From NCBI GenBank assembly GCA_903826405.1, contig CAIKEH010000055.1, forward strand, positions 62,001 to 126,000: 64,000 nt of DNA. Reading direction: 5' to 3'. The position numbers and the translations under genes are program-made. Of this stretch, positions 1 to 64,000 are shown piece after piece. Position 1 is the stretch's first letter. Each line of letters begins with the position of its first letter. Below the pieces are notes generated by a model that made no database searches, was not told the origin of the DNA, and was given only the letters and a program-made list of their open reading frames with translations. The stretch is from an uncultured bacterium (GTDB lineage: Bacteria; Bacteroidota; Bacteroidia; Chitinophagales; Chitinophagaceae).

Positions 1-1427
1 AACCCTGAACCAAGGTCTATCGTGATCTCATTGTCCATGTTGGAGCGGGCATTCCATTTCTGTGGTCGACTGAGCACTTTTTCGGGCTGGATCTTCTTCC
101 AGTAGTCGCCAGTGTCCCATATGCCGTTCCGGTTGCGGTCGTACAGTATTCTGACTTCGTAGTCGCCAGGTCTGAACAGCTTGTATCTTATGCGTTGGGC
201 GTCCACCGGCCGACTGAGTTCGATCTTGTCGTTCGCCATGAGTATCAGTACGGGGTGGAGGCTGGTGTCCAGGTTGCTGAATTTGAGGTCGATACTGGCG
301 TAGTCCGATTCACGGTGAGCATTGATGGCAATGGTATCCGTTCGCATCACTGCATTACCCAAACTGTCGCCTGCGAGGTCCTTTTGCACGATCAGTTTAT
401 AATGTTCACCTTCTTTCCAGGCATTGCTGATGGTGACCCGGGTATTCGTAGTGTCTGTACTTATAGTATATCTGGGCAGACGGTTGAATTTCTCATCGGT
501 GAGTAAGAGTTTTGAAGTGTCCATACGGTTGAACGGTCGTTCAAAAATGAGGGTGAAAGGTCCGAGCAGATCTTGTTGACCATTATCCAGGTTGTTGGTA
601 TACTTCAACCTTTTGTCATCCTTATTCTGCTTGGGAGGAGCAGGAGACGGTGTTTTGGTGGGAGTTAATGGCTTCTGCTTCTTTTCTTCCGCTGCCTGAA
701 AAGCATAGAGTTGGACCGGTCCTTCCTGGCCTGCTTGAACTGGTTTTTCAAGGAATCCGATCATTTCAGATGCTTGATCGTATTTTCTGCTGTTGTCGAC
801 ATCTTTCAGTGCAAATATGTGATAGGCGCCAGCTGCAAGCCCCTTGAATAGGAACTCTCCCTTCGCATTGGATTTGGTGAAATATCGTGGTCTGTCCTTG
901 GCGATGGCAGAGTCGTCCGCGCTGCGATGTAGCACCACAGTAAGGGTACTGTCCGGCATGCCTGATTCCGCGAGCAGAACTTTTCCGAATATCCGTGCAC
1001 TGTCCAGACGATCACCCGTAGAGAAGGTATAACTGTAGTGACGCAGGATATTGTTCTCATTGATGTCGCGTATGGAATTCCCGAAGTCAATGGTATAGGT
1101 GGTATTGGGTTCAAGGGTATCCCTGAGTTTGATGATGACCTGCTTCAGTTTACCGTCCACCTGCGGAGCAGATTTGGGAAGTGGGGAAACGATGACATTT
1201 TCATACGCCCTGTCCACGGAGATGTATTCGTTGAAATTCAGGATGATCCGATTCCCTTTGACATTCACGGCAGAGTCCTTTGGCTCCGCTCCCACAAAAA
1301 AGGGCGGCAGGGTGTCACGAGGGCCACCGGTCGGTGGAATTGGCTGACCACAACTGCCATGCATGAACCAAAGCAGGAGTAAGAAGGAGAGGGAAAGGAT
1401 TGATTTGGTCAGCCTATGGAGCATCAT
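1..1427 (-). CDS. Ig-like domain lipoprotein (partial, C-terminus beyond window)
   Basis: The reading frame is open from an ATG at 1427 to the window edge, about 475 codons with no stop. The N-terminus is a basic start, a long hydrophobic stretch and then Gly-Ser-Cys-Gly, a lipoprotein signal with the Cys near residue 27. After it come PPTGGPRDT and an Ig-like (Big_5-type) fold with NFNEYISVD and a TIDFGNSIRD strand, then a carboxypeptidase-regulatory-like stretch (KGEFLFKGLAAGAYHIFALKD) and a proline/lysine-rich linker. This architecture is common in Bacteroidota outer-membrane or periplasmic lipoproteins of unknown role. It starts 35 bases after the stop of the helicase-nuclease gene on the same strand, so the two may be co-transcribed. 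A second ATG directly precedes the chosen codon (1424), so the start is uncertain by one residue. Function is unknown. Confidence 0.85.
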   Translation of the reverse strand, partial: MMLHRLTKSILSLSFLLLLWFMHGSCGQPIPPTGGPRDTLPPFFVGAEPKDSAVNVKGNRIILNFNEYISVDRAYENVIVSPLPKSAPQVDGKLKQVIIKLRDTLEPNTTYTIDFGNSIRDINENNILRHYSYTFSTGDRLDSARIFGKVLLAESGMPDSTLTVVLHRSADDSAIAKDRPRYFTKSNAKGEFLFKGLAAGAYHIFALKDVDNSRKYDQASEMIGFLEKPVQAGQEGPVQLYAFQAAEEKKQKPLTPTKTPSPAPPKQNKDDKRLKYTNNLDNGQQDLLGPFTLIFERPFNRMDTSKLLLTDEKFNRLPRYTISTDTTNTRVTISNAWKEGEHYKLIVQKDLAGDSLGNAVMRTDTIAINAHRESDYASIDLKFSNLDTSLHPVLILMANDKIELSRPVDAQRIRYKLFRPGDYEVRILYDRNRNGIWDTGDYWKKIQPEKVLSRPQKWNARSNMDNEITIDLGSG

Positions 1428-1462
1428 GTTCAATTGGTTGCAAACTTATGGGGTTTCGTGCA

Positions 1463-4400
1463 TTAACGGATTGGTGGGTCTGTTGGATCATCTTTCCATT
1501 GTTCTTCTGATCCGAGGTCAGGGTCGATATTGATGGTCAGTTTGTGGTCACGCACGAAGTTGCACCAATGGCAATCGGGCTTCCCGCATCCGGTGAAAAA
1601 ATCTCTTGCCTGAATGCGGTCCCAAGCTGTTCTGACCTGTTGCCGGACGGTAGTTTCATCGGCTGGAGTTATGGTCAATTTCCTTCTGCGGTATTGCTTG
1701 GCGTTGTCGGGTTCCACGAAGTCGAATTCCGTGCTGTCCACAGTCATTCCCCTTGGAGAATGGTCGACCAGCAGTTTGTAGAAGACGGCCTGACGCCAAT
1801 AATCACCACCATGGGGAACTTTATCAGACGGCCCTTTCAGTTTGGCGTCTGCATTTTCCGGCTTGCCGGTCTTGTAGTCAACAACATTAACGGAATGTCC
1901 AAATTTCTCGATTTTGTCGAGCTTGCCTCGGAGTGGCACTCCATCAACGACCACTTTCGTGAAGAATACCTCCAGGTCAACATTCCTGTGGGAGCCATCG
2001 ATATGGGTATGGTAATAGTTGGACAATATATCCCGACCATATTCAAGTCTTCGTTCATATTGCTCTTTCGTGAAACTTTCACGATGACGGTACAGATGCG
2101 TTTCGAAATAGCCTATGAATTCAGTGACCGGGGGGAATGCTTTTTCCCTTTTCATCTTCTCGAATAGGCGCTGCAGCGCATCATGCACTGCGGTGCCGAA
2201 TTCCATGGCTTCGTTCTTGGCGGACGGTATGCGTATGATGTTGTTGTAATAGAATTCGAGTGGGCAACGCAGGAAGTTGTTCAGAGCGGTGACGTTCATT
2301 TCGAATTTGTCCAATGCACGATCGATGAAATCTGCCTCGGCTCTTTCGATCTCAGGCCCACCGCTGCCCACAAATTGCAGTGTACGGTATGCTGCCAGTA
2401 CATCCTGATCTACGGTGATCTTATTCATCTTGGACTTGCCATTCCCAGAAACTTCTGCAAGAAAGCGACTCGGCTCCAGTTCCTTGCCATCATCTCGGTA
2501 TCTCGCGTGGGAAAGGATGAGATGATTCTCTGCACGCGTCACCGCCACATAGAAAAGCCTCCTAAGCTCCTCCTCTTCACCCGATAAGGAAAGGGAGCTG
2601 AATATATTATCCGGAAGTTTGAACCCTTTATTTGGTCTGGATTTACTCTCCCAGGAAGCGGCGTTGCATCCGGCCAGAAAAACGTATTCGAATTCCAGCC
2701 CTTTGGAGCCATGTACGGTCAGGAGGTTTACGCCTTTTTCACTTCCGGCCACTTGAACCATGGGAATACTTACATCCTCTTTTTCCATGAGATCGATCAA
2801 CAACACGAATTGGTGTAGAGTCAGATCGGGATTCCGGCGTGTATCTTCCTTGATGAAGTCGAACAACCTGGTCAATACCTGCAATTGCCAGGTTTTATCG
2901 GGACTTTCCAGTATGGCACTCATGGCTCCTCCCTCGCGTATGATCGACTCGAAAAGTTGTTGAAGTGGCAGATCGGATACGGCAGCGATCATGTTCTCCA
3001 GGAAAGTTCCTGCCCGTTTCAATCCTTCAGAGATCGATGGGGTGAAGAGGTCCTTATGCGGGGCGGCGATCTTTTCAGCAAGTAATTGCCTTAGGGATCG
3101 TACGTTCTCCCCTCGTCTCCTGTCGGCTGCCTCCGATGCGAGTTCAGCGATTTGCAGTGCCGGGATCCGGAACCAGTCGAAGTGCAGAATCTCGAATAAC
3201 ATCTCGTCGCCACTGAACGGCACATCCCATTCCGCATCAAGGTATTTCATAATGAGCAAGGCTTTCCGAGGCAAGGAAAGTTTCAACAGGTCAAGGTTTT
3301 TTCGACTGTAGGCGGGAATTTTCTTCAACCTGAAATATGTAGCGAGTTCCTCGCCGTACTTGTTCTCCTTGTAGAGAACAGCAATACGACCCGGTAATAT
3401 TCCCTGTCCAAGAAGTTGCAACACGGATTCCGTGATGCCGATCATCTCCTGATGTTGAGTATCGTATTCCCTGGATTCAGGCAGGTGGGTGACGGTTCGC
3501 ATCACTTCCTTGGCTGCAACGAGTTCTTTTTGGAGCTCCGGAAACCGATGTATCAGCCTTTCCGTGTTGTATCCGATGAGTTGTCCTGCAAGGTCGAGGA
3601 TCGGTTGCGTGGATCGATAGTTGAGTGGGAGGATGACCTTGAGCAGGTCCTCCTTGAAGCGGTCCGAAATGCCTTGCATGTTCTCCATGTTGGCTCCCTG
3701 AAAACGATAGATGCTCTGGTCATCATCGCCCACAACGAAGATATTGGGCTGTTCCCAATAGGAGGTCAAGAGTTCGACGATACGATTCTGGGTGCCGCTG
3801 GTATCCTGATATTCATCCACCAGCATGTATTGATATTTTTCCTGATAACGTGCCAGTAGGTTGGGGTTTTCTTCAAAGGATTTGATGACCCAGTTGATCA
3901 TGTCATCGAAATCATAACGATTTCTCCGGCGCATCATTTCTTGAAAGCGGTCGAACTCATGCACGGCAGCGCTGAGCTTGTTCATCTTTTCCACTTCTTC
4001 CTCGTATTGAGTCTGCTTGAGGTCGCCTGCCTGAAATTCTTTATACTTCCTTTTGTATCTGTAATCCTCACGTGTCGGGAGATCAGCGATGTAGGCATCG
4101 ATCTTTTCGATCAGGAATTCAGCCTTCCAGCCTTCTTTTTTCATGATACTGAAAAGCGATGACAGGGCATCACGTTCAAAGTAGACGTCGCCCCGATATC
4201 GTTTCAGTGGATGGTTTTTCGGAAATCCATCGATCAGCTCCTTGAAGAGAGCGACCGATTCAAGTTCAGAGATCGGTTCCAGCGTCGTTTTTTCAAATAG
4301 ATGGAGGTTCTCCTGGATGACTTCATGGCAAAAAGAGTGAAAGGTGCTGATATTGACTTTGTAGGCCTCTGGTCCGATGAAGTGAAGCAGGCGTTTGCGC

Positions 4401-4654
4401 ATGGCAATGGCGCCAGCATCGGTATAGGTGAGGCAGAGGATGTTGTCGGGATTGACATCGGTTTCCAGAAGTATTTTTCCGATTCGGCTAGCGAGGATCT
4501 GTGTCTTGCCTGTGCCGGGGCCTGCAATGACCATAACGGGACCATCGATCCGGTCCACTGCTTCCCGTTGCTTCTCGTTCAACTTGTTATACTCTTCGTC
4601 GAATTTCAGTCTGAGTTTGTCCCTGGAAAGGTGCATCGATGTTGAACATTTCAA
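1463..4654 (-). CDS. UvrD/Rep-type ATP-dependent helicase fused to a PD-(D/E)XK nuclease
   Basis: This 1063-residue protein is a superfamily 1A DNA helicase with a C-terminal nuclease. Visible helicase motifs are Walker A AGPGTGKTQ (about 44-52), motif Ia LTYTDAGA, motif II VDEYQD (about 279-284), motif III GDDDQSIYRFQGAN (about 309-322), motif IV LNYRSTQ, motif V LLTVHGSKGLEFE and motif VI LFYVAVTRAENH. The last 250 residues carry a RecB/AddB-like nuclease core: FGTAVH, GKLDKIE and VVDYKTGK, which supply the His, Asp and Asp-x-Lys. One Cys sits before the core (FLRCPLEF) and three after it (C-x4-C-x2-C), which may hold an iron-sulfur cluster, although the spacing differs from the usual Cx2Cx5C. 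Such fusions act in double-strand-break processing or repair. The ATG at 4654 faces the SRPBCC gene across 62 bases. Another possible start is Met7. Confidence 0.93.
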   Translation of the reverse strand: MKCSTSMHLSRDKLRLKFDEEYNKLNEKQREAVDRIDGPVMVIAGPGTGKTQILASRIGKILLETDVNPDNILCLTYTDAGAIAMRKRLLHFIGPEAYKVNISTFHSFCHEVIQENLHLFEKTTLEPISELESVALFKELIDGFPKNHPLKRYRGDVYFERDALSSLFSIMKKEGWKAEFLIEKIDAYIADLPTREDYRYKRKYKEFQAGDLKQTQYEEEVEKMNKLSAAVHEFDRFQEMMRRRNRYDFDDMINWVIKSFEENPNLLARYQEKYQYMLVDEYQDTSGTQNRIVELLTSYWEQPNIFVVGDDDQSIYRFQGANMENMQGISDRFKEDLLKVILPLNYRSTQPILDLAGQLIGYNTERLIHRFPELQKELVAAKEVMRTVTHLPESREYDTQHQEMIGITESVLQLLGQGILPGRIAVLYKENKYGEELATYFRLKKIPAYSRKNLDLLKLSLPRKALLIMKYLDAEWDVPFSGDEMLFEILHFDWFRIPALQIAELASEAADRRRGENVRSLRQLLAEKIAAPHKDLFTPSISEGLKRAGTFLENMIAAVSDLPLQQLFESIIREGGAMSAILESPDKTWQLQVLTRLFDFIKEDTRRNPDLTLHQFVLLIDLMEKEDVSIPMVQVAGSEKGVNLLTVHGSKGLEFEYVFLAGCNAASWESKSRPNKGFKLPDNIFSSLSLSGEEEELRRLFYVAVTRAENHLILSHARYRDDGKELEPSRFLAEVSGNGKSKMNKITVDQDVLAAYRTLQFVGSGGPEIERAEADFIDRALDKFEMNVTALNNFLRCPLEFYYNNIIRIPSAKNEAMEFGTAVHDALQRLFEKMKREKAFPPVTEFIGYFETHLYRHRESFTKEQYERRLEYGRDILSNYYHTHIDGSHRNVDLEVFFTKVVVDGVPLRGKLDKIEKFGHSVNVVDYKTGKPENADAKLKGPSDKVPHGGDYWRQAVFYKLLVDHSPRGMTVDSTEFDFVEPDNAKQYRRRKLTITPADETTVRQQVRTAWDRIQARDFFTGCGKPDCHWCNFVRDHKLTINIDPDLGSEEQWKDDPTDPPIR

Positions 4655-4716
4655 TGTTAACGACGGTTATATGACTGGGCGGTGGTGTTTCGTATCCCGC
4701 CGGTAAAAATAAGCCT

Positions 4717-5187
4717 ATGCCTGTTTATTCCCTTCAGAGTGTGCAAAAGATCCCGGTGAGTTTGGAAAATGCCTGGGAATTCTTCTCCCACCCGGCAAAT
4801 CTGGCGAAAATGACACCGGAATACCTCAATCTGAAGTTCACGAACAAATTGTACGGCGAATCCATGTATCCCGGACAGGTCATGACCTATAATGTGAAGC
4901 CAATATTGGGCATCCCTATGTTCTGGATGACTGAGATCACCCATGTGGATCATCACCGCTATTTCGTTGATGAGCAACGGACGGGGCCATACCGGATCTG
5001 GCACCATCAACATCATTTTCGGGTGATTGAAGGGGGGGTGGAAATGACGGACATAGTCCATTATCAGCCACCTTTGGGATGGCTGGGGGCACTGGCCAAC
5101 ACACTCTTCATCAAAGGCCAATTAAAGGCCATATTCGAGTTCCGTCATAAAAGGGTTCAGGAGTTGTTCGGGGCATGGCCCGAATAG
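4717..5187 (+). CDS. SRPBCC family protein (START-like ligand-binding fold)
   Basis: This 156-residue cytosolic protein has no signal peptide. The pattern is that of the SRPBCC/polyketide-cyclase-like fold: an early helix with VSLENAWEFFSHPANLAKMTP, a run of beta strands including GQVMTYNVKPILGIPMFWMTEIT and FVDEQRTGPYRIWHHQHHF, and a long C-terminal helix (FIKGQLKAIFEFRHKRVQELFG). Members close to this type often bind a hydrophobic ligand, but no catalytic residues can be named. It is transcribed divergently from the helicase-nuclease gene and ends before a strong bidirectional hairpin terminator. The only in-frame Met near the start is the one used here. The family call is solid and the ligand is unknown. 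Confidence 0.88.
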   Translation: MPVYSLQSVQKIPVSLENAWEFFSHPANLAKMTPEYLNLKFTNKLYGESMYPGQVMTYNVKPILGIPMFWMTEITHVDHHRYFVDEQRTGPYRIWHHQHHFRVIEGGVEMTDIVHYQPPLGWLGALANTLFIKGQLKAIFEFRHKRVQELFGAWPE

Positions 5188-5396
5188 TGTTGATGAACAA
5201 AAAGTACCATGGTTTTGCGGAAAGCTATTCATAGCACCATATTCCACTTGACCTGAATCACATCCCTGACCTACCACTTCGGGGTATTGGTAGATGGGGA
5301 ACTTGGTCTAAGTTTGCAACACAAGAATCACAGTCGTTGCCAACCGTGAAGACATTTTGGGAAAACCTATCTCATTGAACATCATAATAGGTTTAG

Positions 5397-5425
5397 AAAA
5401 AAAGGCCGCTCCAAAGCGGCCTTTT
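5397..5425. terminator. Bidirectional intrinsic terminator
   Basis: An 11-base perfect inverted repeat (AAAAGGCCGCT / AGCGGCCTTTT) surrounds the 4-base loop CCAA, with A-run and T-run on the two sides. It lies between the convergent SRPBCC gene and TPR gene and can serve both. The rest of the 275-base gap shows nothing recognisable. Confidence 0.88.
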
Positions 5426-5462
5426 GCGTTCAATATCCTTTATAGAAAGGTCATCGGGGCGT

Positions 5463-6113
5463 CTATCCGGGCATTCTGGAAATGTATTTCTCGATCTGCT
5501 TGATCTGATCCACTACTTGTGAGGAGCTTGGCTTCAAGGCTTTGGCCTTGCGGAAAAAGTCCTTTGCGGCCCTGAATTCTCTTTTTTGCACCATGATCTG
5601 ACACATCTGGAGGTAGGCTAATGCATGGCTTTCTTTATCCGGGATCCCGGCCTTGAGCGCCTGGCGGATCATACTTTCGCCTTCTTTCATTTTCCCTTTC
5701 TGGAGAGCCATCATTCCCAACTGGAGTTTGTTCGCTCCTTCGGCTTCCTTCATGGGAGAGCCCAGATCAAGGCTCTTTTTCATGTGCTTTTCAGCGGAAT
5801 CGAAGTCCTGCTTCATCATGGCCAGATTGCCTTTGAGTGTATAGTACACGGATTGGATCGGCTTATATAAAAGTCCGGGGAACCAAATGGAGTTCAGTAC
5901 TTTCTCCGCACCTTCAAAATCACCTGACTCAAGATAATCTTGGATCAGACGGAGTGGACCGACGAAGAAGTGAGTGAAGATGAAGATTATGCCTATGAGG
6001 TATAGAGCGAGGGCGGGCCAGAAGCCGCTGGTGATATTAACGCCTATCGCGCCAGCGAGGGCAGCGATACCGAGCCAGAAACGCCACTTGATGAACCAGT
6101 TCAGGAAATTCAT
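5463..6113 (-). CDS. TPR-repeat membrane protein, unknown role
   Basis: This 216-residue protein has two N-terminal membrane segments (about residues 10-28 and 32-52, within FWLGIAALAGAIGVNI and LALYLIGIIFIFTHFF). They are followed by helical repeats that fit tetratricopeptide units: LESGDFEGAEKVL, MKQDFDSAEKHMKKSLDLG, LQKGKMKEGESMIRQAL and VQKREFRAAKDFFRKAKAL. The TPR part probably faces the cytoplasm and binds protein partners. It is a single gene, convergent with the SRPBCC gene and separated by 88 bases from the GMC oxidoreductase stop. No partner or pathway can be inferred from context. Confidence 0.8.
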   Translation of the reverse strand: MNFLNWFIKWRFWLGIAALAGAIGVNITSGFWPALALYLIGIIFIFTHFFVGPLRLIQDYLESGDFEGAEKVLNSIWFPGLLYKPIQSVYYTLKGNLAMMKQDFDSAEKHMKKSLDLGSPMKEAEGANKLQLGMMALQKGKMKEGESMIRQALKAGIPDKESHALAYLQMCQIMVQKREFRAAKDFFRKAKALKPSSSQVVDQIKQIEKYISRMPG

Positions 6114-6201
6114 GCCATTTAAATTGGGAGGCGAAAATAAGTCTTTTCAAGCGTATGAAGGCTTTTGGATGAAGAAGGCCAGCAAGTGAAGATCGATCTT
6201 G

Positions 6202-7746
6202 TCAGACGGGCTTTGCTACCACTTCCTTGAGGTGGTCGGAAAGCCTCAGTGTCAAGGCGATGATGGTCAGTGTGGGGTTTGGGGCTGCAGAGGTGGCGAA
6301 AACAGAATCTCCTGCGATATACAGGTTGTTGAGTCCATGTACACGGCAATTCGCATCCACAACACCCGTTCTCGGGTCTTCATTCATCCGTGTCGTTCCC
6401 ATATGGTGCCAACCCCCTCCTGTGAAATCTGGCCAGTTGGCATCGTTTGCATCTTGGAGGTAATCCATGAGTTTGATCCTTCCCACTCCTGCCTTGCCCA
6501 TTTCTATGCCGATGAGTTCGTACAGTTTCCTGATGCTCTTTTTCTCCAGACTACCCAGTTTCCAGTTCAATATAGCTCGCGGTACGCCCAATGCGTCTTT
6601 CTCGGTATCCAAGGTGATTCGGGAATCAGGATTCGGGGCTTGTTCCATTCGAGTGAACAACTCATACGCATCATAAAGGTCACCCGAGATCTTTTCCAAC
6701 CGGAGGTTTTTGGAAGCTTCTATATAGGATCCATGTTCCCGCTTGAGGCTTTCTCTGGGATCCTCTTTGGACCAATTCTCGATATTGGGATGCATTTTCC
6801 TCGCCACCTTGAGTGGGGTGAGTGATGCTGTTCCATTCAAGATGCGATGCTGCTCCTGCATGGCAGCTGTTATGGAGAGTTCTGCACGGGGTTTACCAGT
6901 CAGGGCATACAGGATCAGGCGGTCAGGTTTGAAAAGATACATTTCGGCGGACTTGATCTCCAGGTGGTCCATGAAGTATCTCCCGACATTGTCATGGTCG
7001 TTGCCCAAACCCTTTGGCGCTTGTTTGTTGGATGCCAGAAGCAGTCGGGGGTTTTGGATCCCGTTGCAGGCCAACACATATTTTTTGGCACGGACACGGA
7101 GTGAGCGGCCTTCAAAATTCTTGGTGATGATCTCATTGATGCCTGTGACCTGATCATCGGTCTTCATATCCACGACATGGGCATGTGTGTACAGGTGAAC
7201 ATTGGGTGCGTTGACTATGGCATCGCGATACTTGACCCCGAAACGTGTAGGCGGACTGAATTGCCACATCTTGTTCCATACCACGTCCTCATTCGGCAAT
7301 AACGTCTTCATGTACGGTTGTTCGTATTGCCAATAGGGAAGCGAGTAGTTGTATGATCCCAATTCAACGATCTTGTGTGCCCTCATGTAGAACGGATCAA
7401 GATCGGACCTCTTGATGGGCCATCCGCTGTGCTCGACCCAATCACGCTTCTGAAAATCAATCTCATCGAAGGTGGAGCAGTATCCACCCCAGTGTCCCGT
7501 GGTCCCTCCGAAGTAATGAAGTCGACTGGATCTGAGCGGGTAGTAATTTTGTCCTATGTTTTTCCCAGCGAAGAGATCCTGGTTTTTATCGTCGTACTCG
7601 AAACCTCCTCCTTCCAGCAGTATAACTTTGTATGGACCACCAATCCAGTCCATAGCCATGCTGATGCCGGAAGCTCCGGCACCCACGATGCAAATGTCGC
7701 CTTCTACCAATGAGCCATCTTCCAGGGTACGAGCATCAATGTGCAT
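6202..7746 (-). CDS. GMC family FAD-dependent oxidoreductase (membrane sugar/alcohol dehydrogenase catalytic subunit)
   Basis: This 514-residue enzyme of the glucose-methanol-choline family begins with an FAD-binding Rossmann motif, ICIVGAGASGIS (about 19-30), followed by LLEGGG. GGTTGHWGG is near 80-88. The C-terminus has the family active-site region GGGWHHMGTTRM (about 443-454), then NLYIAGDSVF and SAAPNPTLT with the second catalytic Asn. It would oxidise a sugar, polyol or alcohol and pass electrons to a membrane carrier. It has no signal peptide of its own. The gene 9 bases upstream encodes a small Tat-type subunit, which in gluconate and fructose dehydrogenases carries the catalytic subunit across the membrane. 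No cytochrome c subunit gene is adjacent. The substrate cannot be read from the sequence. Confidence 0.93.
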   Translation of the reverse strand: MHIDARTLEDGSLVEGDICIVGAGASGISMAMDWIGGPYKVILLEGGGFEYDDKNQDLFAGKNIGQNYYPLRSSRLHYFGGTTGHWGGYCSTFDEIDFQKRDWVEHSGWPIKRSDLDPFYMRAHKIVELGSYNYSLPYWQYEQPYMKTLLPNEDVVWNKMWQFSPPTRFGVKYRDAIVNAPNVHLYTHAHVVDMKTDDQVTGINEIITKNFEGRSLRVRAKKYVLACNGIQNPRLLLASNKQAPKGLGNDHDNVGRYFMDHLEIKSAEMYLFKPDRLILYALTGKPRAELSITAAMQEQHRILNGTASLTPLKVARKMHPNIENWSKEDPRESLKREHGSYIEASKNLRLEKISGDLYDAYELFTRMEQAPNPDSRITLDTEKDALGVPRAILNWKLGSLEKKSIRKLYELIGIEMGKAGVGRIKLMDYLQDANDANWPDFTGGGWHHMGTTRMNEDPRTGVVDANCRVHGLNNLYIAGDSVFATSAAPNPTLTIIALTLRLSDHLKEVVAKPV

Positions 7747-7755
7747 GCTGTTGTA

Positions 7756-8157
7756 TTAATTATGTATGATGGTATAAAAGGCACATTGGCGGGCTTCTGT
7801 CGTTGCAAGTATCCACCCTTTAATTATGCTTGTACGATCTTGCCTGAAATCTTCATGAATATTCGCTTCGATCATTTCTATTGCTTGATCAGGGGAAGGA
7901 TTCATCTGCGTGGCCTTATCGTTCCTCCCGTTCAGCAGTAGGCCGGTTAGTTTGATCTTGTCCGCTTCTTGAGGTGATAAGGCAAGGTAAGCCTTGCCAA
8001 TTTCATGGATTTCCTTTGGATCGATGAACTTGTAAAGGGTTCTCGGGAGAGACAGGGCTTCTTCAAATGTACCTGAACTGTTTTTACATCCCTGAAAAAG
8101 GAGCGCAATCCCCGGTATGGATAAGGCGGTGATCCTGGTGAAATCCCTACGGTTCAT
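7756..8157 (-). CDS. Gluconate 2-dehydrogenase subunit 3-like protein, Tat-type lipoprotein
   Basis: This 133-residue protein begins MNRRDFTRITALSIPG, a twin-arginine-like signal, and then has LLFQGC, which fits a lipobox with Cys24. The mature part resembles the small subunit (subunit 3) of GMC-type dehydrogenases: LYKFIDPKEIHEIGKAYLAL and a C-terminal helix ending in an aromatic stretch. It is shorter than many family members. It is the first gene of a two-gene operon with the GMC oxidoreductase and most likely escorts and anchors that enzyme in the periplasm. The family call rests on the signal, size and neighbour more than on diagnostic motifs. Confidence 0.78.
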   Translation of the reverse strand: MNRRDFTRITALSIPGIALLFQGCKNSSGTFEEALSLPRTLYKFIDPKEIHEIGKAYLALSPQEADKIKLTGLLLNGRNDKATQMNPSPDQAIEMIEANIHEDFRQDRTSIIKGWILATTEARQCAFYTIIHN

Positions 8158-8188
8158 TTGGTGTACTTGTTATTAAAGAAGGATATTC

Positions 8189-8196
8189 CAAAGTTA
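8189..8196 (-). promoter_or_regulatory. Possible -7 box of a Bacteroidota promoter
   Basis: On the minus strand this reads TAACTTTG, an exact match to the Bacteroidota -7 consensus TAnnTTTG, 31 bases before the ATG of the subunit 3-like gene. No clear -33 TTTG is visible at the expected distance, so the call is tentative. Confidence 0.35.
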
Positions 8197-8296
8197 TCAT
8201 TTTGGGGTTGAAGTATCTGTAAGTACTTGCCTTCAAACGTAGGCATGAAACCCATAAAATATCCTATTTTTGTGCCCCTTACGAAATTGGTAGCTC

Positions 8297-8368
8297 GGTC
8301 CCGTAGTTCAATGGATAGAATAGAAGTTTCCTAAACTTTAGATACAGGTTCGATTCCTGTCGGGACTA
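8297..8368 (+). tRNA. tRNA-Arg (anticodon CCT)
   Basis: A 72-base cloverleaf folds cleanly: acceptor GGTCCCG/CGGGACT with one G-U pair, D stem GTTC/GAAT, anticodon stem GAAGT/ACTTT with loop TTCCTAA (anticodon CCT), a 4-base variable loop, and T stem ACAGG/CCTGT around TTCGATT. CCA is not encoded. The discriminator base is A. It decodes AGG. A hairpin terminator follows directly. No direct repeat of the tRNA 3' end was noticed nearby, so there is no sign of an integrated element. Confidence 0.97.
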
Positions 8369-8371
8369 CTA

Positions 8372-8394
8372 ACCCCTGATATTCAGGGGTTTTT
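8372..8394 (+). terminator. Intrinsic terminator of tRNA-Arg
   Basis: An 8-base perfect stem (ACCCCTGA / TCAGGGGT) with a 3-base loop is followed by a run of T. It starts 3 bases after the tRNA 3' end and fits a rho-independent terminator. Confidence 0.88.
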
Positions 8395-8523
8395 CTTTAA
8401 TATATATCCCCCATACATAGATGTGATTCTCAGCTGAGTAGCAAAATATCGAAAGTTGTTACATTTCATCCCGTTTTTAAACAGGCCAGACAACTGCTTG
8501 ATAGGGTTGTCCATGAATAAATA

Positions 8524-9660
8524 TTACATTTCAAAGAAGGATAATAAAGCGAATGCACTGAATAAGAGAAACATCAAGATAAAAGTTGAAAAAAACAATA
8601 GCACATATTTTAATATGGTTTTCTTTCTTGATTGTTCATAAAAATACCTGAACGACTTATGCCAATAAAAAAAGATGGTCAAAAAACTAATTGATGCAAT
8701 TATCCAACCTTTCAAATGAATGGATTGCAGAATAGAATTCAGAATCAAATATGCAAGAATGAGGATAAATGTTGCGCAGTATAAGTGGATGGTAAACACC
8801 AGATGATTCACATAATAGATCTGTTTATTGCTGATATGAAGCAATTGAAGGAATAAAGCGAATAAAGGCAAGGAAACGAACAGCATTTTTGGGAATGAAT
8901 GAAAAAAGTTTTCTAACACTGCTTGCCCCATCTTTTTATGATCATAGTTATACTTTAATTCAAGGGCGTAATTTTTTCTTTTTAGTTGCCGCATAAAAAA
9001 GTTGTCCCTTTTATCGGGCTGCAGCGAATTCTGAATGGAGTCATAATATTTTAATGTATTTCTTATGCTATCAGCATTCCCCAAATTGGTTAAATTCTCT
9101 TCCTCCAAATTAAGTGAGGGAACACTATCTCTTTTGGTGGAATCTTTTTTTAAAATTCCAATATCTCTGGTGAGTCGATCGAATTTTAAAAAATTCTCCA
9201 CAGAGTCTTCCTCATATGAGATGGAATCTTTTTTTGCAAAGGAAATTTTCAATTCATCTCTCTCTTTTTCCAACCTGGTGATCTCTTTTGATACGGGAAC
9301 TCTTACTTCAGGTATATTTTCTTTTTTTTGAAAAAAGATATTAAATATCAGGAAAAAAACGGCGGATGTAAAAAGATACATCCTGATGGGATGCAGATAA
9401 CTGGTTCTTCTTCCTTTTAAATATTCTTTAGAAAGAAAAGCGGGCTTAAAAAGCAGATACCTGAGCGTGCTGAAAAACTTCCCATCAAAATGGGTCATAT
9501 CTTCCATGAAATGCATTGCCAACGTCCAGAAAGATTCTTTGGGTTCTATATTTTCCTGACCACAAACCTGACAAAATCGTCCTGCTACTTCTGCATTACA
9601 ATTGAGGCAGTTTTTTTCTTTTCTTTCTTGATAGTGGGACAATTGTAAACGTTTTGCCAA
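8524..9660 (-). CDS. DUF3667 domain-containing membrane protein
   Basis: This 378-residue protein starts with a zinc-ribbon-like element, NCLNCNAEVAGRFCQVCGQ (about 17-35, two CxxC pairs). It continues with the DUF3667 signature: FMEDMTHFDGKFFSTLRYL, LLFKPAFLSKEYLKGRRTSY and HPIRMYLFTSAVFF. A charged, coiled-coil-prone middle part (about 115-230) is probably extra-membrane, and four or five hydrophobic segments form the C-terminal half. The family is common in Bacteroidota and its function is not established. The gene is clearly more AT-rich than its neighbours, which could mean relaxed codon use or a different origin. It stands alone, 155 bases from the tRNA. Confidence 0.87.
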   Translation of the reverse strand: MAKRLQLSHYQERKEKNCLNCNAEVAGRFCQVCGQENIEPKESFWTLAMHFMEDMTHFDGKFFSTLRYLLFKPAFLSKEYLKGRRTSYLHPIRMYLFTSAVFFLIFNIFFQKKENIPEVRVPVSKEITRLEKERDELKISFAKKDSISYEEDSVENFLKFDRLTRDIGILKKDSTKRDSVPSLNLEEENLTNLGNADSIRNTLKYYDSIQNSLQPDKRDNFFMRQLKRKNYALELKYNYDHKKMGQAVLENFFHSFPKMLFVSLPLFALFLQLLHISNKQIYYVNHLVFTIHLYCATFILILAYLILNSILQSIHLKGWIIASISFLTIFFYWHKSFRYFYEQSRKKTILKYVLLFFSTFILMFLLFSAFALLSFFEM

Positions 9661-9749
9661 AAATAAAGATCGCTGAGTTCAACTGATAAGTGCAATTTTA
9701 GAAACAAACGGCTAAAAACTTTTAAAGGCTTTTTCGGCTAAACTGAAGA

Positions 9750-10850
9750 TCATTTACCGAACAACTCCTTGACCGGTTCGGCTATGGGATGATCGGCCTT
9801 GAACGTGTATCCAAGCAGTTTGGCGATCGTCTGCGCATATTGCTCCTGGTACAACTGGCCGCCATTACTGATGACTCCTTTGGGGGCGATGCCGGGGCCC
9901 ATCGCCATGAAATAGGTTTCGTTGCAGCGTGGGGTCTGCTCACCATGAGAGGTCCATTTGGCGTCTATGCCGCGACCATGATCCGGAACTATGAGCAGGT
10001 AGGTCTGACCTTTATAGAAGGGGTCCATCTGCAAGGTGTTCCAAAGGTCGCCACAGATGCCGTCGGCATGGTGGCCTGCGTCCAGATAGTCATCATACTT
10101 ACCGGCATGGGCGAACTCATCAGTATCACCGAGGTCAAGGTAGATGATCTTGGGATGCTTCGCCTGCACATAGCTCCGGGCCATGGCATATGTGACGGCA
10201 TCTATGCGCTCGCCTTCCCCGAAGACGCGGGGCACAAGATGCTGGTTTGCGTTGGCGAAGGATTCAGCAGTGCTCAGCGACGGGCCGGGAATATCCTCTT
10301 CATAGACGTTGACATAGATGCCGCTTCGTTTGCGGGCCATGATGCGCGACACCGCATCCCAGCTGGAAAAGGCAGCGACCTTGCCCTTGTAAGCAGGCTG
10401 TTGGTTGAGGTATTCCAGAACGGTGGTGTTCGGATTGTCGGGGTATTCATTGCTGTTCACCTTGGGGTCGAAGTACCCGGCGAAGATCTCGCTGCGGCCA
10501 GGATAGGAGAACCAATACGTATTGCGCAGGTTGACGAGGTTGCCCTTGTCACGGTCCCCGAAGATCTGGCCTTGCTTGGCGAGGGTACCCCAGACAAAGG
10601 GCATGAGTTTCCGTTTGCGGTTCTCGATGTTGGCATCCCAATAAGCTGCATGGTCACTGCGTCCACTCTTGTTCATCTCTTTGCTGAATAGGATGGTCGA
10701 GTCTGCACCCTGAAACAGTTCCTGCCAGCGATATCCGTCCATCACCACGATGACGAGTTTGGCATCGGTTGGTTTGGATTGTGCCGTTGCGAAACAGCTG
10801 AAAGCTATAAGGGCTGAGAAAGTGAACAGATTCTTGATCATACCATTCAT
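9750..10850 (-). CDS. Exported alkaline phosphatase/sulfatase superfamily enzyme
   Basis: This protein of about 366 residues has a signal peptide ending in CFATAQ. The fold is that of the alkaline phosphatase superfamily (phosphodiesterase, sulfatase, phosphoglycerate mutase types): LVIVVMDGYRW with the first metal Asp, NTYWFSYPGRSEIF with a Ser as possible nucleophile, LGDTDEFAHAGKYDDYLDAGHHAD with the Asp and His ligands, and VPDHGRG followed by SHGEQ with the last Asp, His and His. The substrate class cannot be settled from these motifs. The ATG at 10850 is preferred because it gives a proper signal peptide. An ATG at 10841 gives an even shorter one, and the open frame reaches further upstream to 10976 through sequence that does not look like a signal. 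Single gene. Confidence 0.82.
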   Translation of the reverse strand: MNGMIKNLFTFSALIAFSCFATAQSKPTDAKLVIVVMDGYRWQELFQGADSTILFSKEMNKSGRSDHAAYWDANIENRKRKLMPFVWGTLAKQGQIFGDRDKGNLVNLRNTYWFSYPGRSEIFAGYFDPKVNSNEYPDNPNTTVLEYLNQQPAYKGKVAAFSSWDAVSRIMARKRSGIYVNVYEEDIPGPSLSTAESFANANQHLVPRVFGEGERIDAVTYAMARSYVQAKHPKIIYLDLGDTDEFAHAGKYDDYLDAGHHADGICGDLWNTLQMDPFYKGQTYLLIVPDHGRGIDAKWTSHGEQTPRCNETYFMAMGPGIAPKGVISNGGQLYQEQYAQTIAKLLGYTFKADHPIAEPVKELFGK

Positions 10851-11192
10851 GTGTTTGAAGTGGTTTAAAGGTAAAAGGCCATCGCTGGTGTAGGGGACGA
10901 TGGCCATGAATTCTTCGTTAATTTTCGATCGTTCAAAGCGGACTGTAAGCTCCCCTGTTTTCGACTGCACTCCCAAGTTAATATAAAGGGGCTCTGAGTA
11001 AATTATTTAGTCAACTTTCCAATGAGCAAAATCCAGGGCAGCTTACCCGATCAGAAGCGTTCTATTTTACTTTAAATGGGTCTGCCAAATCAAATAAAAC
11101 AGGCAACCCATGGTCAACTTTTCTGGTTACCTGAGGATCTTACATAATTCGGCCAAAGCTTGCATCTCATGCTTTCACGAAAACAGGAATTT
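10851..11192. other. Intergenic stretch without recognised feature
   Basis: About 340 bases lie between the amidohydrolase stop and the phosphatase start, both on the minus strand. It presumably contains the phosphatase promoter. No hairpin terminator, RNA or gene fragment could be made out. Confidence 0.5.
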
Positions 11193-12488
11193 TTACCGAA
11201 GAGTTGAATCTTTATAAACAACCCCGTTCTTCATCACCCATTTCACATTTTGAAGGGCTTTGATGTCTTTTGTAGGGTCGATCTGCAGAGCGATGATGTC
11301 AGCAAAGGCTCCGGGAATGAGCTCTCCTATTTTCCCCTTCATGCTCAATAGGTCGGCTGCAGTGGTCGTGGCAGTTTGAATGGCTTTGACTGGATCAAGC
11401 CCCCACTGAACGAAATACTCGAAGTCTTTGGCTTGGGGTAAACTCCAATCATAGCCCCCGATATCAGTTCCATATGCCAATTTCACTCCAGCGCTCATTG
11501 CTTTCTTGAATGTGGCTTCAATGGATTGTTGGAAATACAGATTGATGGGACTGCCTAGTTTGGCCCTTCCTTCTGCCACATATTCATTCACGAAAAGGGT
11601 GGGGCACCAGAAAACTCCTTTTGTTGCCATCAATCTCATGCATTCCTCGTTCATTCCACTTCCATGTTCAATGCTTGAAGCGCCTGCATTAACGGCAGCT
11701 ATTATTCCATCCGGTGTCATCGCATGTGCTGCGAATTTCTTGTTGCTCCTGAGCGTTTCATCAGCGATGGCTTGGATTTCATCAGGTGTGAAATTGGGCA
11801 ACGATCGGAAACTCCCGTCTTCAAGCCGTCGATAACCACGGTCTGCATAGATCTTTATCCAATCGGCCCCCGCTTCAATCTGGTGTCGGACGGCTCTGCG
11901 CGCTTCATCCGCACCGGTGATCTCCTGCACTCCCTTCGGCATGGACAATTCCCAGGAAAATTCTGAGGATCGTACGGGGTAGTGCCCAGTTGTGTTGATG
12001 GCAAGCGTGGATACGATCAGCCTCGGTCCCTTCATCTCACCATTCTCTATGGCTTTCTTCAGGTCCACATCCGCGAAACCCGCACCCTCGGTCCCGAGAT
12101 CACGGATCGTCGTGAAGCCGTTCATCAATGCCTGTTGGCAACTCTTTACTGCCCGGATGGTTCTGTAGGGCGTCGATTCTTTCAGTATTTGGACATTGTA
12201 ATCATCACTGCTGATATCCCCTTGTAAAAGAACATGGGTGTGGCAGTCGATCATCCCCGGCATGACAAAGGAATTGGAAAGATCGATGGTCGTATCCGCT
12301 TTGATGGTACCGCCGATGCTCAGAATGGTATTGCCCCTGACGTATATGACCTGACCGTTCTGTACCGTTCCACTTTTGGTGTCAAGCAATTTGCCGCACT
12401 TGATGGCGATGGTCTTTTGCGCATTCACCGCCATACTAATGAACAGCAATGAAGCAAGAATTGATCGGAATATGATTTGATATTTCAT
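11193..12488 (-). CDS. Exported amidohydrolase (imidazolonepropionase/prolidase-like)
   Basis: This 431-residue protein has a signal peptide (MKYQIIFRSILASLLFISMAV, then NAQ). The amidohydrolase-superfamily metal site is complete in order: MPGMIDCHTHV (HxH), WIKIYAD with the bridging Lys, KFAAHAM with a His, SSIEHGSG with a His, and LAYGTDIGG with the catalytic Asp. A C-terminal small beta domain closes the composite barrel, with PGAFADIIAL and KNGVVYKD. Similar exported enzymes in Bacteroidota hydrolyse C-terminal dipeptides or other amides. The substrate is not evident here. It stands alone, with a 738-base non-coding stretch upstream. Confidence 0.92.
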   Translation of the reverse strand: MKYQIIFRSILASLLFISMAVNAQKTIAIKCGKLLDTKSGTVQNGQVIYVRGNTILSIGGTIKADTTIDLSNSFVMPGMIDCHTHVLLQGDISSDDYNVQILKESTPYRTIRAVKSCQQALMNGFTTIRDLGTEGAGFADVDLKKAIENGEMKGPRLIVSTLAINTTGHYPVRSSEFSWELSMPKGVQEITGADEARRAVRHQIEAGADWIKIYADRGYRRLEDGSFRSLPNFTPDEIQAIADETLRSNKKFAAHAMTPDGIIAAVNAGASSIEHGSGMNEECMRLMATKGVFWCPTLFVNEYVAEGRAKLGSPINLYFQQSIEATFKKAMSAGVKLAYGTDIGGYDWSLPQAKDFEYFVQWGLDPVKAIQTATTTAADLLSMKGKIGELIPGAFADIIALQIDPTKDIKALQNVKWVMKNGVVYKDSTLR

Positions 12489-13226
12489 GTTCTTTGAATT
12501 TGTCGATTAATGGGTCTGGTCAAAATTGGACTTAATTTCTGGAAAAATCAATTCCAAGTAAACACATCGATAGTTTCCAGCATGGAGCGTCCGAATACGA
12601 ATTCGTCGATCAAGCTGGCTGACAAAAGTTAAATATAATTTTCGATCACGTTTTATGCCGCATTCTCTTTAGTTGTACAAGGGTTTGATATGGAGTAATC
12701 AAAGAGGGTTTTTCCAACTCATTTAAGTTCGGAAAGATGACTCGATGGATCTTCTCCGCAAAGACGGACATGGAATCTTAGTCTGATCTCTTTTTATAAA
12801 GTTGAGTTCATAAAAATTCCATCCTATAAGGTTGCCCTGATTTCATTCCTGATCATTAATTAGTCGATGTCCTATCTAGATTTGAAACCCTTTTAAACCA
12901 CATTCTAGCCGCCTTCGTATTACCAACAGTGACCGTTTGTAAATTGCATTGGGGGATTTTGCCCATGATCAATAATTATGAGTGGATAGTTATTAATAAA
13001 CTAAGCGCGACACGATGACTCCCCAGAATGTTCAATTTTGAGAACAGGTATTCTAACCGGCGGTTTCCGTGCTTAAAGTTCCAGATGTACAGCAAAAAGC
13101 TTTTTGAATTATAAATGAGCACACGAAATCGAGACTTTATCGTGTTCATATATGCCCATTCTGTACAAACTGCTCTAAATAATCGTGTTTAAGCATTTTA
13201 GTTTTGAATAAACATACCGATCGCTC
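12489..13226. other. Long divergent intergenic region, mostly unexplained
   Basis: 738 bases separate two divergent genes, the amidohydrolase and phospholipase A. The stretch is AT-rich and has stops in all frames that I followed. Apart from a possible -7 box near its right end, I see no RNA gene, terminator or gene remnant. Confidence 0.5.
13199..13206 (+). promoter_or_regulatory. Possible -7 box upstream of phospholipase A
   Basis: TAGTTTTG matches the Bacteroidota -7 consensus TAnnTTTG and lies 20 bases before the ATG at 13227. The matching -33 element is not obvious, and the leader would be short. Confidence 0.35.
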
Positions 13227-14135
13227 ATGATAACTGTAATCAGATCAGCCTTGATCTTCGTAGCTATCCTGTTGACATCCATGAATGTCATTGCCCAGAA
13301 AAGGCCGCTATTCATACAGACGGACACCGGTGGCCTCAGAGCAAGATGGGAACTTGATGATAACCATAGGAATGGGACATTCTTTTTTACGGTATATAAA
13401 CCCGTCTATATATTGCCGGTGAACTGGACATCCAACAGGAATATCATGCCCGGGAGCGGAAATCCGAACAACACAGTACACGATACCCTCAACCTGGATG
13501 CTGCGGAGTTGAAATTCCAACTCAGTTTCAAGACGAAGGTCTTTCAGGGGATTTTCTGGGGATATGGGGATCTCTGGGCCGCATACACCCAGACCTCACG
13601 ATGGCAACTGTATAATGGCGAAATTTCGCGCCCGTTCCGTGAAACCAATTATGAGCCGGAGTTCATGCTGGTGTTTCCTACACCATTTCGCTTATTGGGC
13701 GGGGAGGCTCGTATGATGGGCGTTGGTGTTGCTCATCAATCAAATGGTCGTGCACAACCTCTTTCCCGTAGTTGGAACAGAGTCATTTTTCAATTTGGAT
13801 GGGAAAAAGGGAATTGGATGGTTGTAGCCAGACCATGGTTCCGTATCCAGGAACCCGATGCTGTAGATGACAATCCTGGTATAGAGAATTATATCGGGAG
13901 GGGTGATTTGGTGGTTTCATATAATTATAAAGGCAATCAGTTTAGTTTCACTGGTAGGCATTCCTTGCGCCTCGGAGATGCGAATCATGGATCCGCCCAA
14001 ATAGACTGGGCCATGCCGATACGCGGCAACCTGAAAGGCCATCTGCAGATTTTCAACGGCTACGGTGAAAGCATGATTGACTATAACCATCGCCAAACGA
14101 CAATTGGAATTGGACTGTCTTTGGCAGAATGGTGA
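13227..14135 (+). CDS. pldA: Outer-membrane phospholipase A (OMPLA)
   Basis: This 302-residue protein has a signal peptide ending near VIAQ. It is a predicted beta-barrel phospholipase A of the OMPLA family, which hydrolyses acyl chains of phospholipids in the outer leaflet. The active site is intact: VAHQSNGR supplies His170 and Ser172, and PLSRSWNR supplies Ser180 and Asn184. These spacings (His, +2 Ser, +10 Ser, +14 Asn) are exactly those of E. coli His142, Ser144, Ser152 and Asn156. NYEPEFMLVF just before is also typical. Amphipathic strands alternate to an aromatic C-terminal end (LSLAEW). The ATG start agrees with the signal peptide. It stands alone, divergent from the amidohydrolase. 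Confidence 0.93.
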   Translation: MITVIRSALIFVAILLTSMNVIAQKRPLFIQTDTGGLRARWELDDNHRNGTFFFTVYKPVYILPVNWTSNRNIMPGSGNPNNTVHDTLNLDAAELKFQLSFKTKVFQGIFWGYGDLWAAYTQTSRWQLYNGEISRPFRETNYEPEFMLVFPTPFRLLGGEARMMGVGVAHQSNGRAQPLSRSWNRVIFQFGWEKGNWMVVARPWFRIQEPDAVDDNPGIENYIGRGDLVVSYNYKGNQFSFTGRHSLRLGDANHGSAQIDWAMPIRGNLKGHLQIFNGYGESMIDYNHRQTTIGIGLSLAEW

Positions 14136-14308
14136 AGAAAACCAGTTTAGTTCAGGATGCACCAGATACCCCTCGCGAGCATTTTCTGGATATTTATTCC
14201 GCTGTTAACCAAGTTATTCATGGGTTGGTTAGAGCCTAATCTTGAGTTTACGAATTTCTCGAACAAATATTTGCCAGCATTAATAATTTCATGTTTCCAC
14301 GTGCAAAT

Positions 14309-14923
14309 TCAACTCCGAGTGGATGCGATGACCGGTGGTATGGGTTGCGGGACGATATTATGAATCGGTTTGGTCGTTTTCAAATATGCAAAAATGGCTT
14401 TCAATTCAGGATCGGTCATATTCCGGTAAATTTTCCAGGGCATGGGGTCCAGTAAAGGTCTCAAGCCTGGGAGCCCTTTAGAATAACCCTTCCTGATCGC
14501 GTTCATGAATTGTTCTTCTTTCCAGTTGCCGGTCCCCGTTTCGTCAGCAGTGAGATTGGCCGCAAAAGATACCCCCCAAGGCCCTAACCAAGCCGTAAGA
14601 TCGCTTGTCAAAATATAATTATTCTTTTCAATGAATTTACGGTCTGCCTGTGGCGGTGGCATTTCCGAAGGGTGACCCGATAATAACCTGCTACTGTCGA
14701 ATTCAACACCATTTGCAGTGACCTTTTTCGGTGAGTGACAATCATGACAACCGCTTACGGTGACCAGATGTTCACCCCATTTTTCAGGACTGTCAAAACC
14801 CCCATAATTTGTAGCTGATGCTACAACCACATTTTGTGCTACTTGTTGTTTAGAGCTCTCTTTCTGGTCACAAGACACCAAAATAAAGAACATCGATAGG
14901 AACACACCATACTGAAATTTCAT
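14309..14923 (-). CDS. Cytochrome c-type lipoprotein
   Basis: This lipoprotein of about 204 residues has the signal MKFQYGVFLSMFFILVSC, with the lipidated Cys near residue 18. A single haem-binding motif, GCHDCH, occurs in the first third. Further on are GHPSEMPPPQ and LGPWGVSFAANLTADETGTGNW, a pattern seen in mono-haem cytochromes of this type, and MPWKIYRNMTDPELKAIFAYLKTTKP, where one Met may be the distal ligand. The role is periplasmic electron transfer, with unknown partner. The start at 14923 is preferred over the ATG at 14956 because it begins the lipoprotein signal. No oxidoreductase is adjacent. The GMC pair at 6.2-8.2 kb would need such an acceptor, but a link is only a guess. Confidence 0.85.
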   Translation of the reverse strand: MKFQYGVFLSMFFILVSCDQKESSKQQVAQNVVVASATNYGGFDSPEKWGEHLVTVSGCHDCHSPKKVTANGVEFDSSRLLSGHPSEMPPPQADRKFIEKNNYILTSDLTAWLGPWGVSFAANLTADETGTGNWKEEQFMNAIRKGYSKGLPGLRPLLDPMPWKIYRNMTDPELKAIFAYLKTTKPIHNIVPQPIPPVIASTRS

Positions 14924-15065
14924 GTTTAAGTGATTTAAGGAATGAATGAAATGCATTTAGAATGTGCAGCAGAGGACCGATCAATATTCAATGTGTATTC
15001 GAGAAAGAGTGGTCAATATGTAAAACTATGAGTAAATAGGCTTATTGAAATCAATTTACTTATCC

Positions 15066-15863
15066 TTAAATTTCCTTGCCGCAATGGGGACAAGTGGGTT
15101 TCACCTTTTTTCTCCTATTGAATTCTTCTGCAAAGCCAGACGCCAGTATTCCTGTCGGTAATGCGAACATCCCGATGCCCAATACGGAAATCACCGCGGT
15201 CAACAACTTTCCCATTCCGGTGATGGGGTAAACGTCTCCATAACCGACCGTGGTCAGCGTGGCCACGCTCCACCACATGGTGCCCGGTATACTCGAAAAT
15301 TTATCGGGCTGTGCACTGTTTTCAAAGAAGTACATCAGGCTGGAGGCGAAGATCACGAGGAATATCAGTATGATCAGACTCAGGGTCAATTCCTCTTTTT
15401 TTGCCTTGAAAACTCTTTTGAGGATCGCCGTAGCATTCAGGTAACGCTCCAACTTGAAGAAACGCAGGAACCGGACCAATCGTAGCATCCGCAGGAATCT
15501 CAGGTCCACTTTCAGGAGCAGTGGCAGGAAAAAGGGCAGGATGGTGAAGATGTCTATAAGTGAGCCTACGCTGAATATAAATCTTATGCGGCCCCGGATC
15601 GGGTCTTTATACATTTTGTTCTCTGTGATGGTCCAAAGACGCAGCAGGAATTCGATCAAAAAAAAGTAAACTGAAAATACTTCCAGATCCCTGAAGATCT
15701 TTTGATTGGGCAGATAGATCTCCTGAACCGTCTCCAGTATGACCGCAAGGGTGTTAACGATAATCAGACTGACCACCGCCAGATTCAAAATGTAATCAAG
15801 CCTGGTGTCTCCTTCGGTCGGATCCAATAGAATGTACAGCTTCCTTTTGAATGATTTTATCAT
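15066..15863 (-). CDS. Voltage-gated potassium channel-like ion transporter
   Basis: This protein of about 265 residues has six membrane segments and a pore loop. The S4-like segment has regularly spaced Arg (LRFLRMLRLVRFLRFFKLER, about 121-140). The selectivity filter is TLTTVGYGD (about 202-210), diagnostic of K+ channels. The inner helix follows (VLGIGMFALPTGILASGFAEEF). The C-terminus ends in CPHCGKEI, half of a zinc-knuckle, as in many bacterial ion transporters of this family. An ATG at 15902 would add 13 residues. The start at 15863 is preferred because the extra part is not amphipathic or basic like the usual N-terminus. It stands alone. Confidence 0.92.
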   Translation of the reverse strand: MIKSFKRKLYILLDPTEGDTRLDYILNLAVVSLIIVNTLAVILETVQEIYLPNQKIFRDLEVFSVYFFLIEFLLRLWTITENKMYKDPIRGRIRFIFSVGSLIDIFTILPFFLPLLLKVDLRFLRMLRLVRFLRFFKLERYLNATAILKRVFKAKKEELTLSLIILIFLVIFASSLMYFFENSAQPDKFSSIPGTMWWSVATLTTVGYGDVYPITGMGKLLTAVISVLGIGMFALPTGILASGFAEEFNRRKKVKPTCPHCGKEI

Positions 15864-16091
15864 GATAGGGGATAGCTTCGGTTCAGTTAAATATATGGAC
15901 AAGGATTAACTTCTGGTGGAAAATCTTTGGATACGAAAGACCATCTGTAAGGCCAACTAACATATTCATTTACATAGGGTTAAATACATTTTATTCATTC
16001 TTGTAGGAGACTGATTCAGGGAAATCAACTGAAGCACAGAACAAGTTTTAGTGCAGGAGCGTGTTCATGTGAAAATTACCAGGGTCCGGAA

Positions 16092-17750
16092 TCATTTTGA
16101 TTTGATCGCCGACTGAACACTTGTCGCTGCCAGCCTTCCCGTTTGTGCAGAACCATTCATGTATCCCTGAAAATCGAATGCACAATGTTCTCCGGCGAAA
16201 TAAATATTTCCTACCGGCTCAATCTCGGCACCTACTATGCTCGTGGTCTGGCCAACTGTCCAGCAAGCATAACTGCCCAAAGCATACGGGTTCGTGGGCC
16301 AAAGCATGCGCTTCGCTGAATTAGGGATGTAAGCATTGGATGAACCTGGCCATAAGCCGGGAGAATCGAGCAAAGGAAGGAACTGCTTCGTTGCCCAGTA
16401 TTCAGGAGTGTTTTTGCTGAGTTCCAGCCCGAGTTTACCACCTTGCAAAATGGTGTAACAACCCGCAGTCCCTGGTTGAAGGTCACTTCCATCATAACCA
16501 TTTTGTACGGCACCATTGGTGAATATGTACCCTGAGTTATTGAAATTCCTCCATACCCTGGAGGTGAAGCCCATGAACAATTTGGAATTGCTGCCATATC
16601 CGAGCTCCTGTATGCATTTTGTCTTGACCGCAGGGAAAGGCACATTGATCTTGACATTTCGCAGAATGCTGAAAGGCAAGGTCATAACAACGATGTTCGC
16701 TTGTATTTGTGAGACCGTATTATTAGCATCCCGGAAAGAAAGCTTATATCCTTGTCCATTGGACAAGGAATCGAGCTGGACCAGGGTGTAGTTAAAAACG
16801 ATGTTTTTCGATAGTTTTCGGGTCAGGGCATCGGTCAGCATTTGGCTTCCCCCGGCGATCTTGTAACGCTCATCACTGACCCCGAATATCTGGAATCCCT
16901 TATTCGTATTGGGATTGAATAAGTAGAGAAAATTGATCGCCGTCTGTTCATTCACTTCCCTTCCGTATTCGGTCAGATAGGCAACCTCCAGACCCGCACG
17001 TATCCAGCCGCTCATGCCTATGGAATCAAAATAGCTGCTGATGCTCATTTGATCGAATTTCAAAGCGGCTGCATTGCTTTGGCTATAGTTGATCACATTC
17101 GGTAAGGAACGCACATCGGCAATGATCCTGTCTGAATAGGGATGGAATGCTTGTATGATCTGACTTTCTGTATAAAAAACACCATCGACGAAGAAGTCAT
17201 CCCGGAAAAGGACCGCTTCGGTTGGTGATTCAGTATCAAGAAGGGGTAGGTTGAATTCTTTGCAAAGATTGATCATGTCGGTATGGTTGGAATCGATGAA
17301 TTCCCCACCCAATTCCCCGTATATACCATTTCCAACTATGTTCGATTTGGTATATATACGACCACCGCTGCGCGTTGATGCTTCATAAATAGTGGAGGTA
17401 TACCCTGATCTGGAAAGTTGGTATGCGCAATTGAGGCCTGCCATCCCAGCACCAACGATCGCAATGGTAGGTTGGGAGGCTATGTTGGTCCCATTTGCTG
17501 CTCCGGGTATCTCGATTCTGGTTCCCATCCAGCCACTCGCTTTGTTGCAGGAATCCAAGATGCCGGCGCTTGCCACTGCGATCCCCGCCTTTCCCAGATC
17601 TCCCAACATTTTCCTCCTCGAATACGATCTCTCACGCTCCTGGTCGATCATTTCCCGGATGGGCATTTGCCTGCGTTCAGACTCCAAGGAAAGTGAAAAA
17701 GCTTTTTGGACCGTTTTCAGAAAGGAATTGCGTGGTGATTTACGAGACAT
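16092..17750 (-). CDS. Flavin monoamine oxidase family protein with Tat-type signal
   Basis: This 552-residue FAD enzyme has a long N-terminal region containing SYSRRKMLGDLGKAG, a twin-arginine motif, and a hydrophobic stretch ending near Cys68, so it is probably exported folded with its cofactor. The dinucleotide-binding motif is IAIVGAGMAGLNCAYQL, followed by YEASTRSGGRI. The C-terminal FAD motif is GNIYFAGEHCAFDFQGYMNGS, with the substrate-side aromatic residues typical of amine/L-amino-acid oxidases. It would oxidatively deaminate an amine or amino acid outside the cytoplasm, giving hydrogen peroxide. It stands alone. The signal region is longer than usual, and an internal start such as Met29 is possible. 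Confidence 0.9.
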   Translation of the reverse strand: MSRKSPRNSFLKTVQKAFSLSLESERRQMPIREMIDQERERSYSRRKMLGDLGKAGIAVASAGILDSCNKASGWMGTRIEIPGAANGTNIASQPTIAIVGAGMAGLNCAYQLSRSGYTSTIYEASTRSGGRIYTKSNIVGNGIYGELGGEFIDSNHTDMINLCKEFNLPLLDTESPTEAVLFRDDFFVDGVFYTESQIIQAFHPYSDRIIADVRSLPNVINYSQSNAAALKFDQMSISSYFDSIGMSGWIRAGLEVAYLTEYGREVNEQTAINFLYLFNPNTNKGFQIFGVSDERYKIAGGSQMLTDALTRKLSKNIVFNYTLVQLDSLSNGQGYKLSFRDANNTVSQIQANIVVMTLPFSILRNVKINVPFPAVKTKCIQELGYGSNSKLFMGFTSRVWRNFNNSGYIFTNGAVQNGYDGSDLQPGTAGCYTILQGGKLGLELSKNTPEYWATKQFLPLLDSPGLWPGSSNAYIPNSAKRMLWPTNPYALGSYACWTVGQTTSIVGAEIEPVGNIYFAGEHCAFDFQGYMNGSAQTGRLAATSVQSAIKSK

Positions 17751-18115
17751 GATCTTCTTATTATATGTAGAGGAAAAATTGACTTTCCTTTTGATCTCAG
17801 GAAGTGGTTGTAGAAGTAATGCCGCGTATAGTCGATCGACTTACCTTTTCACAACTGGCACAAGAAACGGACTGTAAAATACATTGCCGCTGGTATCTGA
17901 ACATCTGGGGGGATCTGTTTTTTGTGAACTGCTTGAATCGAATGGTAACGGAATGGGTTCTCCAGTGAATTAGTCAACTTCTTAATTCATTCATTTGTAG
18001 ACTGGCATGTTTTTCGGAAGAAAATCCACCAAGACTTCCTGATCAACTCCCTTTTCAGGCTATTTTCCGGTATTTTTGCGCTCTATTCCCCGCCATCCCC
18101 TAATCATCTTCCTGA
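17751..18115. other. Divergent promoter region
   Basis: 365 bases between the flavin oxidase and the Bcr-type exporter, transcribed away from each other. Apart from a possible -7 box near 18071, nothing was recognised. Confidence 0.5.
18071..18078 (+). promoter_or_regulatory. Possible -7 box upstream of the Bcr/CflA exporter
   Basis: TATTTTTG fits the TAnnTTTG consensus, 37 bases before the TTG start codon. There is no obvious -33 box. Confidence 0.3.
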
Positions 18116-19366
18116 TTGAAAAACGACCCAGCCTCAAAAAAGTTTCGACTTATTCTCATCTTGGGAATGCTTTCCGCAATCGGCCCTTTTTCCATCGACA
18201 TGTATCTTCCTGCATTCCCGGATATTGCCGGAAATCTGGGAACCTCTGTTTCGCGGGTCATGTTGTCTTTGTCGAGCTTTTTTCTGGGCATCTCCATCGG
18301 ACAGTTGATTTATGGTCCATTGCTGGAACGTTACGGCAGGAAGAAACCCCTGCTCATTGGTCTTTGCATTTACATGCTCGCTTCATTGGGATGTGCACTG
18401 TCCAGTTCAGTGGAGGCTTTGATTGTGCTGCGCTTGTTGCAGGCATTGGGCGGATGCGCCGGAATGGTGACGGCTCGTGCCATCATCCGAGATGTGTTTG
18501 AATTGAAAGATATCGCCCGGGTATTCTCTTCCATCATGCTGGTCGTGGCGGTATCACCCATCATCGCACCTACACTCGGGGGATACGTATCGGCGACACT
18601 GGGATGGCGTTTCGTTTTTGTCACCTTGGTGATACTGGATATCATACTGCTGCTGTCTGTCATCTTCTATTTGAAAGACAGCAAGCCTTCAGATCCAGGA
18701 TTTTCGCTTGCGCCCCGGCATATCCTGTCCAATTTCAAAGAAGTATTGGGCCATTCCCAGTTCCTGACCTTTGCCCTGACCGGTGCCATCGCCAATGCCG
18801 GAATGTATGCTTACATCACCGGATCGCCGCAGGTATTCATGGAAGTTCACCAGGTGAGCGGCAAGGTCTATGGCTGGATATTCGCAGGACTGGCAGCTGG
18901 ATTGATTGGAGCAAGTCAATTGAATAATCTGGCATTGGGGAAGCATGACCATGCAAAGATCATCAAGGTCGCGCTGGTCTTTCAGGCATTCGCGGGTGCA
19001 TCCCTGGCATTCCTGTCGATCTCTGGTAGGGACAGCTTCATCCTTACCCTGCTGTTCATCTTCGTTTTCCTTTGCGCACAGGGATTCATCTTTCCGAACG
19101 CATCGGCTTTATCCTTGGCGCCATTCGGACATAGTGCGGGTACGGCATCTGCTCTGATGGGCTCTGTACAGATGGGCATCGGCGCATTGGTATCTTCATT
19201 GGTAGGTTTTTTTCAGAACCATAGTTCCCTGCCGATGTGCATCGCCATGCTCTGCACCTCAACCATAGCCCTACTCACCTACACATTTGGCAATAGGAAG
19301 ATCGTCAGGGATTCAAGCAGGGAAGATGTAATGGAAGAAGAAGTGGAGATGATCAATACTTTGTGA
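18116..19366 (+). CDS. Bcr/CflA-type multidrug efflux MFS transporter
   Basis: This 416-residue, 12-helix major facilitator belongs to the drug/H+ antiporter group. The family signatures are visible: MLSAIGPFSIDMYLPAFPDI in the first helix, GQLIYGPLLERYGRKKPLLIG (motif A) after helix 2, and RLLQALGGCAGMVTARAIIRD (motif B region), then APTLGGYV. The frame is closed by a TGA whose last base precedes a TTG at 18116. The first ATG, at codon 18, lies inside helix 1, so TTG is the likely start. Bacteroidota lack a clear Shine-Dalgarno here too. It probably exports a toxic compound or peptide across the inner membrane. It stands alone. Confidence 0.9.
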   Translation: MKNDPASKKFRLILILGMLSAIGPFSIDMYLPAFPDIAGNLGTSVSRVMLSLSSFFLGISIGQLIYGPLLERYGRKKPLLIGLCIYMLASLGCALSSSVEALIVLRLLQALGGCAGMVTARAIIRDVFELKDIARVFSSIMLVVAVSPIIAPTLGGYVSATLGWRFVFVTLVILDIILLLSVIFYLKDSKPSDPGFSLAPRHILSNFKEVLGHSQFLTFALTGAIANAGMYAYITGSPQVFMEVHQVSGKVYGWIFAGLAAGLIGASQLNNLALGKHDHAKIIKVALVFQAFAGASLAFLSISGRDSFILTLLFIFVFLCAQGFIFPNASALSLAPFGHSAGTASALMGSVQMGIGALVSSLVGFFQNHSSLPMCIAMLCTSTIALLTYTFGNRKIVRDSSREDVMEEEVEMINTL

Positions 19367-19714
19367 TACCCTCTCGCAATCAGGAATCCTTTCAGGCAAA
19401 AAATAAAATCAGCTTGTACACAAAATGGGTCCGATCAGGTAACTGATCCAACCCCCACCTTGTGGTATTCAATAGTGTTTCCTGTAGCAGTTTTGAATTA
19501 CCGAACATGCTCATGGCGGCTATTAAAATCTTTAGATTCCCATTCCAAAAAAATGAAGTACTGTTCAACACTCTGCCGTTCTTTTATGCCGATATGAAAA
19601 TTGAACGTTCATCAGATGATCCCGCCCTCTTCTGATCATCTTTTCATCTTGGTTTTCTATGGGCAATTCAGACAGATCACTACTTTTGGATGATCGATCA
19701 ATCAATGAACCCAC
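19367..19714. other. Intergenic stretch before the first glycosidase-like gene
   Basis: 348 bases. A possible -7 box lies near its end at 19681. A weak inverted repeat near 19615-19640 (GATGATC / GATCATC with a 12-base loop) is not convincing as terminator or operator. Nothing else was seen. Confidence 0.45.
19681..19688 (+). promoter_or_regulatory. Possible -7 box upstream of the glycosidase-like gene
   Basis: TACTTTTG fits TAnnTTTG, 26 bases before the ATG at 19715. A matching -33 element is not evident. Confidence 0.35.
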
Positions 19715-22144
19715 ATGGAAAGAGCCTTGTTCCTTTACCGCGGCCTATTGCTTTGTATTCTGCTCTGTCCTTATCGATCTTTCACCCAAACCACTGATTT
19801 CTCCCGGGCTTCGGTGGTCTGCTTTCAGTCAGACAAGATATCCTTGACCATTCCGGTGAAAGTGCTCCGGGAAGAGGTGAACAAGCGAACGGGTCTGGAT
19901 CTTTCTTTGGTTGAGAACATAGCTGAAGGAGATGGACCTTACATCATTCTCCTCACAGAAAGAAACACCCCTCTACTTCCTGAATCGATTCAAAAAGCAT
20001 TAGAGAAAATGCCACCTACTGGAAAGGATGGGTTCAGGATATTTTTTTCTTCCCAGACAAAATCGATCATCATCGCCGGACGGGATCCACGAAGTATTCT
20101 TTATGGTGTGGGTTGGTTGCTCAGAAAATCTGAATTCCGCGCAGGTAAAATGGATGTGCCCAACTCCATCTCCATTTCCACCACGCCACAATACGCCATT
20201 CGGGGTCACCAATTGGGATATCGTCCAAAGACCAATGCATATGATGCGTTCACGGTCGGTCGCTTCGATCAGTATATCCGTGAATTGGCCCTGTTCGGTG
20301 CCAATAGCATTGAAATTGTCCCTCCGCGTACCGACGATGATCCGACCAGCAGGCATATGACACTTCCTCCCATGCAGATGATCGCAGAACAGTCACGTAT
20401 TGGTGCGTCTTACGGGTTGGATGTTTGGATGTGGTATCCCAATATGGGTATCGATTATGATGATCCAGCCACCGTCCGGGAAGAATTAAAGGAAAGGGAA
20501 TCCGTTTTTGCTGCGGTGACGAAATTGGATGCGGTTTTCGTTCCTGGAGGTGATCCGGGAGAACTAGATCCGGATCATTTGTTCTCTTGGCTGGAAAAAG
20601 AAGCAACCGTCCTGCACCGCTTCCATCCGCAAGCGAAGATCTGGGTGTCCCCACAGGTTTTCCGACCCACCAGAAAGTGGATGGATGATTTTTATATGCA
20701 CATCAACCGGAAATATCCCTGGTTGGGTGGTGTGGTTTTCGGCCCGTGGATCAAGACTCCCATTTCAGAGATACGTGCCCGGGTGGATCCCTCGATACCC
20801 ATCCGCATCTATCCCGATATCACTCATAGCTTGAGCTCACAGTATCCCGTACCCGATTGGGACCTTGCTTATGCCATGACCCTGGGCCGCGAATGCATCA
20901 ACCCCCGTCCACGTGATGAGAAACATATCCATAACCAGTTTGCACCATTCGCCTCGGGAAGCATCAGCTATTCGGAAGGCACCAATGATGATGTCAATAA
21001 ATTCATCTGGAGTGGTCAGGATTGGAATGAGCAGACCGCCGTTGAAGAAACCTTGCAGGATTATGCCCGCTTTTTCATTGGCCCCGATCAGGCTCACATG
21101 TTGATGGAAGGCATCCTTGGTCTTGAACGGAACTTCCGTGGGCCTCTTGCCGAGAATACTCAAGTGCAAGAGACATTGAAGGTGTTCACCGATTTTGAAA
21201 AAGAAGTAGGACAGGACACGAATCGGAATTTCCGTTTCCAGATGTTTCTCTTACGCGCATACTATGATGCTTTCATTCAGAAGAGGCTTAAACGCGAGCT
21301 CGCCATCGAAAAACAGGCTTATTCCATTTTGGAACAAGCAGGCCGAAAGGGTTCACTATGGAGCATGGACGGCGCCAATAAAATCCTGCGGGAAGGTATG
21401 ATTCCAGATACATCGGATAACTATAGGAAAAGATGCATTGACCTGGCCGATTCGCTTTATTCCAGCATAGGTGCTCAGTTGACGATCCAGAAACATGGTG
21501 CCGCAGAAGGAAGGGGTAATTTCATCGACAACATAGACGTACCACTGAATGATGCGCCTTGGATGATCGGTCAGCTCGATCGCATCGCCAAGATTGGCGA
21601 GGAGGGAAAAAGGTTGAAGGGTATCGATTCTCTTTTGCATCGGACAGATGCGGGTAAGGGAGGGCTTTACATACATTTCGGTACCCCATCCTCCAAGCCG
21701 TTCGTATTGCCCGGAGCTGGCTGGGAAAAGGACCCGGGTGGACTTCTATCCCCCCTCGTCAATTTCGGTGTTGGCACCAAGGAGGATGAATGGGTACATG
21801 AGATCCGTCCGCAGGGTTTTGGAGGGCAGATCGTGCCCAAGGCCTGGATGACACAGGTTGGTACACTGTACGAGCAGCCGCTGCAGATCCACTTCAAAAA
21901 ACTCGATCCAAACGGGCTTTATCGGATACGTATCGCTTACACGGGCAGATTCCGTTCACGGATCAAACTCACTGCTAATGGCAAACTCGTACATGATGTG
22001 TTACAGACAGGGGAACAGCCACTGTACACTTTCGACTTGCCCGATGGATCCGTGAAGGACGGCCAACTCACGCTGACCTTCAGTTGCCCTGAAGGCGAAC
22101 AAGGAGTGCAGGTTTCAGAGATCTGGTTATTGCGAAGGAATTAA
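19715..22144 (+). CDS. Large exported glycosidase-like protein, paralog A
   Basis: This 809-residue protein has a signal peptide (LLLCILLCPYRSFTQ). Residues 30-150 look like the N-terminal alpha/beta domain (zincin-like, as in GH20/GH67/GH84 enzymes): LREEVNKRTG, IILLTERN, AGRDPRSILYGVGWLLRK. A TIM-barrel-like domain follows with RGHQLGYR (163-170), FDQYIRELALFGANSIE (184-200), VFVPGGDPGE (274-283), GRECINPRP (391-399) and SISYSEGTNDDVNKF (416-430). A helical part and a C-terminal beta-sandwich (about 730-809) end the protein. Asp280, Glu393 and Glu421 are candidate acids because the paralog near 34 kb keeps acids at these places. I cannot assign a named CAZy family or substrate. Confidence 0.75.
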   Translation: MERALFLYRGLLLCILLCPYRSFTQTTDFSRASVVCFQSDKISLTIPVKVLREEVNKRTGLDLSLVENIAEGDGPYIILLTERNTPLLPESIQKALEKMPPTGKDGFRIFFSSQTKSIIIAGRDPRSILYGVGWLLRKSEFRAGKMDVPNSISISTTPQYAIRGHQLGYRPKTNAYDAFTVGRFDQYIRELALFGANSIEIVPPRTDDDPTSRHMTLPPMQMIAEQSRIGASYGLDVWMWYPNMGIDYDDPATVREELKERESVFAAVTKLDAVFVPGGDPGELDPDHLFSWLEKEATVLHRFHPQAKIWVSPQVFRPTRKWMDDFYMHINRKYPWLGGVVFGPWIKTPISEIRARVDPSIPIRIYPDITHSLSSQYPVPDWDLAYAMTLGRECINPRPRDEKHIHNQFAPFASGSISYSEGTNDDVNKFIWSGQDWNEQTAVEETLQDYARFFIGPDQAHMLMEGILGLERNFRGPLAENTQVQETLKVFTDFEKEVGQDTNRNFRFQMFLLRAYYDAFIQKRLKRELAIEKQAYSILEQAGRKGSLWSMDGANKILREGMIPDTSDNYRKRCIDLADSLYSSIGAQLTIQKHGAAEGRGNFIDNIDVPLNDAPWMIGQLDRIAKIGEEGKRLKGIDSLLHRTDAGKGGLYIHFGTPSSKPFVLPGAGWEKDPGGLLSPLVNFGVGTKEDEWVHEIRPQGFGGQIVPKAWMTQVGTLYEQPLQIHFKKLDPNGLYRIRIAYTGRFRSRIKLTANGKLVHDVLQTGEQPLYTFDLPDGSVKDGQLTLTFSCPEGEQGVQVSEIWLLRRN

Positions 22145-22229
22145 TGACTCCGGGATATTGTTTTTCATGGGAATGGTCTGATGAAATCATGTGAGCAGTA
22201 AGAGAGTATGTTCGTGATCAAAGGATGGA

Positions 22230-24413
22230 TCAATTCAGCAGCATCTCATCGACAAGCAACAGGTGCTGGTCCTTCTTGACTTTATAAGGTCTGGCCAAGA
22301 TTCTTAAATAGGAGACATTTTGAGTTTTGAATGATCCGACCAGGATCTTCAAGGTGGGATCGCCGTCTTTTTTTGGCATGGAAGGTTTCATGGTCAGCAG
22401 CAGGCGAGCCTGCTTTTCATTTTCCCCACCCCATACTTCCACGAGTTGTGGTGGGTATACTCCGGTTTTTTCCTCGAGCATGTAATGCAGTCCAACGGAA
22501 CTGAGTGAAATGGGTTTGTTGAACAGGGAAACGAGGACAAGATCGTTGTTTCTCACACCAGCCCAGAAATTGGCCCAGGCAGGATTATTGGCCCCGATGG
22601 CTCCAAGTTTCCTGTTGAAAAAGGTATAGGCTCCTTCAGCCTGATGTACGCTGTTCAAAGGCAATAACAATCTTACACTGTCAGGGACATAAGTGTTCCT
22701 CAGGTAATCGAAACTGGCGATATCACTGGAATACCATCCATCCTTGTAGGCCTTCGCTTTCACGGTGGTGGTTTTATCAATGGTTGTCTTTCCATCGAAT
22801 AGGGGTGAATGTATGCTGTCGGGATCCTTTCCATCTGTGGTGAATCTGATCTGCACACCACGCACGGGATGCCTCAATTGGACGGGGATGTCCTGGGAGA
22901 ATACGGTGGTCGGGTTGGAGATCTGCGGGGGATTCAGTTTGAGGGGACTGTTACCATCATCACGGAAACCTTCGTTGAAGCTTATGGCTTTATTATCTTT
23001 TCTGAGGTTTTCCAGATCGGATGGTTTGATGCTGGTCTGCCAGATGGTAACAGTGCGAAGACTCTTTAATTCAGAAAGAATGTTCGACAACCCAGAATAA
23101 GTGATATCTGTTCCGGAAACAGAAAGTGTTTGGAGGTTTTTCAGGGATTTGATCGAACTAAGACCCTTGTCCGTTACGTCGCTGAAATTCAGGTCGAGCC
23201 GGCGCAGATTTTTGAACTGACTTACGCTGACGAGGTCATCATCTTTCACGGGCATTTTATTCAAGTTGAGCGAGATGACCTGATCCCTGATCCCGCTCAT
23301 TTCCTCCAGTTGTTTCTTCGAGTATGCATTTCGGTTATATATGTTCACTTCGAGGGCCGGGGATTTTTTGGCGATGGGCATGATGGTTCGATAATCCGTG
23401 TTCAGTTCTCGGATTGCCTTTGCATCTGCTGCGGCGAAACCGAATGGTTCATTCGAAACGGGTTTCAGCCAGGCGGTGGCCAGTGTTCTCAGGCTGTCGT
23501 CCAAACCGAGTTCGGTCACCTTCACATGGAAGTTGGCATCGTAACGGATCCAAAGTGCCAGCAGACCGATCTCTTCCCGAGTAAGTTGCGGTTTTCCGGA
23601 AGGAGGCATGTGTTTTTCGTCGTCCATGGAAAGATGCAGTCGCTGCATCATCAGGCTCATATCGGCATCTCCAGGCACGAATAACTTGCCTGATTTGCCA
23701 CCCTTGCGGAGGGAAACAGAATCTCCTAGCACCAGTTCACCTTTCAATTTATTCGTGTTGTGGCATCCGGAGCATTTATTCGCCAGTATGGGTTGAATAA
23801 CGTCTGCGAATACGACAGCCTGTTCGATGGGAACGACACGTGCAGGTTTGTGTGAGAGGATGGGTTCCATGAGAAAGTCTTCACCATGGGACAGGTTCGC
23901 TCCATAATGACCTGTTGCGAGCAGCCCAGCGATCATCAATAGGGCGCTTGCCCATGCGGCAGGTGCCTTGAACCAGTTTCGAAATGCCAGCACATAAATG
24001 GCGGAGGCCAGAAAAAAAACGATGACTCCCGCCCATTTGTGCCAGATCAGAGCCTCGCCGGAATAACTGCCTTCCCGGGAAAGGAACAAGCCCATGATCA
24101 GGGTTATCCCTGTGAGCAAGGTGCCTGCAAGCAGGAAACCTTGTTCCGCTAAACTGAATACTACCGTTTTGTCACCCGTTCTTCCGAACCTGACCACTCC
24201 GGCGATCATGGCGAGGGTGAGGAAGGCGATCGGGAAGTGCAGGAGCAAGGGATGCGCTCTGCCAAGTGGTTGCAACCAGTAAGGGATGACCAGCTTATCC
24301 TCGAACAACAACAGGAAAGCGATGACCAAATTCAGGATGAGCAGCGCCTGTTCAGCGTACAATATGGTTCTGTTCTTCTTCAATGATAGATGCTTGTAAC
24401 GTTCATCAGGCAA
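22230..24413 (-). CDS. Multi-domain membrane protein: DUF2231-like helices, cytochrome c-like domain, LRRs, Chb_Hex-type domain
   Basis: This 727-residue protein begins with four or five membrane helices (residues 18-170, with LQPLGRAHPLLLHFPIAF typical of DUF2231-like membrane domains). A Planctomycete-type cytochrome c domain follows, with IQPILANKCSGCHNTNKLKG (haem motif about 214-218) and later HMPPSGKPQLTREEIGLLALWI. Residues 360-460 contain leucine-rich repeats (LRRLDLNFSDVTDKGL, LQTLSVSGTDITYSGL). Then comes a beta domain like the C-terminal domain of hexosaminidases (VRGVQIRFTTDGKDPDS), and a last beta-sandwich. It is the third gene of an operon and overlaps the DUF1501 gene by 8 bases. 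It probably sits in the inner membrane with a periplasmic haem domain. The whole set is of unknown function. Confidence 0.82.
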   Translation of the reverse strand: MPDERYKHLSLKKNRTILYAEQALLILNLVIAFLLLFEDKLVIPYWLQPLGRAHPLLLHFPIAFLTLAMIAGVVRFGRTGDKTVVFSLAEQGFLLAGTLLTGITLIMGLFLSREGSYSGEALIWHKWAGVIVFFLASAIYVLAFRNWFKAPAAWASALLMIAGLLATGHYGANLSHGEDFLMEPILSHKPARVVPIEQAVVFADVIQPILANKCSGCHNTNKLKGELVLGDSVSLRKGGKSGKLFVPGDADMSLMMQRLHLSMDDEKHMPPSGKPQLTREEIGLLALWIRYDANFHVKVTELGLDDSLRTLATAWLKPVSNEPFGFAAADAKAIRELNTDYRTIMPIAKKSPALEVNIYNRNAYSKKQLEEMSGIRDQVISLNLNKMPVKDDDLVSVSQFKNLRRLDLNFSDVTDKGLSSIKSLKNLQTLSVSGTDITYSGLSNILSELKSLRTVTIWQTSIKPSDLENLRKDNKAISFNEGFRDDGNSPLKLNPPQISNPTTVFSQDIPVQLRHPVRGVQIRFTTDGKDPDSIHSPLFDGKTTIDKTTTVKAKAYKDGWYSSDIASFDYLRNTYVPDSVRLLLPLNSVHQAEGAYTFFNRKLGAIGANNPAWANFWAGVRNNDLVLVSLFNKPISLSSVGLHYMLEEKTGVYPPQLVEVWGGENEKQARLLLTMKPSMPKKDGDPTLKILVGSFKTQNVSYLRILARPYKVKKDQHLLLVDEMLLN

Positions 24414-25857
24414 TGATGCCCTTTACGACCTTACCTGACACATCGGTGAGTCGGTATCTGCGACCAAGATGTTTGAAAGTTAGTTTTTCGTGGTCTAGTC
24501 CAAGTTGATTGAGTACGGTTGCCTGGAAGTCGTGCACGTGTACGGGATCTTGCGCGATATTATATCCCAGTTCGTCCGTTTCGCCGTAGACCATACCGGG
24601 TTTAATGCCACCGCCGGCCATCCAGATGGAGAAGCAGCGTGGATGGTGGTCGCGACCATAATTTTCTTTAGTGAGTGTTCCTTGTGTATAGCTGGTTCTT
24701 CCAAACTCGCCACCCCATATGACCAGAGTCTCATCCAACAGACCGCGTTGTTTCAGGTCGGTCACGAGGGCGGCGGATGCCTGATCCACGTCTTTCGCCT
24801 GTTTTGCGATCTCGAAGGGCAGGTTGCCATGCTGATCCCATCCTTGATGATAAAGTTGCACGAAGCGAACGCCGTTTTCAGAAAGTTTTCGTGCGAGCAG
24901 GCAGTTGGCGGCGAAAGTTCCGGGCACCAGGCAGTCCGGTCCATACAACTTCACGATATCATCCGGCTCTTTCGAGATATCCATCACTTCGGGTATGGCG
25001 GATTGCATACGATAGGCCATCTCATATTGCTTGATCCTTGTCGCGATCTCGGGGTCGCCGAACTCGGTATAGGATAGTTCATTCAACTCAGAGACATGGT
25101 CCAGCATCTCGCGGCGGTCCTTTCTGCTCATGCCATCCTGATCCCTCAGGTACAACACGGGATCCTCGCCTTTGCTGAACTGCACCCCTTGGTGTACGGA
25201 ATCGAGGAAGCCGTTGGACCATAATTTTGAGTATACACCTTGCCCATTGCCGATGCCACGTGACAGCAGCACGGTGAAAGCAGGGAGGTTCTTGTTCTCA
25301 TTGCCCAGACCGTAACTGAGCCAGGAACCCATGCTCGGCCTGTTGCCCTGTTGCGATCCTGTTTGAATGAAAGTGAGTGCGGGGTCGTGGTTGATCGCCT
25401 CCGTGTACATGGTCTTGATGATGCAGAGGTCGTCCGCGATCTTCGCAGTATAAGGCAATAGGTCGCTGATCCAGGCTCGTGAATTCCCATATTGCTTGAA
25501 GTCGACAAATGAGCCCACGAGTGGAAATGAAGACTGGCCCGCTGTCATGCCAGTGAGGCGCTGCGTGCCCCTGACTGATGGGGGGATCTCCTTCCCTGTC
25601 ATCTCCCTCAGTTTGGGTTTGTAGTCGAACAGTTCCTGTTGTGATGGTGCGCCGTTCTGGAAAAGATAGATGACCCGTTTAGCCTTCGGTGCGAAGTGTG
25701 GTATGCCCGGAGCTGATCCAGCTTCCAAGCCATTGCCGTCAAAAAGGTCGGGCATCAACAAGGAACCCAAAGCCATCCCACCTATGCCGATCCCCATGGC
25801 GGACAGGAACCGTCTTCTGTTCCAGCTGAAACCATGTTCCACGATCTCTTTGTCCAT
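24406..25857 (-). CDS. DUF1501 family protein (sulfatase-like), Tat-exported
   Basis: This 483-residue protein has a twin-arginine signal, WNRRRFLSAMGIGIGGMALG. DUF1501 proteins have a fold related to the alkaline phosphatase/sulfatase superfamily. The characteristic stretches are KRVIYLFQNGAPSQQELFDYKP, FKQYGNSRAWISDLLPYT, MYTEAINHDPALTFIQTGS, VQLYHQGWDQHGNLP and VIWGGEFGRTSYTQ, then GRDHHPRCFSIWMAGGG. The His and Asp in these motifs would be metal ligands, although the substrate is not established. It is the middle gene of an operon: 27 bases downstream of the PSD1 gene and overlapping the membrane cytochrome gene. In Planctomycetes, DUF1501 and PSD1 genes are also typically paired. Confidence 0.92.
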   Translation of the reverse strand: MDKEIVEHGFSWNRRRFLSAMGIGIGGMALGSLLMPDLFDGNGLEAGSAPGIPHFAPKAKRVIYLFQNGAPSQQELFDYKPKLREMTGKEIPPSVRGTQRLTGMTAGQSSFPLVGSFVDFKQYGNSRAWISDLLPYTAKIADDLCIIKTMYTEAINHDPALTFIQTGSQQGNRPSMGSWLSYGLGNENKNLPAFTVLLSRGIGNGQGVYSKLWSNGFLDSVHQGVQFSKGEDPVLYLRDQDGMSRKDRREMLDHVSELNELSYTEFGDPEIATRIKQYEMAYRMQSAIPEVMDISKEPDDIVKLYGPDCLVPGTFAANCLLARKLSENGVRFVQLYHQGWDQHGNLPFEIAKQAKDVDQASAALVTDLKQRGLLDETLVIWGGEFGRTSYTQGTLTKENYGRDHHPRCFSIWMAGGGIKPGMVYGETDELGYNIAQDPVHVHDFQATVLNQLGLDHEKLTFKHLGRRYRLTDVSGKVVKGIIA

Positions 25858-25884
25858 ATGGGTATTTTTAATGGTTGTAATTCG

Positions 25885-28209
25885 TCATGATTTGGTTATG
25901 GATTCCTCCATATTATAGATCGTTGTGACCACCCTCATCATCGCCGCCAGTTGGCTCTCATCCATCCCTTTGGGGATCGGGTATTCGCCTACTGAAAGTA
26001 TTTTATGCGCCGTTGCCGGGTCGATACTTTTCATTTGATCGTTGAAATATCCGGTGAGAATGGAAACTTCCTTCTCAAGGGGTTTCCGGCATACGATGGA
26101 TCTGAACGCCTTGATGATCTTATCCTTGGTGTCGGATGGCTCGGACAATAATTTTGCAGCGAGAACGCGGGAGGCTTCCAGCACCGTCGGATCGTTGAGC
26201 ATCACGAGTGCTTGTAGTGGGGTGTTGGTCCGTAGTCGGCGCACTTCACAGAGGTCTCTGTTACTCGCGTCGAAGATGGCCATGGATGCCGGCGGGACGG
26301 TTCTTTTGATCAGGGTGTAGATGCCCCGTCTGTATAGTGCGGCACCATGGTCCTGCGTGTAGATGGAGAGCAGGCCACGTCCTGATGTCGCCCCCTCCCA
26401 CAATCCTGCTGGCTGATAAGGTTTCACACTGGGTCCGCCTATGGTCGGGTTGAGCAATCCGCTACTGGCAAGCACAAGATCTCTGACCCATTCTGCATGA
26501 ATGCGGTACCGCGGTCCACGGGCCAATAAAATGTTATCGGGATCCACGGCCAATTTTTCTTTGGTCACGATGGCGGATTGCCGGTAAGTGGCTGAGGTCA
26601 CCATCTTCTTGACCAATCTTTTGATGTCCCAGTCGTGTTCCTTGAAATCCACGGCGAGCCAGTCCAGCAGCGCGGGGTGTGAGGGTAGTTCTCCCTGCAT
26701 GCCAAAATCACCTGCAGTTTTCACGATGCCCCTTCCGAAGAATTCCTGCCAGAGGTCATTCACATACACACGTGCCGAAAGTGGATTCTGGGTGTCGAAA
26801 AGCCATTGGGCGAGACCCAGTCTGTTCTTCGGGTAGGCGTCAGGGAAAGGCATTATGGAATGGGGGGTACCTGGCTGCACCTCTTCGCCCGGTGCATCAT
26901 AGACCCCCCGTTTCAGGATATGTGTCCGGCGAATCGTATCGAGGTCGCCCATCACGGAAACGATCAATTTGCCGCTGTCCTGCTTGTTGATGAAGGGCAG
27001 GGACTTTTTGACATCGTCGTTGCTGATCTCCATGAGCGGTTTTTTGGCATAGGTCTCCGGCCCCCCGATCACTGACTCGATGCCCACCTCTTTTACGCTG
27101 TTGAAAAAAGCATACATCTGATAGTATTCCTTTTGCGAGAACGGATCGTATTTATGATCGTGGCACCTTGCACATTCCAGGGTGACACCGAGAATTCCCT
27201 TGCCGAACAGGTCATTTCTGTCCATGACATAAGCCACCCGGTATTCCTCCGGGATCACACCACCTTCCTCCGTGATCTTGTGGTTCCTGTTGAATCCCGT
27301 TGCCAGAAGCTGTTCCATGGATGCGTTGGGGAGGAGGTCGCCTGCAAGTTGCCAGGTCACGAACTGGTTGTAATGCATGTTCCCGTTGAAGGCATGAATG
27401 ACCCAGTCCCGCCAGGGCCATTGGGTGCGGTAGCCATCATCCTGGAATCCGTGGGAGTCGGCATAGCGGGCGAGGTCCAGCCATTGCAAGGCCATTTTTT
27501 CACCGTAGGCAGGCGATGCCATCAGTTCATCCACCACCTTTTCATAGGCATCTGGACTTTTATCCGCGAGAAAGGCATCCATCATGTTCAAGGAGGGGGG
27601 CAATCCGGTCAGGTCGAGGGCAACACGTTTGAGCAACCTTTCCTTGTCAGCCTCCTCATTCGGGGCGAGCCCTTTCTGTTCCTGCTTGGCAAGTATGAAA
27701 TAGTCGATCTCGTTGCGTGGCCATTTCTTGTCCGAAACCGCTGGAAGGGATGTCTTCTTGGGAGGGGTGAATGCCCAATGCCTTTCGTATTTAGCACCCT
27801 GAGCGATCCATTTTTTGATCAGTTCTATCTCGCGCTGGTTCAACGTGAGGTTTGATGCAGGTGGCGGCATCAGCAAAGAAGTGTCTTTTGAGGAGATGCG
27901 CAGGTAGGCAGCGGACAACTCTGGTTTACCCGCAACAATCGCATGGGCATCAGGATCTTCCTTCAGAGCACTATAGGCACTTTCAGCGATATCCATTCGT
28001 AAACCTGCCTTGCGTTTGTTGGCATCAGGACCATGGCAGGCCAGGCATTTGTCTGAAAGGATGGGGCGGATATCGAAATTATAGCTAACCGAATCCGGCA
28101 GGGGTGCGCTCGCATAGGAGCCCGCCCCTTTTCGATCGCAGGCCAGAATTAAAACGATGATGCCCAGAAAAAGGGACAAAATGTGCCCCGGTTTTGCGCG
28201 GAACTTCAT
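25885..28209 (-). CDS. PSD1 / Planctomycete cytochrome C domain lipoprotein (DUF1549-DUF1553)
   Basis: This protein of about 774 residues has a lipoprotein signal with LVILAC-like lipobox (LFLGIIVLILACDRK). Domains in order are PSCyt1 with CLACHGPDANKRKAGLRMD and LLMPPPASNLTLNQREIELIKKWI; PSCyt2 (DUF1549) with NEIDYFILAK, VALDLTGLPP and LQWLDLARYADSHGFQDD; a second CxxCH (ECARCHDHKYDPFSQKEYY); and PSD1 (DUF1553) with NRLGLAQWLFDTQNPLSARVYVND and LPSHPALLDWLAVDF. It lacks the inserted sugar-binding LamG module found in longer relatives. It heads the three-gene operon. A redox or degradation role on carbohydrates has been suggested for the family but is not proven. The start at 28209 is preferred over 28254 because it begins the lipoprotein signal. 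Confidence 0.93.
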   Translation of the reverse strand: MKFRAKPGHILSLFLGIIVLILACDRKGAGSYASAPLPDSVSYNFDIRPILSDKCLACHGPDANKRKAGLRMDIAESAYSALKEDPDAHAIVAGKPELSAAYLRISSKDTSLLMPPPASNLTLNQREIELIKKWIAQGAKYERHWAFTPPKKTSLPAVSDKKWPRNEIDYFILAKQEQKGLAPNEEADKERLLKRVALDLTGLPPSLNMMDAFLADKSPDAYEKVVDELMASPAYGEKMALQWLDLARYADSHGFQDDGYRTQWPWRDWVIHAFNGNMHYNQFVTWQLAGDLLPNASMEQLLATGFNRNHKITEEGGVIPEEYRVAYVMDRNDLFGKGILGVTLECARCHDHKYDPFSQKEYYQMYAFFNSVKEVGIESVIGGPETYAKKPLMEISNDDVKKSLPFINKQDSGKLIVSVMGDLDTIRRTHILKRGVYDAPGEEVQPGTPHSIMPFPDAYPKNRLGLAQWLFDTQNPLSARVYVNDLWQEFFGRGIVKTAGDFGMQGELPSHPALLDWLAVDFKEHDWDIKRLVKKMVTSATYRQSAIVTKEKLAVDPDNILLARGPRYRIHAEWVRDLVLASSGLLNPTIGGPSVKPYQPAGLWEGATSGRGLLSIYTQDHGAALYRRGIYTLIKRTVPPASMAIFDASNRDLCEVRRLRTNTPLQALVMLNDPTVLEASRVLAAKLLSEPSDTKDKIIKAFRSIVCRKPLEKEVSILTGYFNDQMKSIDPATAHKILSVGEYPIPKGMDESQLAAMMRVVTTIYNMEESITKS

Positions 28210-28507
28210 ATGCAAGGGTTGATCCCCATAAGGGTATATGGCAATATATCTCAAATTTTGTCATTATCCCATCCTTCCATCTGGAACTTGTTTGGTTAAA
28301 AGCAGGGAACGGACTGAAATGGGATTGCCGGTATAAACTTCAAGGGATTATGCTGATCCGTATACATCTGCCTTTAATGGAAAAGTCATGGGAGGGTCAA
28401 AAAATCTCCGGGAATTGAAGATTGTGGCTTACCCTGATCAATATCATGATTTCCGTGACTCCGGGAAAGTACATTCAATTACCATTCACGAATAAAAACT
28501 CCATACC

Positions 28508-29023
28508 ATGTTGGTCAGTCAACTTCCTACCGAAAAAAAACAGATCTATGAGACTTTGTTGCTCAGGATCACCAGTGGTTCATTTGAGATGAATAGTTCC
28601 ATCCCCAGGCGATATACCTGTGATGGAATGAATTTGAGTCCATCCCTGCATGTTGAAGGTATTCCATTCGGGACCCGAAGTTTGGCCATCATTGCAGAGG
28701 ATTCGGATGCGCCCATCCGTTCCTGGGTGCATTGGCTGAAATGGGACATCCCCGTGCGGAATGATATTTCCGAGGATTTTTCGGGAGGTATCGATGGGTT
28801 GAATGATTTCGGGAAGACGGAATACTGCGGGCCTTGTCCTCCCCGGGGTATTCACCGGTATACTTTTCGGGTTTATGCATTGGATGGTCGATTGGGTTTG
28901 AAATCCGGCTCGGACCGCACCACTTTGGAGAAAGCCATGCGGGGGCACGTCATCGCGAAGGGGGAACTCATGGGGTTGTATGGCAGGACCTTCGAGCAGA
29001 TCGATCCTAACGATTATCTATAG
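28508..29023 (+). CDS. YbhB/YbcL-type phosphatidylethanolamine-binding protein (PEBP)
   Basis: This 171-residue cytosolic protein has the bacterial PEBP pattern: SIPRRYTCDGMNLSPSLHVEGIP, SLAIIAEDSDAP (the ligand-pocket DPDAP equivalent), WVHWLKWDIP, then CGPCPPRGIHRYTFRVYALD (the second pocket motif, PPxGxHRY) and LMGLYGR near the end. The protein has about 20 residues before the usual family start (ITSGSFEMN), so the true start may be later. No Met is well placed except those near codon 28. The family has an anion/phospholipid-binding pocket, and its bacterial role is unclear. It is convergent with the propeller glycosidase gene, with a 31-base gap. Confidence 0.92.
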   Translation: MLVSQLPTEKKQIYETLLLRITSGSFEMNSSIPRRYTCDGMNLSPSLHVEGIPFGTRSLAIIAEDSDAPIRSWVHWLKWDIPVRNDISEDFSGGIDGLNDFGKTEYCGPCPPRGIHRYTFRVYALDGRLGLKSGSDRTTLEKAMRGHVIAKGELMGLYGRTFEQIDPNDYL

Positions 29024-29054
29024 CCGAGCATTCCAGGGGGGTAAGAACGTTCTC

Positions 29055-30104
29055 TCACAAGGGGCTTGATGTGGCTAATGCGATCACCCGCCCCTTGTTC
29101 CCCACCGCAGTGTAAAAATGATGGACGACGCCTTTCCAGCGGATGACGAATGGCTTGTGGGCATAGATGGCATCGTAGGGTTCGGATGGACGCACCAGAT
29201 CTTCGCCTTTCCATTCTGTCCACTGTGCCAGATCGTATGAACAGGCGAATCGGTCGAAGGCATGCTCACTGCCGTTCCAGAATGCGCCAAAGTAGAACAT
29301 CACAAACAGTTTGCCGATCTTGGTGATCTGTGCATCACCGCAGATGGATCCTTCCTGATGCCTGCTGATGACAGGGTCTTTGCCGAAACGATGCCAATGC
29401 TCCATGTCCGAAGAGGTGGCCATGCCGATGCTTTCATAATGGGCAGTATCACCGCGCGCATTGTAGAACATGACGAATGGTTCTCCTGTGAATTTCTTTT
29501 TATCCCGGATGACCATGCTTTTGAATATGGTCTGATTTTCGAACCACCGTGCATCCTTGTCCTTTGCCGAAAGCACGGCCTCGGGTCTCCTCTTCCATTC
29601 CATTGCCATTGAAGGCTCTTGATTATGGGCGACGCCCACGCCTAATCTTCCTGCTTCGTAACCGGAGGCCGACCCGCCAAGGTAGGAGAGCCAGTATTCG
29701 TCCCGGAAAGCAGCGGGCTTGTAGCTACCGCCCCATCGTATATCCAGAAGAGAAAGATATCCGGCTTTCTGATCTGAATCCCATCCAGCTTTCGTGAAAG
29801 AGAGAATGCGGCCTTTACTTTCCCAATGCAGCAGGTCCTTGCTCATGGCGATCCAGGTCTCGTAACCTCTACCATCGAAGACTATGTAACTCATGTACCA
29901 ACGACCCTTCCATCTGAAAATGGAAGGACTGTCCATCATCTTCGAAGTATCAGGATGACTGAAGACCACTCCATATTTGAAAGGGGTTTTCACAGTTTCA
30001 TATACAGTGTTCATGGTTTTATCACTCACCGTCGTTGTTGTCCTGCTGCTGGCGCATCCAAGGAATACGGACCATGCTGCGGCTATGAAAATTCTCAAGT
30101 GCAT
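29055..30104 (-). CDS. Five-bladed beta-propeller glycosidase-like lipoprotein (GH43/GH32/GH130-like)
   Basis: This lipoprotein of about 349 residues has the signal MHLRIFIAAAWSVFLGC. The fold pattern is a five-bladed propeller of the GH32/43/68/130 type. Repeated blade motifs are SPSIFRWKGRWYMSYIVFDGRGY, IAMSKDLLHWESKGRIL, FRDEYWLSYLGG, GEPFVMFYNARGD, MATSSDMEHWHRFGKDPVI and HKPFVIRWKGVVHHFYTAVG. Candidate catalytic acids are Asp in MDSPSIF and a Glu in the middle blades, but no family-specific triad could be fixed. The start at 30104 is preferred over 30275 because it gives a signal and avoids overlap with the EamA gene. It closes a minus-strand operon with the transporter and the ceramidase-like gene. 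Confidence 0.75.
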   Translation of the reverse strand: MHLRIFIAAAWSVFLGCASSRTTTTVSDKTMNTVYETVKTPFKYGVVFSHPDTSKMMDSPSIFRWKGRWYMSYIVFDGRGYETWIAMSKDLLHWESKGRILSFTKAGWDSDQKAGYLSLLDIRWGGSYKPAAFRDEYWLSYLGGSASGYEAGRLGVGVAHNQEPSMAMEWKRRPEAVLSAKDKDARWFENQTIFKSMVIRDKKKFTGEPFVMFYNARGDTAHYESIGMATSSDMEHWHRFGKDPVISRHQEGSICGDAQITKIGKLFVMFYFGAFWNGSEHAFDRFACSYDLAQWTEWKGEDLVRPSEPYDAIYAHKPFVIRWKGVVHHFYTAVGNKGRVIALATSSPL

Positions 30105-30193
30105 ATGCCTGAATATATAAAATGTTTTAAGATGCATGGGCCCGATTGATGGTGCTTTTAAAATCACTGTTGTGATGGCTCTGGAAAAATGAG

Positions 30194-31108
30194 TCAGGAA
30201 GTTTCGATGTTCTTCCGGCGGGGTACTGAACTGATGCAGATGATGGATGTCATGATGCAGGCGCAGGCCAGCCAATCCATCCCATCAAAATGGATGTGCA
30301 GCCAGTATATGCCCACTACCGTAGCCGCTAAAGGTTCGACGGTGGCGATCAGACTGGCAACTTTGGCTCCGACCATCTTCACGGCCTTCATATAAAAATA
30401 GAAAGCCAGCAAGGTTCCGAATATGATGATGTATGACGTATTCGCCACAGTGGCAAGATCCCAGATTCCCGTGACATGCCATGGGGGGAACAATAAGGAG
30501 AGAAACAATCCGCCGATCAAGAAACCCCATCCGAGGATGACTGAAGTATCATACTTCACCATCAGGGACAAAGGCTGTAAGGTGTACAAAGCCAGAGTGA
30601 ATGCAGATAGTATTCCCCAGAACATCGCCTGGCCGGAAATATGGAGATTGCCGGGGTCACCATGTGTGACCAACAGGAAGATCCCGATCAGGGACAGCAT
30701 CACCGATATCCATTCCAATGGTCTGGGTGCTTTTTTATGTTGTATGGCAAGATATCCGAAGATCAGCACTGGGCCGAGATACTGCAGGATCGTTGCTGTG
30801 GCAGCATTCGAAAATTTGATCGCCGCAAAAAAAGTGTATTGCACACCTAGAATGCCAATGGTCCCGAAGATCAGCATCTTGATCACGGAGTTTCTGTTCC
30901 TCCAGATCGACCAGAGGTCATTGCCCCTCATAGCGGTGATCGACAACAGCAGTATCCCTGAGCTTAAAAGCCGCATCGTGACCAGCCACTCGATGGAGAT
31001 GCCCCTGTGCTGGACCAGGAATTGGACGCAAACTCCAGATACGCCCCAGAAAGTGGATGCGAGAAAAGCCAGCAAAACCCCTTCGAATCTTTTCATCTGC
31101 ATAAGCAT
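30194..31108 (-). CDS. EamA/DMT family transporter
   Basis: This 304-residue inner-membrane protein has ten hydrophobic helices in two EamA repeats of about 140 residues. The first begins GVLLAFLASTFWGVSGV, with a typical FSNAATATILQYLGPVLIFGYLAI stretch. The second begins GILSAFTLALYTLQPLSLM, with IIFGTLLAFYFYMKAVKMVGA and SLIATVEPLAATVVG. The family exports or imports small metabolites such as amino acids, nucleotides or sugars, and the substrate cannot be told. It lies 35 bases after the ceramidase-like gene and 89 bases before the propeller lipoprotein, so it is likely part of the same transcript. Ends with a basic tail (RRKNIETS). Confidence 0.9.
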   Translation of the reverse strand: MLMQMKRFEGVLLAFLASTFWGVSGVCVQFLVQHRGISIEWLVTMRLLSSGILLLSITAMRGNDLWSIWRNRNSVIKMLIFGTIGILGVQYTFFAAIKFSNAATATILQYLGPVLIFGYLAIQHKKAPRPLEWISVMLSLIGIFLLVTHGDPGNLHISGQAMFWGILSAFTLALYTLQPLSLMVKYDTSVILGWGFLIGGLFLSLLFPPWHVTGIWDLATVANTSYIIIFGTLLAFYFYMKAVKMVGAKVASLIATVEPLAATVVGIYWLHIHFDGMDWLACACIMTSIICISSVPRRKNIETS

Positions 31109-31143
31109 TTGGTCAAGGATCGTTCATGATTTCGATCCTTTGA

Positions 31144-32514
31144 TCAACGGCCGGCCAATGCCCCTACCTGTTTCATGACCTCGCCGATCTTCTTCATGAT
31201 GCGGTCTTCAACATCATCTTCAAAACGTCCGGGCTGTCCGTAATAGATCATGCTGTCATCCGCCTCGTATCCGCCTTCATTCAATATCCTTTTATTGGGG
31301 ATGTAGCAGTTGACTTGATTGCAATAGCCGGCCACGAACAAGTTTTCATGTGCATACTTTTTCTTGTTGTTCAGCGAATAGTCTACCACCACTTCATCAC
31401 TCAACCCGAGTATGGTGAGGTCCTTGCCGAAACGCACAGCCTGAATGGGGTAAGAATAACCGCCGGCTCCCCATCCCTTGTTGTATGCCTGTAACATTAA
31501 TTTGGCCCTTCTTTGGAGGTAGATGTTGTCTCCGACGATGTCTTTCTGGTATCTGGAAATATCCACGTCCCTGAACTTGAGTTCGACCTCTTGATAGTTC
31601 GTTCTGATAGGCGCCCGCACGGGTTTGAGTGTTCCTTTCAGCACCTGCTGAACGGCCATCGCCAGTTCCTTGCCATGGTCGACGGCAAGCTGTAGTGTTC
31701 CTCTTGGTTCGGGATTCTGATCACCTGCACAACCCGTGATGAAAAGGGCGACTGCTCCGGGGTTGTTCCTTTCCAGTTCCGTTTGCGCGAAACCGGAATA
31801 ATCCCCACTGATGTAATGATAGTCGTCTACGATCGTCGTGTTGTGGCATGCATAACCGAACAGGATGGCTTTGGTATTTCCTCCAAGATCGGTTACCCGA
31901 AGAACGGGTACATCATGATCCGTTGGTCCGTTGGGGTTGATCAGTCCCCTTCTGTTGATCGCGAATCCAGCCTGACCATGTCCTGCAAACAAGAGACCAG
32001 CAGAAAGATCCGCCATGGCCGAGTCAAGAGCGTCGCAGATTCGAGTGGCCAGTTTTTGCCCGTACGCGGAGACACGACGCTGATCGGCCGCGTCAAATTC
32101 ATATACGACATCGAGGCATGGCCAGATCACGGGTCCGGTATGAGTATGAGATGAGTTGAAGAACAACTGTGAACGGTTCAATTGATATTTCTGTTCCGCA
32201 TGTTTTCTCACCATATCGATGATCTCCGTGGATAGCCCGAGTACTTCTGCCGTGATGAAGACGATCCTGCTGGATGGATTCTCCTGTATGATCAGCACTC
32301 TGGATCGAATGGGTTGCACGATCCCTTTGGAAGGCTTTTCCCTGCTGGCATATCCGGAAAGCCAGATGGGAGTGTCCGGCGTGATGTCTATCTTGGCGAC
32401 ACCGATTTTAAGGGATGCGTCTCTGGGTTTACCCACTGCATACTGCGCATTCGCAGCATCGATCATGGTTATGTATACGAAAACAGGGAGAAAGAGTTTA
32501 ATTATCCTGTTCAT
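31144..32514 (-). CDS. Neutral/alkaline ceramidase-like exported hydrolase
   Basis: This 456-residue protein has a signal peptide ending in NAQ. It matches the N-terminal domain of neutral/alkaline ceramidases: KIGVAKIDITPDTPIWLSGYASR, FFNSSHTHTGP with the metal-binding His pair, ILFGYACHNTTI with a further His, and FITGCAGDQNPEP. The usual family members reach about 650-700 residues with a C-terminal Ig-like domain, which is missing here, so it may act on another N-acyl or amide substrate. It would work in the periplasm or outside. It is the first gene of the operon with the EamA transporter and propeller lipoprotein. The link between the three is unknown. Confidence 0.88.
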   Translation of the reverse strand: MNRIIKLFLPVFVYITMIDAANAQYAVGKPRDASLKIGVAKIDITPDTPIWLSGYASREKPSKGIVQPIRSRVLIIQENPSSRIVFITAEVLGLSTEIIDMVRKHAEQKYQLNRSQLFFNSSHTHTGPVIWPCLDVVYEFDAADQRRVSAYGQKLATRICDALDSAMADLSAGLLFAGHGQAGFAINRRGLINPNGPTDHDVPVLRVTDLGGNTKAILFGYACHNTTIVDDYHYISGDYSGFAQTELERNNPGAVALFITGCAGDQNPEPRGTLQLAVDHGKELAMAVQQVLKGTLKPVRAPIRTNYQEVELKFRDVDISRYQKDIVGDNIYLQRRAKLMLQAYNKGWGAGGYSYPIQAVRFGKDLTILGLSDEVVVDYSLNNKKKYAHENLFVAGYCNQVNCYIPNKRILNEGGYEADDSMIYYGQPGRFEDDVEDRIMKKIGEVMKQVGALAGR

Positions 32515-32779
32515 GGGGGAAAATGGTATGATTAAAATGATTACAGGTATGAAATAGGGCCTTCTGCTTTTTTAGGTTGAAGCCGATTTTTACGATGCTG
32601 ACAAGTTAACGTTTTTGCTATTGACGATTAGGATCTTTTGGAATGGAGGGATCGCTTTTTGTATTCGGTCATGCGGATGTCGAAAAATAGTATGAACAGG
32701 TCAATGCCGTCAGTTTTTTGGATTAAATTGAACGCCGATATATATGCTCTGAAATGGGAGCAGGTATCTTTTCAAATCA

Positions 32780-33607
32780 ATGAATATGAGCCAGAACAAG
32801 CCCATCCTATTCGAGAAACTCCGCGCGGGGAAGAATGTGTACGGAACCAGCATCACTTCCACAGGATTGATGTGGCCGGGGGCCATCAGCAGCGTGGGTC
32901 TGGATTTCGTCTTCATCGATACGGAGCATATCCCACTGGACCGCACCGAGTTGACGATGCTCTGCCAGATGTTCCGTTCCCATGGCATCGCACCCATTGT
33001 GCGCATCCCCTCGCCCGATCCTTACCGGGCCTGCCAATATATTGATGGTGGAGCAGTCGGCGTGGTCGTTCCATACATTGAAACACCTGAGCAAGTGGTG
33101 GATCTGGTAGGTGCGGTGAAATACCGGCCACTCAAGGGAGAACTGCTTTCCGCGTATCTTGATGGAAGCAAGGCGATGCCAGAAGGGCTGAAAGCATATG
33201 TCGATCAGTTCAACAGCGGAAATCTTTGTGTAGCGAATATTGAAAGCGTTCCGGCCATGGAACGATTGGATGAGATCCTCTCCGTTCCGGGATTGGATGC
33301 GATCTTCATCGGGCCACATGATCTGTCGGTCAGCCTTGGGCTACCCGAACAATATGACCATCCTGATTTTGAAAAAGCTGTAAAGGACATCATTCATGCT
33401 GCACGTGCGAAAGGGGTCCATGCAGGGATACATTTTTCACTTGAACCCGAAAGGCAGATCCAATGGATGAAAGAAGGAGTGAACATGGTGGTGCACAGTT
33501 TCGACATCGCGCTTTTTCTTCAGCGATTGAAGCATGATCTCCAGATCATCCGTAAGGCAGCAGGCGATACATCAGGGCCGGATGGCGGGGCCGCCATCAT
33601 CATCTGA
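32780..33607 (+). CDS. HpcH/HpaI family aldolase
   Basis: This 275-residue cytosolic protein has the (beta/alpha)8 pattern of class II pyruvate aldolases: VGLDFVFIDTEHIPLD with the catalytic His, APIVRIPSPDPYRACQYIDGGAVGVVVP, LCVANIESVPAMERLDEI with a metal-binding Glu, and GLDAIFIGPHDLSVSLG with the metal-binding Asp. Such enzymes split 2-keto-3-deoxy-acids (for example from rhamnonate or glucarate) into pyruvate and an aldehyde, or related C-C bonds. It is convergent with the second glycosidase-like gene, with a 16-base gap, and no kinase or dehydratase is adjacent. The substrate is open. The start has an alternative Met two codons in. Confidence 0.92.
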   Translation: MNMSQNKPILFEKLRAGKNVYGTSITSTGLMWPGAISSVGLDFVFIDTEHIPLDRTELTMLCQMFRSHGIAPIVRIPSPDPYRACQYIDGGAVGVVVPYIETPEQVVDLVGAVKYRPLKGELLSAYLDGSKAMPEGLKAYVDQFNSGNLCVANIESVPAMERLDEILSVPGLDAIFIGPHDLSVSLGLPEQYDHPDFEKAVKDIIHAARAKGVHAGIHFSLEPERQIQWMKEGVNMVVHSFDIALFLQRLKHDLQIIRKAAGDTSGPDGGAAIII

Positions 33608-33623
33608 TCAGTAACGGGATTTT

Positions 33624-36023
33624 TCAACGGCCGTTCCGTATCAACCAGATATCGGTCACGCGGGATTGCTGCCTCCAGTTGATGTCATCTTCATTGATAT
33701 CTTCAAAACTGACCTGGATCTTGCGGTCCCGTATGAGTTCCTTCGGAACGGGGAACTCCTTGATCTCCCCCATTTTTTTGCCATATATGGATGGATCGAC
33801 ACGCTTGCCATTGACTTTGAGACGGCATTCGCCGAGACCGGCGACCCGGATCTTGTAATTTGAAGCGGTATCCAGACCATTGTAATCTATCGATACGGGC
33901 CAACGCATGTTAGTCAGCCACGATTGGCGCAACTTGTTGCCCAGAGGATCGGACCAGTCGAATCCAGGATTATCCTGTTTCCGCATGAGCGGGTCCGTTA
34001 CCCAGCTTTCCACCCTCGACACATGCGGAGACTTGGCCACATTACCTATGTCGTCATAATAGCTGCCCGGACCGGGATGTTCCCATGTCGCTATCTCTAC
34101 CAGCGACTTTACCTTCTCCGCTTCCGTCTTGTACTTCAACGAATCGAATCTGTCTTCCATCCATCTGCGGTTGTTGAGCGGATAGTCTATGAAATCCAGT
34201 ACCGCTCCCCTTTCCAATCCCGATGCCTGGTATTTCTTGACGCTGGTCTGCAAGCCGATGGATCGGAAAAGGGTGTCACATAAGCCGATTATCCTCTTAC
34301 GATATGCCGCACCTGCGGGATGGCTTGTTGCTGCATCGAGTATCTCACGGGCTTTCTTCATGGCGTTCGCTGTACCGATCGCGGAGGCATTTTTCAAAAC
34401 ATCATTTGCTTTTTCTTCCAGACCGGATTCATATATTCCACGTGTTCTCACGTATGCATCGTAATTGGAGCGCAGCAGGTACATCTGCCATCTCCAGTTT
34501 CCGTGCAGTGCGGGGTAACGTTTTTCCATGCGATCCCATGCCAGCCAGGTGGCGTTGATGCCGCCATTGGTCTCGGCTGGCCCTTCCCAGTTGGATTCGA
34601 GCGCCAGCAGGCCATCGGCACCCTCTTCCCTCAATTCGGAATGAAAGAAGAAGTTGGCATAATCCATCATCGCTTCCCTTTCCGTGATGTTGCGGTCCCA
34701 GGCGAGTCGTGTCCACATGATCTTGTTCGCATCATCATGCACGCCATCGGAGTAGGAAATGAATCCATCCATATAGGGTTCAAGGAAACGATATAATGCT
34801 GTATAGTGTTTCGGACGCGGATTCACGCTTTCGCGTCCCAAGGTGAAATTGAAGGATGGGTCCCACCAAGGTATGGGGAAATCGCAGCGAACGTTGTGGG
34901 TTAGATCGGGATAGTAGCGCAGTTTGTAGGAAGCGGGTAGTGCCGCTCTGGATTCTTCCACCATGGGACTCGACGGACCGGTGACCAAGCCACCGAACCA
35001 TTCGGGTTTCTGTTCCTGAATATATCGGTAAACCGTTTGGCTTTGAGCGGGAGTGAATCCCTGCAGGGAAAGCCAAATTGCAGCACGGGGGTGATATTTT
35101 TTCAGCAGCAGAGCGACATCTTTCAATAGGGGCCATACGGTTTCAGGCGGATTGTCGCCGGGATCACCACCCGGAAAGAAAACGCCATCCAGGCGGACAG
35201 ACATCTTGCAGATCTTTTCCATCTGGTCCAGATATTTCCTTCTCTTTGCAGCATCTTTCAGATCGAATTGTGCAGGTACCCACATCCAATATTCCAGTTC
35301 ATACTTGTCGCAGATTGCACTGATCTGCGCATTCATCTCATCGGGATCCATCTTGAAGTGCGGACTTCTGGTTTCGTCGAAAATGGGTATGCTTTCTATG
35401 CTGTTGCTTCCGAAAATGACCAGCTCACGGATATATTGTTCGAATTGAGCGACCGTCCAGGCGTCATAGGAGTTTGCGGTATTGCGATAACCCAGTTGAT
35501 GTCCACGCATGGTTTTGGAGGGTGCCGTGGAAATGGCAAGGTCCTCGGTCATGCCCACTGCCCAGGACTTGTATTGGATCTTCCGCAGCAGGTGGCCAGC
35601 ACCGTAGAGAACGCCTTTGCCATCATAACCTTCCACCACGATGACCGTTCTGTCGCGGAGTTGCTGCGAAGCGATCCGAAAGGCTTCGGTTTTGGGTATG
35701 AGCACAGGCCCATTGATCGGCGATAATTCTTTGCGCTTAGGGTCGGATGCTTTGGCCAGCAGAATGATATTCCCCGATGCGGGCCATTGCGAAGTGATAT
35801 TGACTTTCATGCCTGTCCGTTTCCCAATCTCCTCTGAAAGCATCACCGATGCTGACTGTTCTGCCTTGGAAAGTGTTCCCATGCTGGTCACGATGTGCAG
35901 GTTGGTCAGGTAATGGACCTGTGCGATTGTAGATGAGCAGACTAAGATGGCAAGTGATACAATGGACGACAGGATCCATAATTTCTTCCTATTCAGTGTG
36001 GGAGCAGGGAGATCATTTTTCAT
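33624..36023 (-). CDS. Large exported glycosidase-like protein, paralog B
   Basis: This 799-residue protein has a signal peptide ending in STIAQ. Like the protein at 19.7 kb it has an N-terminal alpha/beta domain (LSEEIGKRTGMKVNI, VEGYDGKGVLYGAGHLLRK), then RGHQLGYRNTANSYD, QFEQYIRELVIFGSNSIE, VFFPGGDPGD, RYYPDLTHNVRCDFP, GRESVNPRPKH and FISYSDGVHDDANKIMW, a helical part and a C-terminal beta-sandwich with ITDIWLIRNGR-type end. The two proteins share the order and spacing of all these motifs but are clearly diverged. Conserved acids (Asp of GGDPGD, Glu of GRE, and Glu or Asp of SYS[ED]G) could be catalytic. Family and substrate are not named here. It stands alone. Confidence 0.75.
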   Translation of the reverse strand: MKNDLPAPTLNRKKLWILSSIVSLAILVCSSTIAQVHYLTNLHIVTSMGTLSKAEQSASVMLSEEIGKRTGMKVNITSQWPASGNIILLAKASDPKRKELSPINGPVLIPKTEAFRIASQQLRDRTVIVVEGYDGKGVLYGAGHLLRKIQYKSWAVGMTEDLAISTAPSKTMRGHQLGYRNTANSYDAWTVAQFEQYIRELVIFGSNSIESIPIFDETRSPHFKMDPDEMNAQISAICDKYELEYWMWVPAQFDLKDAAKRRKYLDQMEKICKMSVRLDGVFFPGGDPGDNPPETVWPLLKDVALLLKKYHPRAAIWLSLQGFTPAQSQTVYRYIQEQKPEWFGGLVTGPSSPMVEESRAALPASYKLRYYPDLTHNVRCDFPIPWWDPSFNFTLGRESVNPRPKHYTALYRFLEPYMDGFISYSDGVHDDANKIMWTRLAWDRNITEREAMMDYANFFFHSELREEGADGLLALESNWEGPAETNGGINATWLAWDRMEKRYPALHGNWRWQMYLLRSNYDAYVRTRGIYESGLEEKANDVLKNASAIGTANAMKKAREILDAATSHPAGAAYRKRIIGLCDTLFRSIGLQTSVKKYQASGLERGAVLDFIDYPLNNRRWMEDRFDSLKYKTEAEKVKSLVEIATWEHPGPGSYYDDIGNVAKSPHVSRVESWVTDPLMRKQDNPGFDWSDPLGNKLRQSWLTNMRWPVSIDYNGLDTASNYKIRVAGLGECRLKVNGKRVDPSIYGKKMGEIKEFPVPKELIRDRKIQVSFEDINEDDINWRQQSRVTDIWLIRNGR

Positions 36024-36213
36024 GAATGTCAGATTGATGATTTGTTTCCGGAAAGTGTATGATGCACATGATGGATTACATCAGGTATAAATATGAAAAT
36101 ACTGTTTTTGGGGAAATTAAATCCTGAAACAAACACGCTTGATTCAAGGCCGTAAGCAGATTGAACCTCGGAAGGATCTGGTGCCGGTTAATAATGGTAA
36201 AGAGTCGGAAACG

Positions 36214-36241
36214 ACAAGTGCGGCTTTTAGGCCGCACTTGT
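36214..36241 (-). terminator. Probable hairpin terminator
   Basis: An 11-base perfect inverted repeat (ACAAGTGCGGC / GCCGCACTTGT) with the 6-base loop TTTTAG lies 31 bases beyond the stop of the first DUF1254 gene. No clear T-run follows on either side, so termination is inferred from stem strength and position. Confidence 0.5.
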
Positions 36242-36272
36242 CAACTTTGATCGAATGTATAGTATGGAAAAC

Positions 36273-37775
36273 TTATTTGATCTCCATGATGTCTTCGAGT
36301 TGCCAGGTCTTGTCAAAATATTTCTCGCTTGGACCATAAAATCTGAAGTAAGGGAACCAGCCCCTACCTGGAATGGTTTTGATGTAATTCTTGTTCGAAC
36401 TTGCGGGCTTGGTTGGTCCAAAGAAAACATCAACAGAGCCGTCAGCATTCTTGTCGATATCTTTTCGGGAAGAGATGTCCGCTGATCCCTGATCGGTCAC
36501 CACAGGGTAGCGCGTTACGTTGTCATAAAGGGTGATGGACCAGAATTGACGCGCTGGAACGTCGGCCGGGATATGGATCTTGTAATTCTTTGAACCCTCC
36601 AGCCAATGGCCGTCCTTGTCTTTTGATGTTTCCAGATAGGCCTGTCCGAAACCAAGGATCCTACCTTGCATACCCGTACTATTACCTATCGCTTCATAGA
36701 ACCAAGAAGCACGTTGATCGACCTGGGTGTAATTGCTGTCTTCCTGATTGAGTTCAACCATATTTGCATATTCCCATTTCTTTCCTTCCCATACTTTTGC
36801 TCCTTTGAAGCGTTTGTCATAGGCATTGGCACGGGCGGTCAGTTCACCAACCATGGCGGCATCATTGAGGATCTTCGTCATGCGGGCATCCGGATTGAAA
36901 GGTTTACCTTTTTCAATACCCAGGGAAACAAGCATGGAATAGATGACACGGTCACGAGTTTGGACAGGTTCCGCGTTAAGTGCTTCGGCGACTAATTTAA
37001 AATATTGAATATCTGTAGGGTGAGCCGATGTCCAGGGCTTTCCAGCTACAGGAACATAATTGGTAGGAGCGGGTTTGGCCCTGTCTGCCCAGGCATATAT
37101 TTTATGTTGGCGAACAGTCTCCTCTGCTTTTTTGGGTTCGGGGTCAAGTCCACGGGTGCCGAACCATACTTGGGCGGTCGGGGACTTGAACACGCGGTAA
37201 CCCGGTGCCTTCACATCTGGTGAACCTGGAGGAAGGATCAAATATTTGCCACCAGCTCCTTTGTCGGGGCCAGTCTGTCCAATATCAGTGATGGGTTGTT
37301 GCCAAAGGTCAAGTACTCCTCCTGCGATCAGGCCTGCAGGAGCTTCCACTACCAAAGCACCTTTCTGGGCAAGGTCCCAGAAACTGAAGGCATACAGGGT
37401 GGTGATATTGGGAGTCAACATTCCTTTCTTGTCGTTCAAGTCGAAAAAGAGCGACACCTCGCCATCTTTCACACCTATCTGATCACGCTGAGCCAAGTGA
37501 AGGGCATGAAATCCTACCATGGGAAGTGCCCAGTTGTGAACTTGACAGGCTCGTTGAAAATCCCGCTCATCGTATAGCCGATTGATGGCATCTTCGGCCG
37601 GATATCCACTTTCCAAACGGAAATCACCGAGGCGGGTCGCAACACGGTCAGCATTGGTGTAAGAAGATGTCTGGCTGGCTGAAACAGAATCCTTGGTCAC
37701 ATTGCCTCCATTGCCGTTGCAGGAAGTAAAAGTAATGGAGATCAGTAAGGCGGGAGTGATGAAAAGTAAGCGCAT
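36273..37775 (-). CDS. DUF1254/DUF1214 lipoprotein, copy 1
   Basis: This 500-residue lipoprotein has the signal LLFITPALLISITFTSC. The N-terminal DUF1254 part has WALPMVGFHALHLAQRDQIG and PNITTLYAFSFWDLAQKGALVVEAPAGL. The C-terminal DUF1214 part has WYEAIGNSTGM-type sequence, then DVPARQFWSITLYDNVTRYPV and NKNYIKTIPGRGWFPYFRFYGP. This two-domain layout is typical of the family, whose function is not established. A sibling gene lies 77 bases upstream on the same strand, and sequence identity between the two seems low. The usual C-terminal signature P(G/A)xGWFxxLRxYGP is kept. Confidence 0.9.
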   Translation of the reverse strand: MRLLFITPALLISITFTSCNGNGGNVTKDSVSASQTSSYTNADRVATRLGDFRLESGYPAEDAINRLYDERDFQRACQVHNWALPMVGFHALHLAQRDQIGVKDGEVSLFFDLNDKKGMLTPNITTLYAFSFWDLAQKGALVVEAPAGLIAGGVLDLWQQPITDIGQTGPDKGAGGKYLILPPGSPDVKAPGYRVFKSPTAQVWFGTRGLDPEPKKAEETVRQHKIYAWADRAKPAPTNYVPVAGKPWTSAHPTDIQYFKLVAEALNAEPVQTRDRVIYSMLVSLGIEKGKPFNPDARMTKILNDAAMVGELTARANAYDKRFKGAKVWEGKKWEYANMVELNQEDSNYTQVDQRASWFYEAIGNSTGMQGRILGFGQAYLETSKDKDGHWLEGSKNYKIHIPADVPARQFWSITLYDNVTRYPVVTDQGSADISSRKDIDKNADGSVDVFFGPTKPASSNKNYIKTIPGRGWFPYFRFYGPSEKYFDKTWQLEDIMEIK

Positions 37776-37852
37776 GAAGAGAGTGGTTTAATATGAAGTT
37801 GATTTTTTACGAAACGGTTCTCTGAATAGGCCGGGCGAATTGATTTTACCGT

Positions 37853-39304
37853 TTACTTGGCCTTGGTCAGTGGGGGAACCTTCCAAGATCCGTTGAGGAT
37901 CTCCTGTTTCGGCCAATAGACTCTCAATACTACATAGAAAGGCCCTTTTGGTGCGGGAAGCCAATTGGATTCCTTTGCTTTTCCCGGTGATTCGTTCTGG
38001 ATGAGCAAAGTGAGGCCTCCATCAGGATCCTTCTTCAGTTGTGGCAACATGGGAGAATTGATCAGATATCTTTTGAGTGGGTTTTGGGTGAGCAACATGT
38101 TTGGAAGTTCGTACATGGTGGCGGACCAGAACCCATTAACGGGGGGCAACTTGCCTGGTGCGAAATGCAACGTGTATTTGTTGGCGGATGCATCGAGAGG
38201 CTTACCTTCCTCGTCCGTGAAGTAGATCGGGTATTGAGCCTCTTCGCGTGAGTTGCCATAAATGCCCAAGAGATCACCCACGAGACGGTACATATAATTG
38301 TTCTTAAGGAATTCACGGGTGCCAAAAACATCACCGGAAAGGAGTTCTTTCCTGTCCACCTTGCCCTTTATCTCGGCGAATTCCGCCCAGGCATCCGCTA
38401 TACCTTGATGTATTGCGGCCCTGATCTCTGGAGTCCAGGAGGCTGTATCGATCTTTTTACCTGATCCGATTCCCAATTTTGCGAAGCGAGTCATCAATTC
38501 CGTTTCGGATGGATGAGGAGGGCAGAATTGGAGTTGGAAGTTCAGGATGTTGAAGAATTCAAGGGAGGACTTTTGTTCCTCTGCACCCAAGGGCTTGATG
38601 AAGTTGATGCTTGCAGCCGCCGCAGGCGCTGGCTGGCCGAGGAAGGACGAAAGTGTCTGCACTTTGTATTTGGCCTGGATCTTCTTGACGTTTTCCAGGT
38701 CGGAGGGATTGTACAGTTGGGTTCGGTACAAAGCATAGGCGAATTGTGTTTCGCAATGGATCACCTTCTTTATCCCTTTTGGTGCGTCCCCCTTCCAATC
38801 AGGACCGGCTATCAGAAAACTGCCTCCATCATTGCCTGTAGTGCGACTACCGATATAGTCGAAGTTATGTGTATAGGCATCGATAAGCTGGATGCTGAAA
38901 TAGCGATTTTTCTCGAAGACAGGTATGGTCAACACAACGGGTTCGGCCCGAAGGTCCAAACCCAAGTTGCCATAGGGGGTGTCCGAATTGGGCGTCTGCA
39001 TGGTCTTGTCATCCGGAGTGGATACCCGCTGATTATTATAAAGGACATTGTACGGGTTCTTGTATTCCGTATTATCCTGGGCCACGAAATAGGAATACTG
39101 AATCCGGTAATTGTCCACCACAGGGAAACCATAAATGAAAGCCTCTTTGGCTATGGCGCGGGCTTGCTCCGGATTAATTTCCCCAGCGGTGGGGTTTTTT
39201 ACCGTGTTGCTGGAGTCTATTCCTGCCTCCGTTCCTTTTCCTCCGCCACAGGAAAAAGACAGGAAAATACATGTCGAAAGCATTAAATAGAGTATACTAC
39301 GCAT
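37853..39304 (-). CDS. DUF1254/DUF1214 lipoprotein, copy 2
   Basis: This 483-residue lipoprotein has the signal YLMLSTCIFLSFSC. Conserved stretches are IAKEAFIYGFPVVDNYRIQYSY, TPNSDTPYGNLGLDLRAEPVVLTIP, RYFSIQLIDAYTHNFDYIGSR, NGFWSATMYELPNMLLTQNPL and PKGPFYVVLRVYWP. This copy has the standard DUF1254 N-terminus with the GFP motif, which copy 1 replaces by a different sequence. It is the upstream gene of a likely pair with copy 1. The next gene upstream (155 bases) encodes a membrane AraC-type regulator on the same strand, which may control the pair. Function unknown. Confidence 0.92.
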   Translation of the reverse strand: MRSILYLMLSTCIFLSFSCGGGKGTEAGIDSSNTVKNPTAGEINPEQARAIAKEAFIYGFPVVDNYRIQYSYFVAQDNTEYKNPYNVLYNNQRVSTPDDKTMQTPNSDTPYGNLGLDLRAEPVVLTIPVFEKNRYFSIQLIDAYTHNFDYIGSRTTGNDGGSFLIAGPDWKGDAPKGIKKVIHCETQFAYALYRTQLYNPSDLENVKKIQAKYKVQTLSSFLGQPAPAAAASINFIKPLGAEEQKSSLEFFNILNFQLQFCPPHPSETELMTRFAKLGIGSGKKIDTASWTPEIRAAIHQGIADAWAEFAEIKGKVDRKELLSGDVFGTREFLKNNYMYRLVGDLLGIYGNSREEAQYPIYFTDEEGKPLDASANKYTLHFAPGKLPPVNGFWSATMYELPNMLLTQNPLKRYLINSPMLPQLKKDPDGGLTLLIQNESPGKAKESNWLPAPKGPFYVVLRVYWPKQEILNGSWKVPPLTKAK

Positions 39305-39459
39305 ATGAATATGTTTAATGTATTAATCGGAGATCTTATATAAAGATGAGTGGGATTTTTGGCCAGAGCTGGTGGGTCAACGGATCAAAGGCATCATAGG
39401 GGGAAAGGGTATGCGGATAGGTGTGCATATTAATGCACAAGGGCGAAAGAGGCAGGTAC

Positions 39460-40719
39460 TTACGGTGTGGGATCCTGAATTTTCAGAAATTCCGAACAAG
39501 ATGAGTCTTGGTCAGCCATCTGATGCCTGCCGAAGAATTCCATAGGCGTCTTTCCGGTCTTTTTCTTCACCGCTGTAATGAAAGCTGTTCGGGAATTGAA
39601 TCCCACCATCTTTCCCTGGGCCTCGAGGGTATACTGATGGACCTCGGGTGAGTTTTTCAGCAATTGGTCTAGGTAGAGCACCCGGTGGTCATTGACCAGC
39701 TCATTGAAATTTTTTGCGTATTCCTGATTGATGAATGCGGAAAGCAGGTAGGCGGGAATCTCCAGTTCCTGGGCCAGATCCATGATCTTGTAGCCCTGTT
39801 TGAGATAGGGATGCCTTTGTGCAAAGTGGTTTTCCAGCATTTCCTTGTAGGATGTCATTATCTCAGGGGTCAGGTTGGTACGTTTTTGCTCTGGCTTGGG
39901 CTCGATCTCATCCTGCTCGGAGATGCTGATGGGCTGATCGGGGATGGAGGCTATTTTAGTCAGGCCATATAATATGTTTGGTTTAAGCAGCAGGTAAGCG
40001 GATACGAACAGGATCGTGAAGGATATGGTCATGATAATGAGCCTGTTCAGATCAAAATACCTCGAGATATGCAGAAAGGTCTCCACGAAAAGGAAAACGT
40101 AAGAGACGGACATGACCCCGGTGAAATAAAATAGCCAGTTATAGGTATCTCTGTTCTGATTCTCGGCTAGACCTTCTTGCAGGATACTTTTCTTCCATTT
40201 GAAAAGTAGCACGAATTGCGCTGCTGCCATCACCACTCCATAGACTGTTCTCAACAGGAATCCCCAGCCCAAGGGGAGCATTCCCTCCGGTTCGAGAGAT
40301 ATCTGTCTTTTGTCCTGCATGAAGCGATTGACCACAACGATCTTTTGTTGGGCATCCATCAGATAGAAAGGGGTCATGGACAGGGTCAGCAAAATAGCTG
40401 GAATAAAAAGGAGTAAATCTGTCCAACGCAATTGCAACTCCTTTTCCAAAACTGACCGGACATAGAGGAATGCAAAGGGTGGTACACAAACTGATGCCCA
40501 AACGAGTGACCTCCAAAAGTGGGGGTGTCGCAGAAAAAAATCGGTGTTGGTCAGGTTGAAATTGAGGCAGATGATGGAAGCGCAAAAGAGATAAGCTGCA
40601 AGCACTCTGGCCGAGAATGAATCTTTCTTATTGACGAATGAAAGCAGGCCTGCAACAATGAATCCGAGTAGGCTGATGAACAGGACAAAAATGAAATTCC
40701 AATCCGTGATCAGTTGCAT
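39460..40719 (-). CDS. Membrane-bound AraC-family transcriptional regulator
   Basis: This 419-residue protein has about seven membrane helices in its first 250 residues (FIFVLFISLLGFIVAGLLSF, VWASVCVPPFAFLYV, LLLFIPAILLTLS, LLFYFTGVMSVSYVFLFV-type) and an AraC helix-turn-helix domain in residues 290-400: YKIMDLAQELEIPAYLLSAFINQEYAKNFNELVNDHRV, and GFNSRTAFITAVKKKTGKTPMEF as the second helix pair. The layout fits the Bacteroidota class of 7TM-AraC sensors, which bind DNA from the membrane. It is likely to control adjacent genes, most plausibly the two DUF1254 genes downstream on the same strand. The inducer is unknown. Confidence 0.92.
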   Translation of the reverse strand: MQLITDWNFIFVLFISLLGFIVAGLLSFVNKKDSFSARVLAAYLFCASIICLNFNLTNTDFFLRHPHFWRSLVWASVCVPPFAFLYVRSVLEKELQLRWTDLLLFIPAILLTLSMTPFYLMDAQQKIVVVNRFMQDKRQISLEPEGMLPLGWGFLLRTVYGVVMAAAQFVLLFKWKKSILQEGLAENQNRDTYNWLFYFTGVMSVSYVFLFVETFLHISRYFDLNRLIIMTISFTILFVSAYLLLKPNILYGLTKIASIPDQPISISEQDEIEPKPEQKRTNLTPEIMTSYKEMLENHFAQRHPYLKQGYKIMDLAQELEIPAYLLSAFINQEYAKNFNELVNDHRVLYLDQLLKNSPEVHQYTLEAQGKMVGFNSRTAFITAVKKKTGKTPMEFFGRHQMADQDSSCSEFLKIQDPTP

Positions 40720-40937
40720 ATTTACCGGTTAAGTTTAGCTTACGCTCTAGTTTGAGGAATTCGTTCAGACGTGTAATTTATGATTTTGTCCGAACACGCA
40801 TAAAGGTTGGTAGACGTTCAAACGAAGTATTTGGTTGCCTGCATAAGGATTTTCGAAAAATGCTGGGCCTAAGGATAGGTGCCCGAGACTATTTTGTCCA
40901 TAAGTAATTATAAATCAATGTTATAGGATTCCTTATT

Positions 40938-41954
40938 TCACCTCAAATCAGATTTTCCACTTCCCCTTTGTTGCAGGAATCGCTTTCTTGCCAGGGCGGC
41001 AGTCTTGTGTTCACCAGTATGACTCCATCCGGGCGGCATGATCAGATAGAGGAATTTATTCCGGATACCAGGAGCCTTCCAAACATCTTTTGCCAATGCA
41101 AAGATCTCACCGAAATACATGTCCCGGAAACTGCTCCGATCGATCTCCCGGGTGATTCCGTATTCGACGGGGACTTCCTGCTTTTCATGTTCCAAAGTAC
41201 CGAAGACCCTATCCCAGATGTTGAGCAGGTTGCAAAAATTGGTGTCCATATAGATTGGGTTGCGGGCATGGTGGACACGATGGTGTGATGGCGTCAGGAT
41301 GATGTTCTTCAGGAATCCCATGCGTCCATCTTTCATGATGTTTTCGCCAACATGGATGAATCCCCCCCAAGTGCCATCGATGAACATGATGAGAAAAAGC
41401 AATGTAGGGTTGACTCCCGCCAGAATGCAGATGGTTGTTCTGATGAAATCGGCATATGGCGCTTCCAACAGGAAGTGAGCATAAGTTACGGACAGGTTCA
41501 TCGTCTCTGGCGCATGGTGTGTTGAATGTAGGCACCAGAAAAGTCTCACTTTATGGGCAAGATAATGGTAGATGAAGTGCGCGAACTCCCAAACGATGTA
41601 TCCGTAGATGAGCCAGTACCAGGTGAATCCTGACTGGAAGGGGGCGAATCCTTGAAAAGTACCCACGCACCAAGCGACCATGGCAATGGAAATGAACTGG
41701 CCCAGAAAACGGTTGAATACATACGTCAGGAACTGAACCTTATAGTCGATGACCTGGAATCGCCTGTACACCCATGCCCGAAAGAGTTCTATGATGAGCA
41801 ATACGGGAATCAGTGGCATCAAAGCATTCTGAATCCCTTGAAGTGTTTTGAGTGTAGAATAATCCCCGGACCTGAGCATGTCCAGGATCGGACCGATGCT
41901 CAGGAAATTGATCAGTTCATTGTACAGGGTCGTGAAGATGTTGAACGCAAGCAT
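40938..41954 (-). CDS. Sterol desaturase/fatty acid hydroxylase family protein
   Basis: This membrane protein of about 338 residues contains the di-iron histidine clusters of the family: FAHFIYHYLAHK (HxxxH), LHSTHHAPETMN (HxxHH), and TPSHHRVHHARNP (HHxxHH) with NLLNIWDRVFGTLE after it. At least four membrane helices surround them. It would hydroxylate or desaturate a lipid in the inner membrane. The ATG at 41954 is preferred. The frame is open further upstream to 42053, but that stretch contains a Cys-rich tail not found in relatives. It is divergent from the T9SS protein gene. Confidence 0.91.
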   Translation of the reverse strand: MLAFNIFTTLYNELINFLSIGPILDMLRSGDYSTLKTLQGIQNALMPLIPVLLIIELFRAWVYRRFQVIDYKVQFLTYVFNRFLGQFISIAMVAWCVGTFQGFAPFQSGFTWYWLIYGYIVWEFAHFIYHYLAHKVRLFWCLHSTHHAPETMNLSVTYAHFLLEAPYADFIRTTICILAGVNPTLLFLIMFIDGTWGGFIHVGENIMKDGRMGFLKNIILTPSHHRVHHARNPIYMDTNFCNLLNIWDRVFGTLEHEKQEVPVEYGITREIDRSSFRDMYFGEIFALAKDVWKAPGIRNKFLYLIMPPGWSHTGEHKTAALARKRFLQQRGSGKSDLR

Positions 41955-42442
41955 CGTGGATCGGATTGTTCTGCAAAAGATAAATAAAAAGGGTGAACAC
42001 CCCATACGATGATCGACGAGGATCAGCAATGTATCCAGAATGGGAAACCACATGTAGCCCTGCCGTCATGTACCTGGCAGGGTCAAATAGATTCATCCAA
42101 TTGTTCTTTATTTATGATCGTGTCCGCGGTGCCAACCATCGTCAAAATATGTGCAGTGGTCGAAAAACCGATTTGCCGGATGTTGAAGCACCAGTTCCCG
42201 ATAAGCTTAAGTTGTTGATGCTCAATTATTTTCAATGGATCTCGTCGAAAAAGACCGGAGTGTTCGTTAGATCCAAACTTGCATTTGCGAAGAGAGGGTG
42301 GTATTTTTACCCGTTGCCATTCCTCATAGGGATTGATGCTCATTCGAACAGATCCGCCCATCCTTCTGAAATTTCCTCCCTAAGATCCCCATCCTGAAAG
42401 CCTTCAGTGCTTTTCCGGTCCGTTACTCAAAACCACGAAAGG
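41955..42442. other. Divergent intergenic region
   Basis: 488 bases between the sterol desaturase-like gene and the T9SS protein gene. Open frames of up to 134 codons exist here, but none shows a family motif or normal signal. I regard it as non-coding with two promoters. No terminator or RNA was seen. Confidence 0.5.
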
Positions 42443-44167
42443 ATGAATCAGATCTATACCAAGATATGCGTAGTCATTTTATTTGCCCTCCTGTGGATGA
42501 TGCCATCAGCAGAAGCCCAGAACGGCATCGAGCTAACCGACTTTCGTAGCGTTACTTCCGGCAATTGGGAGTCTGCTTCTACCTGGCAGATCTCATACGA
42601 TCATGGTGCCAACTGGATAATAGCACATGAATCACCATCTTATTCTTCCGCGAATATCGAGATCAGGAATACGCACAAGGTGACCATCAATACGGACATC
42701 ACTGTTGACCAGCTTACCATTAAGGAAGGTGGTGTGCTTGATATTCCAGACGGCAGGACCTTGACGATTTTCAATGGGAAAGATGAGGTGGACCTCATGG
42801 TTTATGGTTCTCTTTCCAACTCCGGTTCTGTGAAGCCATTGGGGTCACTTGCTTTTGGCAAAGGCGGGTTGTACGTTCACGATCGTGACGGCGGGATCAT
42901 ACCTCATTCCTCCTGGGATCCGGGATCGAATTGTGAAATCAACAACGTCAAATCCGTGTTGCCATCCGGACTCGAGCAGACTTTCGGCAATTTCAGTTGG
43001 AAGTCAGGTAACTCATCAATCGCATCGATCCCGACCTCTATAACCGGTGACCTGGAAATAGACAAAAATGCGAGGCTCATATTATCGGGAAATACCAACG
43101 TCAATGGACTGCTCAATATGTCCTCCGGTATCATTGAACTAGGTGCATACGATCTTACCGTTGCTGGAATAAAAGGGGGTTCGGCAAATGCATTTGTGAT
43201 GACTTCCGGAACAGGTATGCTGAAATCGACTGTTGATCCAGAAACGAACATCACTTTTCCAGTGGGCCTCAATACCTATACGCCGGTCACGTTAACCAAC
43301 CACACCGGCTCTTCCCATTTGTATTCGGTACGTTTGTTGGGAGACATGTATAGCGCTGGCCTTAGCGGTGCTCCGGTCACTCAATCGCATGTGAAGCGCA
43401 TATGGGACATCAATATGGATGGTTCCAACACGGGGAATGGAGTGGATCTCAGCTTTGGATGGAACAGTAGCGAACAGCCTAACAACTTTACTCCCGCCCT
43501 CTACCGTTTCCAAACGAACAAATGGGTAATGCAGTCAGATGCCTCCGCAAAGGGCAACCATTCCCTGACTTATAAAGGATACAAAGGTTCCTTTTCACTC
43601 TTCTCGATCGCTGCTGCCAACTCATTCCTTCCCGTGATCTGGCGTTCATTCACTGCAAATAAAAAAGATGGAGGTGTTTGGCTGCAGTGGTCCACGACCA
43701 GCGAGCAGAATATCCAGGATTTCGTCGTGGAGCGTAGTAAGGATGGACTTTCCTGGGAACGTATCGCCGTGGTGAGTGCCACTGGCAACACCAGTTCCTC
43801 GCACCAATACGTTTATCTTGATGGATCCGTTTGGAATGGTACGGTTTTGTATCGCATACTCCAACAGGATCTGGATGGCAGGGAAGGTTACAGTGCCGTG
43901 GTCAAATTAGAAATGTCTGGAGTCGTACCAACCTTGAAGATGTTCCCCAACCCGGTCATCGATCATTCCATGTTGACATACACCAACGCTCCGGCGGGAA
44001 CATCGTACCGGGTGATGGATCTCGCGGGAAGACTGATGCAGTCTGGTGCTGTCCAGCAGAACAGCACACAGATGAGGATCGACATGCCGGGACTCAAGAC
44101 AGGCAATTATATACTCATCCTTGAAGGATACGGAATACGGAATACAAGGGTCTTTCAAAAGCTTTGA
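42443..44167 (+). CDS. Secreted protein with type IX sorting domain
   Basis: This protein of about 574 residues has a signal peptide ending in SAEA. The N-terminal part (FRSVTSGNWESASTWQIS, then VDQLTIKEGGVLDIPDGRTLTI) resembles the repeat-like beta-helical domains found in many secreted Bacteroidota proteins. A middle region (NITFPVGLNTYTPVTLTN, WDINMDGSNTG) is typical of the same group. Then comes a WRSFTANKKDGGVWLQWSTTSEQNIQDFVVERS fibronectin-like stretch, and the last 80 residues form the type IX C-terminal sorting domain (LKMFPNPVIDHSMLTY, ..., LKTGNYILILEGYG). ATG 42443 follows GAAAGG and fits the signal. A GTG at 42407 would add an atypical prefix. Partners and ligand unknown. Confidence 0.85.
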   Translation: MNQIYTKICVVILFALLWMMPSAEAQNGIELTDFRSVTSGNWESASTWQISYDHGANWIIAHESPSYSSANIEIRNTHKVTINTDITVDQLTIKEGGVLDIPDGRTLTIFNGKDEVDLMVYGSLSNSGSVKPLGSLAFGKGGLYVHDRDGGIIPHSSWDPGSNCEINNVKSVLPSGLEQTFGNFSWKSGNSSIASIPTSITGDLEIDKNARLILSGNTNVNGLLNMSSGIIELGAYDLTVAGIKGGSANAFVMTSGTGMLKSTVDPETNITFPVGLNTYTPVTLTNHTGSSHLYSVRLLGDMYSAGLSGAPVTQSHVKRIWDINMDGSNTGNGVDLSFGWNSSEQPNNFTPALYRFQTNKWVMQSDASAKGNHSLTYKGYKGSFSLFSIAAANSFLPVIWRSFTANKKDGGVWLQWSTTSEQNIQDFVVERSKDGLSWERIAVVSATGNTSSSHQYVYLDGSVWNGTVLYRILQQDLDGREGYSAVVKLEMSGVVPTLKMFPNPVIDHSMLTYTNAPAGTSYRVMDLAGRLMQSGAVQQNSTQMRIDMPGLKTGNYILILEGYGIRNTRVFQKL

Positions 44168-44263
44168 TCTAATTCTCCAGGGTCTGCTAGGTGAATTTGT
44201 GTATTGACCTATTAAATGGCTGGACCGGATTGTAAAAAAGTTAATTCACTAAATTCAGGAGTC

Positions 44264-44401
44264 ATGTCAAAAGCCAGTCGGAGTTTCTCGACTTCAGAAA
44301 AACTGTCAATAATCAATGAAGCAGGTCAGCTTTGCGTTAACCAGACATTGCATAAACACAACATGTCTCGCAAATGGTTCAGCAGGCGTGAAGGTTGGTG
44401 A
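44264..44401 (+). pseudogene. Truncated IS3-type transposase OrfA fragment
   Basis: This 45-codon fragment reads like the start of a transposase with a helix-turn-helix: SKASRSFSTSEKLSIINEAGQ, then TLHKHNMSRKWFSRREGW. The pattern SFSxSEKLSIINEAxxxxVxxTLxKHN is that of IS3-family OrfA proteins in Bacteroidota, where the partner sequence continues with FxRWK. Here the frame ends just after that point, and no OrfB or inverted repeat ends could be found around it. The piece lies in the 745-base gap between the T9SS gene and the rhamnose operon. It is a relic of a past insertion. Confidence 0.65.
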
Positions 44402-44912
44402 TCCCTTTTATTATATATACCGGTGGCAAATGCGAAGCGCAAGGGATGGAACTAATTGAAGGTTATAACCAGGATATTGATAAAGTGGTGGGTGTATGAC
44501 GTCAAACCAATTCGGACGAATGTGTAGCTGGTGTTTCAAAGACTTACGTTAATATTATTTTTAGTTTTATGGGGTAAGGATATTTTCTGTACCCGGGAAG
44601 TTTCCAGCGATATATTCCTGTCTACTTTTCCCGATTCTCTTTAGCTTATATTACCTTCTTTGTTTTGGAAGGCACTCCGTTTCCTATTCCATCCGCGGTG
44701 GCCGAACCTGGGTCATATCAGGCCCCAAACTCAACGAATCGGTATTCGTGATCTTCAGCGGTAAAGCTTCCTCGAATGCGATCACGCTGCACGAGAAAAG
44801 AGAAGTCTTGATTTCTTTTATCCAACTGGATTCAGCTTAATTAGTTCCCTGGAGCGATAATGAACAACAAGTCAGGGAAATCCCGTACTATCGGGAACAA
44901 TTTGATTTTATC
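44402..44912. other. Insertion scar with possible decayed coding sequence
   Basis: 511 bases after the transposase fragment. An open stretch of 49 codons ends at a TAA at 44838-44840 (starting near 44691, reading RGGRTWVISGPKLNESVF and on) and has coding-like codon choice, but has no start and no family match that I recognise. The rest is AT-rich and unexplained. The promoter of the rhamnose operon should lie here. Confidence 0.4.
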
Positions 44913-46358
44913 ATGATAGAGGGAGAACATGTTGCATCCCGGTTGCGGATCGGTCTTTTCGGAATAGGTCTGGATTCCTATTGGCCTCAATTCGATGGTT
45001 TGAAGACAAGACTAGAAGGTTATCTCCGTACAGTGCAGGAAAAGCTGGAGGGATTTCATCCACATATTGTGAATGCCGGCTTGGTCGATAATGTGGATAG
45101 ATCCTTCGAGGCGGGAAGTCTCTTCCGTCGTCAGGAAGTAGATCTCCTATTCCTTTATGTGACCACTTATGCGCTTTCCTCCACGGTACTTCCGGTCGTA
45201 CAACAAGCCAAAGTTCCTGTCATCATCCTGAATCTTTCACCGGAACCCTCGATTGATTATGACCAGATCAATGCCATGGGAGACCGCACCCGCATGACAG
45301 GGGAATGGCTCGCATTCTGTTCAGCATGTCCAGTTCCGGAGATCGCAAATGTCTTTCAAAGAACAGGGGTCAGTTTCCATCAGGTGACAGGGATGCTTCA
45401 TGATGATCAGGCATGTTGGATCGAGATCAGAGAATGGGTGGATGCAGCCCGTGTGGCGCATCTCATGCGGCATAACCGCTTGGGTTTGATGGGTCATTAT
45501 TATAGCGGCATGCTGGATATTTATACCGACCTGACTCAGCAGTATGCGCATTTTGGTGGGCATATCGAACACTTGGAAGTTGAAGAACTTGTGGCATTGA
45601 GGAAGACGGTGTCAGAAGAAGAAGTCATGGAACGCCTCACACTCATACATGACCAGTTTGATGTTCAGGACGACTGCTCAAAGGAGGAATTGACCAGTGC
45701 GGCGATCACTTCGGTCGCGCTGGACAGGATGGTCTCGCATTACCGACTGGGAAGTCTGGCTTATTATTATAAAGGCACAGGCAATGCCGATAACGAAGAG
45801 GCCATTGCATCCATTATCGTGGGCAATTCATTGCTGACTGCAAATAGGGTGCCCGTGGCAGGAGAATACGAAGTGAAAAATGTTCAGGCCATGAAGATCA
45901 TGGATGGATTCGGTGCGGGCGGCTCGTTCACCGAATACTATGCTCTTGATTATAGAGAGGATGTTGTTTTGATGGGTCATGACGGTCCGGGACACATAGC
46001 CATAGCTGAAGGCAAAACAAAGATCAGACCTTTGAAAGTATATCATGGAAAGGTGGGTAAAGGACTATCGGTCGAAATGTCCGTGAAACACGGGCCTGTC
46101 ACCTTGCTTAGCCTGGTGGAAAGAAAAGGGGGAAATCTAATGCTTCAGTTTGCGGAAGGAGAGTCGGTTCCGGGACCAATACTAGAGATAGGCAATACCA
46201 ACAGCCGTTACCGATTCCCCATCGGGGCCCGCGGATTCGTACAGGAATGGAATCGCCATGGTCCGGCTCATCACTGTGCCATTGGAATCGGAAGCCAGGG
46301 GTCACGAATATCAAAGCTTGGAAGCCTGCTTGGCATAGAAGTGATCAAAGTGTGTTGA
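44913..46358 (+). CDS. L-fucose/L-arabinose isomerase-like protein
   Basis: This 481-residue cytosolic protein belongs to the L-fucose/L-arabinose isomerase superfamily. Supporting parts are an N-terminal flavodoxin-like region (LRIGLFGIGLDSYWPQF, VDLLFLYVTTYALSSTV, VPVIILNLSPEPS), a central region with GLMGHYYSGMLDIYTDL, and the C-terminal MKIMDGFGAGGSFTEYYALDY, MGHDGPGHIAI and HHCAIGIGS stretches that carry metal-site acids and His. The enzyme would interconvert an aldose and ketose. As first gene of a run with RhaT, rhamnose aldolase and RhaI, it probably handles L-rhamnose or a related 6-deoxy sugar, but its role next to RhaI is not clear. The next start is about 80 bases downstream. Confidence 0.85.
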   Translation: MIEGEHVASRLRIGLFGIGLDSYWPQFDGLKTRLEGYLRTVQEKLEGFHPHIVNAGLVDNVDRSFEAGSLFRRQEVDLLFLYVTTYALSSTVLPVVQQAKVPVIILNLSPEPSIDYDQINAMGDRTRMTGEWLAFCSACPVPEIANVFQRTGVSFHQVTGMLHDDQACWIEIREWVDAARVAHLMRHNRLGLMGHYYSGMLDIYTDLTQQYAHFGGHIEHLEVEELVALRKTVSEEEVMERLTLIHDQFDVQDDCSKEELTSAAITSVALDRMVSHYRLGSLAYYYKGTGNADNEEAIASIIVGNSLLTANRVPVAGEYEVKNVQAMKIMDGFGAGGSFTEYYALDYREDVVLMGHDGPGHIAIAEGKTKIRPLKVYHGKVGKGLSVEMSVKHGPVTLLSLVERKGGNLMLQFAEGESVPGPILEIGNTNSRYRFPIGARGFVQEWNRHGPAHHCAIGIGSQGSRISKLGSLLGIEVIKVC

Positions 46359-46440
46359 TCATAGGTGGTTCGTCAAAGTCATGTGGGTAATTGCACTTAT
46401 TTTACTTTTCTTTACATGGAGCCCATATAAATATTCTCTT

Positions 46441-47532
46441 ATGCAGGTCATATTAGGATTATTCTTCCACTTCATCGGTGGCTTTGCTTCCGGAAGCTTT
46501 TACATCCCCTTCAAAAAGGTCAAAGGTTGGCATTGGGAGAGTTACTGGATCATTGGTGGATTGTTCTCCTGGTTGTTCGTACCTCCATTGGCGGCCTGGC
46601 TCACCATCCCGGGTTTCGCTGATATCATCCGTCATTCCGATCCCTTCATTTTGGGTATGACCTTCCTGTTCGGCATTCTCTGGGGCATCGGTGGGTTGAC
46701 CTATGGATTGGGCGTAAGGTATCTGGGCGTCGCCCTGGGCAGCAGCATCATTCTTGGACTCTGCATGGTATTTGGATCCCTGATACCTGCAGTGTATTAT
46801 AATCTACATCCTTTGTCAGGTAAGGATACATTGGATATGATGACCGGGTCCACTTGGGGCAGGACCGTTCTGTCGGGGTTGTTACTGTGTGTCTTGGGCA
46901 TCATCATCAGTGGTAAAGCAGGCATGATGAAGGAGAGGCAGGTTCATATCCAAACTGCCGATCCGCATGGCACTGAGGCGGAAAAAACAGAATACAAATT
47001 CGGCCTGGGCATGTTTGTAGCGATTGTTTCGGGTGTTCTTTCCGCCTGTTTCAATTTCGGACTGGAGGCGGGTCATTCGCTGAGCCAGACGGCGAACGAC
47101 ATCTGGAAAGCGGCACACCCCGGTCAGGGCGAGTTCCTTTTTCGGAACAACGTGATCTATGTGGTACTGCTCTGGGGTGGGCTCACTACCAATTTTATTT
47201 GGTGCATGATCCTCAACGCTCGGAACAAGTCCTTCGGAGACTATACCAACAAGGCGACACCCTTGTTGTCCAATTATCTTTTTGCCGCCATTGCCGGCAC
47301 CACCTGGTTCCTGCAATTCTTCTTCTATGGCATGGGCGAAAGTAAATTGGGCAACGGACCCAGTTCTTGGATCCTGCATATGTCCTTCATCATCCTCGTG
47401 GCCAACATGTGGGGTATTTTATTGAAAGAATGGAAGGGCGTGGACAGGAAGACGGTCGTAACCAACCTTATCGGCATCATCACGATCATACTCTCCGTAC
47501 TTTTGGTGGGGTATGGTAATTCCCTGAAATGA
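46441..47532 (+). CDS. rhaT: L-rhamnose/proton symporter RhaT
   Basis: This protein of about 363 residues has ten membrane helices and the RhaT pattern: LGLFFHFIGGFASGSFYIPFKKVKGWHWESYW at the start, FLFGILWGIGGLTYGLGVRYLGVALGSSI, and SGVLSACFNFGLEAGHSL. E. coli RhaT has the same FYxPFKKVKxWxWE and MRYLGMSMG elements, so identity is firm. It imports L-rhamnose with a proton. The start at 46441 is preferred over the ATG at 46381, because it agrees with the family N-terminus and the longer form adds an unrelated hydrophobic prefix. It lies 82 bases after the isomerase-like gene and 29 bases before the aldolase gene, as one operon. Confidence 0.95.
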   Translation: MQVILGLFFHFIGGFASGSFYIPFKKVKGWHWESYWIIGGLFSWLFVPPLAAWLTIPGFADIIRHSDPFILGMTFLFGILWGIGGLTYGLGVRYLGVALGSSIILGLCMVFGSLIPAVYYNLHPLSGKDTLDMMTGSTWGRTVLSGLLLCVLGIIISGKAGMMKERQVHIQTADPHGTEAEKTEYKFGLGMFVAIVSGVLSACFNFGLEAGHSLSQTANDIWKAAHPGQGEFLFRNNVIYVVLLWGGLTTNFIWCMILNARNKSFGDYTNKATPLLSNYLFAAIAGTTWFLQFFFYGMGESKLGNGPSSWILHMSFIILVANMWGILLKEWKGVDRKTVVTNLIGIITIILSVLLVGYGNSLK

Positions 47533-47561
47533 GATCTTATTCAAACCAATAATCGATAAAT

Positions 47562-49676
47562 ATGTCTGATCGTAAGTATGAACACGTGAGTTATCTGTGG
47601 GATGATGCCAAAGCCGCCGCGATGGCGGGGGATGAGGTAGCACTTTTGGTCTATAGGTCAAACCTGTTGGGGGCGGACCTAAGGCTGACCAACTATGGTG
47701 GAGGTAACACTTCCTGCAAGGCCATGGCCAAGGACCCATTGAACGGCAAACAAACCGAAGTGATGTGGGTCAAAGGTAGTGGGGGCGACCTTGCTTCGAT
47801 GAAAAGAGATGGTCTGGCTGCATTATACATGGATAGGTTCAATGAACTTGAACATGTTTACCGGGGTCTCAAATTCGAAGATGAGATGGTGGCGCTCTTC
47901 AACCATTGCATTCATGACCTGGCTTCCAAAGCGCCTTCGATAGATACTCCATTGCATGCATTCCTTCCGTTCAGGCACATAGATCATCTCCATCCCGATG
48001 CGGCCATCGCGATCGCAGCGGCCAAGGATGGAGAGCGCATCACCCGCGAATTGTTCAAGGGCAAGATCGGATGGGTTCCTTGGCAGAGGCCGGGCTTCGA
48101 TCTGGGCCTGCAACTCCGTAAATGCCTGGCAGACAATCCCGGTATCAAAGGCATCATGCTCGGCTCACATGGACTGTTCACCTGGGGTGACACGGCATAC
48201 GAGAGCTATGTCAACACGCTCGACGTCATCGAGGAATGTGCACGATTTATCGAGGAGAATCAGGGAAAAAACAGACCTGTTTTCGGTGGAGCCAAAATAA
48301 AGTCACTCGAACCCGAAGTGCGTAAAGAGAAAGCGGCCGCCATCGCTCCGATTTTGCGGGGATTCTGTTCATCGGACAACCGCATGCTCGGTCATTTCAC
48401 CGACGATGAGCGGGTATTGCAATTCATCAATTCGAACGACCTGAACAGGTTGGCACCCATGGGCACCAGTTGCCCAGACCATTTCCTGCGTACCAAGATC
48501 TCCCCCTTGGTGCTGAACCTGACCCCGGATGAGGATCTTTCCCAGACCAGCGTCATCAAAGAAAAGCTCGCGCCACTGTATACTGCATACCGGCAGATGT
48601 ACACGGAATATTACGATGCTTGTAAACATCCTGACAGTCCAGCGATCCGCGACCGCAATCCTGTGGTCATTCTCTATCCGGGTGTGGGTATGTTCACATT
48701 CGCGAAGGACAAGCAGACCGCGCGCGTGGCTGCTGAATTTTATGTCAATGCCATCAATGTGATGCGTGGAGCGGAAGCCATCAGCTCATATACATCATTA
48801 CCTCGTCAAGAGGCTTTCAATATCGAGTATTGGTTGCTCGAGGAAGCGAAATTGCAAAGAATGCCCAAACCCAAACCTCTCACGGGGAGGATCGCACTCG
48901 TGACCGGTAGCGGGGGAGGCATAGGAAAAGCAATAGCGAGCAAGTTCGCATCAGAAGGGGCCTGCGTGATACTCAGCGATAACCATGCGGACAGGTTGGA
49001 AGGTGCACGGGCGGAGTTCGTTGGGAAATTCGGAAAGGATGTGGTAGGCGCAGTACTTCTTGATGTTACCGATGGAAGTTCCATTACACAGGCTTTCCGG
49101 AATGCTACATTGGCATTCGGAGGTGTAGACATCATCGTCAACAATGCCGGACTTTCGATCTCCAAATCCATCGAGGATCATTCCGAGGCCGATTGGGATC
49201 TGCTCTATGATGTACTGGTGAAGGGCCAATTCCTGGTCACGCAAACGGGTGCCGGGATCATGCGCAAGCAGGCCATCGGTGGTGATGTGATCAATATAGT
49301 CAGCAAGAACGCACTCGTGAGTGGCCCGAACAATGCCGGCTACGGTTCGGCCAAAGCGGCGCAGCTACATTTATCGAGGCTGAATGCGGCCGAACTGGGT
49401 AAAGACAAGATAAGAGTGAATGTGGTCAACCCTGATGCGGTTATTTCCGGAAGCAACATCTGGAGTGGAGGCTGGGCAGAAGGAAGGGCCAAAGCCTATG
49501 GGATCAAAGTGGAGGAACTGCCCCAGTATTATGCGGGTCGTACCTTACTCAACGAAATCATATTGCCGGAAGACATAGCCAATGCCTGCTTCGCATACGT
49601 CAGCGGGTTACTCAATAAATCCACCGGCAATGTCCTGAATGTGGATGGAGGTCTTGCTGCGGCTTTTTTACGCTAG
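47562..49676 (+). CDS. rhaEW: Bifunctional rhamnulose-1-phosphate aldolase/L-lactaldehyde dehydrogenase (RhaEW type)
   Basis: This 704-residue fusion has a class II aldolase domain in residues 1-400: LTNYGGGNTSCKAM, then the zinc-binding DTPLHAFLPFRHIDHLHPDAA and LGSHGLFTWGD. Residues 430-704 are a short-chain dehydrogenase: ALVTGSGGGIGKAIA, DIIVNNAG, and the catalytic YGSAKAA, ending NVDGGLAAAF. The aldolase splits L-rhamnulose 1-phosphate into DHAP and L-lactaldehyde, and the dehydrogenase oxidises the aldehyde to L-lactate. It is the third gene of the rhamnose operon, 29 bases after rhaT and 15 bases before rhaI. The same fusion is known from other bacteria with this pathway. Confidence 0.94.
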   Translation: MSDRKYEHVSYLWDDAKAAAMAGDEVALLVYRSNLLGADLRLTNYGGGNTSCKAMAKDPLNGKQTEVMWVKGSGGDLASMKRDGLAALYMDRFNELEHVYRGLKFEDEMVALFNHCIHDLASKAPSIDTPLHAFLPFRHIDHLHPDAAIAIAAAKDGERITRELFKGKIGWVPWQRPGFDLGLQLRKCLADNPGIKGIMLGSHGLFTWGDTAYESYVNTLDVIEECARFIEENQGKNRPVFGGAKIKSLEPEVRKEKAAAIAPILRGFCSSDNRMLGHFTDDERVLQFINSNDLNRLAPMGTSCPDHFLRTKISPLVLNLTPDEDLSQTSVIKEKLAPLYTAYRQMYTEYYDACKHPDSPAIRDRNPVVILYPGVGMFTFAKDKQTARVAAEFYVNAINVMRGAEAISSYTSLPRQEAFNIEYWLLEEAKLQRMPKPKPLTGRIALVTGSGGGIGKAIASKFASEGACVILSDNHADRLEGARAEFVGKFGKDVVGAVLLDVTDGSSITQAFRNATLAFGGVDIIVNNAGLSISKSIEDHSEADWDLLYDVLVKGQFLVTQTGAGIMRKQAIGGDVINIVSKNALVSGPNNAGYGSAKAAQLHLSRLNAAELGKDKIRVNVVNPDAVISGSNIWSGGWAEGRAKAYGIKVEELPQYYAGRTLLNEIILPEDIANACFAYVSGLLNKSTGNVLNVDGGLAAAFLR

Positions 49677-49691
49677 AAAATAAAGGTAGCC

Positions 49692-50966
49692 ATGCGTATC
49701 AAAAAGGAAGACATAGAATCATTCAATGAGGGGTTGGAAGAAGATCATGCGCATAGATATGGTCATCTGGCTTCCGGGATCAGCCATGCAGAAGCCATAG
49801 TAAGAAAACTGATGGCCTTCAATGTGGCGATACCCAGTTGGGCTTTGGGCACAGGAGGCACCCGATTCGGAAGATTCTCCGGCCCTGGTGAACCCGGGAA
49901 CCTCGAGCAGAAATTGGATGACATAGGCCTGCTGCATGCTTTGAACCGATCAAGTGGTGCTGTTTCCCTGCACATCCCCTGGGATATCCCGAAAGACCAT
50001 GCAGCCATTAGGTCGCAGGCAAAAGAATTGGGACTGACTTTTGATGCCATGAACTCGAACACTTTTCAGGACCAGAAAGGGCAGGCCCTCAGTTATAAAT
50101 TCGGATCGTTGCAACACATGGACAGATCGGTGCGCGATCAAGCGATCGCTCATAATATCGAAGTCATTCGCCATGGTGTGGAACTCGGTTCAAAATCGAT
50201 CACCGTCTGGCTCAGCGATGGCAGCTGTTTCCCGGGGCAACTGAATTTCAGGAGGTCTTTCCAGAACACTCTGGATGGCTTGCAGCAGATCTATGCGGCC
50301 TTGCCCGCGGATTGGAAGGTATTCATCGAATACAAAGCGTTCGAACCCAATTTCTACTCAATGACCGTGGGCGACTGGGGACAGTCTTTGCTTTACGCCA
50401 ACAAGTTGGGTGAAAAAGCCTATACGTTGGTCGATCTGGGACACCACCACCCTAACACGAACATTGAGCAGATCGTTTCTCTCCTCCTGATGGAAGAGAA
50501 GCTGGCGGGGTTCCATTTCAACGATAGCAAATACGGGGATGATGATCTCACCACAGGAAGCATACAACCGTATCAACTCTTCCTCATCTTCAAAGAGCTT
50601 GTGGAAGGTATGGATGCTCGTGGCATGGATCATGCGAAAGACCTCGCTTGGATGATAGACGCCAGTCATAATGTGAAGGATCCATTGGAAGACTTGCTGC
50701 AATCCGTGGAAGCCATCAAAATAGCTTACGCTCAAGCCCTCCTTGTCGACGAACATAAACTGACCGAAGCGCAGTTGTCGAACGATGTGGTGACTGCTCA
50801 GGAGATCCTGCAGGATGCTTTTCGAACTGATGTCAGGCCGCTGGTTGCTGAAGCCAGATTGCGCGACGGAGGAGCTTTGAACCCGATCCGCTTCTTCCGT
50901 GAAAACAAATTGCGGTATAATCTGGTGAAGGAGAGGGGTACACATAATGTGGCCACGGGTTTATGA
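49692..50966 (+). CDS. rhaI: L-rhamnose isomerase (RhaI type)
   Basis: This 424-residue enzyme is of the RhaI group found in Pseudomonas stutzeri and related isomerases: a xylose-isomerase-like TIM barrel with FIEYKAFEPNFYSM, TLVDLGHHHPNTNIEQI, GFHFNDSKYGDDDLTTGSI and WMIDASHNVKDP, which provide the Glu, Asp and His metal ligands. It turns L-rhamnose into L-rhamnulose. The N-terminal region (SWALGTGGTRFGRF) is typical. It follows the aldolase fusion by 15 bases. The next gene, the lactate oxidase, begins 102 bases later, and no rhamnulokinase gene lies between them. Confidence 0.95.
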   Translation: MRIKKEDIESFNEGLEEDHAHRYGHLASGISHAEAIVRKLMAFNVAIPSWALGTGGTRFGRFSGPGEPGNLEQKLDDIGLLHALNRSSGAVSLHIPWDIPKDHAAIRSQAKELGLTFDAMNSNTFQDQKGQALSYKFGSLQHMDRSVRDQAIAHNIEVIRHGVELGSKSITVWLSDGSCFPGQLNFRRSFQNTLDGLQQIYAALPADWKVFIEYKAFEPNFYSMTVGDWGQSLLYANKLGEKAYTLVDLGHHHPNTNIEQIVSLLLMEEKLAGFHFNDSKYGDDDLTTGSIQPYQLFLIFKELVEGMDARGMDHAKDLAWMIDASHNVKDPLEDLLQSVEAIKIAYAQALLVDEHKLTEAQLSNDVVTAQEILQDAFRTDVRPLVAEARLRDGGALNPIRFFRENKLRYNLVKERGTHNVATGL

Positions 50967-51068
50967 TATTCCACGGTGTGAATCATCATTGATCAAAGAA
51001 CATCTGAACCTGATTCCTGAATTGTTTAACTTAAACCCAGTCATCAACTGTTTTGAATCTTTAGCAAT

Positions 51069-52223
51069 ATGGCCTGGACATACAATAGCAAATACCCTTC
51101 GATAGATGATCTCATCAGGAGATCCAAAAGTCGGATACCCCGATTCGCATTCGAGTACATGGATGGCGGATGCAATGAAGATGTCAATCTCCGGAAAAAT
51201 ACGGAGGAGATCCGACAGGTGGAGCTGCAACCCTATTATCTGAGGGAGTACACACCTACATCGCTTAAGACGGAATTATTCGGTCATACATATGACGCCC
51301 CTTTTGGTATTTCACCGATCGGACTTCAGGGCCTTATTTGGCCCAAAGCGCCCGAGATACTTGCCGCCGCTGCGTTCAGGCACAACATCCCTTTTATCCT
51401 CAGCACAGTGTCCACGGCCAGTATCGAGACCATCAGCAAGATCACGGAAGGAAGGGCCTGGTTCCAATTATACCATCCCGCGGATGAGGCTGTACGGGAT
51501 ACCCTTTTAGAGAGGGCTGCAGCTGCTGAGGTACCGGTACTGGTCCTGCTCAGCGATGTCCCGACCTTCGGTTACCGCCCTCGTGACATCCGCAATGGAC
51601 TGGCCATGCCTCCGCGAATGACCTTTAAAAATATACTGCAGATCATGTCTCGCCCCGAGTGGGCTCTACGGACCTTGTTCCATGGTCAACCGGCCTTCGA
51701 GACCATGAAGCCCTATATGCCAAAGGGGATGAACATGAAGCAACTCGGTCTGTTCATGAACCGGACCTTCTCAGGCAGACTAAGTGAGGATAGGGTCAAG
51801 AAGATCCGGGATAAATGGAAGGGGAAACTGGTATTGAAAGGTGTGGCTTCAAGCGAAGACACGGAAATGGCCATTCGATTGGGCCTTGATGGCATCATCA
51901 TCTCCAACCATGGCGGACGGCAACTGGATGCAGGTCAGTCGACCATTCATTCGATGGACAAGATAGTCGATAATCATAAAGGGATGATCAGGATCATGAT
52001 GGATAGCGGTATCCGGACTGGCCCTGATATTGCACGAACACTGGCTTCGGGTGCGGAATTCGCATTCCTGGGTCGCACTTTCATGTATGGTGTTTCCGCA
52101 TTGGGCAATGAGGGTGGTGATCATGTGATCGGATCTCTGAAAACGCAATTGCAACAGGTCATGGATCAGGTGTGTTGCAGTCAAGTGGATCGGCTTCCTG
52201 AGCACCTGATCCGGCCGGACTGA
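51069..52223 (+). CDS. lldD: FMN-dependent alpha-hydroxy-acid oxidase (L-lactate dehydrogenase type)
   Basis: This 384-residue cytosolic or membrane-associated enzyme of the lactate/glycolate oxidase family has FEYMDGGCNEDVNLRKN at the start, PFGISPIGLQGLIWP, FQLYHPAD, KLVLKGVASSEDTEMAIRLGLDGIIISNHGGRQLD (active-site Lys and His-Gly-Gly-Arg) and GIRTGPDIARTLASGAEFAFLGRTFMYG. It would oxidise L-lactate, made by the aldolase fusion, to pyruvate. It follows rhaI by 102 bases and is convergent with the DUF6150-type gene 34 bases on. The substrate is inferred from operon context, and other 2-hydroxy acids are possible. Confidence 0.87.
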   Translation: MAWTYNSKYPSIDDLIRRSKSRIPRFAFEYMDGGCNEDVNLRKNTEEIRQVELQPYYLREYTPTSLKTELFGHTYDAPFGISPIGLQGLIWPKAPEILAAAAFRHNIPFILSTVSTASIETISKITEGRAWFQLYHPADEAVRDTLLERAAAAEVPVLVLLSDVPTFGYRPRDIRNGLAMPPRMTFKNILQIMSRPEWALRTLFHGQPAFETMKPYMPKGMNMKQLGLFMNRTFSGRLSEDRVKKIRDKWKGKLVLKGVASSEDTEMAIRLGLDGIIISNHGGRQLDAGQSTIHSMDKIVDNHKGMIRIMMDSGIRTGPDIARTLASGAEFAFLGRTFMYGVSALGNEGGDHVIGSLKTQLQQVMDQVCCSQVDRLPEHLIRPD

Positions 52224-52257
52224 TGCCAGATTGTGAATCCGGATTTCCTGTAGTTGC

Positions 52258-52593
52258 TTAATAGAAAAACTGCTTCTTCGAATTGTCCCGCCATCCGGCC
52301 TGGCTTTCGTACTGGACGAAATATATCTTGACCTCCGCCTGACTTTCGTACTCCACGAAGAAGATCTTCTTCTCCGCCTGGCTCTCGTATTTCGTGAAGA
52401 ACCATTTCCCATCATTCTTCCCTGCCTGACTCTCATACTTTTCCTTGAACACCTTCAGATCCGCCTGGCTTTCATATTTGACCACATATACCTTGACATC
52501 CGCCTGATTGGGGTATTGAACGGAATAGACTTTCTGGGCCTGGGCAGCGAATGCCAGGCAGATCGAAAGCAGCATAGCGAAGGTTTTTTTCAT
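52258..52593 (-). CDS. DUF6150-type repeat protein, exported
   Basis: This protein of about 111 residues has a signal peptide (MKKTFAMLLSICLAFAAQA) followed by six units of about 13 residues with the consensus K(V/I)(Y/F)xVxYESQA(D/E), for example VKVYVVKYESQAD and KKIFFVEYESQAE. It ends in a short aromatic tail. Such all-beta, short-repeat proteins are known in Bacteroidota as DUF6150 and have no known function. The repeat would fit a beta-solenoid or extended beta sheet. The gene repeats at 39-base period (see separate entry). The true start is the ATG at 52593 because it begins the signal. It is convergent with lldD. Confidence 0.75.
   Translation of the reverse strand: MKKTFAMLLSICLAFAAQAQKVYSVQYPNQADVKVYVVKYESQADLKVFKEKYESQAGKNDGKWFFTKYESQAEKKIFFVEYESQAEVKIYFVQYESQAGWRDNSKKQFFY
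52294..52506 (-). repeat. Tandem repeat, 39-base period, in the DUF6150-type gene
   Basis: The core TCCGCCTG recurs at about 52295, 52334, 52373, 52421, 52460 and 52499. Spacing is 39 bases, except one interval of 48 bases that carries a 9-base insertion. The repeats encode the six 13-residue units and are imperfect at third positions. Confidence 0.85.
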
Positions 52594-52822
52594 GAACGGC
52601 ATCTTATCCTAAATATAAAAAATTCTTATCAGCATTCACGCCCCATGGCAAACCGTTAGGCGCAAAACCAACCTGGTTCCTTACGCATCTGTTCAAAAAG
52701 GCGGCTGCATAAACTGTACGGGCGTTAACTTGAATGCGGCAATCGGCATGCAAGATGTTAACAGGTCAGCTGAGATTCATTTTATGAGGATATCCAATCT
52801 AATTATATATCTTGAGCCTTAC

Positions 52823-53470
52823 ATGTTCAGGTCCACACTATTTGTCATAACGATCATTTGCTCCTTACATTCCTTCGCTGATAACGTACAGGATACCCTC
52901 AAGGACAACAGCCTGCTTTACAACGGTACGGAGTATGTCAAGCAGTTCAATTCAGCGACCGGAAATCCTTTCCTTCCTACTTCCATCTATACTGGTTCCG
53001 TACGGTATTATGAAAATTGGTACCGGGACATCGAACTGCTCTACGATTGTCAGGACGACGTCGTCATCATCCGTGATGTGCAAGGCTCGCTTAAACTGCA
53101 ACTGATCAGGGAGAAACTGGATGCTTTCGATATCGCCGGCCGAAATTTCATCAAGCTGAAACTGGTGAATGCCCGCGGGGAATTTTATGAACGGATATTC
53201 AGCGGAAGGCGAATGCTCCTCGTCCAGTGGAAAAAAGTGACGGTGACGGACAATTCCCGTACGGATGAGTTCGTGCTCCGGAAGACCGTTTTCGTGCTTC
53301 AGGATGGCAAGGTGATCACCCTGGACAGGGTCTCCGATCTGTATTCTCTGGATAAGTTGCACCAGCGTGAACTGAAGCGATTTTACCGGGAAAGTGGTTT
53401 CAATTTCAGGAAAGAGCCCATCAAGGCCTCTCAATATGTCATATCCCAAATGGAAGCTAAAGGATGGTGA
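52823..53470 (+). CDS. Exported protein of unknown function, first gene of the TonB operon
   Basis: This protein of about 215 residues has a signal peptide (MFRSTLFVITIICSLHSFA). I do not recognise a family. The body is mostly beta with many charged residues: SLLYNGTEYVKQF, TGSVRYYENWYRDIELLYDCQDDVVIIRD, FIKLKLVNARGEFYERIF. Its last 7 bases overlap the start of the TonB receptor gene, so they are probably translated together. The frame extends upstream to 52730, but only the ATG at 52823 begins with a signal peptide. A role in the same envelope complex is inferred from this overlap alone. Confidence 0.75.
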   Translation: MFRSTLFVITIICSLHSFADNVQDTLKDNSLLYNGTEYVKQFNSATGNPFLPTSIYTGSVRYYENWYRDIELLYDCQDDVVIIRDVQGSLKLQLIREKLDAFDIAGRNFIKLKLVNARGEFYERIFSGRRMLLVQWKKVTVTDNSRTDEFVLRKTVFVLQDGKVITLDRVSDLYSLDKLHQRELKRFYRESGFNFRKEPIKASQYVISQMEAKGW

Positions 53471-56175
53471 AAAGGATATTGATCATATCGTTCTTGTTGA
53501 CGCAATTCACTCATGAAGGCTTGGCGCAGATTGCCACGCCATTTGACAGCCTCATCAATGTACTGGAGAAAAAATTCCCGGTCTCGTTCTACTACGATCG
53601 AAAGCAGACTGAAGGATTGAGCATCCCAGCTTCCTCCGGCACCTTGGATGAGGTCATGAAGACCACCCTGGAGGGCACCGGTCTGTCCTGGTACCGCGAT
53701 CAGCAGAACCGGGTGTTCATATCCCGTGGCGCAACATTGAACAACACTCTTCCGGCTGATTATTTCAATCCTGCAGCAGCCGGCAAGAAGGATATGTCGA
53801 TATCCAATTACACCGAGGAAAAGCAGACCGCTCATGCTGAGAATAAGATCTATACCATAGGGTCCAAAGGTGGTGCCGGAGCCACCGCAGTCATTTCCGG
53901 CTATATCCGTGATGCCAAAAACGGCGAACCCATGATCGCCGCCTCAGTCACCATCGATGGAAGTCAGGCTGGAGTTTCTACTGATGCCTTTGGGTTCTAT
54001 TCCATCACCGTGCCAAAAGGGAAACAGAACCTGAAAGCAGGTGTAGTGGGTATGAAAGAGATCAGCCGCTCCCTGAACGTGCTGGGTAACGGGAAGATGG
54101 ATATGGAAATGCTGGAAGAAGTGCGAAGCCTGAAAACGGCCGTGATCGTCGGGCAGAAACAATCCAATGTTCGCGGTATGCAGATGGGCGTTGAACGGCT
54201 AAGCATCAAAGCGATCAAAAATATCCCTGCCGTTCTTGGCGAGACCGATGTCCTGAGATCCTTGCAAACGCTGCCCGGAGTCACTTCCGTGGGTGAAGGA
54301 ACAGCAGGTTATAATGTTCGCGGTGGAGCCGCCGACCAGAACCTTGTCCTGCTCAACGACATGACCATCTACAATCCGACGCACTTGTTCGGTTTCTTCT
54401 CCGCTGTTGATGCCGAGATCATCAGAGGTCTTGATCTGTACAAGAGCGCGATACCAGAAAGACTGGGAGGAAGGATCTCCTCGATCATGGATGTCAGTAC
54501 GCGTGATGGCAATAATAAGAAAGTGACCGGCACCCTGGGGATAGGGCCATTGACCAGCAAGTTTTCCGTGGAAGGACCATTGGGGTCGGATAAAACGACC
54601 TTTTTGATCGGGGGACGAACTACCTATTCCAACTGGTTCCTGAAATACCTGCCGGATGCCTACAGCAAAAGCCAGGTCAACTTCAGTGACATCATGATTC
54701 ACTTGACTCACGAATTCTCTTCCAAAGACAAAATATACATCTCAGGATATTACAGTACGGACAAGTTCAGACTCAATCAGGATTCCACTTATGCCTATTC
54801 GAACCAGAACTTCCGATTCAAATGGAAACACAATTTCACGGACAAGTTCTACAATGTCCTTTCCGCAGGCATGGACAAATATGATTATTCGGTCAATGGG
54901 CGGAATAACCCTAAAGATTTTTTTGACCTCACCTTCGGCATCAAGCAGTACAATCTGAAATCCGACTTCAGGTATGCCCCGAACAACAAGCACGACTTCA
55001 GCTTCGGGGTCCAGCACATCATTTATGACCTGAACCCTGGACAGGTCACACCTGCCGACGGGCAGTCTGTCATCACTCCCAAGACGATAGCTCGGGAGCA
55101 GGGTACAGAGACTTCCATTTACCTCGGCGATCAGTACCGGGTGACCAGCAAGTTCACGATACAGGGTGGACTACGATACACTTATTATCGTTATGTGGGT
55201 CCGGGAAAGACATATATATACGCAGATGGCCAGCCCAGATCGGAAAGTACCGTGGTGGACTCGGTCCAGTATACCAAAGGGCAATTGATGAAGAGCTATC
55301 AGGCTCCTGAGATACGTGTATCGGCACGTTACCTGCTCAGCACAAGGTCATCGATCAAGCTCAGTTACAACACGCTTCACCAGTACATCCACATGATCAC
55401 CAACACGACGGCCATCTCGCCGACGGATACCTGGAAGATGAGTGATGCCTACATCAAGCCGCAGTTCGGTCAGCAGTTGTCGTTAGGTTTCTACACCCAA
55501 CCGGGAGACAAGGGAGATGAATTTTCCATAGAGGGTTATTACAAGACCACGGAGAATTACCTCGACTACAAGAGCGGCGCCCAGCTGTTGCTCAACGACC
55601 ATCTTGAACGGGATGTGTTCAGCACCAAGGGCAAGGCGTATGGAGTGGAAATACTGTACAAGAAACCCAATGGGAAATTGAACGGCTGGATCAGCTATAC
55701 CTACCTCCGTACATTTTTGAAGCAGAATGATCCGCTAGCGGGCGAGGTGATCAACAAAGGGGATTATTACCCGGCTAATTTCGACAAACCGCATATCGCC
55801 AGTCTTGTCGCAAACTACAAATTCACGCAACGGGTGAGCCTTTCCGTTACATCCAGTTACAGCACGGGTCGCCCGATCACTTATCCTTTGGGGGTCTTCA
55901 ACATGGGAGGGTCACAACGTGTCTACTATTCTGACCGAAATGCCTTCCGCATACCTGATTTCTTCCGTACGGATGTTTCCATGATCGTGGAGCACAACCA
56001 TAAAGTCACACAAAAGGTGCACGCATCCTGGACCTTCGGTATTTATAATATTACTGGGAGGGATAATCCCTACTCCGTCTATTTCATCTCGGACAACCGG
56101 CAGATCAAGGGATACCAGCTTTCCGTCTTCTCGACTCCCATTCCATTCGTCACGTTCAACCTGAAATTCAGATGA
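53464..56175 (+). CDS. TonB-dependent receptor with STN domain
   Basis: This 903-residue outer-membrane protein has a signal peptide ending GLAQ. An STN domain spans about 25-90 (FPVSFYYDRKQTEGLSIPAS), then a carboxypeptidase-regulatory domain at about 140-225 (ISGYIRDAKNGEPMIAASVTIDG). A plug domain follows with LRSLQTLPGVTSVGEGTAGYNVRGG and NDMTIYNPTHLFGFFSAVDAEIIRGLDLYKSAIPERLGGRISSIMDVSTRDGN, then a beta barrel to the aromatic C-terminus (FNLKFR). The STN domain usually links to an anti-sigma factor, but none is in the window. It overlaps the genes on both sides (7 bases upstream, 4 downstream), so the operon is tightly coupled. The imported ligand is unknown. Confidence 0.94.
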   Translation: MVKRILIISFLLTQFTHEGLAQIATPFDSLINVLEKKFPVSFYYDRKQTEGLSIPASSGTLDEVMKTTLEGTGLSWYRDQQNRVFISRGATLNNTLPADYFNPAAAGKKDMSISNYTEEKQTAHAENKIYTIGSKGGAGATAVISGYIRDAKNGEPMIAASVTIDGSQAGVSTDAFGFYSITVPKGKQNLKAGVVGMKEISRSLNVLGNGKMDMEMLEEVRSLKTAVIVGQKQSNVRGMQMGVERLSIKAIKNIPAVLGETDVLRSLQTLPGVTSVGEGTAGYNVRGGAADQNLVLLNDMTIYNPTHLFGFFSAVDAEIIRGLDLYKSAIPERLGGRISSIMDVSTRDGNNKKVTGTLGIGPLTSKFSVEGPLGSDKTTFLIGGRTTYSNWFLKYLPDAYSKSQVNFSDIMIHLTHEFSSKDKIYISGYYSTDKFRLNQDSTYAYSNQNFRFKWKHNFTDKFYNVLSAGMDKYDYSVNGRNNPKDFFDLTFGIKQYNLKSDFRYAPNNKHDFSFGVQHIIYDLNPGQVTPADGQSVITPKTIAREQGTETSIYLGDQYRVTSKFTIQGGLRYTYYRYVGPGKTYIYADGQPRSESTVVDSVQYTKGQLMKSYQAPEIRVSARYLLSTRSSIKLSYNTLHQYIHMITNTTAISPTDTWKMSDAYIKPQFGQQLSLGFYTQPGDKGDEFSIEGYYKTTENYLDYKSGAQLLLNDHLERDVFSTKGKAYGVEILYKKPNGKLNGWISYTYLRTFLKQNDPLAGEVINKGDYYPANFDKPHIASLVANYKFTQRVSLSVTSSYSTGRPITYPLGVFNMGGSQRVYYSDRNAFRIPDFFRTDVSMIVEHNHKVTQKVHASWTFGIYNITGRDNPYSVYFISDNRQIKGYQLSVFSTPIPFVTFNLKFR

Positions 56176-57299
56176 TGAGGTTGCTCCGTATATCAATGCT
56201 TGCGCTGGTTGTCGTGGCCGGCTGTTCCAAACCACTCGAATTGCCGGATACGAAGCCGGACACTTCGATCCTGGTCTTGGAAGGTGATATCGTAACGGGT
56301 ACGGACATGGAAAATACCGTGCTGCTCAGCAGAGTCAGGAGTTTGCAGGATACCACGCCCTCCCCGGAAAGCAATGCCCGGGTAGAGATCGTATCCAAGA
56401 CCGGAGGCAACTGGCCTTTGACGATGACGGATGCAGGGAAATACACTGCCACGGCCACCATTCCGGCAGACAACGAATTGTCCTTGCATGTCCAAACAGC
56501 CGATGGAAGTCAGTATGAGACACCGTTCCAAGCTTCCAAGCCCTCCCCGCCTATTGACAGTGTCACTTTCCGGCAGGAAAAACCCAATGAAGTGACCATA
56601 TATGTGCATAGCCACGACCCATCTAACAATACACGTTATTACCGATGGAGTGCTGAGGAAACCTGGGAACGAACTTCCTCATTCCAGTCTTTGTACAATT
56701 TTGACGGTGCCAGCATCGTGCCCAAGGCAGTGGGCGAACAGAACTATACCTGCTGGAGGACACAGCCGACAAACACTATCGTGATCGCCAACACGCTGAA
56801 TCTGGCGCAGGATGTGATCAGTTATCAGCCGGTTACCACCATACAGAGTTCGACGGAGAAAATATATGTCCGGTACAGTATTCTGGTAAAACAAATAGCG
56901 CTCTCACGGGAATCTTATGATTTCTGGAATACGTTGAGGAAGAACACGGAGCTGACCGGTTCACTATTTGACCCTCAACCCTCGCAATACCAGACGAACA
57001 TCACTTGCACGAACAATGCCGGAAGGAGGGCGATTGGATTCGTATCCGTCAGCGGGACCTCGGAAAAGCGACTTTTTATCCGCAATTCAGAAGTCAATTC
57101 CTGGCCAACATTCGATCCAGCGGTTTCCTGCAGTGCGATCGAACTCAGCCGATCTGGAGCTGAGGATTTCCTAAAAAGCAATCCCAACTTCTTGGTGGCT
57201 TATTTTATCACCGCTGGCGGCGGTTTCGCCGTAGCTCCGCAGGCATGCGTGGATTGCCGTCTTACAGGAGGTGATGTCATCAAACCCTCATTCTGGTAG
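56172..57299 (+). CDS. DUF4249 domain-containing lipoprotein
   Basis: This 375-residue lipoprotein has the signal MLALVVVAGC. DUF4249 proteins occur next to TonB receptors in Bacteroidota in place of SusD. Family features are LPDTKPDTSILVLEGDIVTG near the start, and TFRQEKPNEVTIYVHSHDPSNNTRYYRWSAEETWERT in the middle. The C-terminus has a Cys-rich end (QACVDCRLTGG). It begins in the last codon of the receptor gene (ATGA overlap). It is probably the surface-exposed partner lipoprotein of the receptor. The bound ligand is unknown. Confidence 0.92.
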   Translation: MMRLLRISMLALVVVAGCSKPLELPDTKPDTSILVLEGDIVTGTDMENTVLLSRVRSLQDTTPSPESNARVEIVSKTGGNWPLTMTDAGKYTATATIPADNELSLHVQTADGSQYETPFQASKPSPPIDSVTFRQEKPNEVTIYVHSHDPSNNTRYYRWSAEETWERTSSFQSLYNFDGASIVPKAVGEQNYTCWRTQPTNTIVIANTLNLAQDVISYQPVTTIQSSTEKIYVRYSILVKQIALSRESYDFWNTLRKNTELTGSLFDPQPSQYQTNITCTNNAGRRAIGFVSVSGTSEKRLFIRNSEVNSWPTFDPAVSCSAIELSRSGAEDFLKSNPNFLVAYFITAGGGFAVAPQACVDCRLTGGDVIKPSFW

Positions 57300-57302
57300 C
57301 AC

Positions 57303-58934
57303 ATGAAAAGGGTAATCATACATATCGTTCTCTTATTGACCGCAAATGCTGCCATTCGGACCATGGCCCAGGATGCTTCAACGGCTAGGTTGAGGATCTG
57401 GTCTTCTCAGCAGGTTCACATCACAGGTGAGGACATATGGGTTGATGGTGATGTTACAGGTGACCTTAAGGTTTCCAAATCCATCACCATAAGATTGATC
57501 GACAGGAATGGATCCATGATGACGGAAGTGGAAGTCGCACCAAGGGATTTTGGATTTTCTGCGTTTTTGACCATTCCTGAAAACCTCGTATCCGATTATT
57601 ATTTTCTGGATGGATATGTCAATGGATCGCGATCCTTGACCATGGTTTCGCCGGTCATGGTCATCAATCCACGTATCCCGCCTGCAGCGAATTGCAAGGA
57701 TTTTACTTTGCCTACATCTTCGCCCATAACCGCAGGGTCCATCACCATCTTACCCGACAGGGATCATGTATCACCTCGGAATGAAGTGATTTGTCAATTG
57801 AAAAACGCTACAGACCTAAAGGATGCAACGATCTCTGTTTATCGCTACGATGGGTTGTCCAGGCTGATCGATAGTGTTTCCAGTGGTTTCTCCAGCACAT
57901 TGATCCATGATGCCAAAGGGATGGCGGAAAATGAAGGGAAATTGGTCAAAGCCCGTGCAACGATCAATGGAAAACCCATTGAGAAGCTCAGCATCATCGC
58001 TGCCTTGAAAGGTTCAGGGGCAGTGCTAGCCACAGCTACCACCCATGCGGATGGGGTCGCGGAATTCATCCTGCCCGTGACCTATGATGCTTCAACGCTG
58101 GTTCTGTCCCCTCAAGGCATAACGATGCAAGGTCTGTCGGTTACTATCATTCGCGATGTACAGAATCCGGTATCGATCGGTTTCTCCTGCTTGCAACTGC
58201 GCGAAAGCATGCGTGCTGATATCGAAGCGAGGATGTTGAACAGCAGGGTGCTGAACCGATTCTATGGTGATGGTTCCAGAAGTTATGATGTAACGGATAG
58301 GGATACCAGTGATTTCTACGGGAAGCCTGATTTTCGATACCTGCTCGACGAGTATGTTCGATTCCCGAATATGGAAGAGGTCATCGGGGAGATCATACCC
58401 GAGGCCAGGGTGAAAAAAGAAAAAGGGGAACGCAAACTTCAAGTGCTAAACCTGCCGGGCAAGAATTTTTTCGAAGAAGAGGCGCTTGTACTGGTCGATG
58501 GGGTACCTCTTCGGGATACACGTAAGATCATTGATGCTGATCCATTGCTGATTCGTTCCATAGAAGTGGTGGCGCGAAAATACTTCATGGGGAATGCGGA
58601 ATACAAAGGCATCATTCATTTCAAGTCGTATCGCGGCGATTTGGCCGGGCTCCAACTTTCTTCTGGAGATGCCAGCGTTCCCTATCAGGGAAACCAGGAA
58701 GCCGCCCGATTGAATGCAACGGAGCGTAAGAGCAAGACCGACCGCATGCCCGATCTGCGCAATATGCTGTTGAAAGAAAATGTCAGCGCCGATCAGTTGA
58801 AGAATGGTTTTCGATTCTACACTTCAGACGCTGATGGTGAATACAGGATCCTCCTCCAGGGCCGAAGAAAAGATGGATCCATGGCGAGTGGTTCAACCAT
58901 GATCACTGTCAATGCAGCTACCACGCCAGATTGA
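57303..58934 (+). CDS. Exported protein with MG2-like and TonB-plug-like regions, unknown function
   Basis: This 543-residue protein has a signal peptide. It begins only 3 bases after the DUF4249 stop, so it is the fourth gene of the operon. The N-terminal third (QQVHITGEDIWVDGDVTGDL, then SKSITIRLIDRNGSM and LTIPENLVSDYYFLDGYVNGS) resembles macroglobulin-type (MG2) beta domains. The region about 380-440 (EALVLVDGVPLRDTRKI, SIEVVARKYFMGNAEYKGIIHFKSYRGD) looks like part of a TonB receptor plug, although no barrel follows. It may therefore be an accessory protein of the receptor. I cannot name a family with confidence. Confidence 0.65.
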   Translation: MKRVIIHIVLLLTANAAIRTMAQDASTARLRIWSSQQVHITGEDIWVDGDVTGDLKVSKSITIRLIDRNGSMMTEVEVAPRDFGFSAFLTIPENLVSDYYFLDGYVNGSRSLTMVSPVMVINPRIPPAANCKDFTLPTSSPITAGSITILPDRDHVSPRNEVICQLKNATDLKDATISVYRYDGLSRLIDSVSSGFSSTLIHDAKGMAENEGKLVKARATINGKPIEKLSIIAALKGSGAVLATATTHADGVAEFILPVTYDASTLVLSPQGITMQGLSVTIIRDVQNPVSIGFSCLQLRESMRADIEARMLNSRVLNRFYGDGSRSYDVTDRDTSDFYGKPDFRYLLDEYVRFPNMEEVIGEIIPEARVKKEKGERKLQVLNLPGKNFFEEEALVLVDGVPLRDTRKIIDADPLLIRSIEVVARKYFMGNAEYKGIIHFKSYRGDLAGLQLSSGDASVPYQGNQEAARLNATERKSKTDRMPDLRNMLLKENVSADQLKNGFRFYTSDADGEYRILLQGRRKDGSMASGSTMITVNAATTPD

Positions 58935-59085
58935 TGGCGCAACCCTTTTGACCGATACATTAGCTGCTTAGTCTCCTATCACGATCCTTCAGTAGGAAAT
59001 TCTCCTTCCATTTTCTGCATGGCGACTTCCACGTTCAGGTCAAAAATCCATACTTTCACTTCTCCCTTAATAAACCCTTTTGAAT

Positions 59086-60390
59086 ATGGACAAGATCGCT
59101 ATCGGCGACGGGCAGGATGAGTTCGCCCGTGCCACTTATGCCAAAGTGACCCGACGGCTGATGCCCATTCTTTTCCTTTGTTACATTCTGGCATATCTGG
59201 ACAGGGTCAACGTAGGCTTCGCCAAACTGGGTATGCATGTTGAGCCCTGGTTCTCGGATGCGATATTCGCTACAGGTTCTGGAATATTCTTCATCGGTTA
59301 TTTACTTTTCGAAGTGCCGGGCAACATCATCATGCATCGACTGGGAGCACGAGTGTGGATGACACGTATCATGATCACCTGGGGCATCATCTCGGCATGC
59401 TGTGCATTGAGTGCGGGTAAGACCAGTTTTTATACCCTCCGGTTCATGTTGGGGTTGGCAGAAGCCGGCTTCTTTCCGGGAATCATACTCTATCTTACCT
59501 ACTGGTTCCCCGACAAGCAGCGGGCTCGGATTGTTGCACTCTTCATGACTGCGGTGGCTTTTGCCGGTATTGTAGGCTCGCCTTTGTCCGGGTGGATTCT
59601 CAAGACAGCTTCCTCCTGGTCGGCTTTGAAGCCCTGGCAGTGGCTTTATATCATCGAGGGGATACCCAGCATCCTGTTGGGCCTCTCATTACCTTTCATC
59701 CTTCGTGATGGTCCTGAAAAAGCAGGATGGCTTACGCCGGAAGAAATAAAATTGCTCAGAAGTCACCACGATGAGGATGACAAGAGGAAATCAAATATGG
59801 GCTGGGAACACCATGGCATCCGGGATGCATTCGGTTCCTGGAAGATCTGGGTATTCAGCCTGATCTATTTCAGCTTCGTCGTCGGTATGTATGGGATTTC
59901 TTTCTGGCTGCCACAGATCATCGAGAACACCATGACGAAGGACAAATTTCAGATTGGGTTGTTGGCCGCCATTCCTTGGACCTGTGCGGTCATCGGGATG
60001 GTTATTTTCGGAAAACATTCTGACAGGACAGGCGAAAGGCGGATACACATCACCGCTATGGCATTCACTGGAATGCTGGCATTCATCCTGAGTGGATTGC
60101 CTGGTTTGTCGCCAGTTGGCATTTTACTGAGTCTATCTGTTGCCACAACAGCCGCCATGTGTGTGATCTCCGCTTTCTGGTCAATGCCTTCCGCGGTACT
60201 GTCGGGTGCCGCGGCTGCAGCAGGATTTGCCCTCATCAATTCCGTAGGGAATCTTTCGGGATATTTCAGCCCCCAGATGTTCGCTTGGCTGAAACAACAC
60301 TACTCTTTGGGGGCAGGGCTGATCGCTGCCGGTTTATCCATGGGTATAGGTGGGATTTTGACCTGGTTCATCTGGTCCCATGAAAATTGA
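59086..60390 (+). CDS. MFS transporter, anion:cation symporter family (hexuronate/tartrate-like)
   Basis: This 12-helix protein of about 434 residues fits the ACS group: ILAYLDRVNVGFAKLGM (helix 1 signature DRVNVGFA), LFEVPGNIIMHRLGARVWMTRIMITWGIISA, LRFMLGLAEAGFFPGIILYLTYWFP, and GWLTPEEIKLLRS in the central loop. Such transporters import organic anions such as hexuronates, phthalate, tartrate or pantothenate. The substrate cannot be told. ATG 59086 is preferred to a TTG two codons upstream. Followed by a second MFS gene on the same strand, 57 bases later. Confidence 0.92.
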   Translation: MDKIAIGDGQDEFARATYAKVTRRLMPILFLCYILAYLDRVNVGFAKLGMHVEPWFSDAIFATGSGIFFIGYLLFEVPGNIIMHRLGARVWMTRIMITWGIISACCALSAGKTSFYTLRFMLGLAEAGFFPGIILYLTYWFPDKQRARIVALFMTAVAFAGIVGSPLSGWILKTASSWSALKPWQWLYIIEGIPSILLGLSLPFILRDGPEKAGWLTPEEIKLLRSHHDEDDKRKSNMGWEHHGIRDAFGSWKIWVFSLIYFSFVVGMYGISFWLPQIIENTMTKDKFQIGLLAAIPWTCAVIGMVIFGKHSDRTGERRIHITAMAFTGMLAFILSGLPGLSPVGILLSLSVATTAAMCVISAFWSMPSAVLSGAAAAAGFALINSVGNLSGYFSPQMFAWLKQHYSLGAGLIAAGLSMGIGGILTWFIWSHEN

Positions 60391-60447
60391 AAGAATGGGG
60401 TCACACGCTTTTACGGTATCATTCCACATGCTCCAAGATTCCTGCAG

Positions 60448-61674
60448 ATGAAGAAGAACGCCGTTTTCAGCCTGCTGGTCATCGTAGCTGCACTGGGAAA
60501 TTTTGTTGACATGTACGACTTGCTCCTCTTCACCATCCTGAAGAAGGAGAGTATGATGTCTTTGGGGAGTTCGGATGCGACATTGTTGACCGACAGTTCT
60601 GCGGTCCTGAACGCACAGATGATCGGCCTGTTGATCGGGGGCATCATTTGGGGCATTTTGGGTGACAAGCGGGGAAGGCTGAGTGTGCTTTTCGGCTCCA
60701 TAACACTCTATTCCATCGCTAATTTCATGAATGGATATGTCCGAAACATCGATGAATACATGCTTTGCAGATTCATCGCGGGTATCGGCCTGGCGGGTGA
60801 ATTAGGCGCAGGGGTCACGCTGGTTTCTGAATCCCTGCCCAAGGAAAAAAGGGGTTATGGTGTGGCGCTTGTCGCAGCTATGGGTGGGATCGGAGCTCTG
60901 GGAGCCTTTTTCACTAATGAGATCGTACAGAATTGGAGACTCTGTTACCAGATCGGTGGTGTATTGGGGATCATCCTACTTTTCCTGCGCATGCAGGTAG
61001 TTGAATCCGACATGTTCCGGAAGTTAAAGGATAAACACGTACCTCAAGGTAACCTGCTCATGCTCTTTACGAACAGGCGCCGGACAATAACTTATTTGTA
61101 CAGCATCATGATCGGATTACCTATCTGGCTGGTAACAGGCATCCTCATCAACCAAAGCGACCGTTTCGCAAAGGCCATGTTCTCATCCTCTTCTCTTCAG
61201 TCCGGACGTGCCGCGATGTATTCCTATGCCATGATCGCTATCGGCGACTTCGGTGTGGGATATATTTCCCAACTTCTCAAAAGCAGGAAGAAAGCCATGC
61301 TATTGTATTATGGCGTAACCTCCTTTTTCATATTCCTCTATTTCAGTCCGCTCAATACTGGGGACAATTCCATGTACTTCATTTGTGGCTTCCTGGGGCT
61401 GAGCGGAGGTGCTTGGGCGATCGTCATCATGCTTTGCGCAGAACAATTCGGCACCAACCTGAGGGCAACGGCATCAACAAGCATACCCAATATGATCCGG
61501 GGCTCGCTTCCTCTCATGAACTTCTTCTTCATCCAGATTTTCCAGAAAACCTGGGGATGGGGGATCGTGAAAAGCGGTATGGCACTATCTGTTTTCGTGA
61601 TCGCACTGGCAATGACGGCTCTTTCACAATTGAAGGAAACCTATGGACGGAATATGGATTTCCTGGAGACCTGA
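60448..61674 (+). CDS. MFS transporter, metabolite:proton symporter-like
   Basis: This 408-residue protein has 12 membrane helices: LGNFVDMYDLLLFTILKKE in the first helix, GILGDKRGRLSVLFGSITLYSIANF (motif A), CRFIAGIGLAGELGAGVTLVSESLPKEKRGYG, and EQFGTNLRATASTSIPNMIRGS near the end. The layout is like the sugar/aromatic-acid/citrate symporter groups of the MFS, and the substrate is open. It follows the ACS-type gene by 57 bases, so they may be co-transcribed, but the two proteins are not close paralogs. Confidence 0.88.
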   Translation: MKKNAVFSLLVIVAALGNFVDMYDLLLFTILKKESMMSLGSSDATLLTDSSAVLNAQMIGLLIGGIIWGILGDKRGRLSVLFGSITLYSIANFMNGYVRNIDEYMLCRFIAGIGLAGELGAGVTLVSESLPKEKRGYGVALVAAMGGIGALGAFFTNEIVQNWRLCYQIGGVLGIILLFLRMQVVESDMFRKLKDKHVPQGNLLMLFTNRRRTITYLYSIMIGLPIWLVTGILINQSDRFAKAMFSSSSLQSGRAAMYSYAMIAIGDFGVGYISQLLKSRKKAMLLYYGVTSFFIFLYFSPLNTGDNSMYFICGFLGLSGGAWAIVIMLCAEQFGTNLRATASTSIPNMIRGSLPLMNFFFIQIFQKTWGWGIVKSGMALSVFVIALAMTALSQLKETYGRNMDFLET

Positions 61675-62000
61675 CCCGGGAATCACGTTCTGGGAATGGA
61701 CATTCCCCTTGATCCAGTATTTATATCTCACCCATATTGTTTATTTCGCCTATTTTAGGCTTTCCGGATGAATATGCTTCGGATCTTTCGTGGTAAAATA
61801 CTTTGGTCAACTCCAAGTGGCCCGTCCTATTCATCGAAAGATCTCCTTTTCATATTCATCCAACAATTCGAACCTCTCTGCCATAATTATCCAAGACAGT
61901 TCATGTTCCTTTCAAAGTGCAGGTGTCCTCTGGATATTGGAGTCATTCATTTGAAATCCGGGAAATCCCAACAACTAACCCCTATTTCAAGGACACGCAT
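61675..62000. other. Intergenic stretch before the TolC gene, with a short palindrome
   Basis: 326 bases. GGGAATGGACATTCCC at 61692-61707, just after the MFS stop, is a perfect 7-base inverted repeat with a 2-base loop. It may be a weak terminator or a protein site. Nothing else was recognised, and no -7 box was found. Confidence 0.4.
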
Positions 62001-63359
62001 ATGAAGTTGAAGATAATAGTAATGTTCCTGTACGTGGTGGCATCATTGCAGATGGTGGCTCAGACCCCACGGCAGGATATTCAACGCCTGATGACCGTTG
62101 CGGAAAGGAATTACCCACTCTTGCGATCCAAGTCATTTGATGTTCTATCCGCTGAAAAACAGGTGGATATCATGAAGAGTTCTGTCATCCCTTCTCTGGA
62201 TGCTGCTTATCAGGTTGGATATGGCACTCACAACGGTATCGCCGGGTTATATAATCCCCAATATCTTATGGCGCTGAGTGCGCCACCTTCTGCAGAGAAT
62301 AGTGCTTCAGGAGTTTTCGGTAGTGCAGCAAGCCTTTTGTTGAACTGGCAACCCGTTACATTCGGACAGCGCAAGTCACAAGTCGATTATGCCCGCGCAG
62401 GAACAGACGTGGCCAGGGCAGATGAGAAGAATGCCATTTTCAACCATCAGGCCAGGGTGATCGATGTATATCTAGATGCATTGACCGCCAACGAAATAGT
62501 CAAGGTAAACGAAGATAACTTGAAGCGCTGTGAAGCCAACCTCACTCAAGTGAGTTCGCTGGTGAACAGCGGCATAAAGCCAGGTGTGGACACTGCTTTG
62601 TTCAAATCTGAACTGTCCAAGGCAAGAGTGGACCTGCTTAATAGCAGGAAATATCAAGACCAGTATCGCATACTTTTGTCACAACTACTGGCCACCGATA
62701 GTGTCATCATTTTCACCGGGAAACCTTTTTTCAACAGCCTTCCATCCTATGGTAATGATACGCAAGGCATTCCACATCCCTTGGTGAGTCTTTATGAATC
62801 GAATGTTGCAGCCGGGATCTCCCACCGGAACATGCTTTCGAAAACGACGATGCCTACACTCGGTTTTTGGGGGAATACTTACGTGAGGGGCTCAGGGCTT
62901 CATTATGATGGTACGATCAAGTCCACCGATGGGCTGGGATTCCAAAGATATAATTACGGTGTCGGACTTCAGTTGAGCATGCCATTACTGCAGGGTCTTC
63001 GAGTGAAGCCTCAACTGGAAAGAGATGAACTGTTGGTGCGTTCGGAGACGGAAAAACTCAATGAAGTGAAGCTGCGACTTAGCAAGCAGCAGGAGATCGC
63101 TGATACATTGTTGAACAATGCATTTGCTGTGGCTAGAGAAAGTCCAATGTTCTTAGAATCCGCTCAGTATTCATACCGTGCGATAGGCTCCCGTTATGGA
63201 TCTGGATTGGCTACCTATGCCGATCTGATCCAGACACAATACACATTGCTCAGGGCGGAAACAGAACAGAAGCTTTATTATATGGCCGTTTGGAAGGCTT
63301 GGTTATACAAAGCAGCAGTAGCAGGAGACCTGAACTTATTCATAAACCGGATCAACTGA
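62001..63359 (+). CDS. TolC-type outer-membrane efflux protein
   Basis: This protein of about 452 residues has a signal peptide ending in MVAQ. It is built of long alpha-helical hairpins typical of TolC: RDIQRLMTVAERNYPLLRSKSFD-type start, NGIAG, SLVNSGIKPGVDTALFKSELSKARVDLLNSR, LKDEV-like LRLSKQQEIADTLLNN, and RYGSGLATYADLIQTQYTLLRAETEQ near the end. It would form the outer-membrane channel of a tripartite efflux system. The RND pump gene begins 7 bases after its stop. The start at 62001 is preferred over 61917 because it begins the signal. Confidence 0.9.
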   Translation: MKLKIIVMFLYVVASLQMVAQTPRQDIQRLMTVAERNYPLLRSKSFDVLSAEKQVDIMKSSVIPSLDAAYQVGYGTHNGIAGLYNPQYLMALSAPPSAENSASGVFGSAASLLLNWQPVTFGQRKSQVDYARAGTDVARADEKNAIFNHQARVIDVYLDALTANEIVKVNEDNLKRCEANLTQVSSLVNSGIKPGVDTALFKSELSKARVDLLNSRKYQDQYRILLSQLLATDSVIIFTGKPFFNSLPSYGNDTQGIPHPLVSLYESNVAAGISHRNMLSKTTMPTLGFWGNTYVRGSGLHYDGTIKSTDGLGFQRYNYGVGLQLSMPLLQGLRVKPQLERDELLVRSETEKLNEVKLRLSKQQEIADTLLNNAFAVARESPMFLESAQYSYRAIGSRYGSGLATYADLIQTQYTLLRAETEQKLYYMAVWKAWLYKAAVAGDLNLFINRIN

Positions 63360-63366
63360 TCATACC

Positions 63367-64000
63367 ATGTTCCTACTTCGTGCCGCCTTAAGGAATCCCA
63401 TCACGGTACTGGTCACCGTTCTGACGGTTTTCTTCTTTTCCTTTCTGGCCATCAAGAAAATGAAGATCGACATCTTCCCTGATCTGGGCATACCCGTCAT
63501 CTATATCGCCCAGCCCTATGGTGGACTTTCTCCTGAGCAGATGGAAGGGTTCATTACAAACTACTATGAGACGATGATGGTTTACGTGTCGGGGGTCAAG
63601 TCCATCGAGTCGAAATCGGTTCAGGGTGTTTCCCTCATTAAAATTCAATTTCAGGAAGGAGTAGACATGAGTGAGGCGATGTCCGAGGTGTTGAGTGATG
63701 TCAACCGTGCAAGAACCTTCATGCCCGTGGGAACTCCGACGCCTTTCCTGCTGCGCTTCGATGCAGGAAGCCTTCCACTAGGAAAGTTGGTATTCAGTTC
63801 CAACACGTATACTCTTGGGGAGATACAAGACATAGCTCTTTTCCGCGTCAGACCCATCTTTGCGACACTTCCGGGTGTTTCCTCACCTCCGCCTTTCGGA
63901 GGTAATCAGAAGACCGTTGTGGTGAATGTGGATCCGGAACGGATCAGAGGATATAATTTATCACCTGATGATGTGGTACAGGAATTGGCCAAAGCGAACA
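63367..64000 (+). CDS. RND efflux transporter permease (partial, C-terminus beyond window)
   Basis: The frame is open from ATG 63367 to the window edge (211 codons). The N-terminus has the first membrane helix (LVTVLTVFFFSFLAIKKMKIDIFPDL) and the typical RND porter entry PVIYIAQPYGGLSPEQMEGFITNYYE, then VSGVKSIESKSVQGVSLIKIQF. The pattern fits the AcrB/CusA/MMPL-type RND permeases. It follows the TolC gene directly, and the membrane-fusion partner presumably lies beyond the window. The substrate (drug, metal or other) cannot be decided from this part. Confidence 0.9.
   Translation, partial: MFLLRAALRNPITVLVTVLTVFFFSFLAIKKMKIDIFPDLGIPVIYIAQPYGGLSPEQMEGFITNYYETMMVYVSGVKSIESKSVQGVSLIKIQFQEGVDMSEAMSEVLSDVNRARTFMPVGTPTPFLLRFDAGSLPLGKLVFSSNTYTLGEIQDIALFRVRPIFATLPGVSSPPPFGGNQKTVVVNVDPERIRGYNLSPDDVVQELAKAN

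Follow-up and report, generated by a model that had tools for sequence, protein, structure and literature searches.

We report that two glycosidase-like proteins, P0001 and P0002, encoded in the window (the whole stretch of 64,000 nucleotides of DNA that was analysed), constitute a separate family-level group, new relative to Pfam, NCBIfam and PDB sequences, and that the pair is co-inherited with an aldolase. Our best explanation, which we consider fairly probable, is that they are an exported pair of glycoside hydrolases of the GH20/GH67/GH84/GH115/GH138 superfamily, acting on the same amino-sugar-containing glycan with Asp280 as acid, the YfaU-like aldolase acting at a later step. The frequent joint inheritance of pair and aldolase hints at an unexplored sugar-breakdown pathway.

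19715..22144, + strand: P0001-type protein, 809 aa, subfamily 1 of the uncatalogued glycosidase-like family
19790..20182, + strand: N-terminal alpha/beta domain of P0001 (residues 26-156), of GH20 domain-2/GH67N/GH84 N-domain type, from model secondary structure and profile matches
20198..21025, + strand: (beta/alpha)8 barrel (residues 162-437), from DSSP of the model
20552..20554, + strand: codon of Asp280 in PGGDPG, just past barrel strand 4, the best candidate for the catalytic acid (position checked)
21041..21649, + strand: helical domain (residues 443-645), from the model
21662..22141, + strand: C-terminal beta-sandwich (residues 650-809), from the model
32780..33607, + strand: 2-keto-3-deoxy acid aldolase of HpcH/HpaI type (YfaU-like), its ORF converging on that of P0002 with 16 bp between the ends
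33624..36023, - strand: P0002-type protein, 799 aa, subfamily 2 of P0001's family
35163..35165, - strand: codon of P0002 Asp287, which aligns with Asp280 of P0001 (position checked)

Two paralogues with a predicted glycosidase-like fold

The preliminary description of this DNA had placed both open reading frames correctly in coordinates and strand, and the paralogy it proposed is borne out: P0001 and P0002 are 34% identical across 779 aa (E 3e-132), far above chance, carry the shared motifs it listed in the same order, and share common ancestry. Its reading of the N-termini also agrees with what we see, namely a hydrophobic stretch of signal-peptide type in both proteins (judged from hydropathy alone), and both are probably exported. 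A genome search at E ≤ 1 found these two as the sole family copies in the window's genome.

The structure model of P0001, the one of the two that was modelled (pLDDT 92.7, pTM 0.91), starts with an N-terminal domain of GH20/GH67 type, followed by a complete (beta/alpha)8 barrel, then a helical domain and finally a C-terminal beta-sandwich. The layout of two domains proposed earlier is thus replaced by one of four parts, while the C-terminal sandwich proposed with it is visible in the model, as is the barrel in which an active site was expected. The barrel strands (DSSP) span residues 162-166, 198-201, 236-240, 273-277, 308-312, 337-342, 363-365 and 415-418, with helices in between. Profile comparison of the N-terminal domain with PDB gives 6pv5 (5.5e-6) and GH67 chains (0.0015), and residues 711-792 have a sub-threshold CBM-like Pfam match (14.1 against 27 bits). 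Structural comparison by Foldseek against PDB, an analysis that the preliminary description had proposed, relates the fold to GH20, GH67, GH84 and GH115: GH115 is at the top (4.9e-20, ranks 1-3), followed by GH84, GH138, GH67 and GH20. All 50 matches shown are titled as such glycosidases except 5fl0 and 5fl1, which are titled 'hydrolase' only, and TM-scores to the solved glycosidases are just 0.38-0.53, with an rmsd of 8.5-19 Å.

A separate family-level group

Neither P0001 nor P0002 reaches the cut-off of any Pfam or NCBIfam (June 2026) model, in keeping with the earlier remark that the core motifs do not match GH20, GH67 or GH84, and among Pfam, NCBIfam and PDB sequences neither protein was placed in a characterised family. 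Across the wider family, Pfam was run on 11 members and NCBIfam on 4. Profile comparison (hhalign, local mode) gives a score of 1510 between subfamilies 1 and 2. Subfamily 1 scores 107.6 with GH115, 97.6 with DUF4838, 93.6 with GH138, 91.4 with GH67 and 55.9 with GH20, the corresponding values for subfamily 2 being 89.4, 66.0, 93.7, 74.3 and 51.8. Compared with one another, GH115, DUF4838, GH138 and GH67 give 64.0-96.6 over their six pairings, and it is because the distance of our proteins from these four families is about that of the four from one another that we regard them as a separate group.

Two further assignments were considered and rejected. The equation of DUF4838 with GH163 is unsupported, the DUF4838 profile meeting PDB 6q63 at its C-terminal part only. 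NagX-like proteins recur beside the family, NagX is a distant relative of human HGSNAT, and for this reason a GH89-like alpha-N-acetylglucosaminidase was considered; the NAGLU profile (7 sequences) scores 21.8 and 26.7 with the two subfamilies, at a probability of at most 1% for both.

Conserved residues

Conservation was read from alignment A2, which comprises both window proteins and 75 of 105 other ORFs; fragments, duplicates from repeated fetching and near-identical rows were left out, as was the GH115 protein L011. Asp280 is invariant in all 77 rows and in three of three extra members from other phyla (80/80). Of the three acids previously put forward as catalytic candidates it is this one that holds up best, the other two not being strictly conserved: Glu393 of the GRE motif is kept in 75 of 77 rows, the SYS[ED]G motif has Glu as its acid in 65 rows and Asp in 10, with Ser there in the other 2, and both acids are missing from L020 and L021, the most distant rows. 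The residue following Asp280 is Pro in 75 rows and Gly in two. The acid pair of GH20 (GGDE) occurs in 0/80 family members, as against 26/26 neighbouring GH20 proteins, which makes the canonical substrate-assisted hexosaminidase mechanism appear unlikely; GGDP is found in 64/80 members, the remainder having mostly AGDP. Among the arginines, Arg163 and Arg392 are invariant in A2, with Arg170 kept in 75 and Arg398 in 72 of the 77 rows.

Subfamilies and distribution

The family was confirmed by tblastn in 565 stretches of genome contigs, of which the best 80 by likeness to P0001 were kept, so that subfamily 2 is under-sampled. Besides Bacteroidota, the phylum to which the window's nearest named relatives assign it, the family occurs in Calditrichota, KSB1, Acidobacteriota and Alphaproteobacteria. 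Of 149 relatives, nine gave a match, or eight when G043, whose sole match is a GH115 protein, is set aside. All three members found in the plasmid collection are annotated 'hypothetical protein'; as the family has hundreds of members, a form of glycan breakdown may escape annotation.

In a tree built by a quick method from 105 rows no shorter than 400 aa (with L014/L022, L009/L017, L020/L024 and L021/L023 fetched twice), P0001 and P0002 split deep, into two subfamilies. For 30 of the 80 loci, hand-picked for spread, the genomes chosen for subfamily 1 were searched for subfamily 2, which is present in 25 of them, the other five yielding subfamily 1 only. A subfamily-2 call meant at least 676 bits (or, in G555, two adjoining pieces), as against at most 512 for the rest, a division set after the scores were seen and confirmed by profile for 20 fetched stretches. 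The two subfamilies lie within 20 kb of each other in 13 of 26 cases, the window included. The earlier suggestion that two copies 11 kb apart have different substrates is weakened by these results, given the deep split, the co-occurrence and the proximity. The last two fit two steps of one pathway, and because the two types mostly travel together they look like partners; they may cut different bonds of the same glycan.

Gene neighbourhoods

Neighbours of the best 80 loci were grouped by single-linkage BLASTP, each cluster being named by one representative and part of the clusters being scanned; many loci end at contig ends, so that the counts are lower bounds. Recurrent clusters are GH20 (26/80), NagX-like (26/80), ROK (24/80) and MFS (27/80). 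The 26 GH20 loci all belong to Spirosoma, Larkinella, Runella or Dyadobacter, which is one clade and hence few independent events. The NagX-like neighbours score 195 and 184 bits, below the NagX cut-off of 480. In L223 and L224, subfamily 2 stands beside a different GH20 and NagX-like protein, with SusC/SusD, and the Asticcacaulis copy is surrounded by GH2, GH3, beta-galactosidase, GH125, GH92, fucosidase and a beta-N-acetylglucosaminidase-domain protein. Some members neighbour BNR sialidase-like and BT_1020-like proteins. A recurrent 744-aa neighbour ('c7') was modelled at pLDDT 80.9 as a beta-propeller with a helical part, and its fold matches are uninformative on chemistry.

These neighbours of relatives suggest an amino-sugar-containing glycan; such genes are absent around the window copies, a Pfam scan of 30 window ORFs finding no GH20, ROK kinase or HGSNAT/NagX protein. 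For the MFS carrier encoded at 18116-19366, immediately upstream of P0001 in the window, the neighbours in the 80 loci include no homologue.

Three candidate substrates were set aside. Rhamnogalacturonan II was considered from a GH137-like gene in the window and the BT_1020-like neighbours, and the GH137-like gene has no homologue near relatives. For peptidoglycan or MurNAc, the SIS neighbour is nearest to GmhA-type models, MurQ-type scoring just 20.9 bits. Glycosyl inositol phosphoryl ceramide, an idea from ceramidase and phosphatase neighbours, has no direct evidence, the literature matches listed being irrelevant.

A co-inherited YfaU-like aldolase

The aldolase is well above the Pfam cut-off for HpcH_HpaI (102.4 against 25 bits), and its nearest solved relative by profile is YfaU (1.2e-42). 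Against the NCBIfam equivalog PRK10128 (YfaU 2-keto-3-deoxy-L-rhamnonate aldolase) it scores 107.4 bits, below the cut-off of 441; by sequence, it is a member of YfaU's superfamily and of a different subgroup. Residues H50, R75, E155 and D181, which we take to be the HpaI/YfaU active-site positions, are invariant in 19/19 sequences.

Orthologues are present in 40 of the 80 loci, and in 21/30 genomes no more than 20 kb separates the aldolase from a family gene. Among 38 family-bearing genomes searched (in effect 37, as G330 and G536 have identical coordinates and are apparently one genome), 36 have an orthologue at 43% identity or more, and no other match exceeds 33%; a few genomes carry two, and G007 and G545 have none. 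In the phylum samples of 395 genomes, the same three genomes carry the family (E ≤ 1e-10) and the aldolase (E ≤ 1e-40), an overlap whose chance is 1e-7, or 1.3e-5 without the window's genome, taking genomes as independent; handles of the two 395-genome samples agree where listed. It should be noted that co-occurrence in these samples is a matter of three positives of 395, one being the window's own genome.

Proposed mechanism and alternatives

We infer hydrolase activity, residue roles and substrate class for this family as follows. The non-reducing end of the glycan probably sits in the barrel's C-terminal pocket, and Asp280, which follows strand 4, would serve as general acid in cleaving the glycosidic bond, while a second acid from the loops of strands 7-8 (Asp383, Asp425, or Glu393/Glu421 where present) or His371 may activate water or an intermediate. 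The subfamilies would be an old duplicated pair acting on one amino-sugar-containing glycan, and in relatives the pair often adjoins predicted GH20 hexosaminidases, a NagX-like acetyltransferase, a ROK kinase and a GluP/NagP-type carrier. The same glycan would also yield a sugar acid, which the co-inherited YfaU-like aldolase would split as the last, cytoplasmic step. It is important to note that the aldolase suits a glycan of amino and neutral sugars alone poorly.

Two readings of the substrate compete with this scheme. The proteins could be acid-sugar glycosidases, for example inverting alpha-uronidases like GH115, GH67 or GH138, whose uronic acid would become a 2-keto-3-deoxy acid and pass to the co-inherited aldolase. 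This we regard as possible but doubtful: the aldolase link is accounted for, GH115 is nearest to subfamily 1 both by profile (107.6, 436 columns) and by fold (ranks 1-3), a single acid follows strand 4 rather than the GH20 pair, and Arg163, Arg392, Arg170 and Arg398 could bind a carboxylate. Furthermore, GH115 and GH67 are reported to have fold and active-site location in common but not active-site residues (PMC3879575), which makes a third family on the same pattern plausible. Yet the alignment with GH115 is weak across the barrel, amino-sugar genes recur among the neighbours, and no uronate isomerase or sugar-acid dehydratase was seen among the representatives of recurrent neighbours that were scanned. 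Alternatively, the family may cleave N-acetylhexosamine linkages, in glycans resembling N-glycans or chitin, by a non-canonical mechanism and at a step upstream of GH20 and NagX, a reading to which we give tentative weight. Both subfamilies stand beside GH20 and NagX-like proteins, in different lineages, and fitness data from five bacteria show NagX to support the use of glucosamine (PMC9007349); the fold matches include GH84 and GH20, and the Asticcacaulis locus combines GH92, GH125, fucosidase and the beta-N-acetylglucosaminidase-domain protein. Against it, GGDE is missing from all 80 members, Pro or Gly taking the next position in 77/77 rows, profile likeness to GH20 and GH84 (the GH84 set being 3 sequences from one genome) is below that to GH115, GH138 and GH67, and the aldolase is left unexplained.

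The remaining alternatives concern novelty and chemistry. The family may already be numbered in CAZy, and hence be new merely to Pfam, NCBIfam and PDB sequences, which are what the comparison covered; for a family as widespread as this (565 stretches) that deserves mention, but we think it rather unlikely, as no Pfam or NCBIfam model is reached by the window proteins and the three annotated plasmid members are 'hypothetical protein'. A search of the literature on GH195-GH200 gave GH195, a relative of GH99 (PMC13063451), and among the literature matches listed, which mostly exclude subscription papers, nothing fits a new family from these genera. The barrel might instead have been co-opted for other chemistry on the same sugar, a lyase or isomerase step for instance, which we consider improbable: the canonical acid pair is absent, and P0002 has a weak match to Pfam AP_endonuc_2, a xylose-isomerase-like barrel (23.7 bits, under the cut-off of 31.1), but the 50 fold matches shown are glycosidases or titled 'hydrolase', the N-terminus is hydrophobic, and relatives neighbour SusC/SusD or glycosidases.

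If the exported glycosidase pair and its private HpcH/HpaI subgroup do work together, they could represent a catabolic pathway not described before, one that frees a sugar acid outside the cytoplasm and ends in its retro-aldol cleavage to pyruvate, a proposal that we offer with reserve. The BNR sialidase-like and BT_1020-like neighbours would allow a bolder version, the released acid being a 2-keto-3-deoxy (ulosonic) sugar. Paired inheritance with an aldolase partner turns an orphan enzyme into a testable pathway and narrows the search for the substrate.

Comparison with known systems

GH115 xylan alpha-1,2-glucuronidase is the closest by several measures, giving the top folds 4c91 and 4zmh, and also 6nps, with identical domain order, and the best cross-family profile score for subfamily 1. 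Unlike the genuine GH115 protein L011, a positive control at 502 bits, P0001 and P0002 are not listed for Pfam Glyco_hydro_115. The barrel stretch of the profile alignment is not strong enough to place in our proteins Asp206, Asp332, Glu375 and His422, the residues proposed for BoAgu115A (PMC3879575). GH138, the alpha-galacturonidase of rhamnogalacturonan II, resembles the family in the N-terminal domain (93.6 over 140 columns; fold match 6hzf), but this likeness barely reaches into the barrel, and NF049878 gives 15.6 bits for P0002 against a cut-off of 1300 and none for P0001. GH67 alpha-glucuronidase shares the N-domain and part of the barrel (91.4 over 192 columns; folds 1l8n and 1gqi), whereas Pfam Glyco_hydro_67M is unlisted and P0002 matches the GH67 N-domain only (12.3 against 24.3 bits); the distant member L015 just passes that cut-off, again by its N-domain only (25.2 bits).

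Distant members L020, L021 and L220 match the last ∼45 positions of DUF4838 (PF16126) above cut-off (39-43 bits), and the DUF4838 profile scores 97.6 with subfamily 1 and 118.7 with L020/L021, but P0001 and P0002 themselves have no match, and Pfam assigns DUF4838 no function. GH84 O-GlcNAcase carries an adjacent Asp-Asp catalytic pair after strand 4, which our family lacks; its profile score is 28 (3 sequences, one genome) and its Pfam NAGidase catalytic domain is unlisted for P0001 and P0002 up to E 1, yet fold matches include human O-GlcNAc hydrolase (7ou8, 6.5e-17), and the N-domain has its profile match to 6pv5. For GH20 beta-N-acetylhexosaminidase, the Glyco_hydro_20 catalytic domain is likewise unlisted up to E 1, P0002 has a weak match to GH20 domain 2 (16.3 against 26.1 bits), and GGDE is replaced throughout, with a subfamily 1 score of 55.9; but both share the N-domain, the barrel and a G-G-D setting for the Asp that follows strand 4.

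Two paralogous proteins and their surroundings

The open reading frames of the glycosidase-like proteins P0001 (19715-22144, +) and P0002 (33624-36023, -) were found where the preliminary description had placed them. BLASTP aligns the two over 779 residues at 34% identity and 52% similarity (E 3e-132), so the motifs they share form part of a full-length paralogy. At its N-terminus, noted earlier as exported, each has a hydrophobic stretch such as signal peptides have; export itself is putative. They are the only copies of the family found in the window's 3.59 Mb genome.

Other features of the window
22230-28254, -: PSCyt1/LRR protein, DUF1501 and PSCyt1/DUF1549/DUF1553 protein; three-gene set between the P0001 and P0002 genes
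29055-30275, -: protein matching NF049877 at positions 8-351 of 1400 (410.9 bits, cut-off 1800)
31144-32514, -: short neutral-ceramidase-like protein, 456 aa (Pfam Ceramidase_alk, 76.5 bits)
36273-39304, -: two tandem DUF1254/DUF1214 proteins, adjoining P0002
44913-52223, +: deoxysugar (rhamnose/fucose-type) catabolism run (isomerase-like, RhaT, aldolase-dehydrogenase, RhaA-like, FMN dehydrogenase)

NF049877 is a beta-D-glucuronidase/beta-L-arabinofuranosidase family, and the protein at 29055-30275 is likely a stand-alone form of its N-terminal part; no homolog lies beside the relatives' family genes in 80 loci (the best 80 of 565 stretches confirmed by tblastn). DUF1501 and PSD1 proteins similar to the three-gene set occur in one relative locus (L093). 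The ceramidase-like protein scores far below the NCBIfam neutral ceramidase cut-off.

Two subfamilies that occur together

In a tree built by a quick method and rooted at its midpoint, with long branches flagged by the program, 86 rows group deeply with P0001 (subfamily 1, support 90) and 14 with P0002 (subfamily 2, support 98); four rows of a distant group and one GH115 protein fall outside both. Among 30 genomes selected from subfamily 1 loci, 25 also carry subfamily 2, and it was not found in the other five (G542, G543, G550, G551 and G559). Counting the window, 26 genomes have both, on the same contig in 15 and at most 20 kb apart in 13. This co-occurrence and proximity argue that the two subfamilies may work jointly.

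Split genes also occur: a subfamily 1 gene of Dyadobacter sp. CY323 is in two reading frames (L054:7848-9119 and 9135-10403), as is a subfamily 2 gene of genome G555 (G555:C97). A third, more distant group (L020:598-3468, L021:130-2766 and L220:2476-5115; the first two 22-24% identical to P0001) attains the cut-off of DUF4838 towards the end of the model; in L220 and L225 its gene adjoins subfamily 2 divergently. Three plasmid-borne members were found, in Granulicella, Asticcacaulis and Sphingomonas, all annotated 'hypothetical protein'; a few genes separate the one on the Sphingomonas plasmid (L189, 1-16130) from DISARM and cas3.

A co-inherited aldolase

Convergent with P0002 is an HpcH/HpaI gene (32780-33607, +), with orthologs in 40 of the 80 loci. 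Where matches must span over half of the query, it alone of 27 window proteins tested has homologs in more than two loci; under looser clustering the window's 704-aa protein also joins a dehydrogenase cluster. The 40 loci span Cytophagales, Chitinophagaceae, Flavobacteriaceae, Prolixibacteraceae, Lewinellaceae and KSB1, in varying arrangements. Of 395 genomes sampled from the phylum, three have the glycosidase family (E <= 1e-10), and the same three have the aldolase (E <= 1e-40). An ortholog of at least 43% identity is present in 36 of 38 family-bearing genomes, where the next matches reach at most 33%; in 21 of 30, counting the window, no more than 20 kb separates it from a family gene. The closest solved relative by profile is YfaU (1.2e-42), and the positions that we take to be the active site are invariant in 19 of 19 sequences; with 107.4 bits the protein falls short of the 441 required for the YfaU equivalog.

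Neighbouring genes and a proposed substrate

Counted by cluster among the best 80 of 565 loci, the neighbours are MFS carriers (27), GH20 (26), NagX-like acetyltransferases (26), ROK kinases (24), metallophosphatases (23), a 744-aa propeller protein (17), DUF4838 (14), SusC-like (10) and SusD-like (9) proteins. Spirosoma, Larkinella, Runella and Dyadobacter account for 26 of 26 GH20 loci, 25 of 26 NagX-like and 22 of 24 ROK. At 195 and 184 bits the NagX-like proteins stay below the NagX threshold of 480, though the one scanned with Pfam passed HGSNAT_cat; GluP is what the MFS representatives resemble most, one of them scoring over its cut-off and one under. The 744-aa neighbour (L078:1081-3315 and its relatives in alignment A3) is strongly conserved, has no Pfam match over cut-off and is modelled as a beta-propeller with a helical domain.

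Two loci (L223 and L224) hold subfamily 2 together with SusC, SusD, another GH20 type and a NagX-like protein. In Flavobacteriaceae, loci L217-L219 hold both subfamilies along with the aldolase, a 2-hydroxyacid dehydrogenase and the 744-aa protein, and two of these loci add GH92, ROK and a GluP-type carrier. The Asticcacaulis copy comes after GH2, GH3, beta-galactosidase, GH125 and GH92 genes and before a fucosidase and a beta-N-acetylglucosaminidase-domain gene, by our reading a putative N-glycan-type set. NagX is linked to use of glucosamine in PMC9007349. Given this link and these neighbours (GH20, NagX-like, ROK and the Asticcacaulis set), we favour an amino-sugar-containing glycan as the substrate, and infer that the aldolase would be needed for a sugar-acid part. 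The 30 window reading frames scanned with Pfam include no GH20, ROK or HGSNAT/NagX protein, which counts against carrying the relatives' substrate over to the window.

Predicted fold and active-site candidates

An AlphaFold2 model of P0001 from a 77-row alignment (pLDDT 92.7, pTM 0.91) comprises, from the N-terminus, an alpha/beta domain, a barrel region in which eight strands alternate with helices (residues 162-437), a helical domain and, at the C-terminus, a beta-sandwich. Foldseek ranks GH115 first (4.9e-20), ahead of GH84, GH138, GH67 and GH20, and all 50 matches listed are titled as such enzymes save 5fl0 and 5fl1, titled 'hydrolase'; TM values of the matches listed are 0.38-0.53. The GH20/GH67/GH84-style layout proposed earlier is borne out by the predicted fold of P0001, but with four parts rather than two domains.

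Three conserved acids had been put forward as candidates for catalysis. Asp280 (PGGDPG) is kept in 77 of 77 rows, whereas L020 and L021 lack both Glu393 (GRE) and the acid of SYS[ED]G. Also invariant in all 77 are Asp383, Asp425, Glu471, Asp518, His304 and His371; these and Asp280 are kept in all three Acidobacteriota/Alphaproteobacteria members, save that Asp383 is Trp in one. GGDE occurs in none of 80 family members and in 26 of 26 GH20 neighbours. Given its conservation, the loss of the other two acids and the lack of GGDE, Asp280, which follows strand 4, is the strongest candidate for a catalytic residue. GH115 and GH67 are reported to have fold and site in common but not residues (PMC3879575).

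Relation to known families

Consistent with the earlier remark that the core motifs depart from those of GH20, GH67 and GH84, P0001 and P0002 fall below every Pfam and NCBIfam cut-off; sub-cut-off matches of P0002 are to GH20 domain 2, the GH67 N-domain, a xylose-isomerase-like barrel and GH138. Single-sequence searches of PDB gave no convincing relative of either (E 0.11 or worse), and the 77-row profile matched the N-domain of the putative O-GlcNAcase NagJ (6pv5, 5.5e-6) and that of alpha-glucuronidases (from 0.0015). No description of the family surfaced among the papers listed on GH138, GH137/GH138/GH143, DUF4838 and GH195-GH200, or on novel families in Dyadobacter and these genera. GH195 was considered and set aside, being GH99-related according to PMC13063451.

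Profiles were compared with DUF4838 proteins from relatives, GH138, GH84, GH115 and GH67 from genomes of the phylum, and GH20 from neighbouring loci. The two subfamilies score 1510 against each other, and the distant members L020 and L021 score 323 (740 columns) against subfamily 1 and 352 (711 columns) against subfamily 2. Subfamily 1 scores 107.6 with GH115, 97.6 with DUF4838, 93.6 with GH138, 91.4 with GH67 and 55.9 with GH20, and subfamily 2 scores 89.4, 66.0, 93.7, 74.3 and 51.8; GH84, represented by three sequences from a single genome, gives 28.0 and 22.3. For three members from other phyla the scores are 1075 with subfamily 1 and 1111 with subfamily 2, and none of the known families tested exceeds 55.8 with them. 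GH115, DUF4838, GH138 and GH67 score 64.0-96.6 among themselves (six pairs), so that subfamily 1, whose alignment is deeper, is slightly nearer to these four than they are to each other; its scores with them are more than 10-fold below that between the two subfamilies. Judged by these profiles, P0001 and P0002 belong to a group at the level of a family inside a known superfamily; the aldolase inherited along with it is unexpected.
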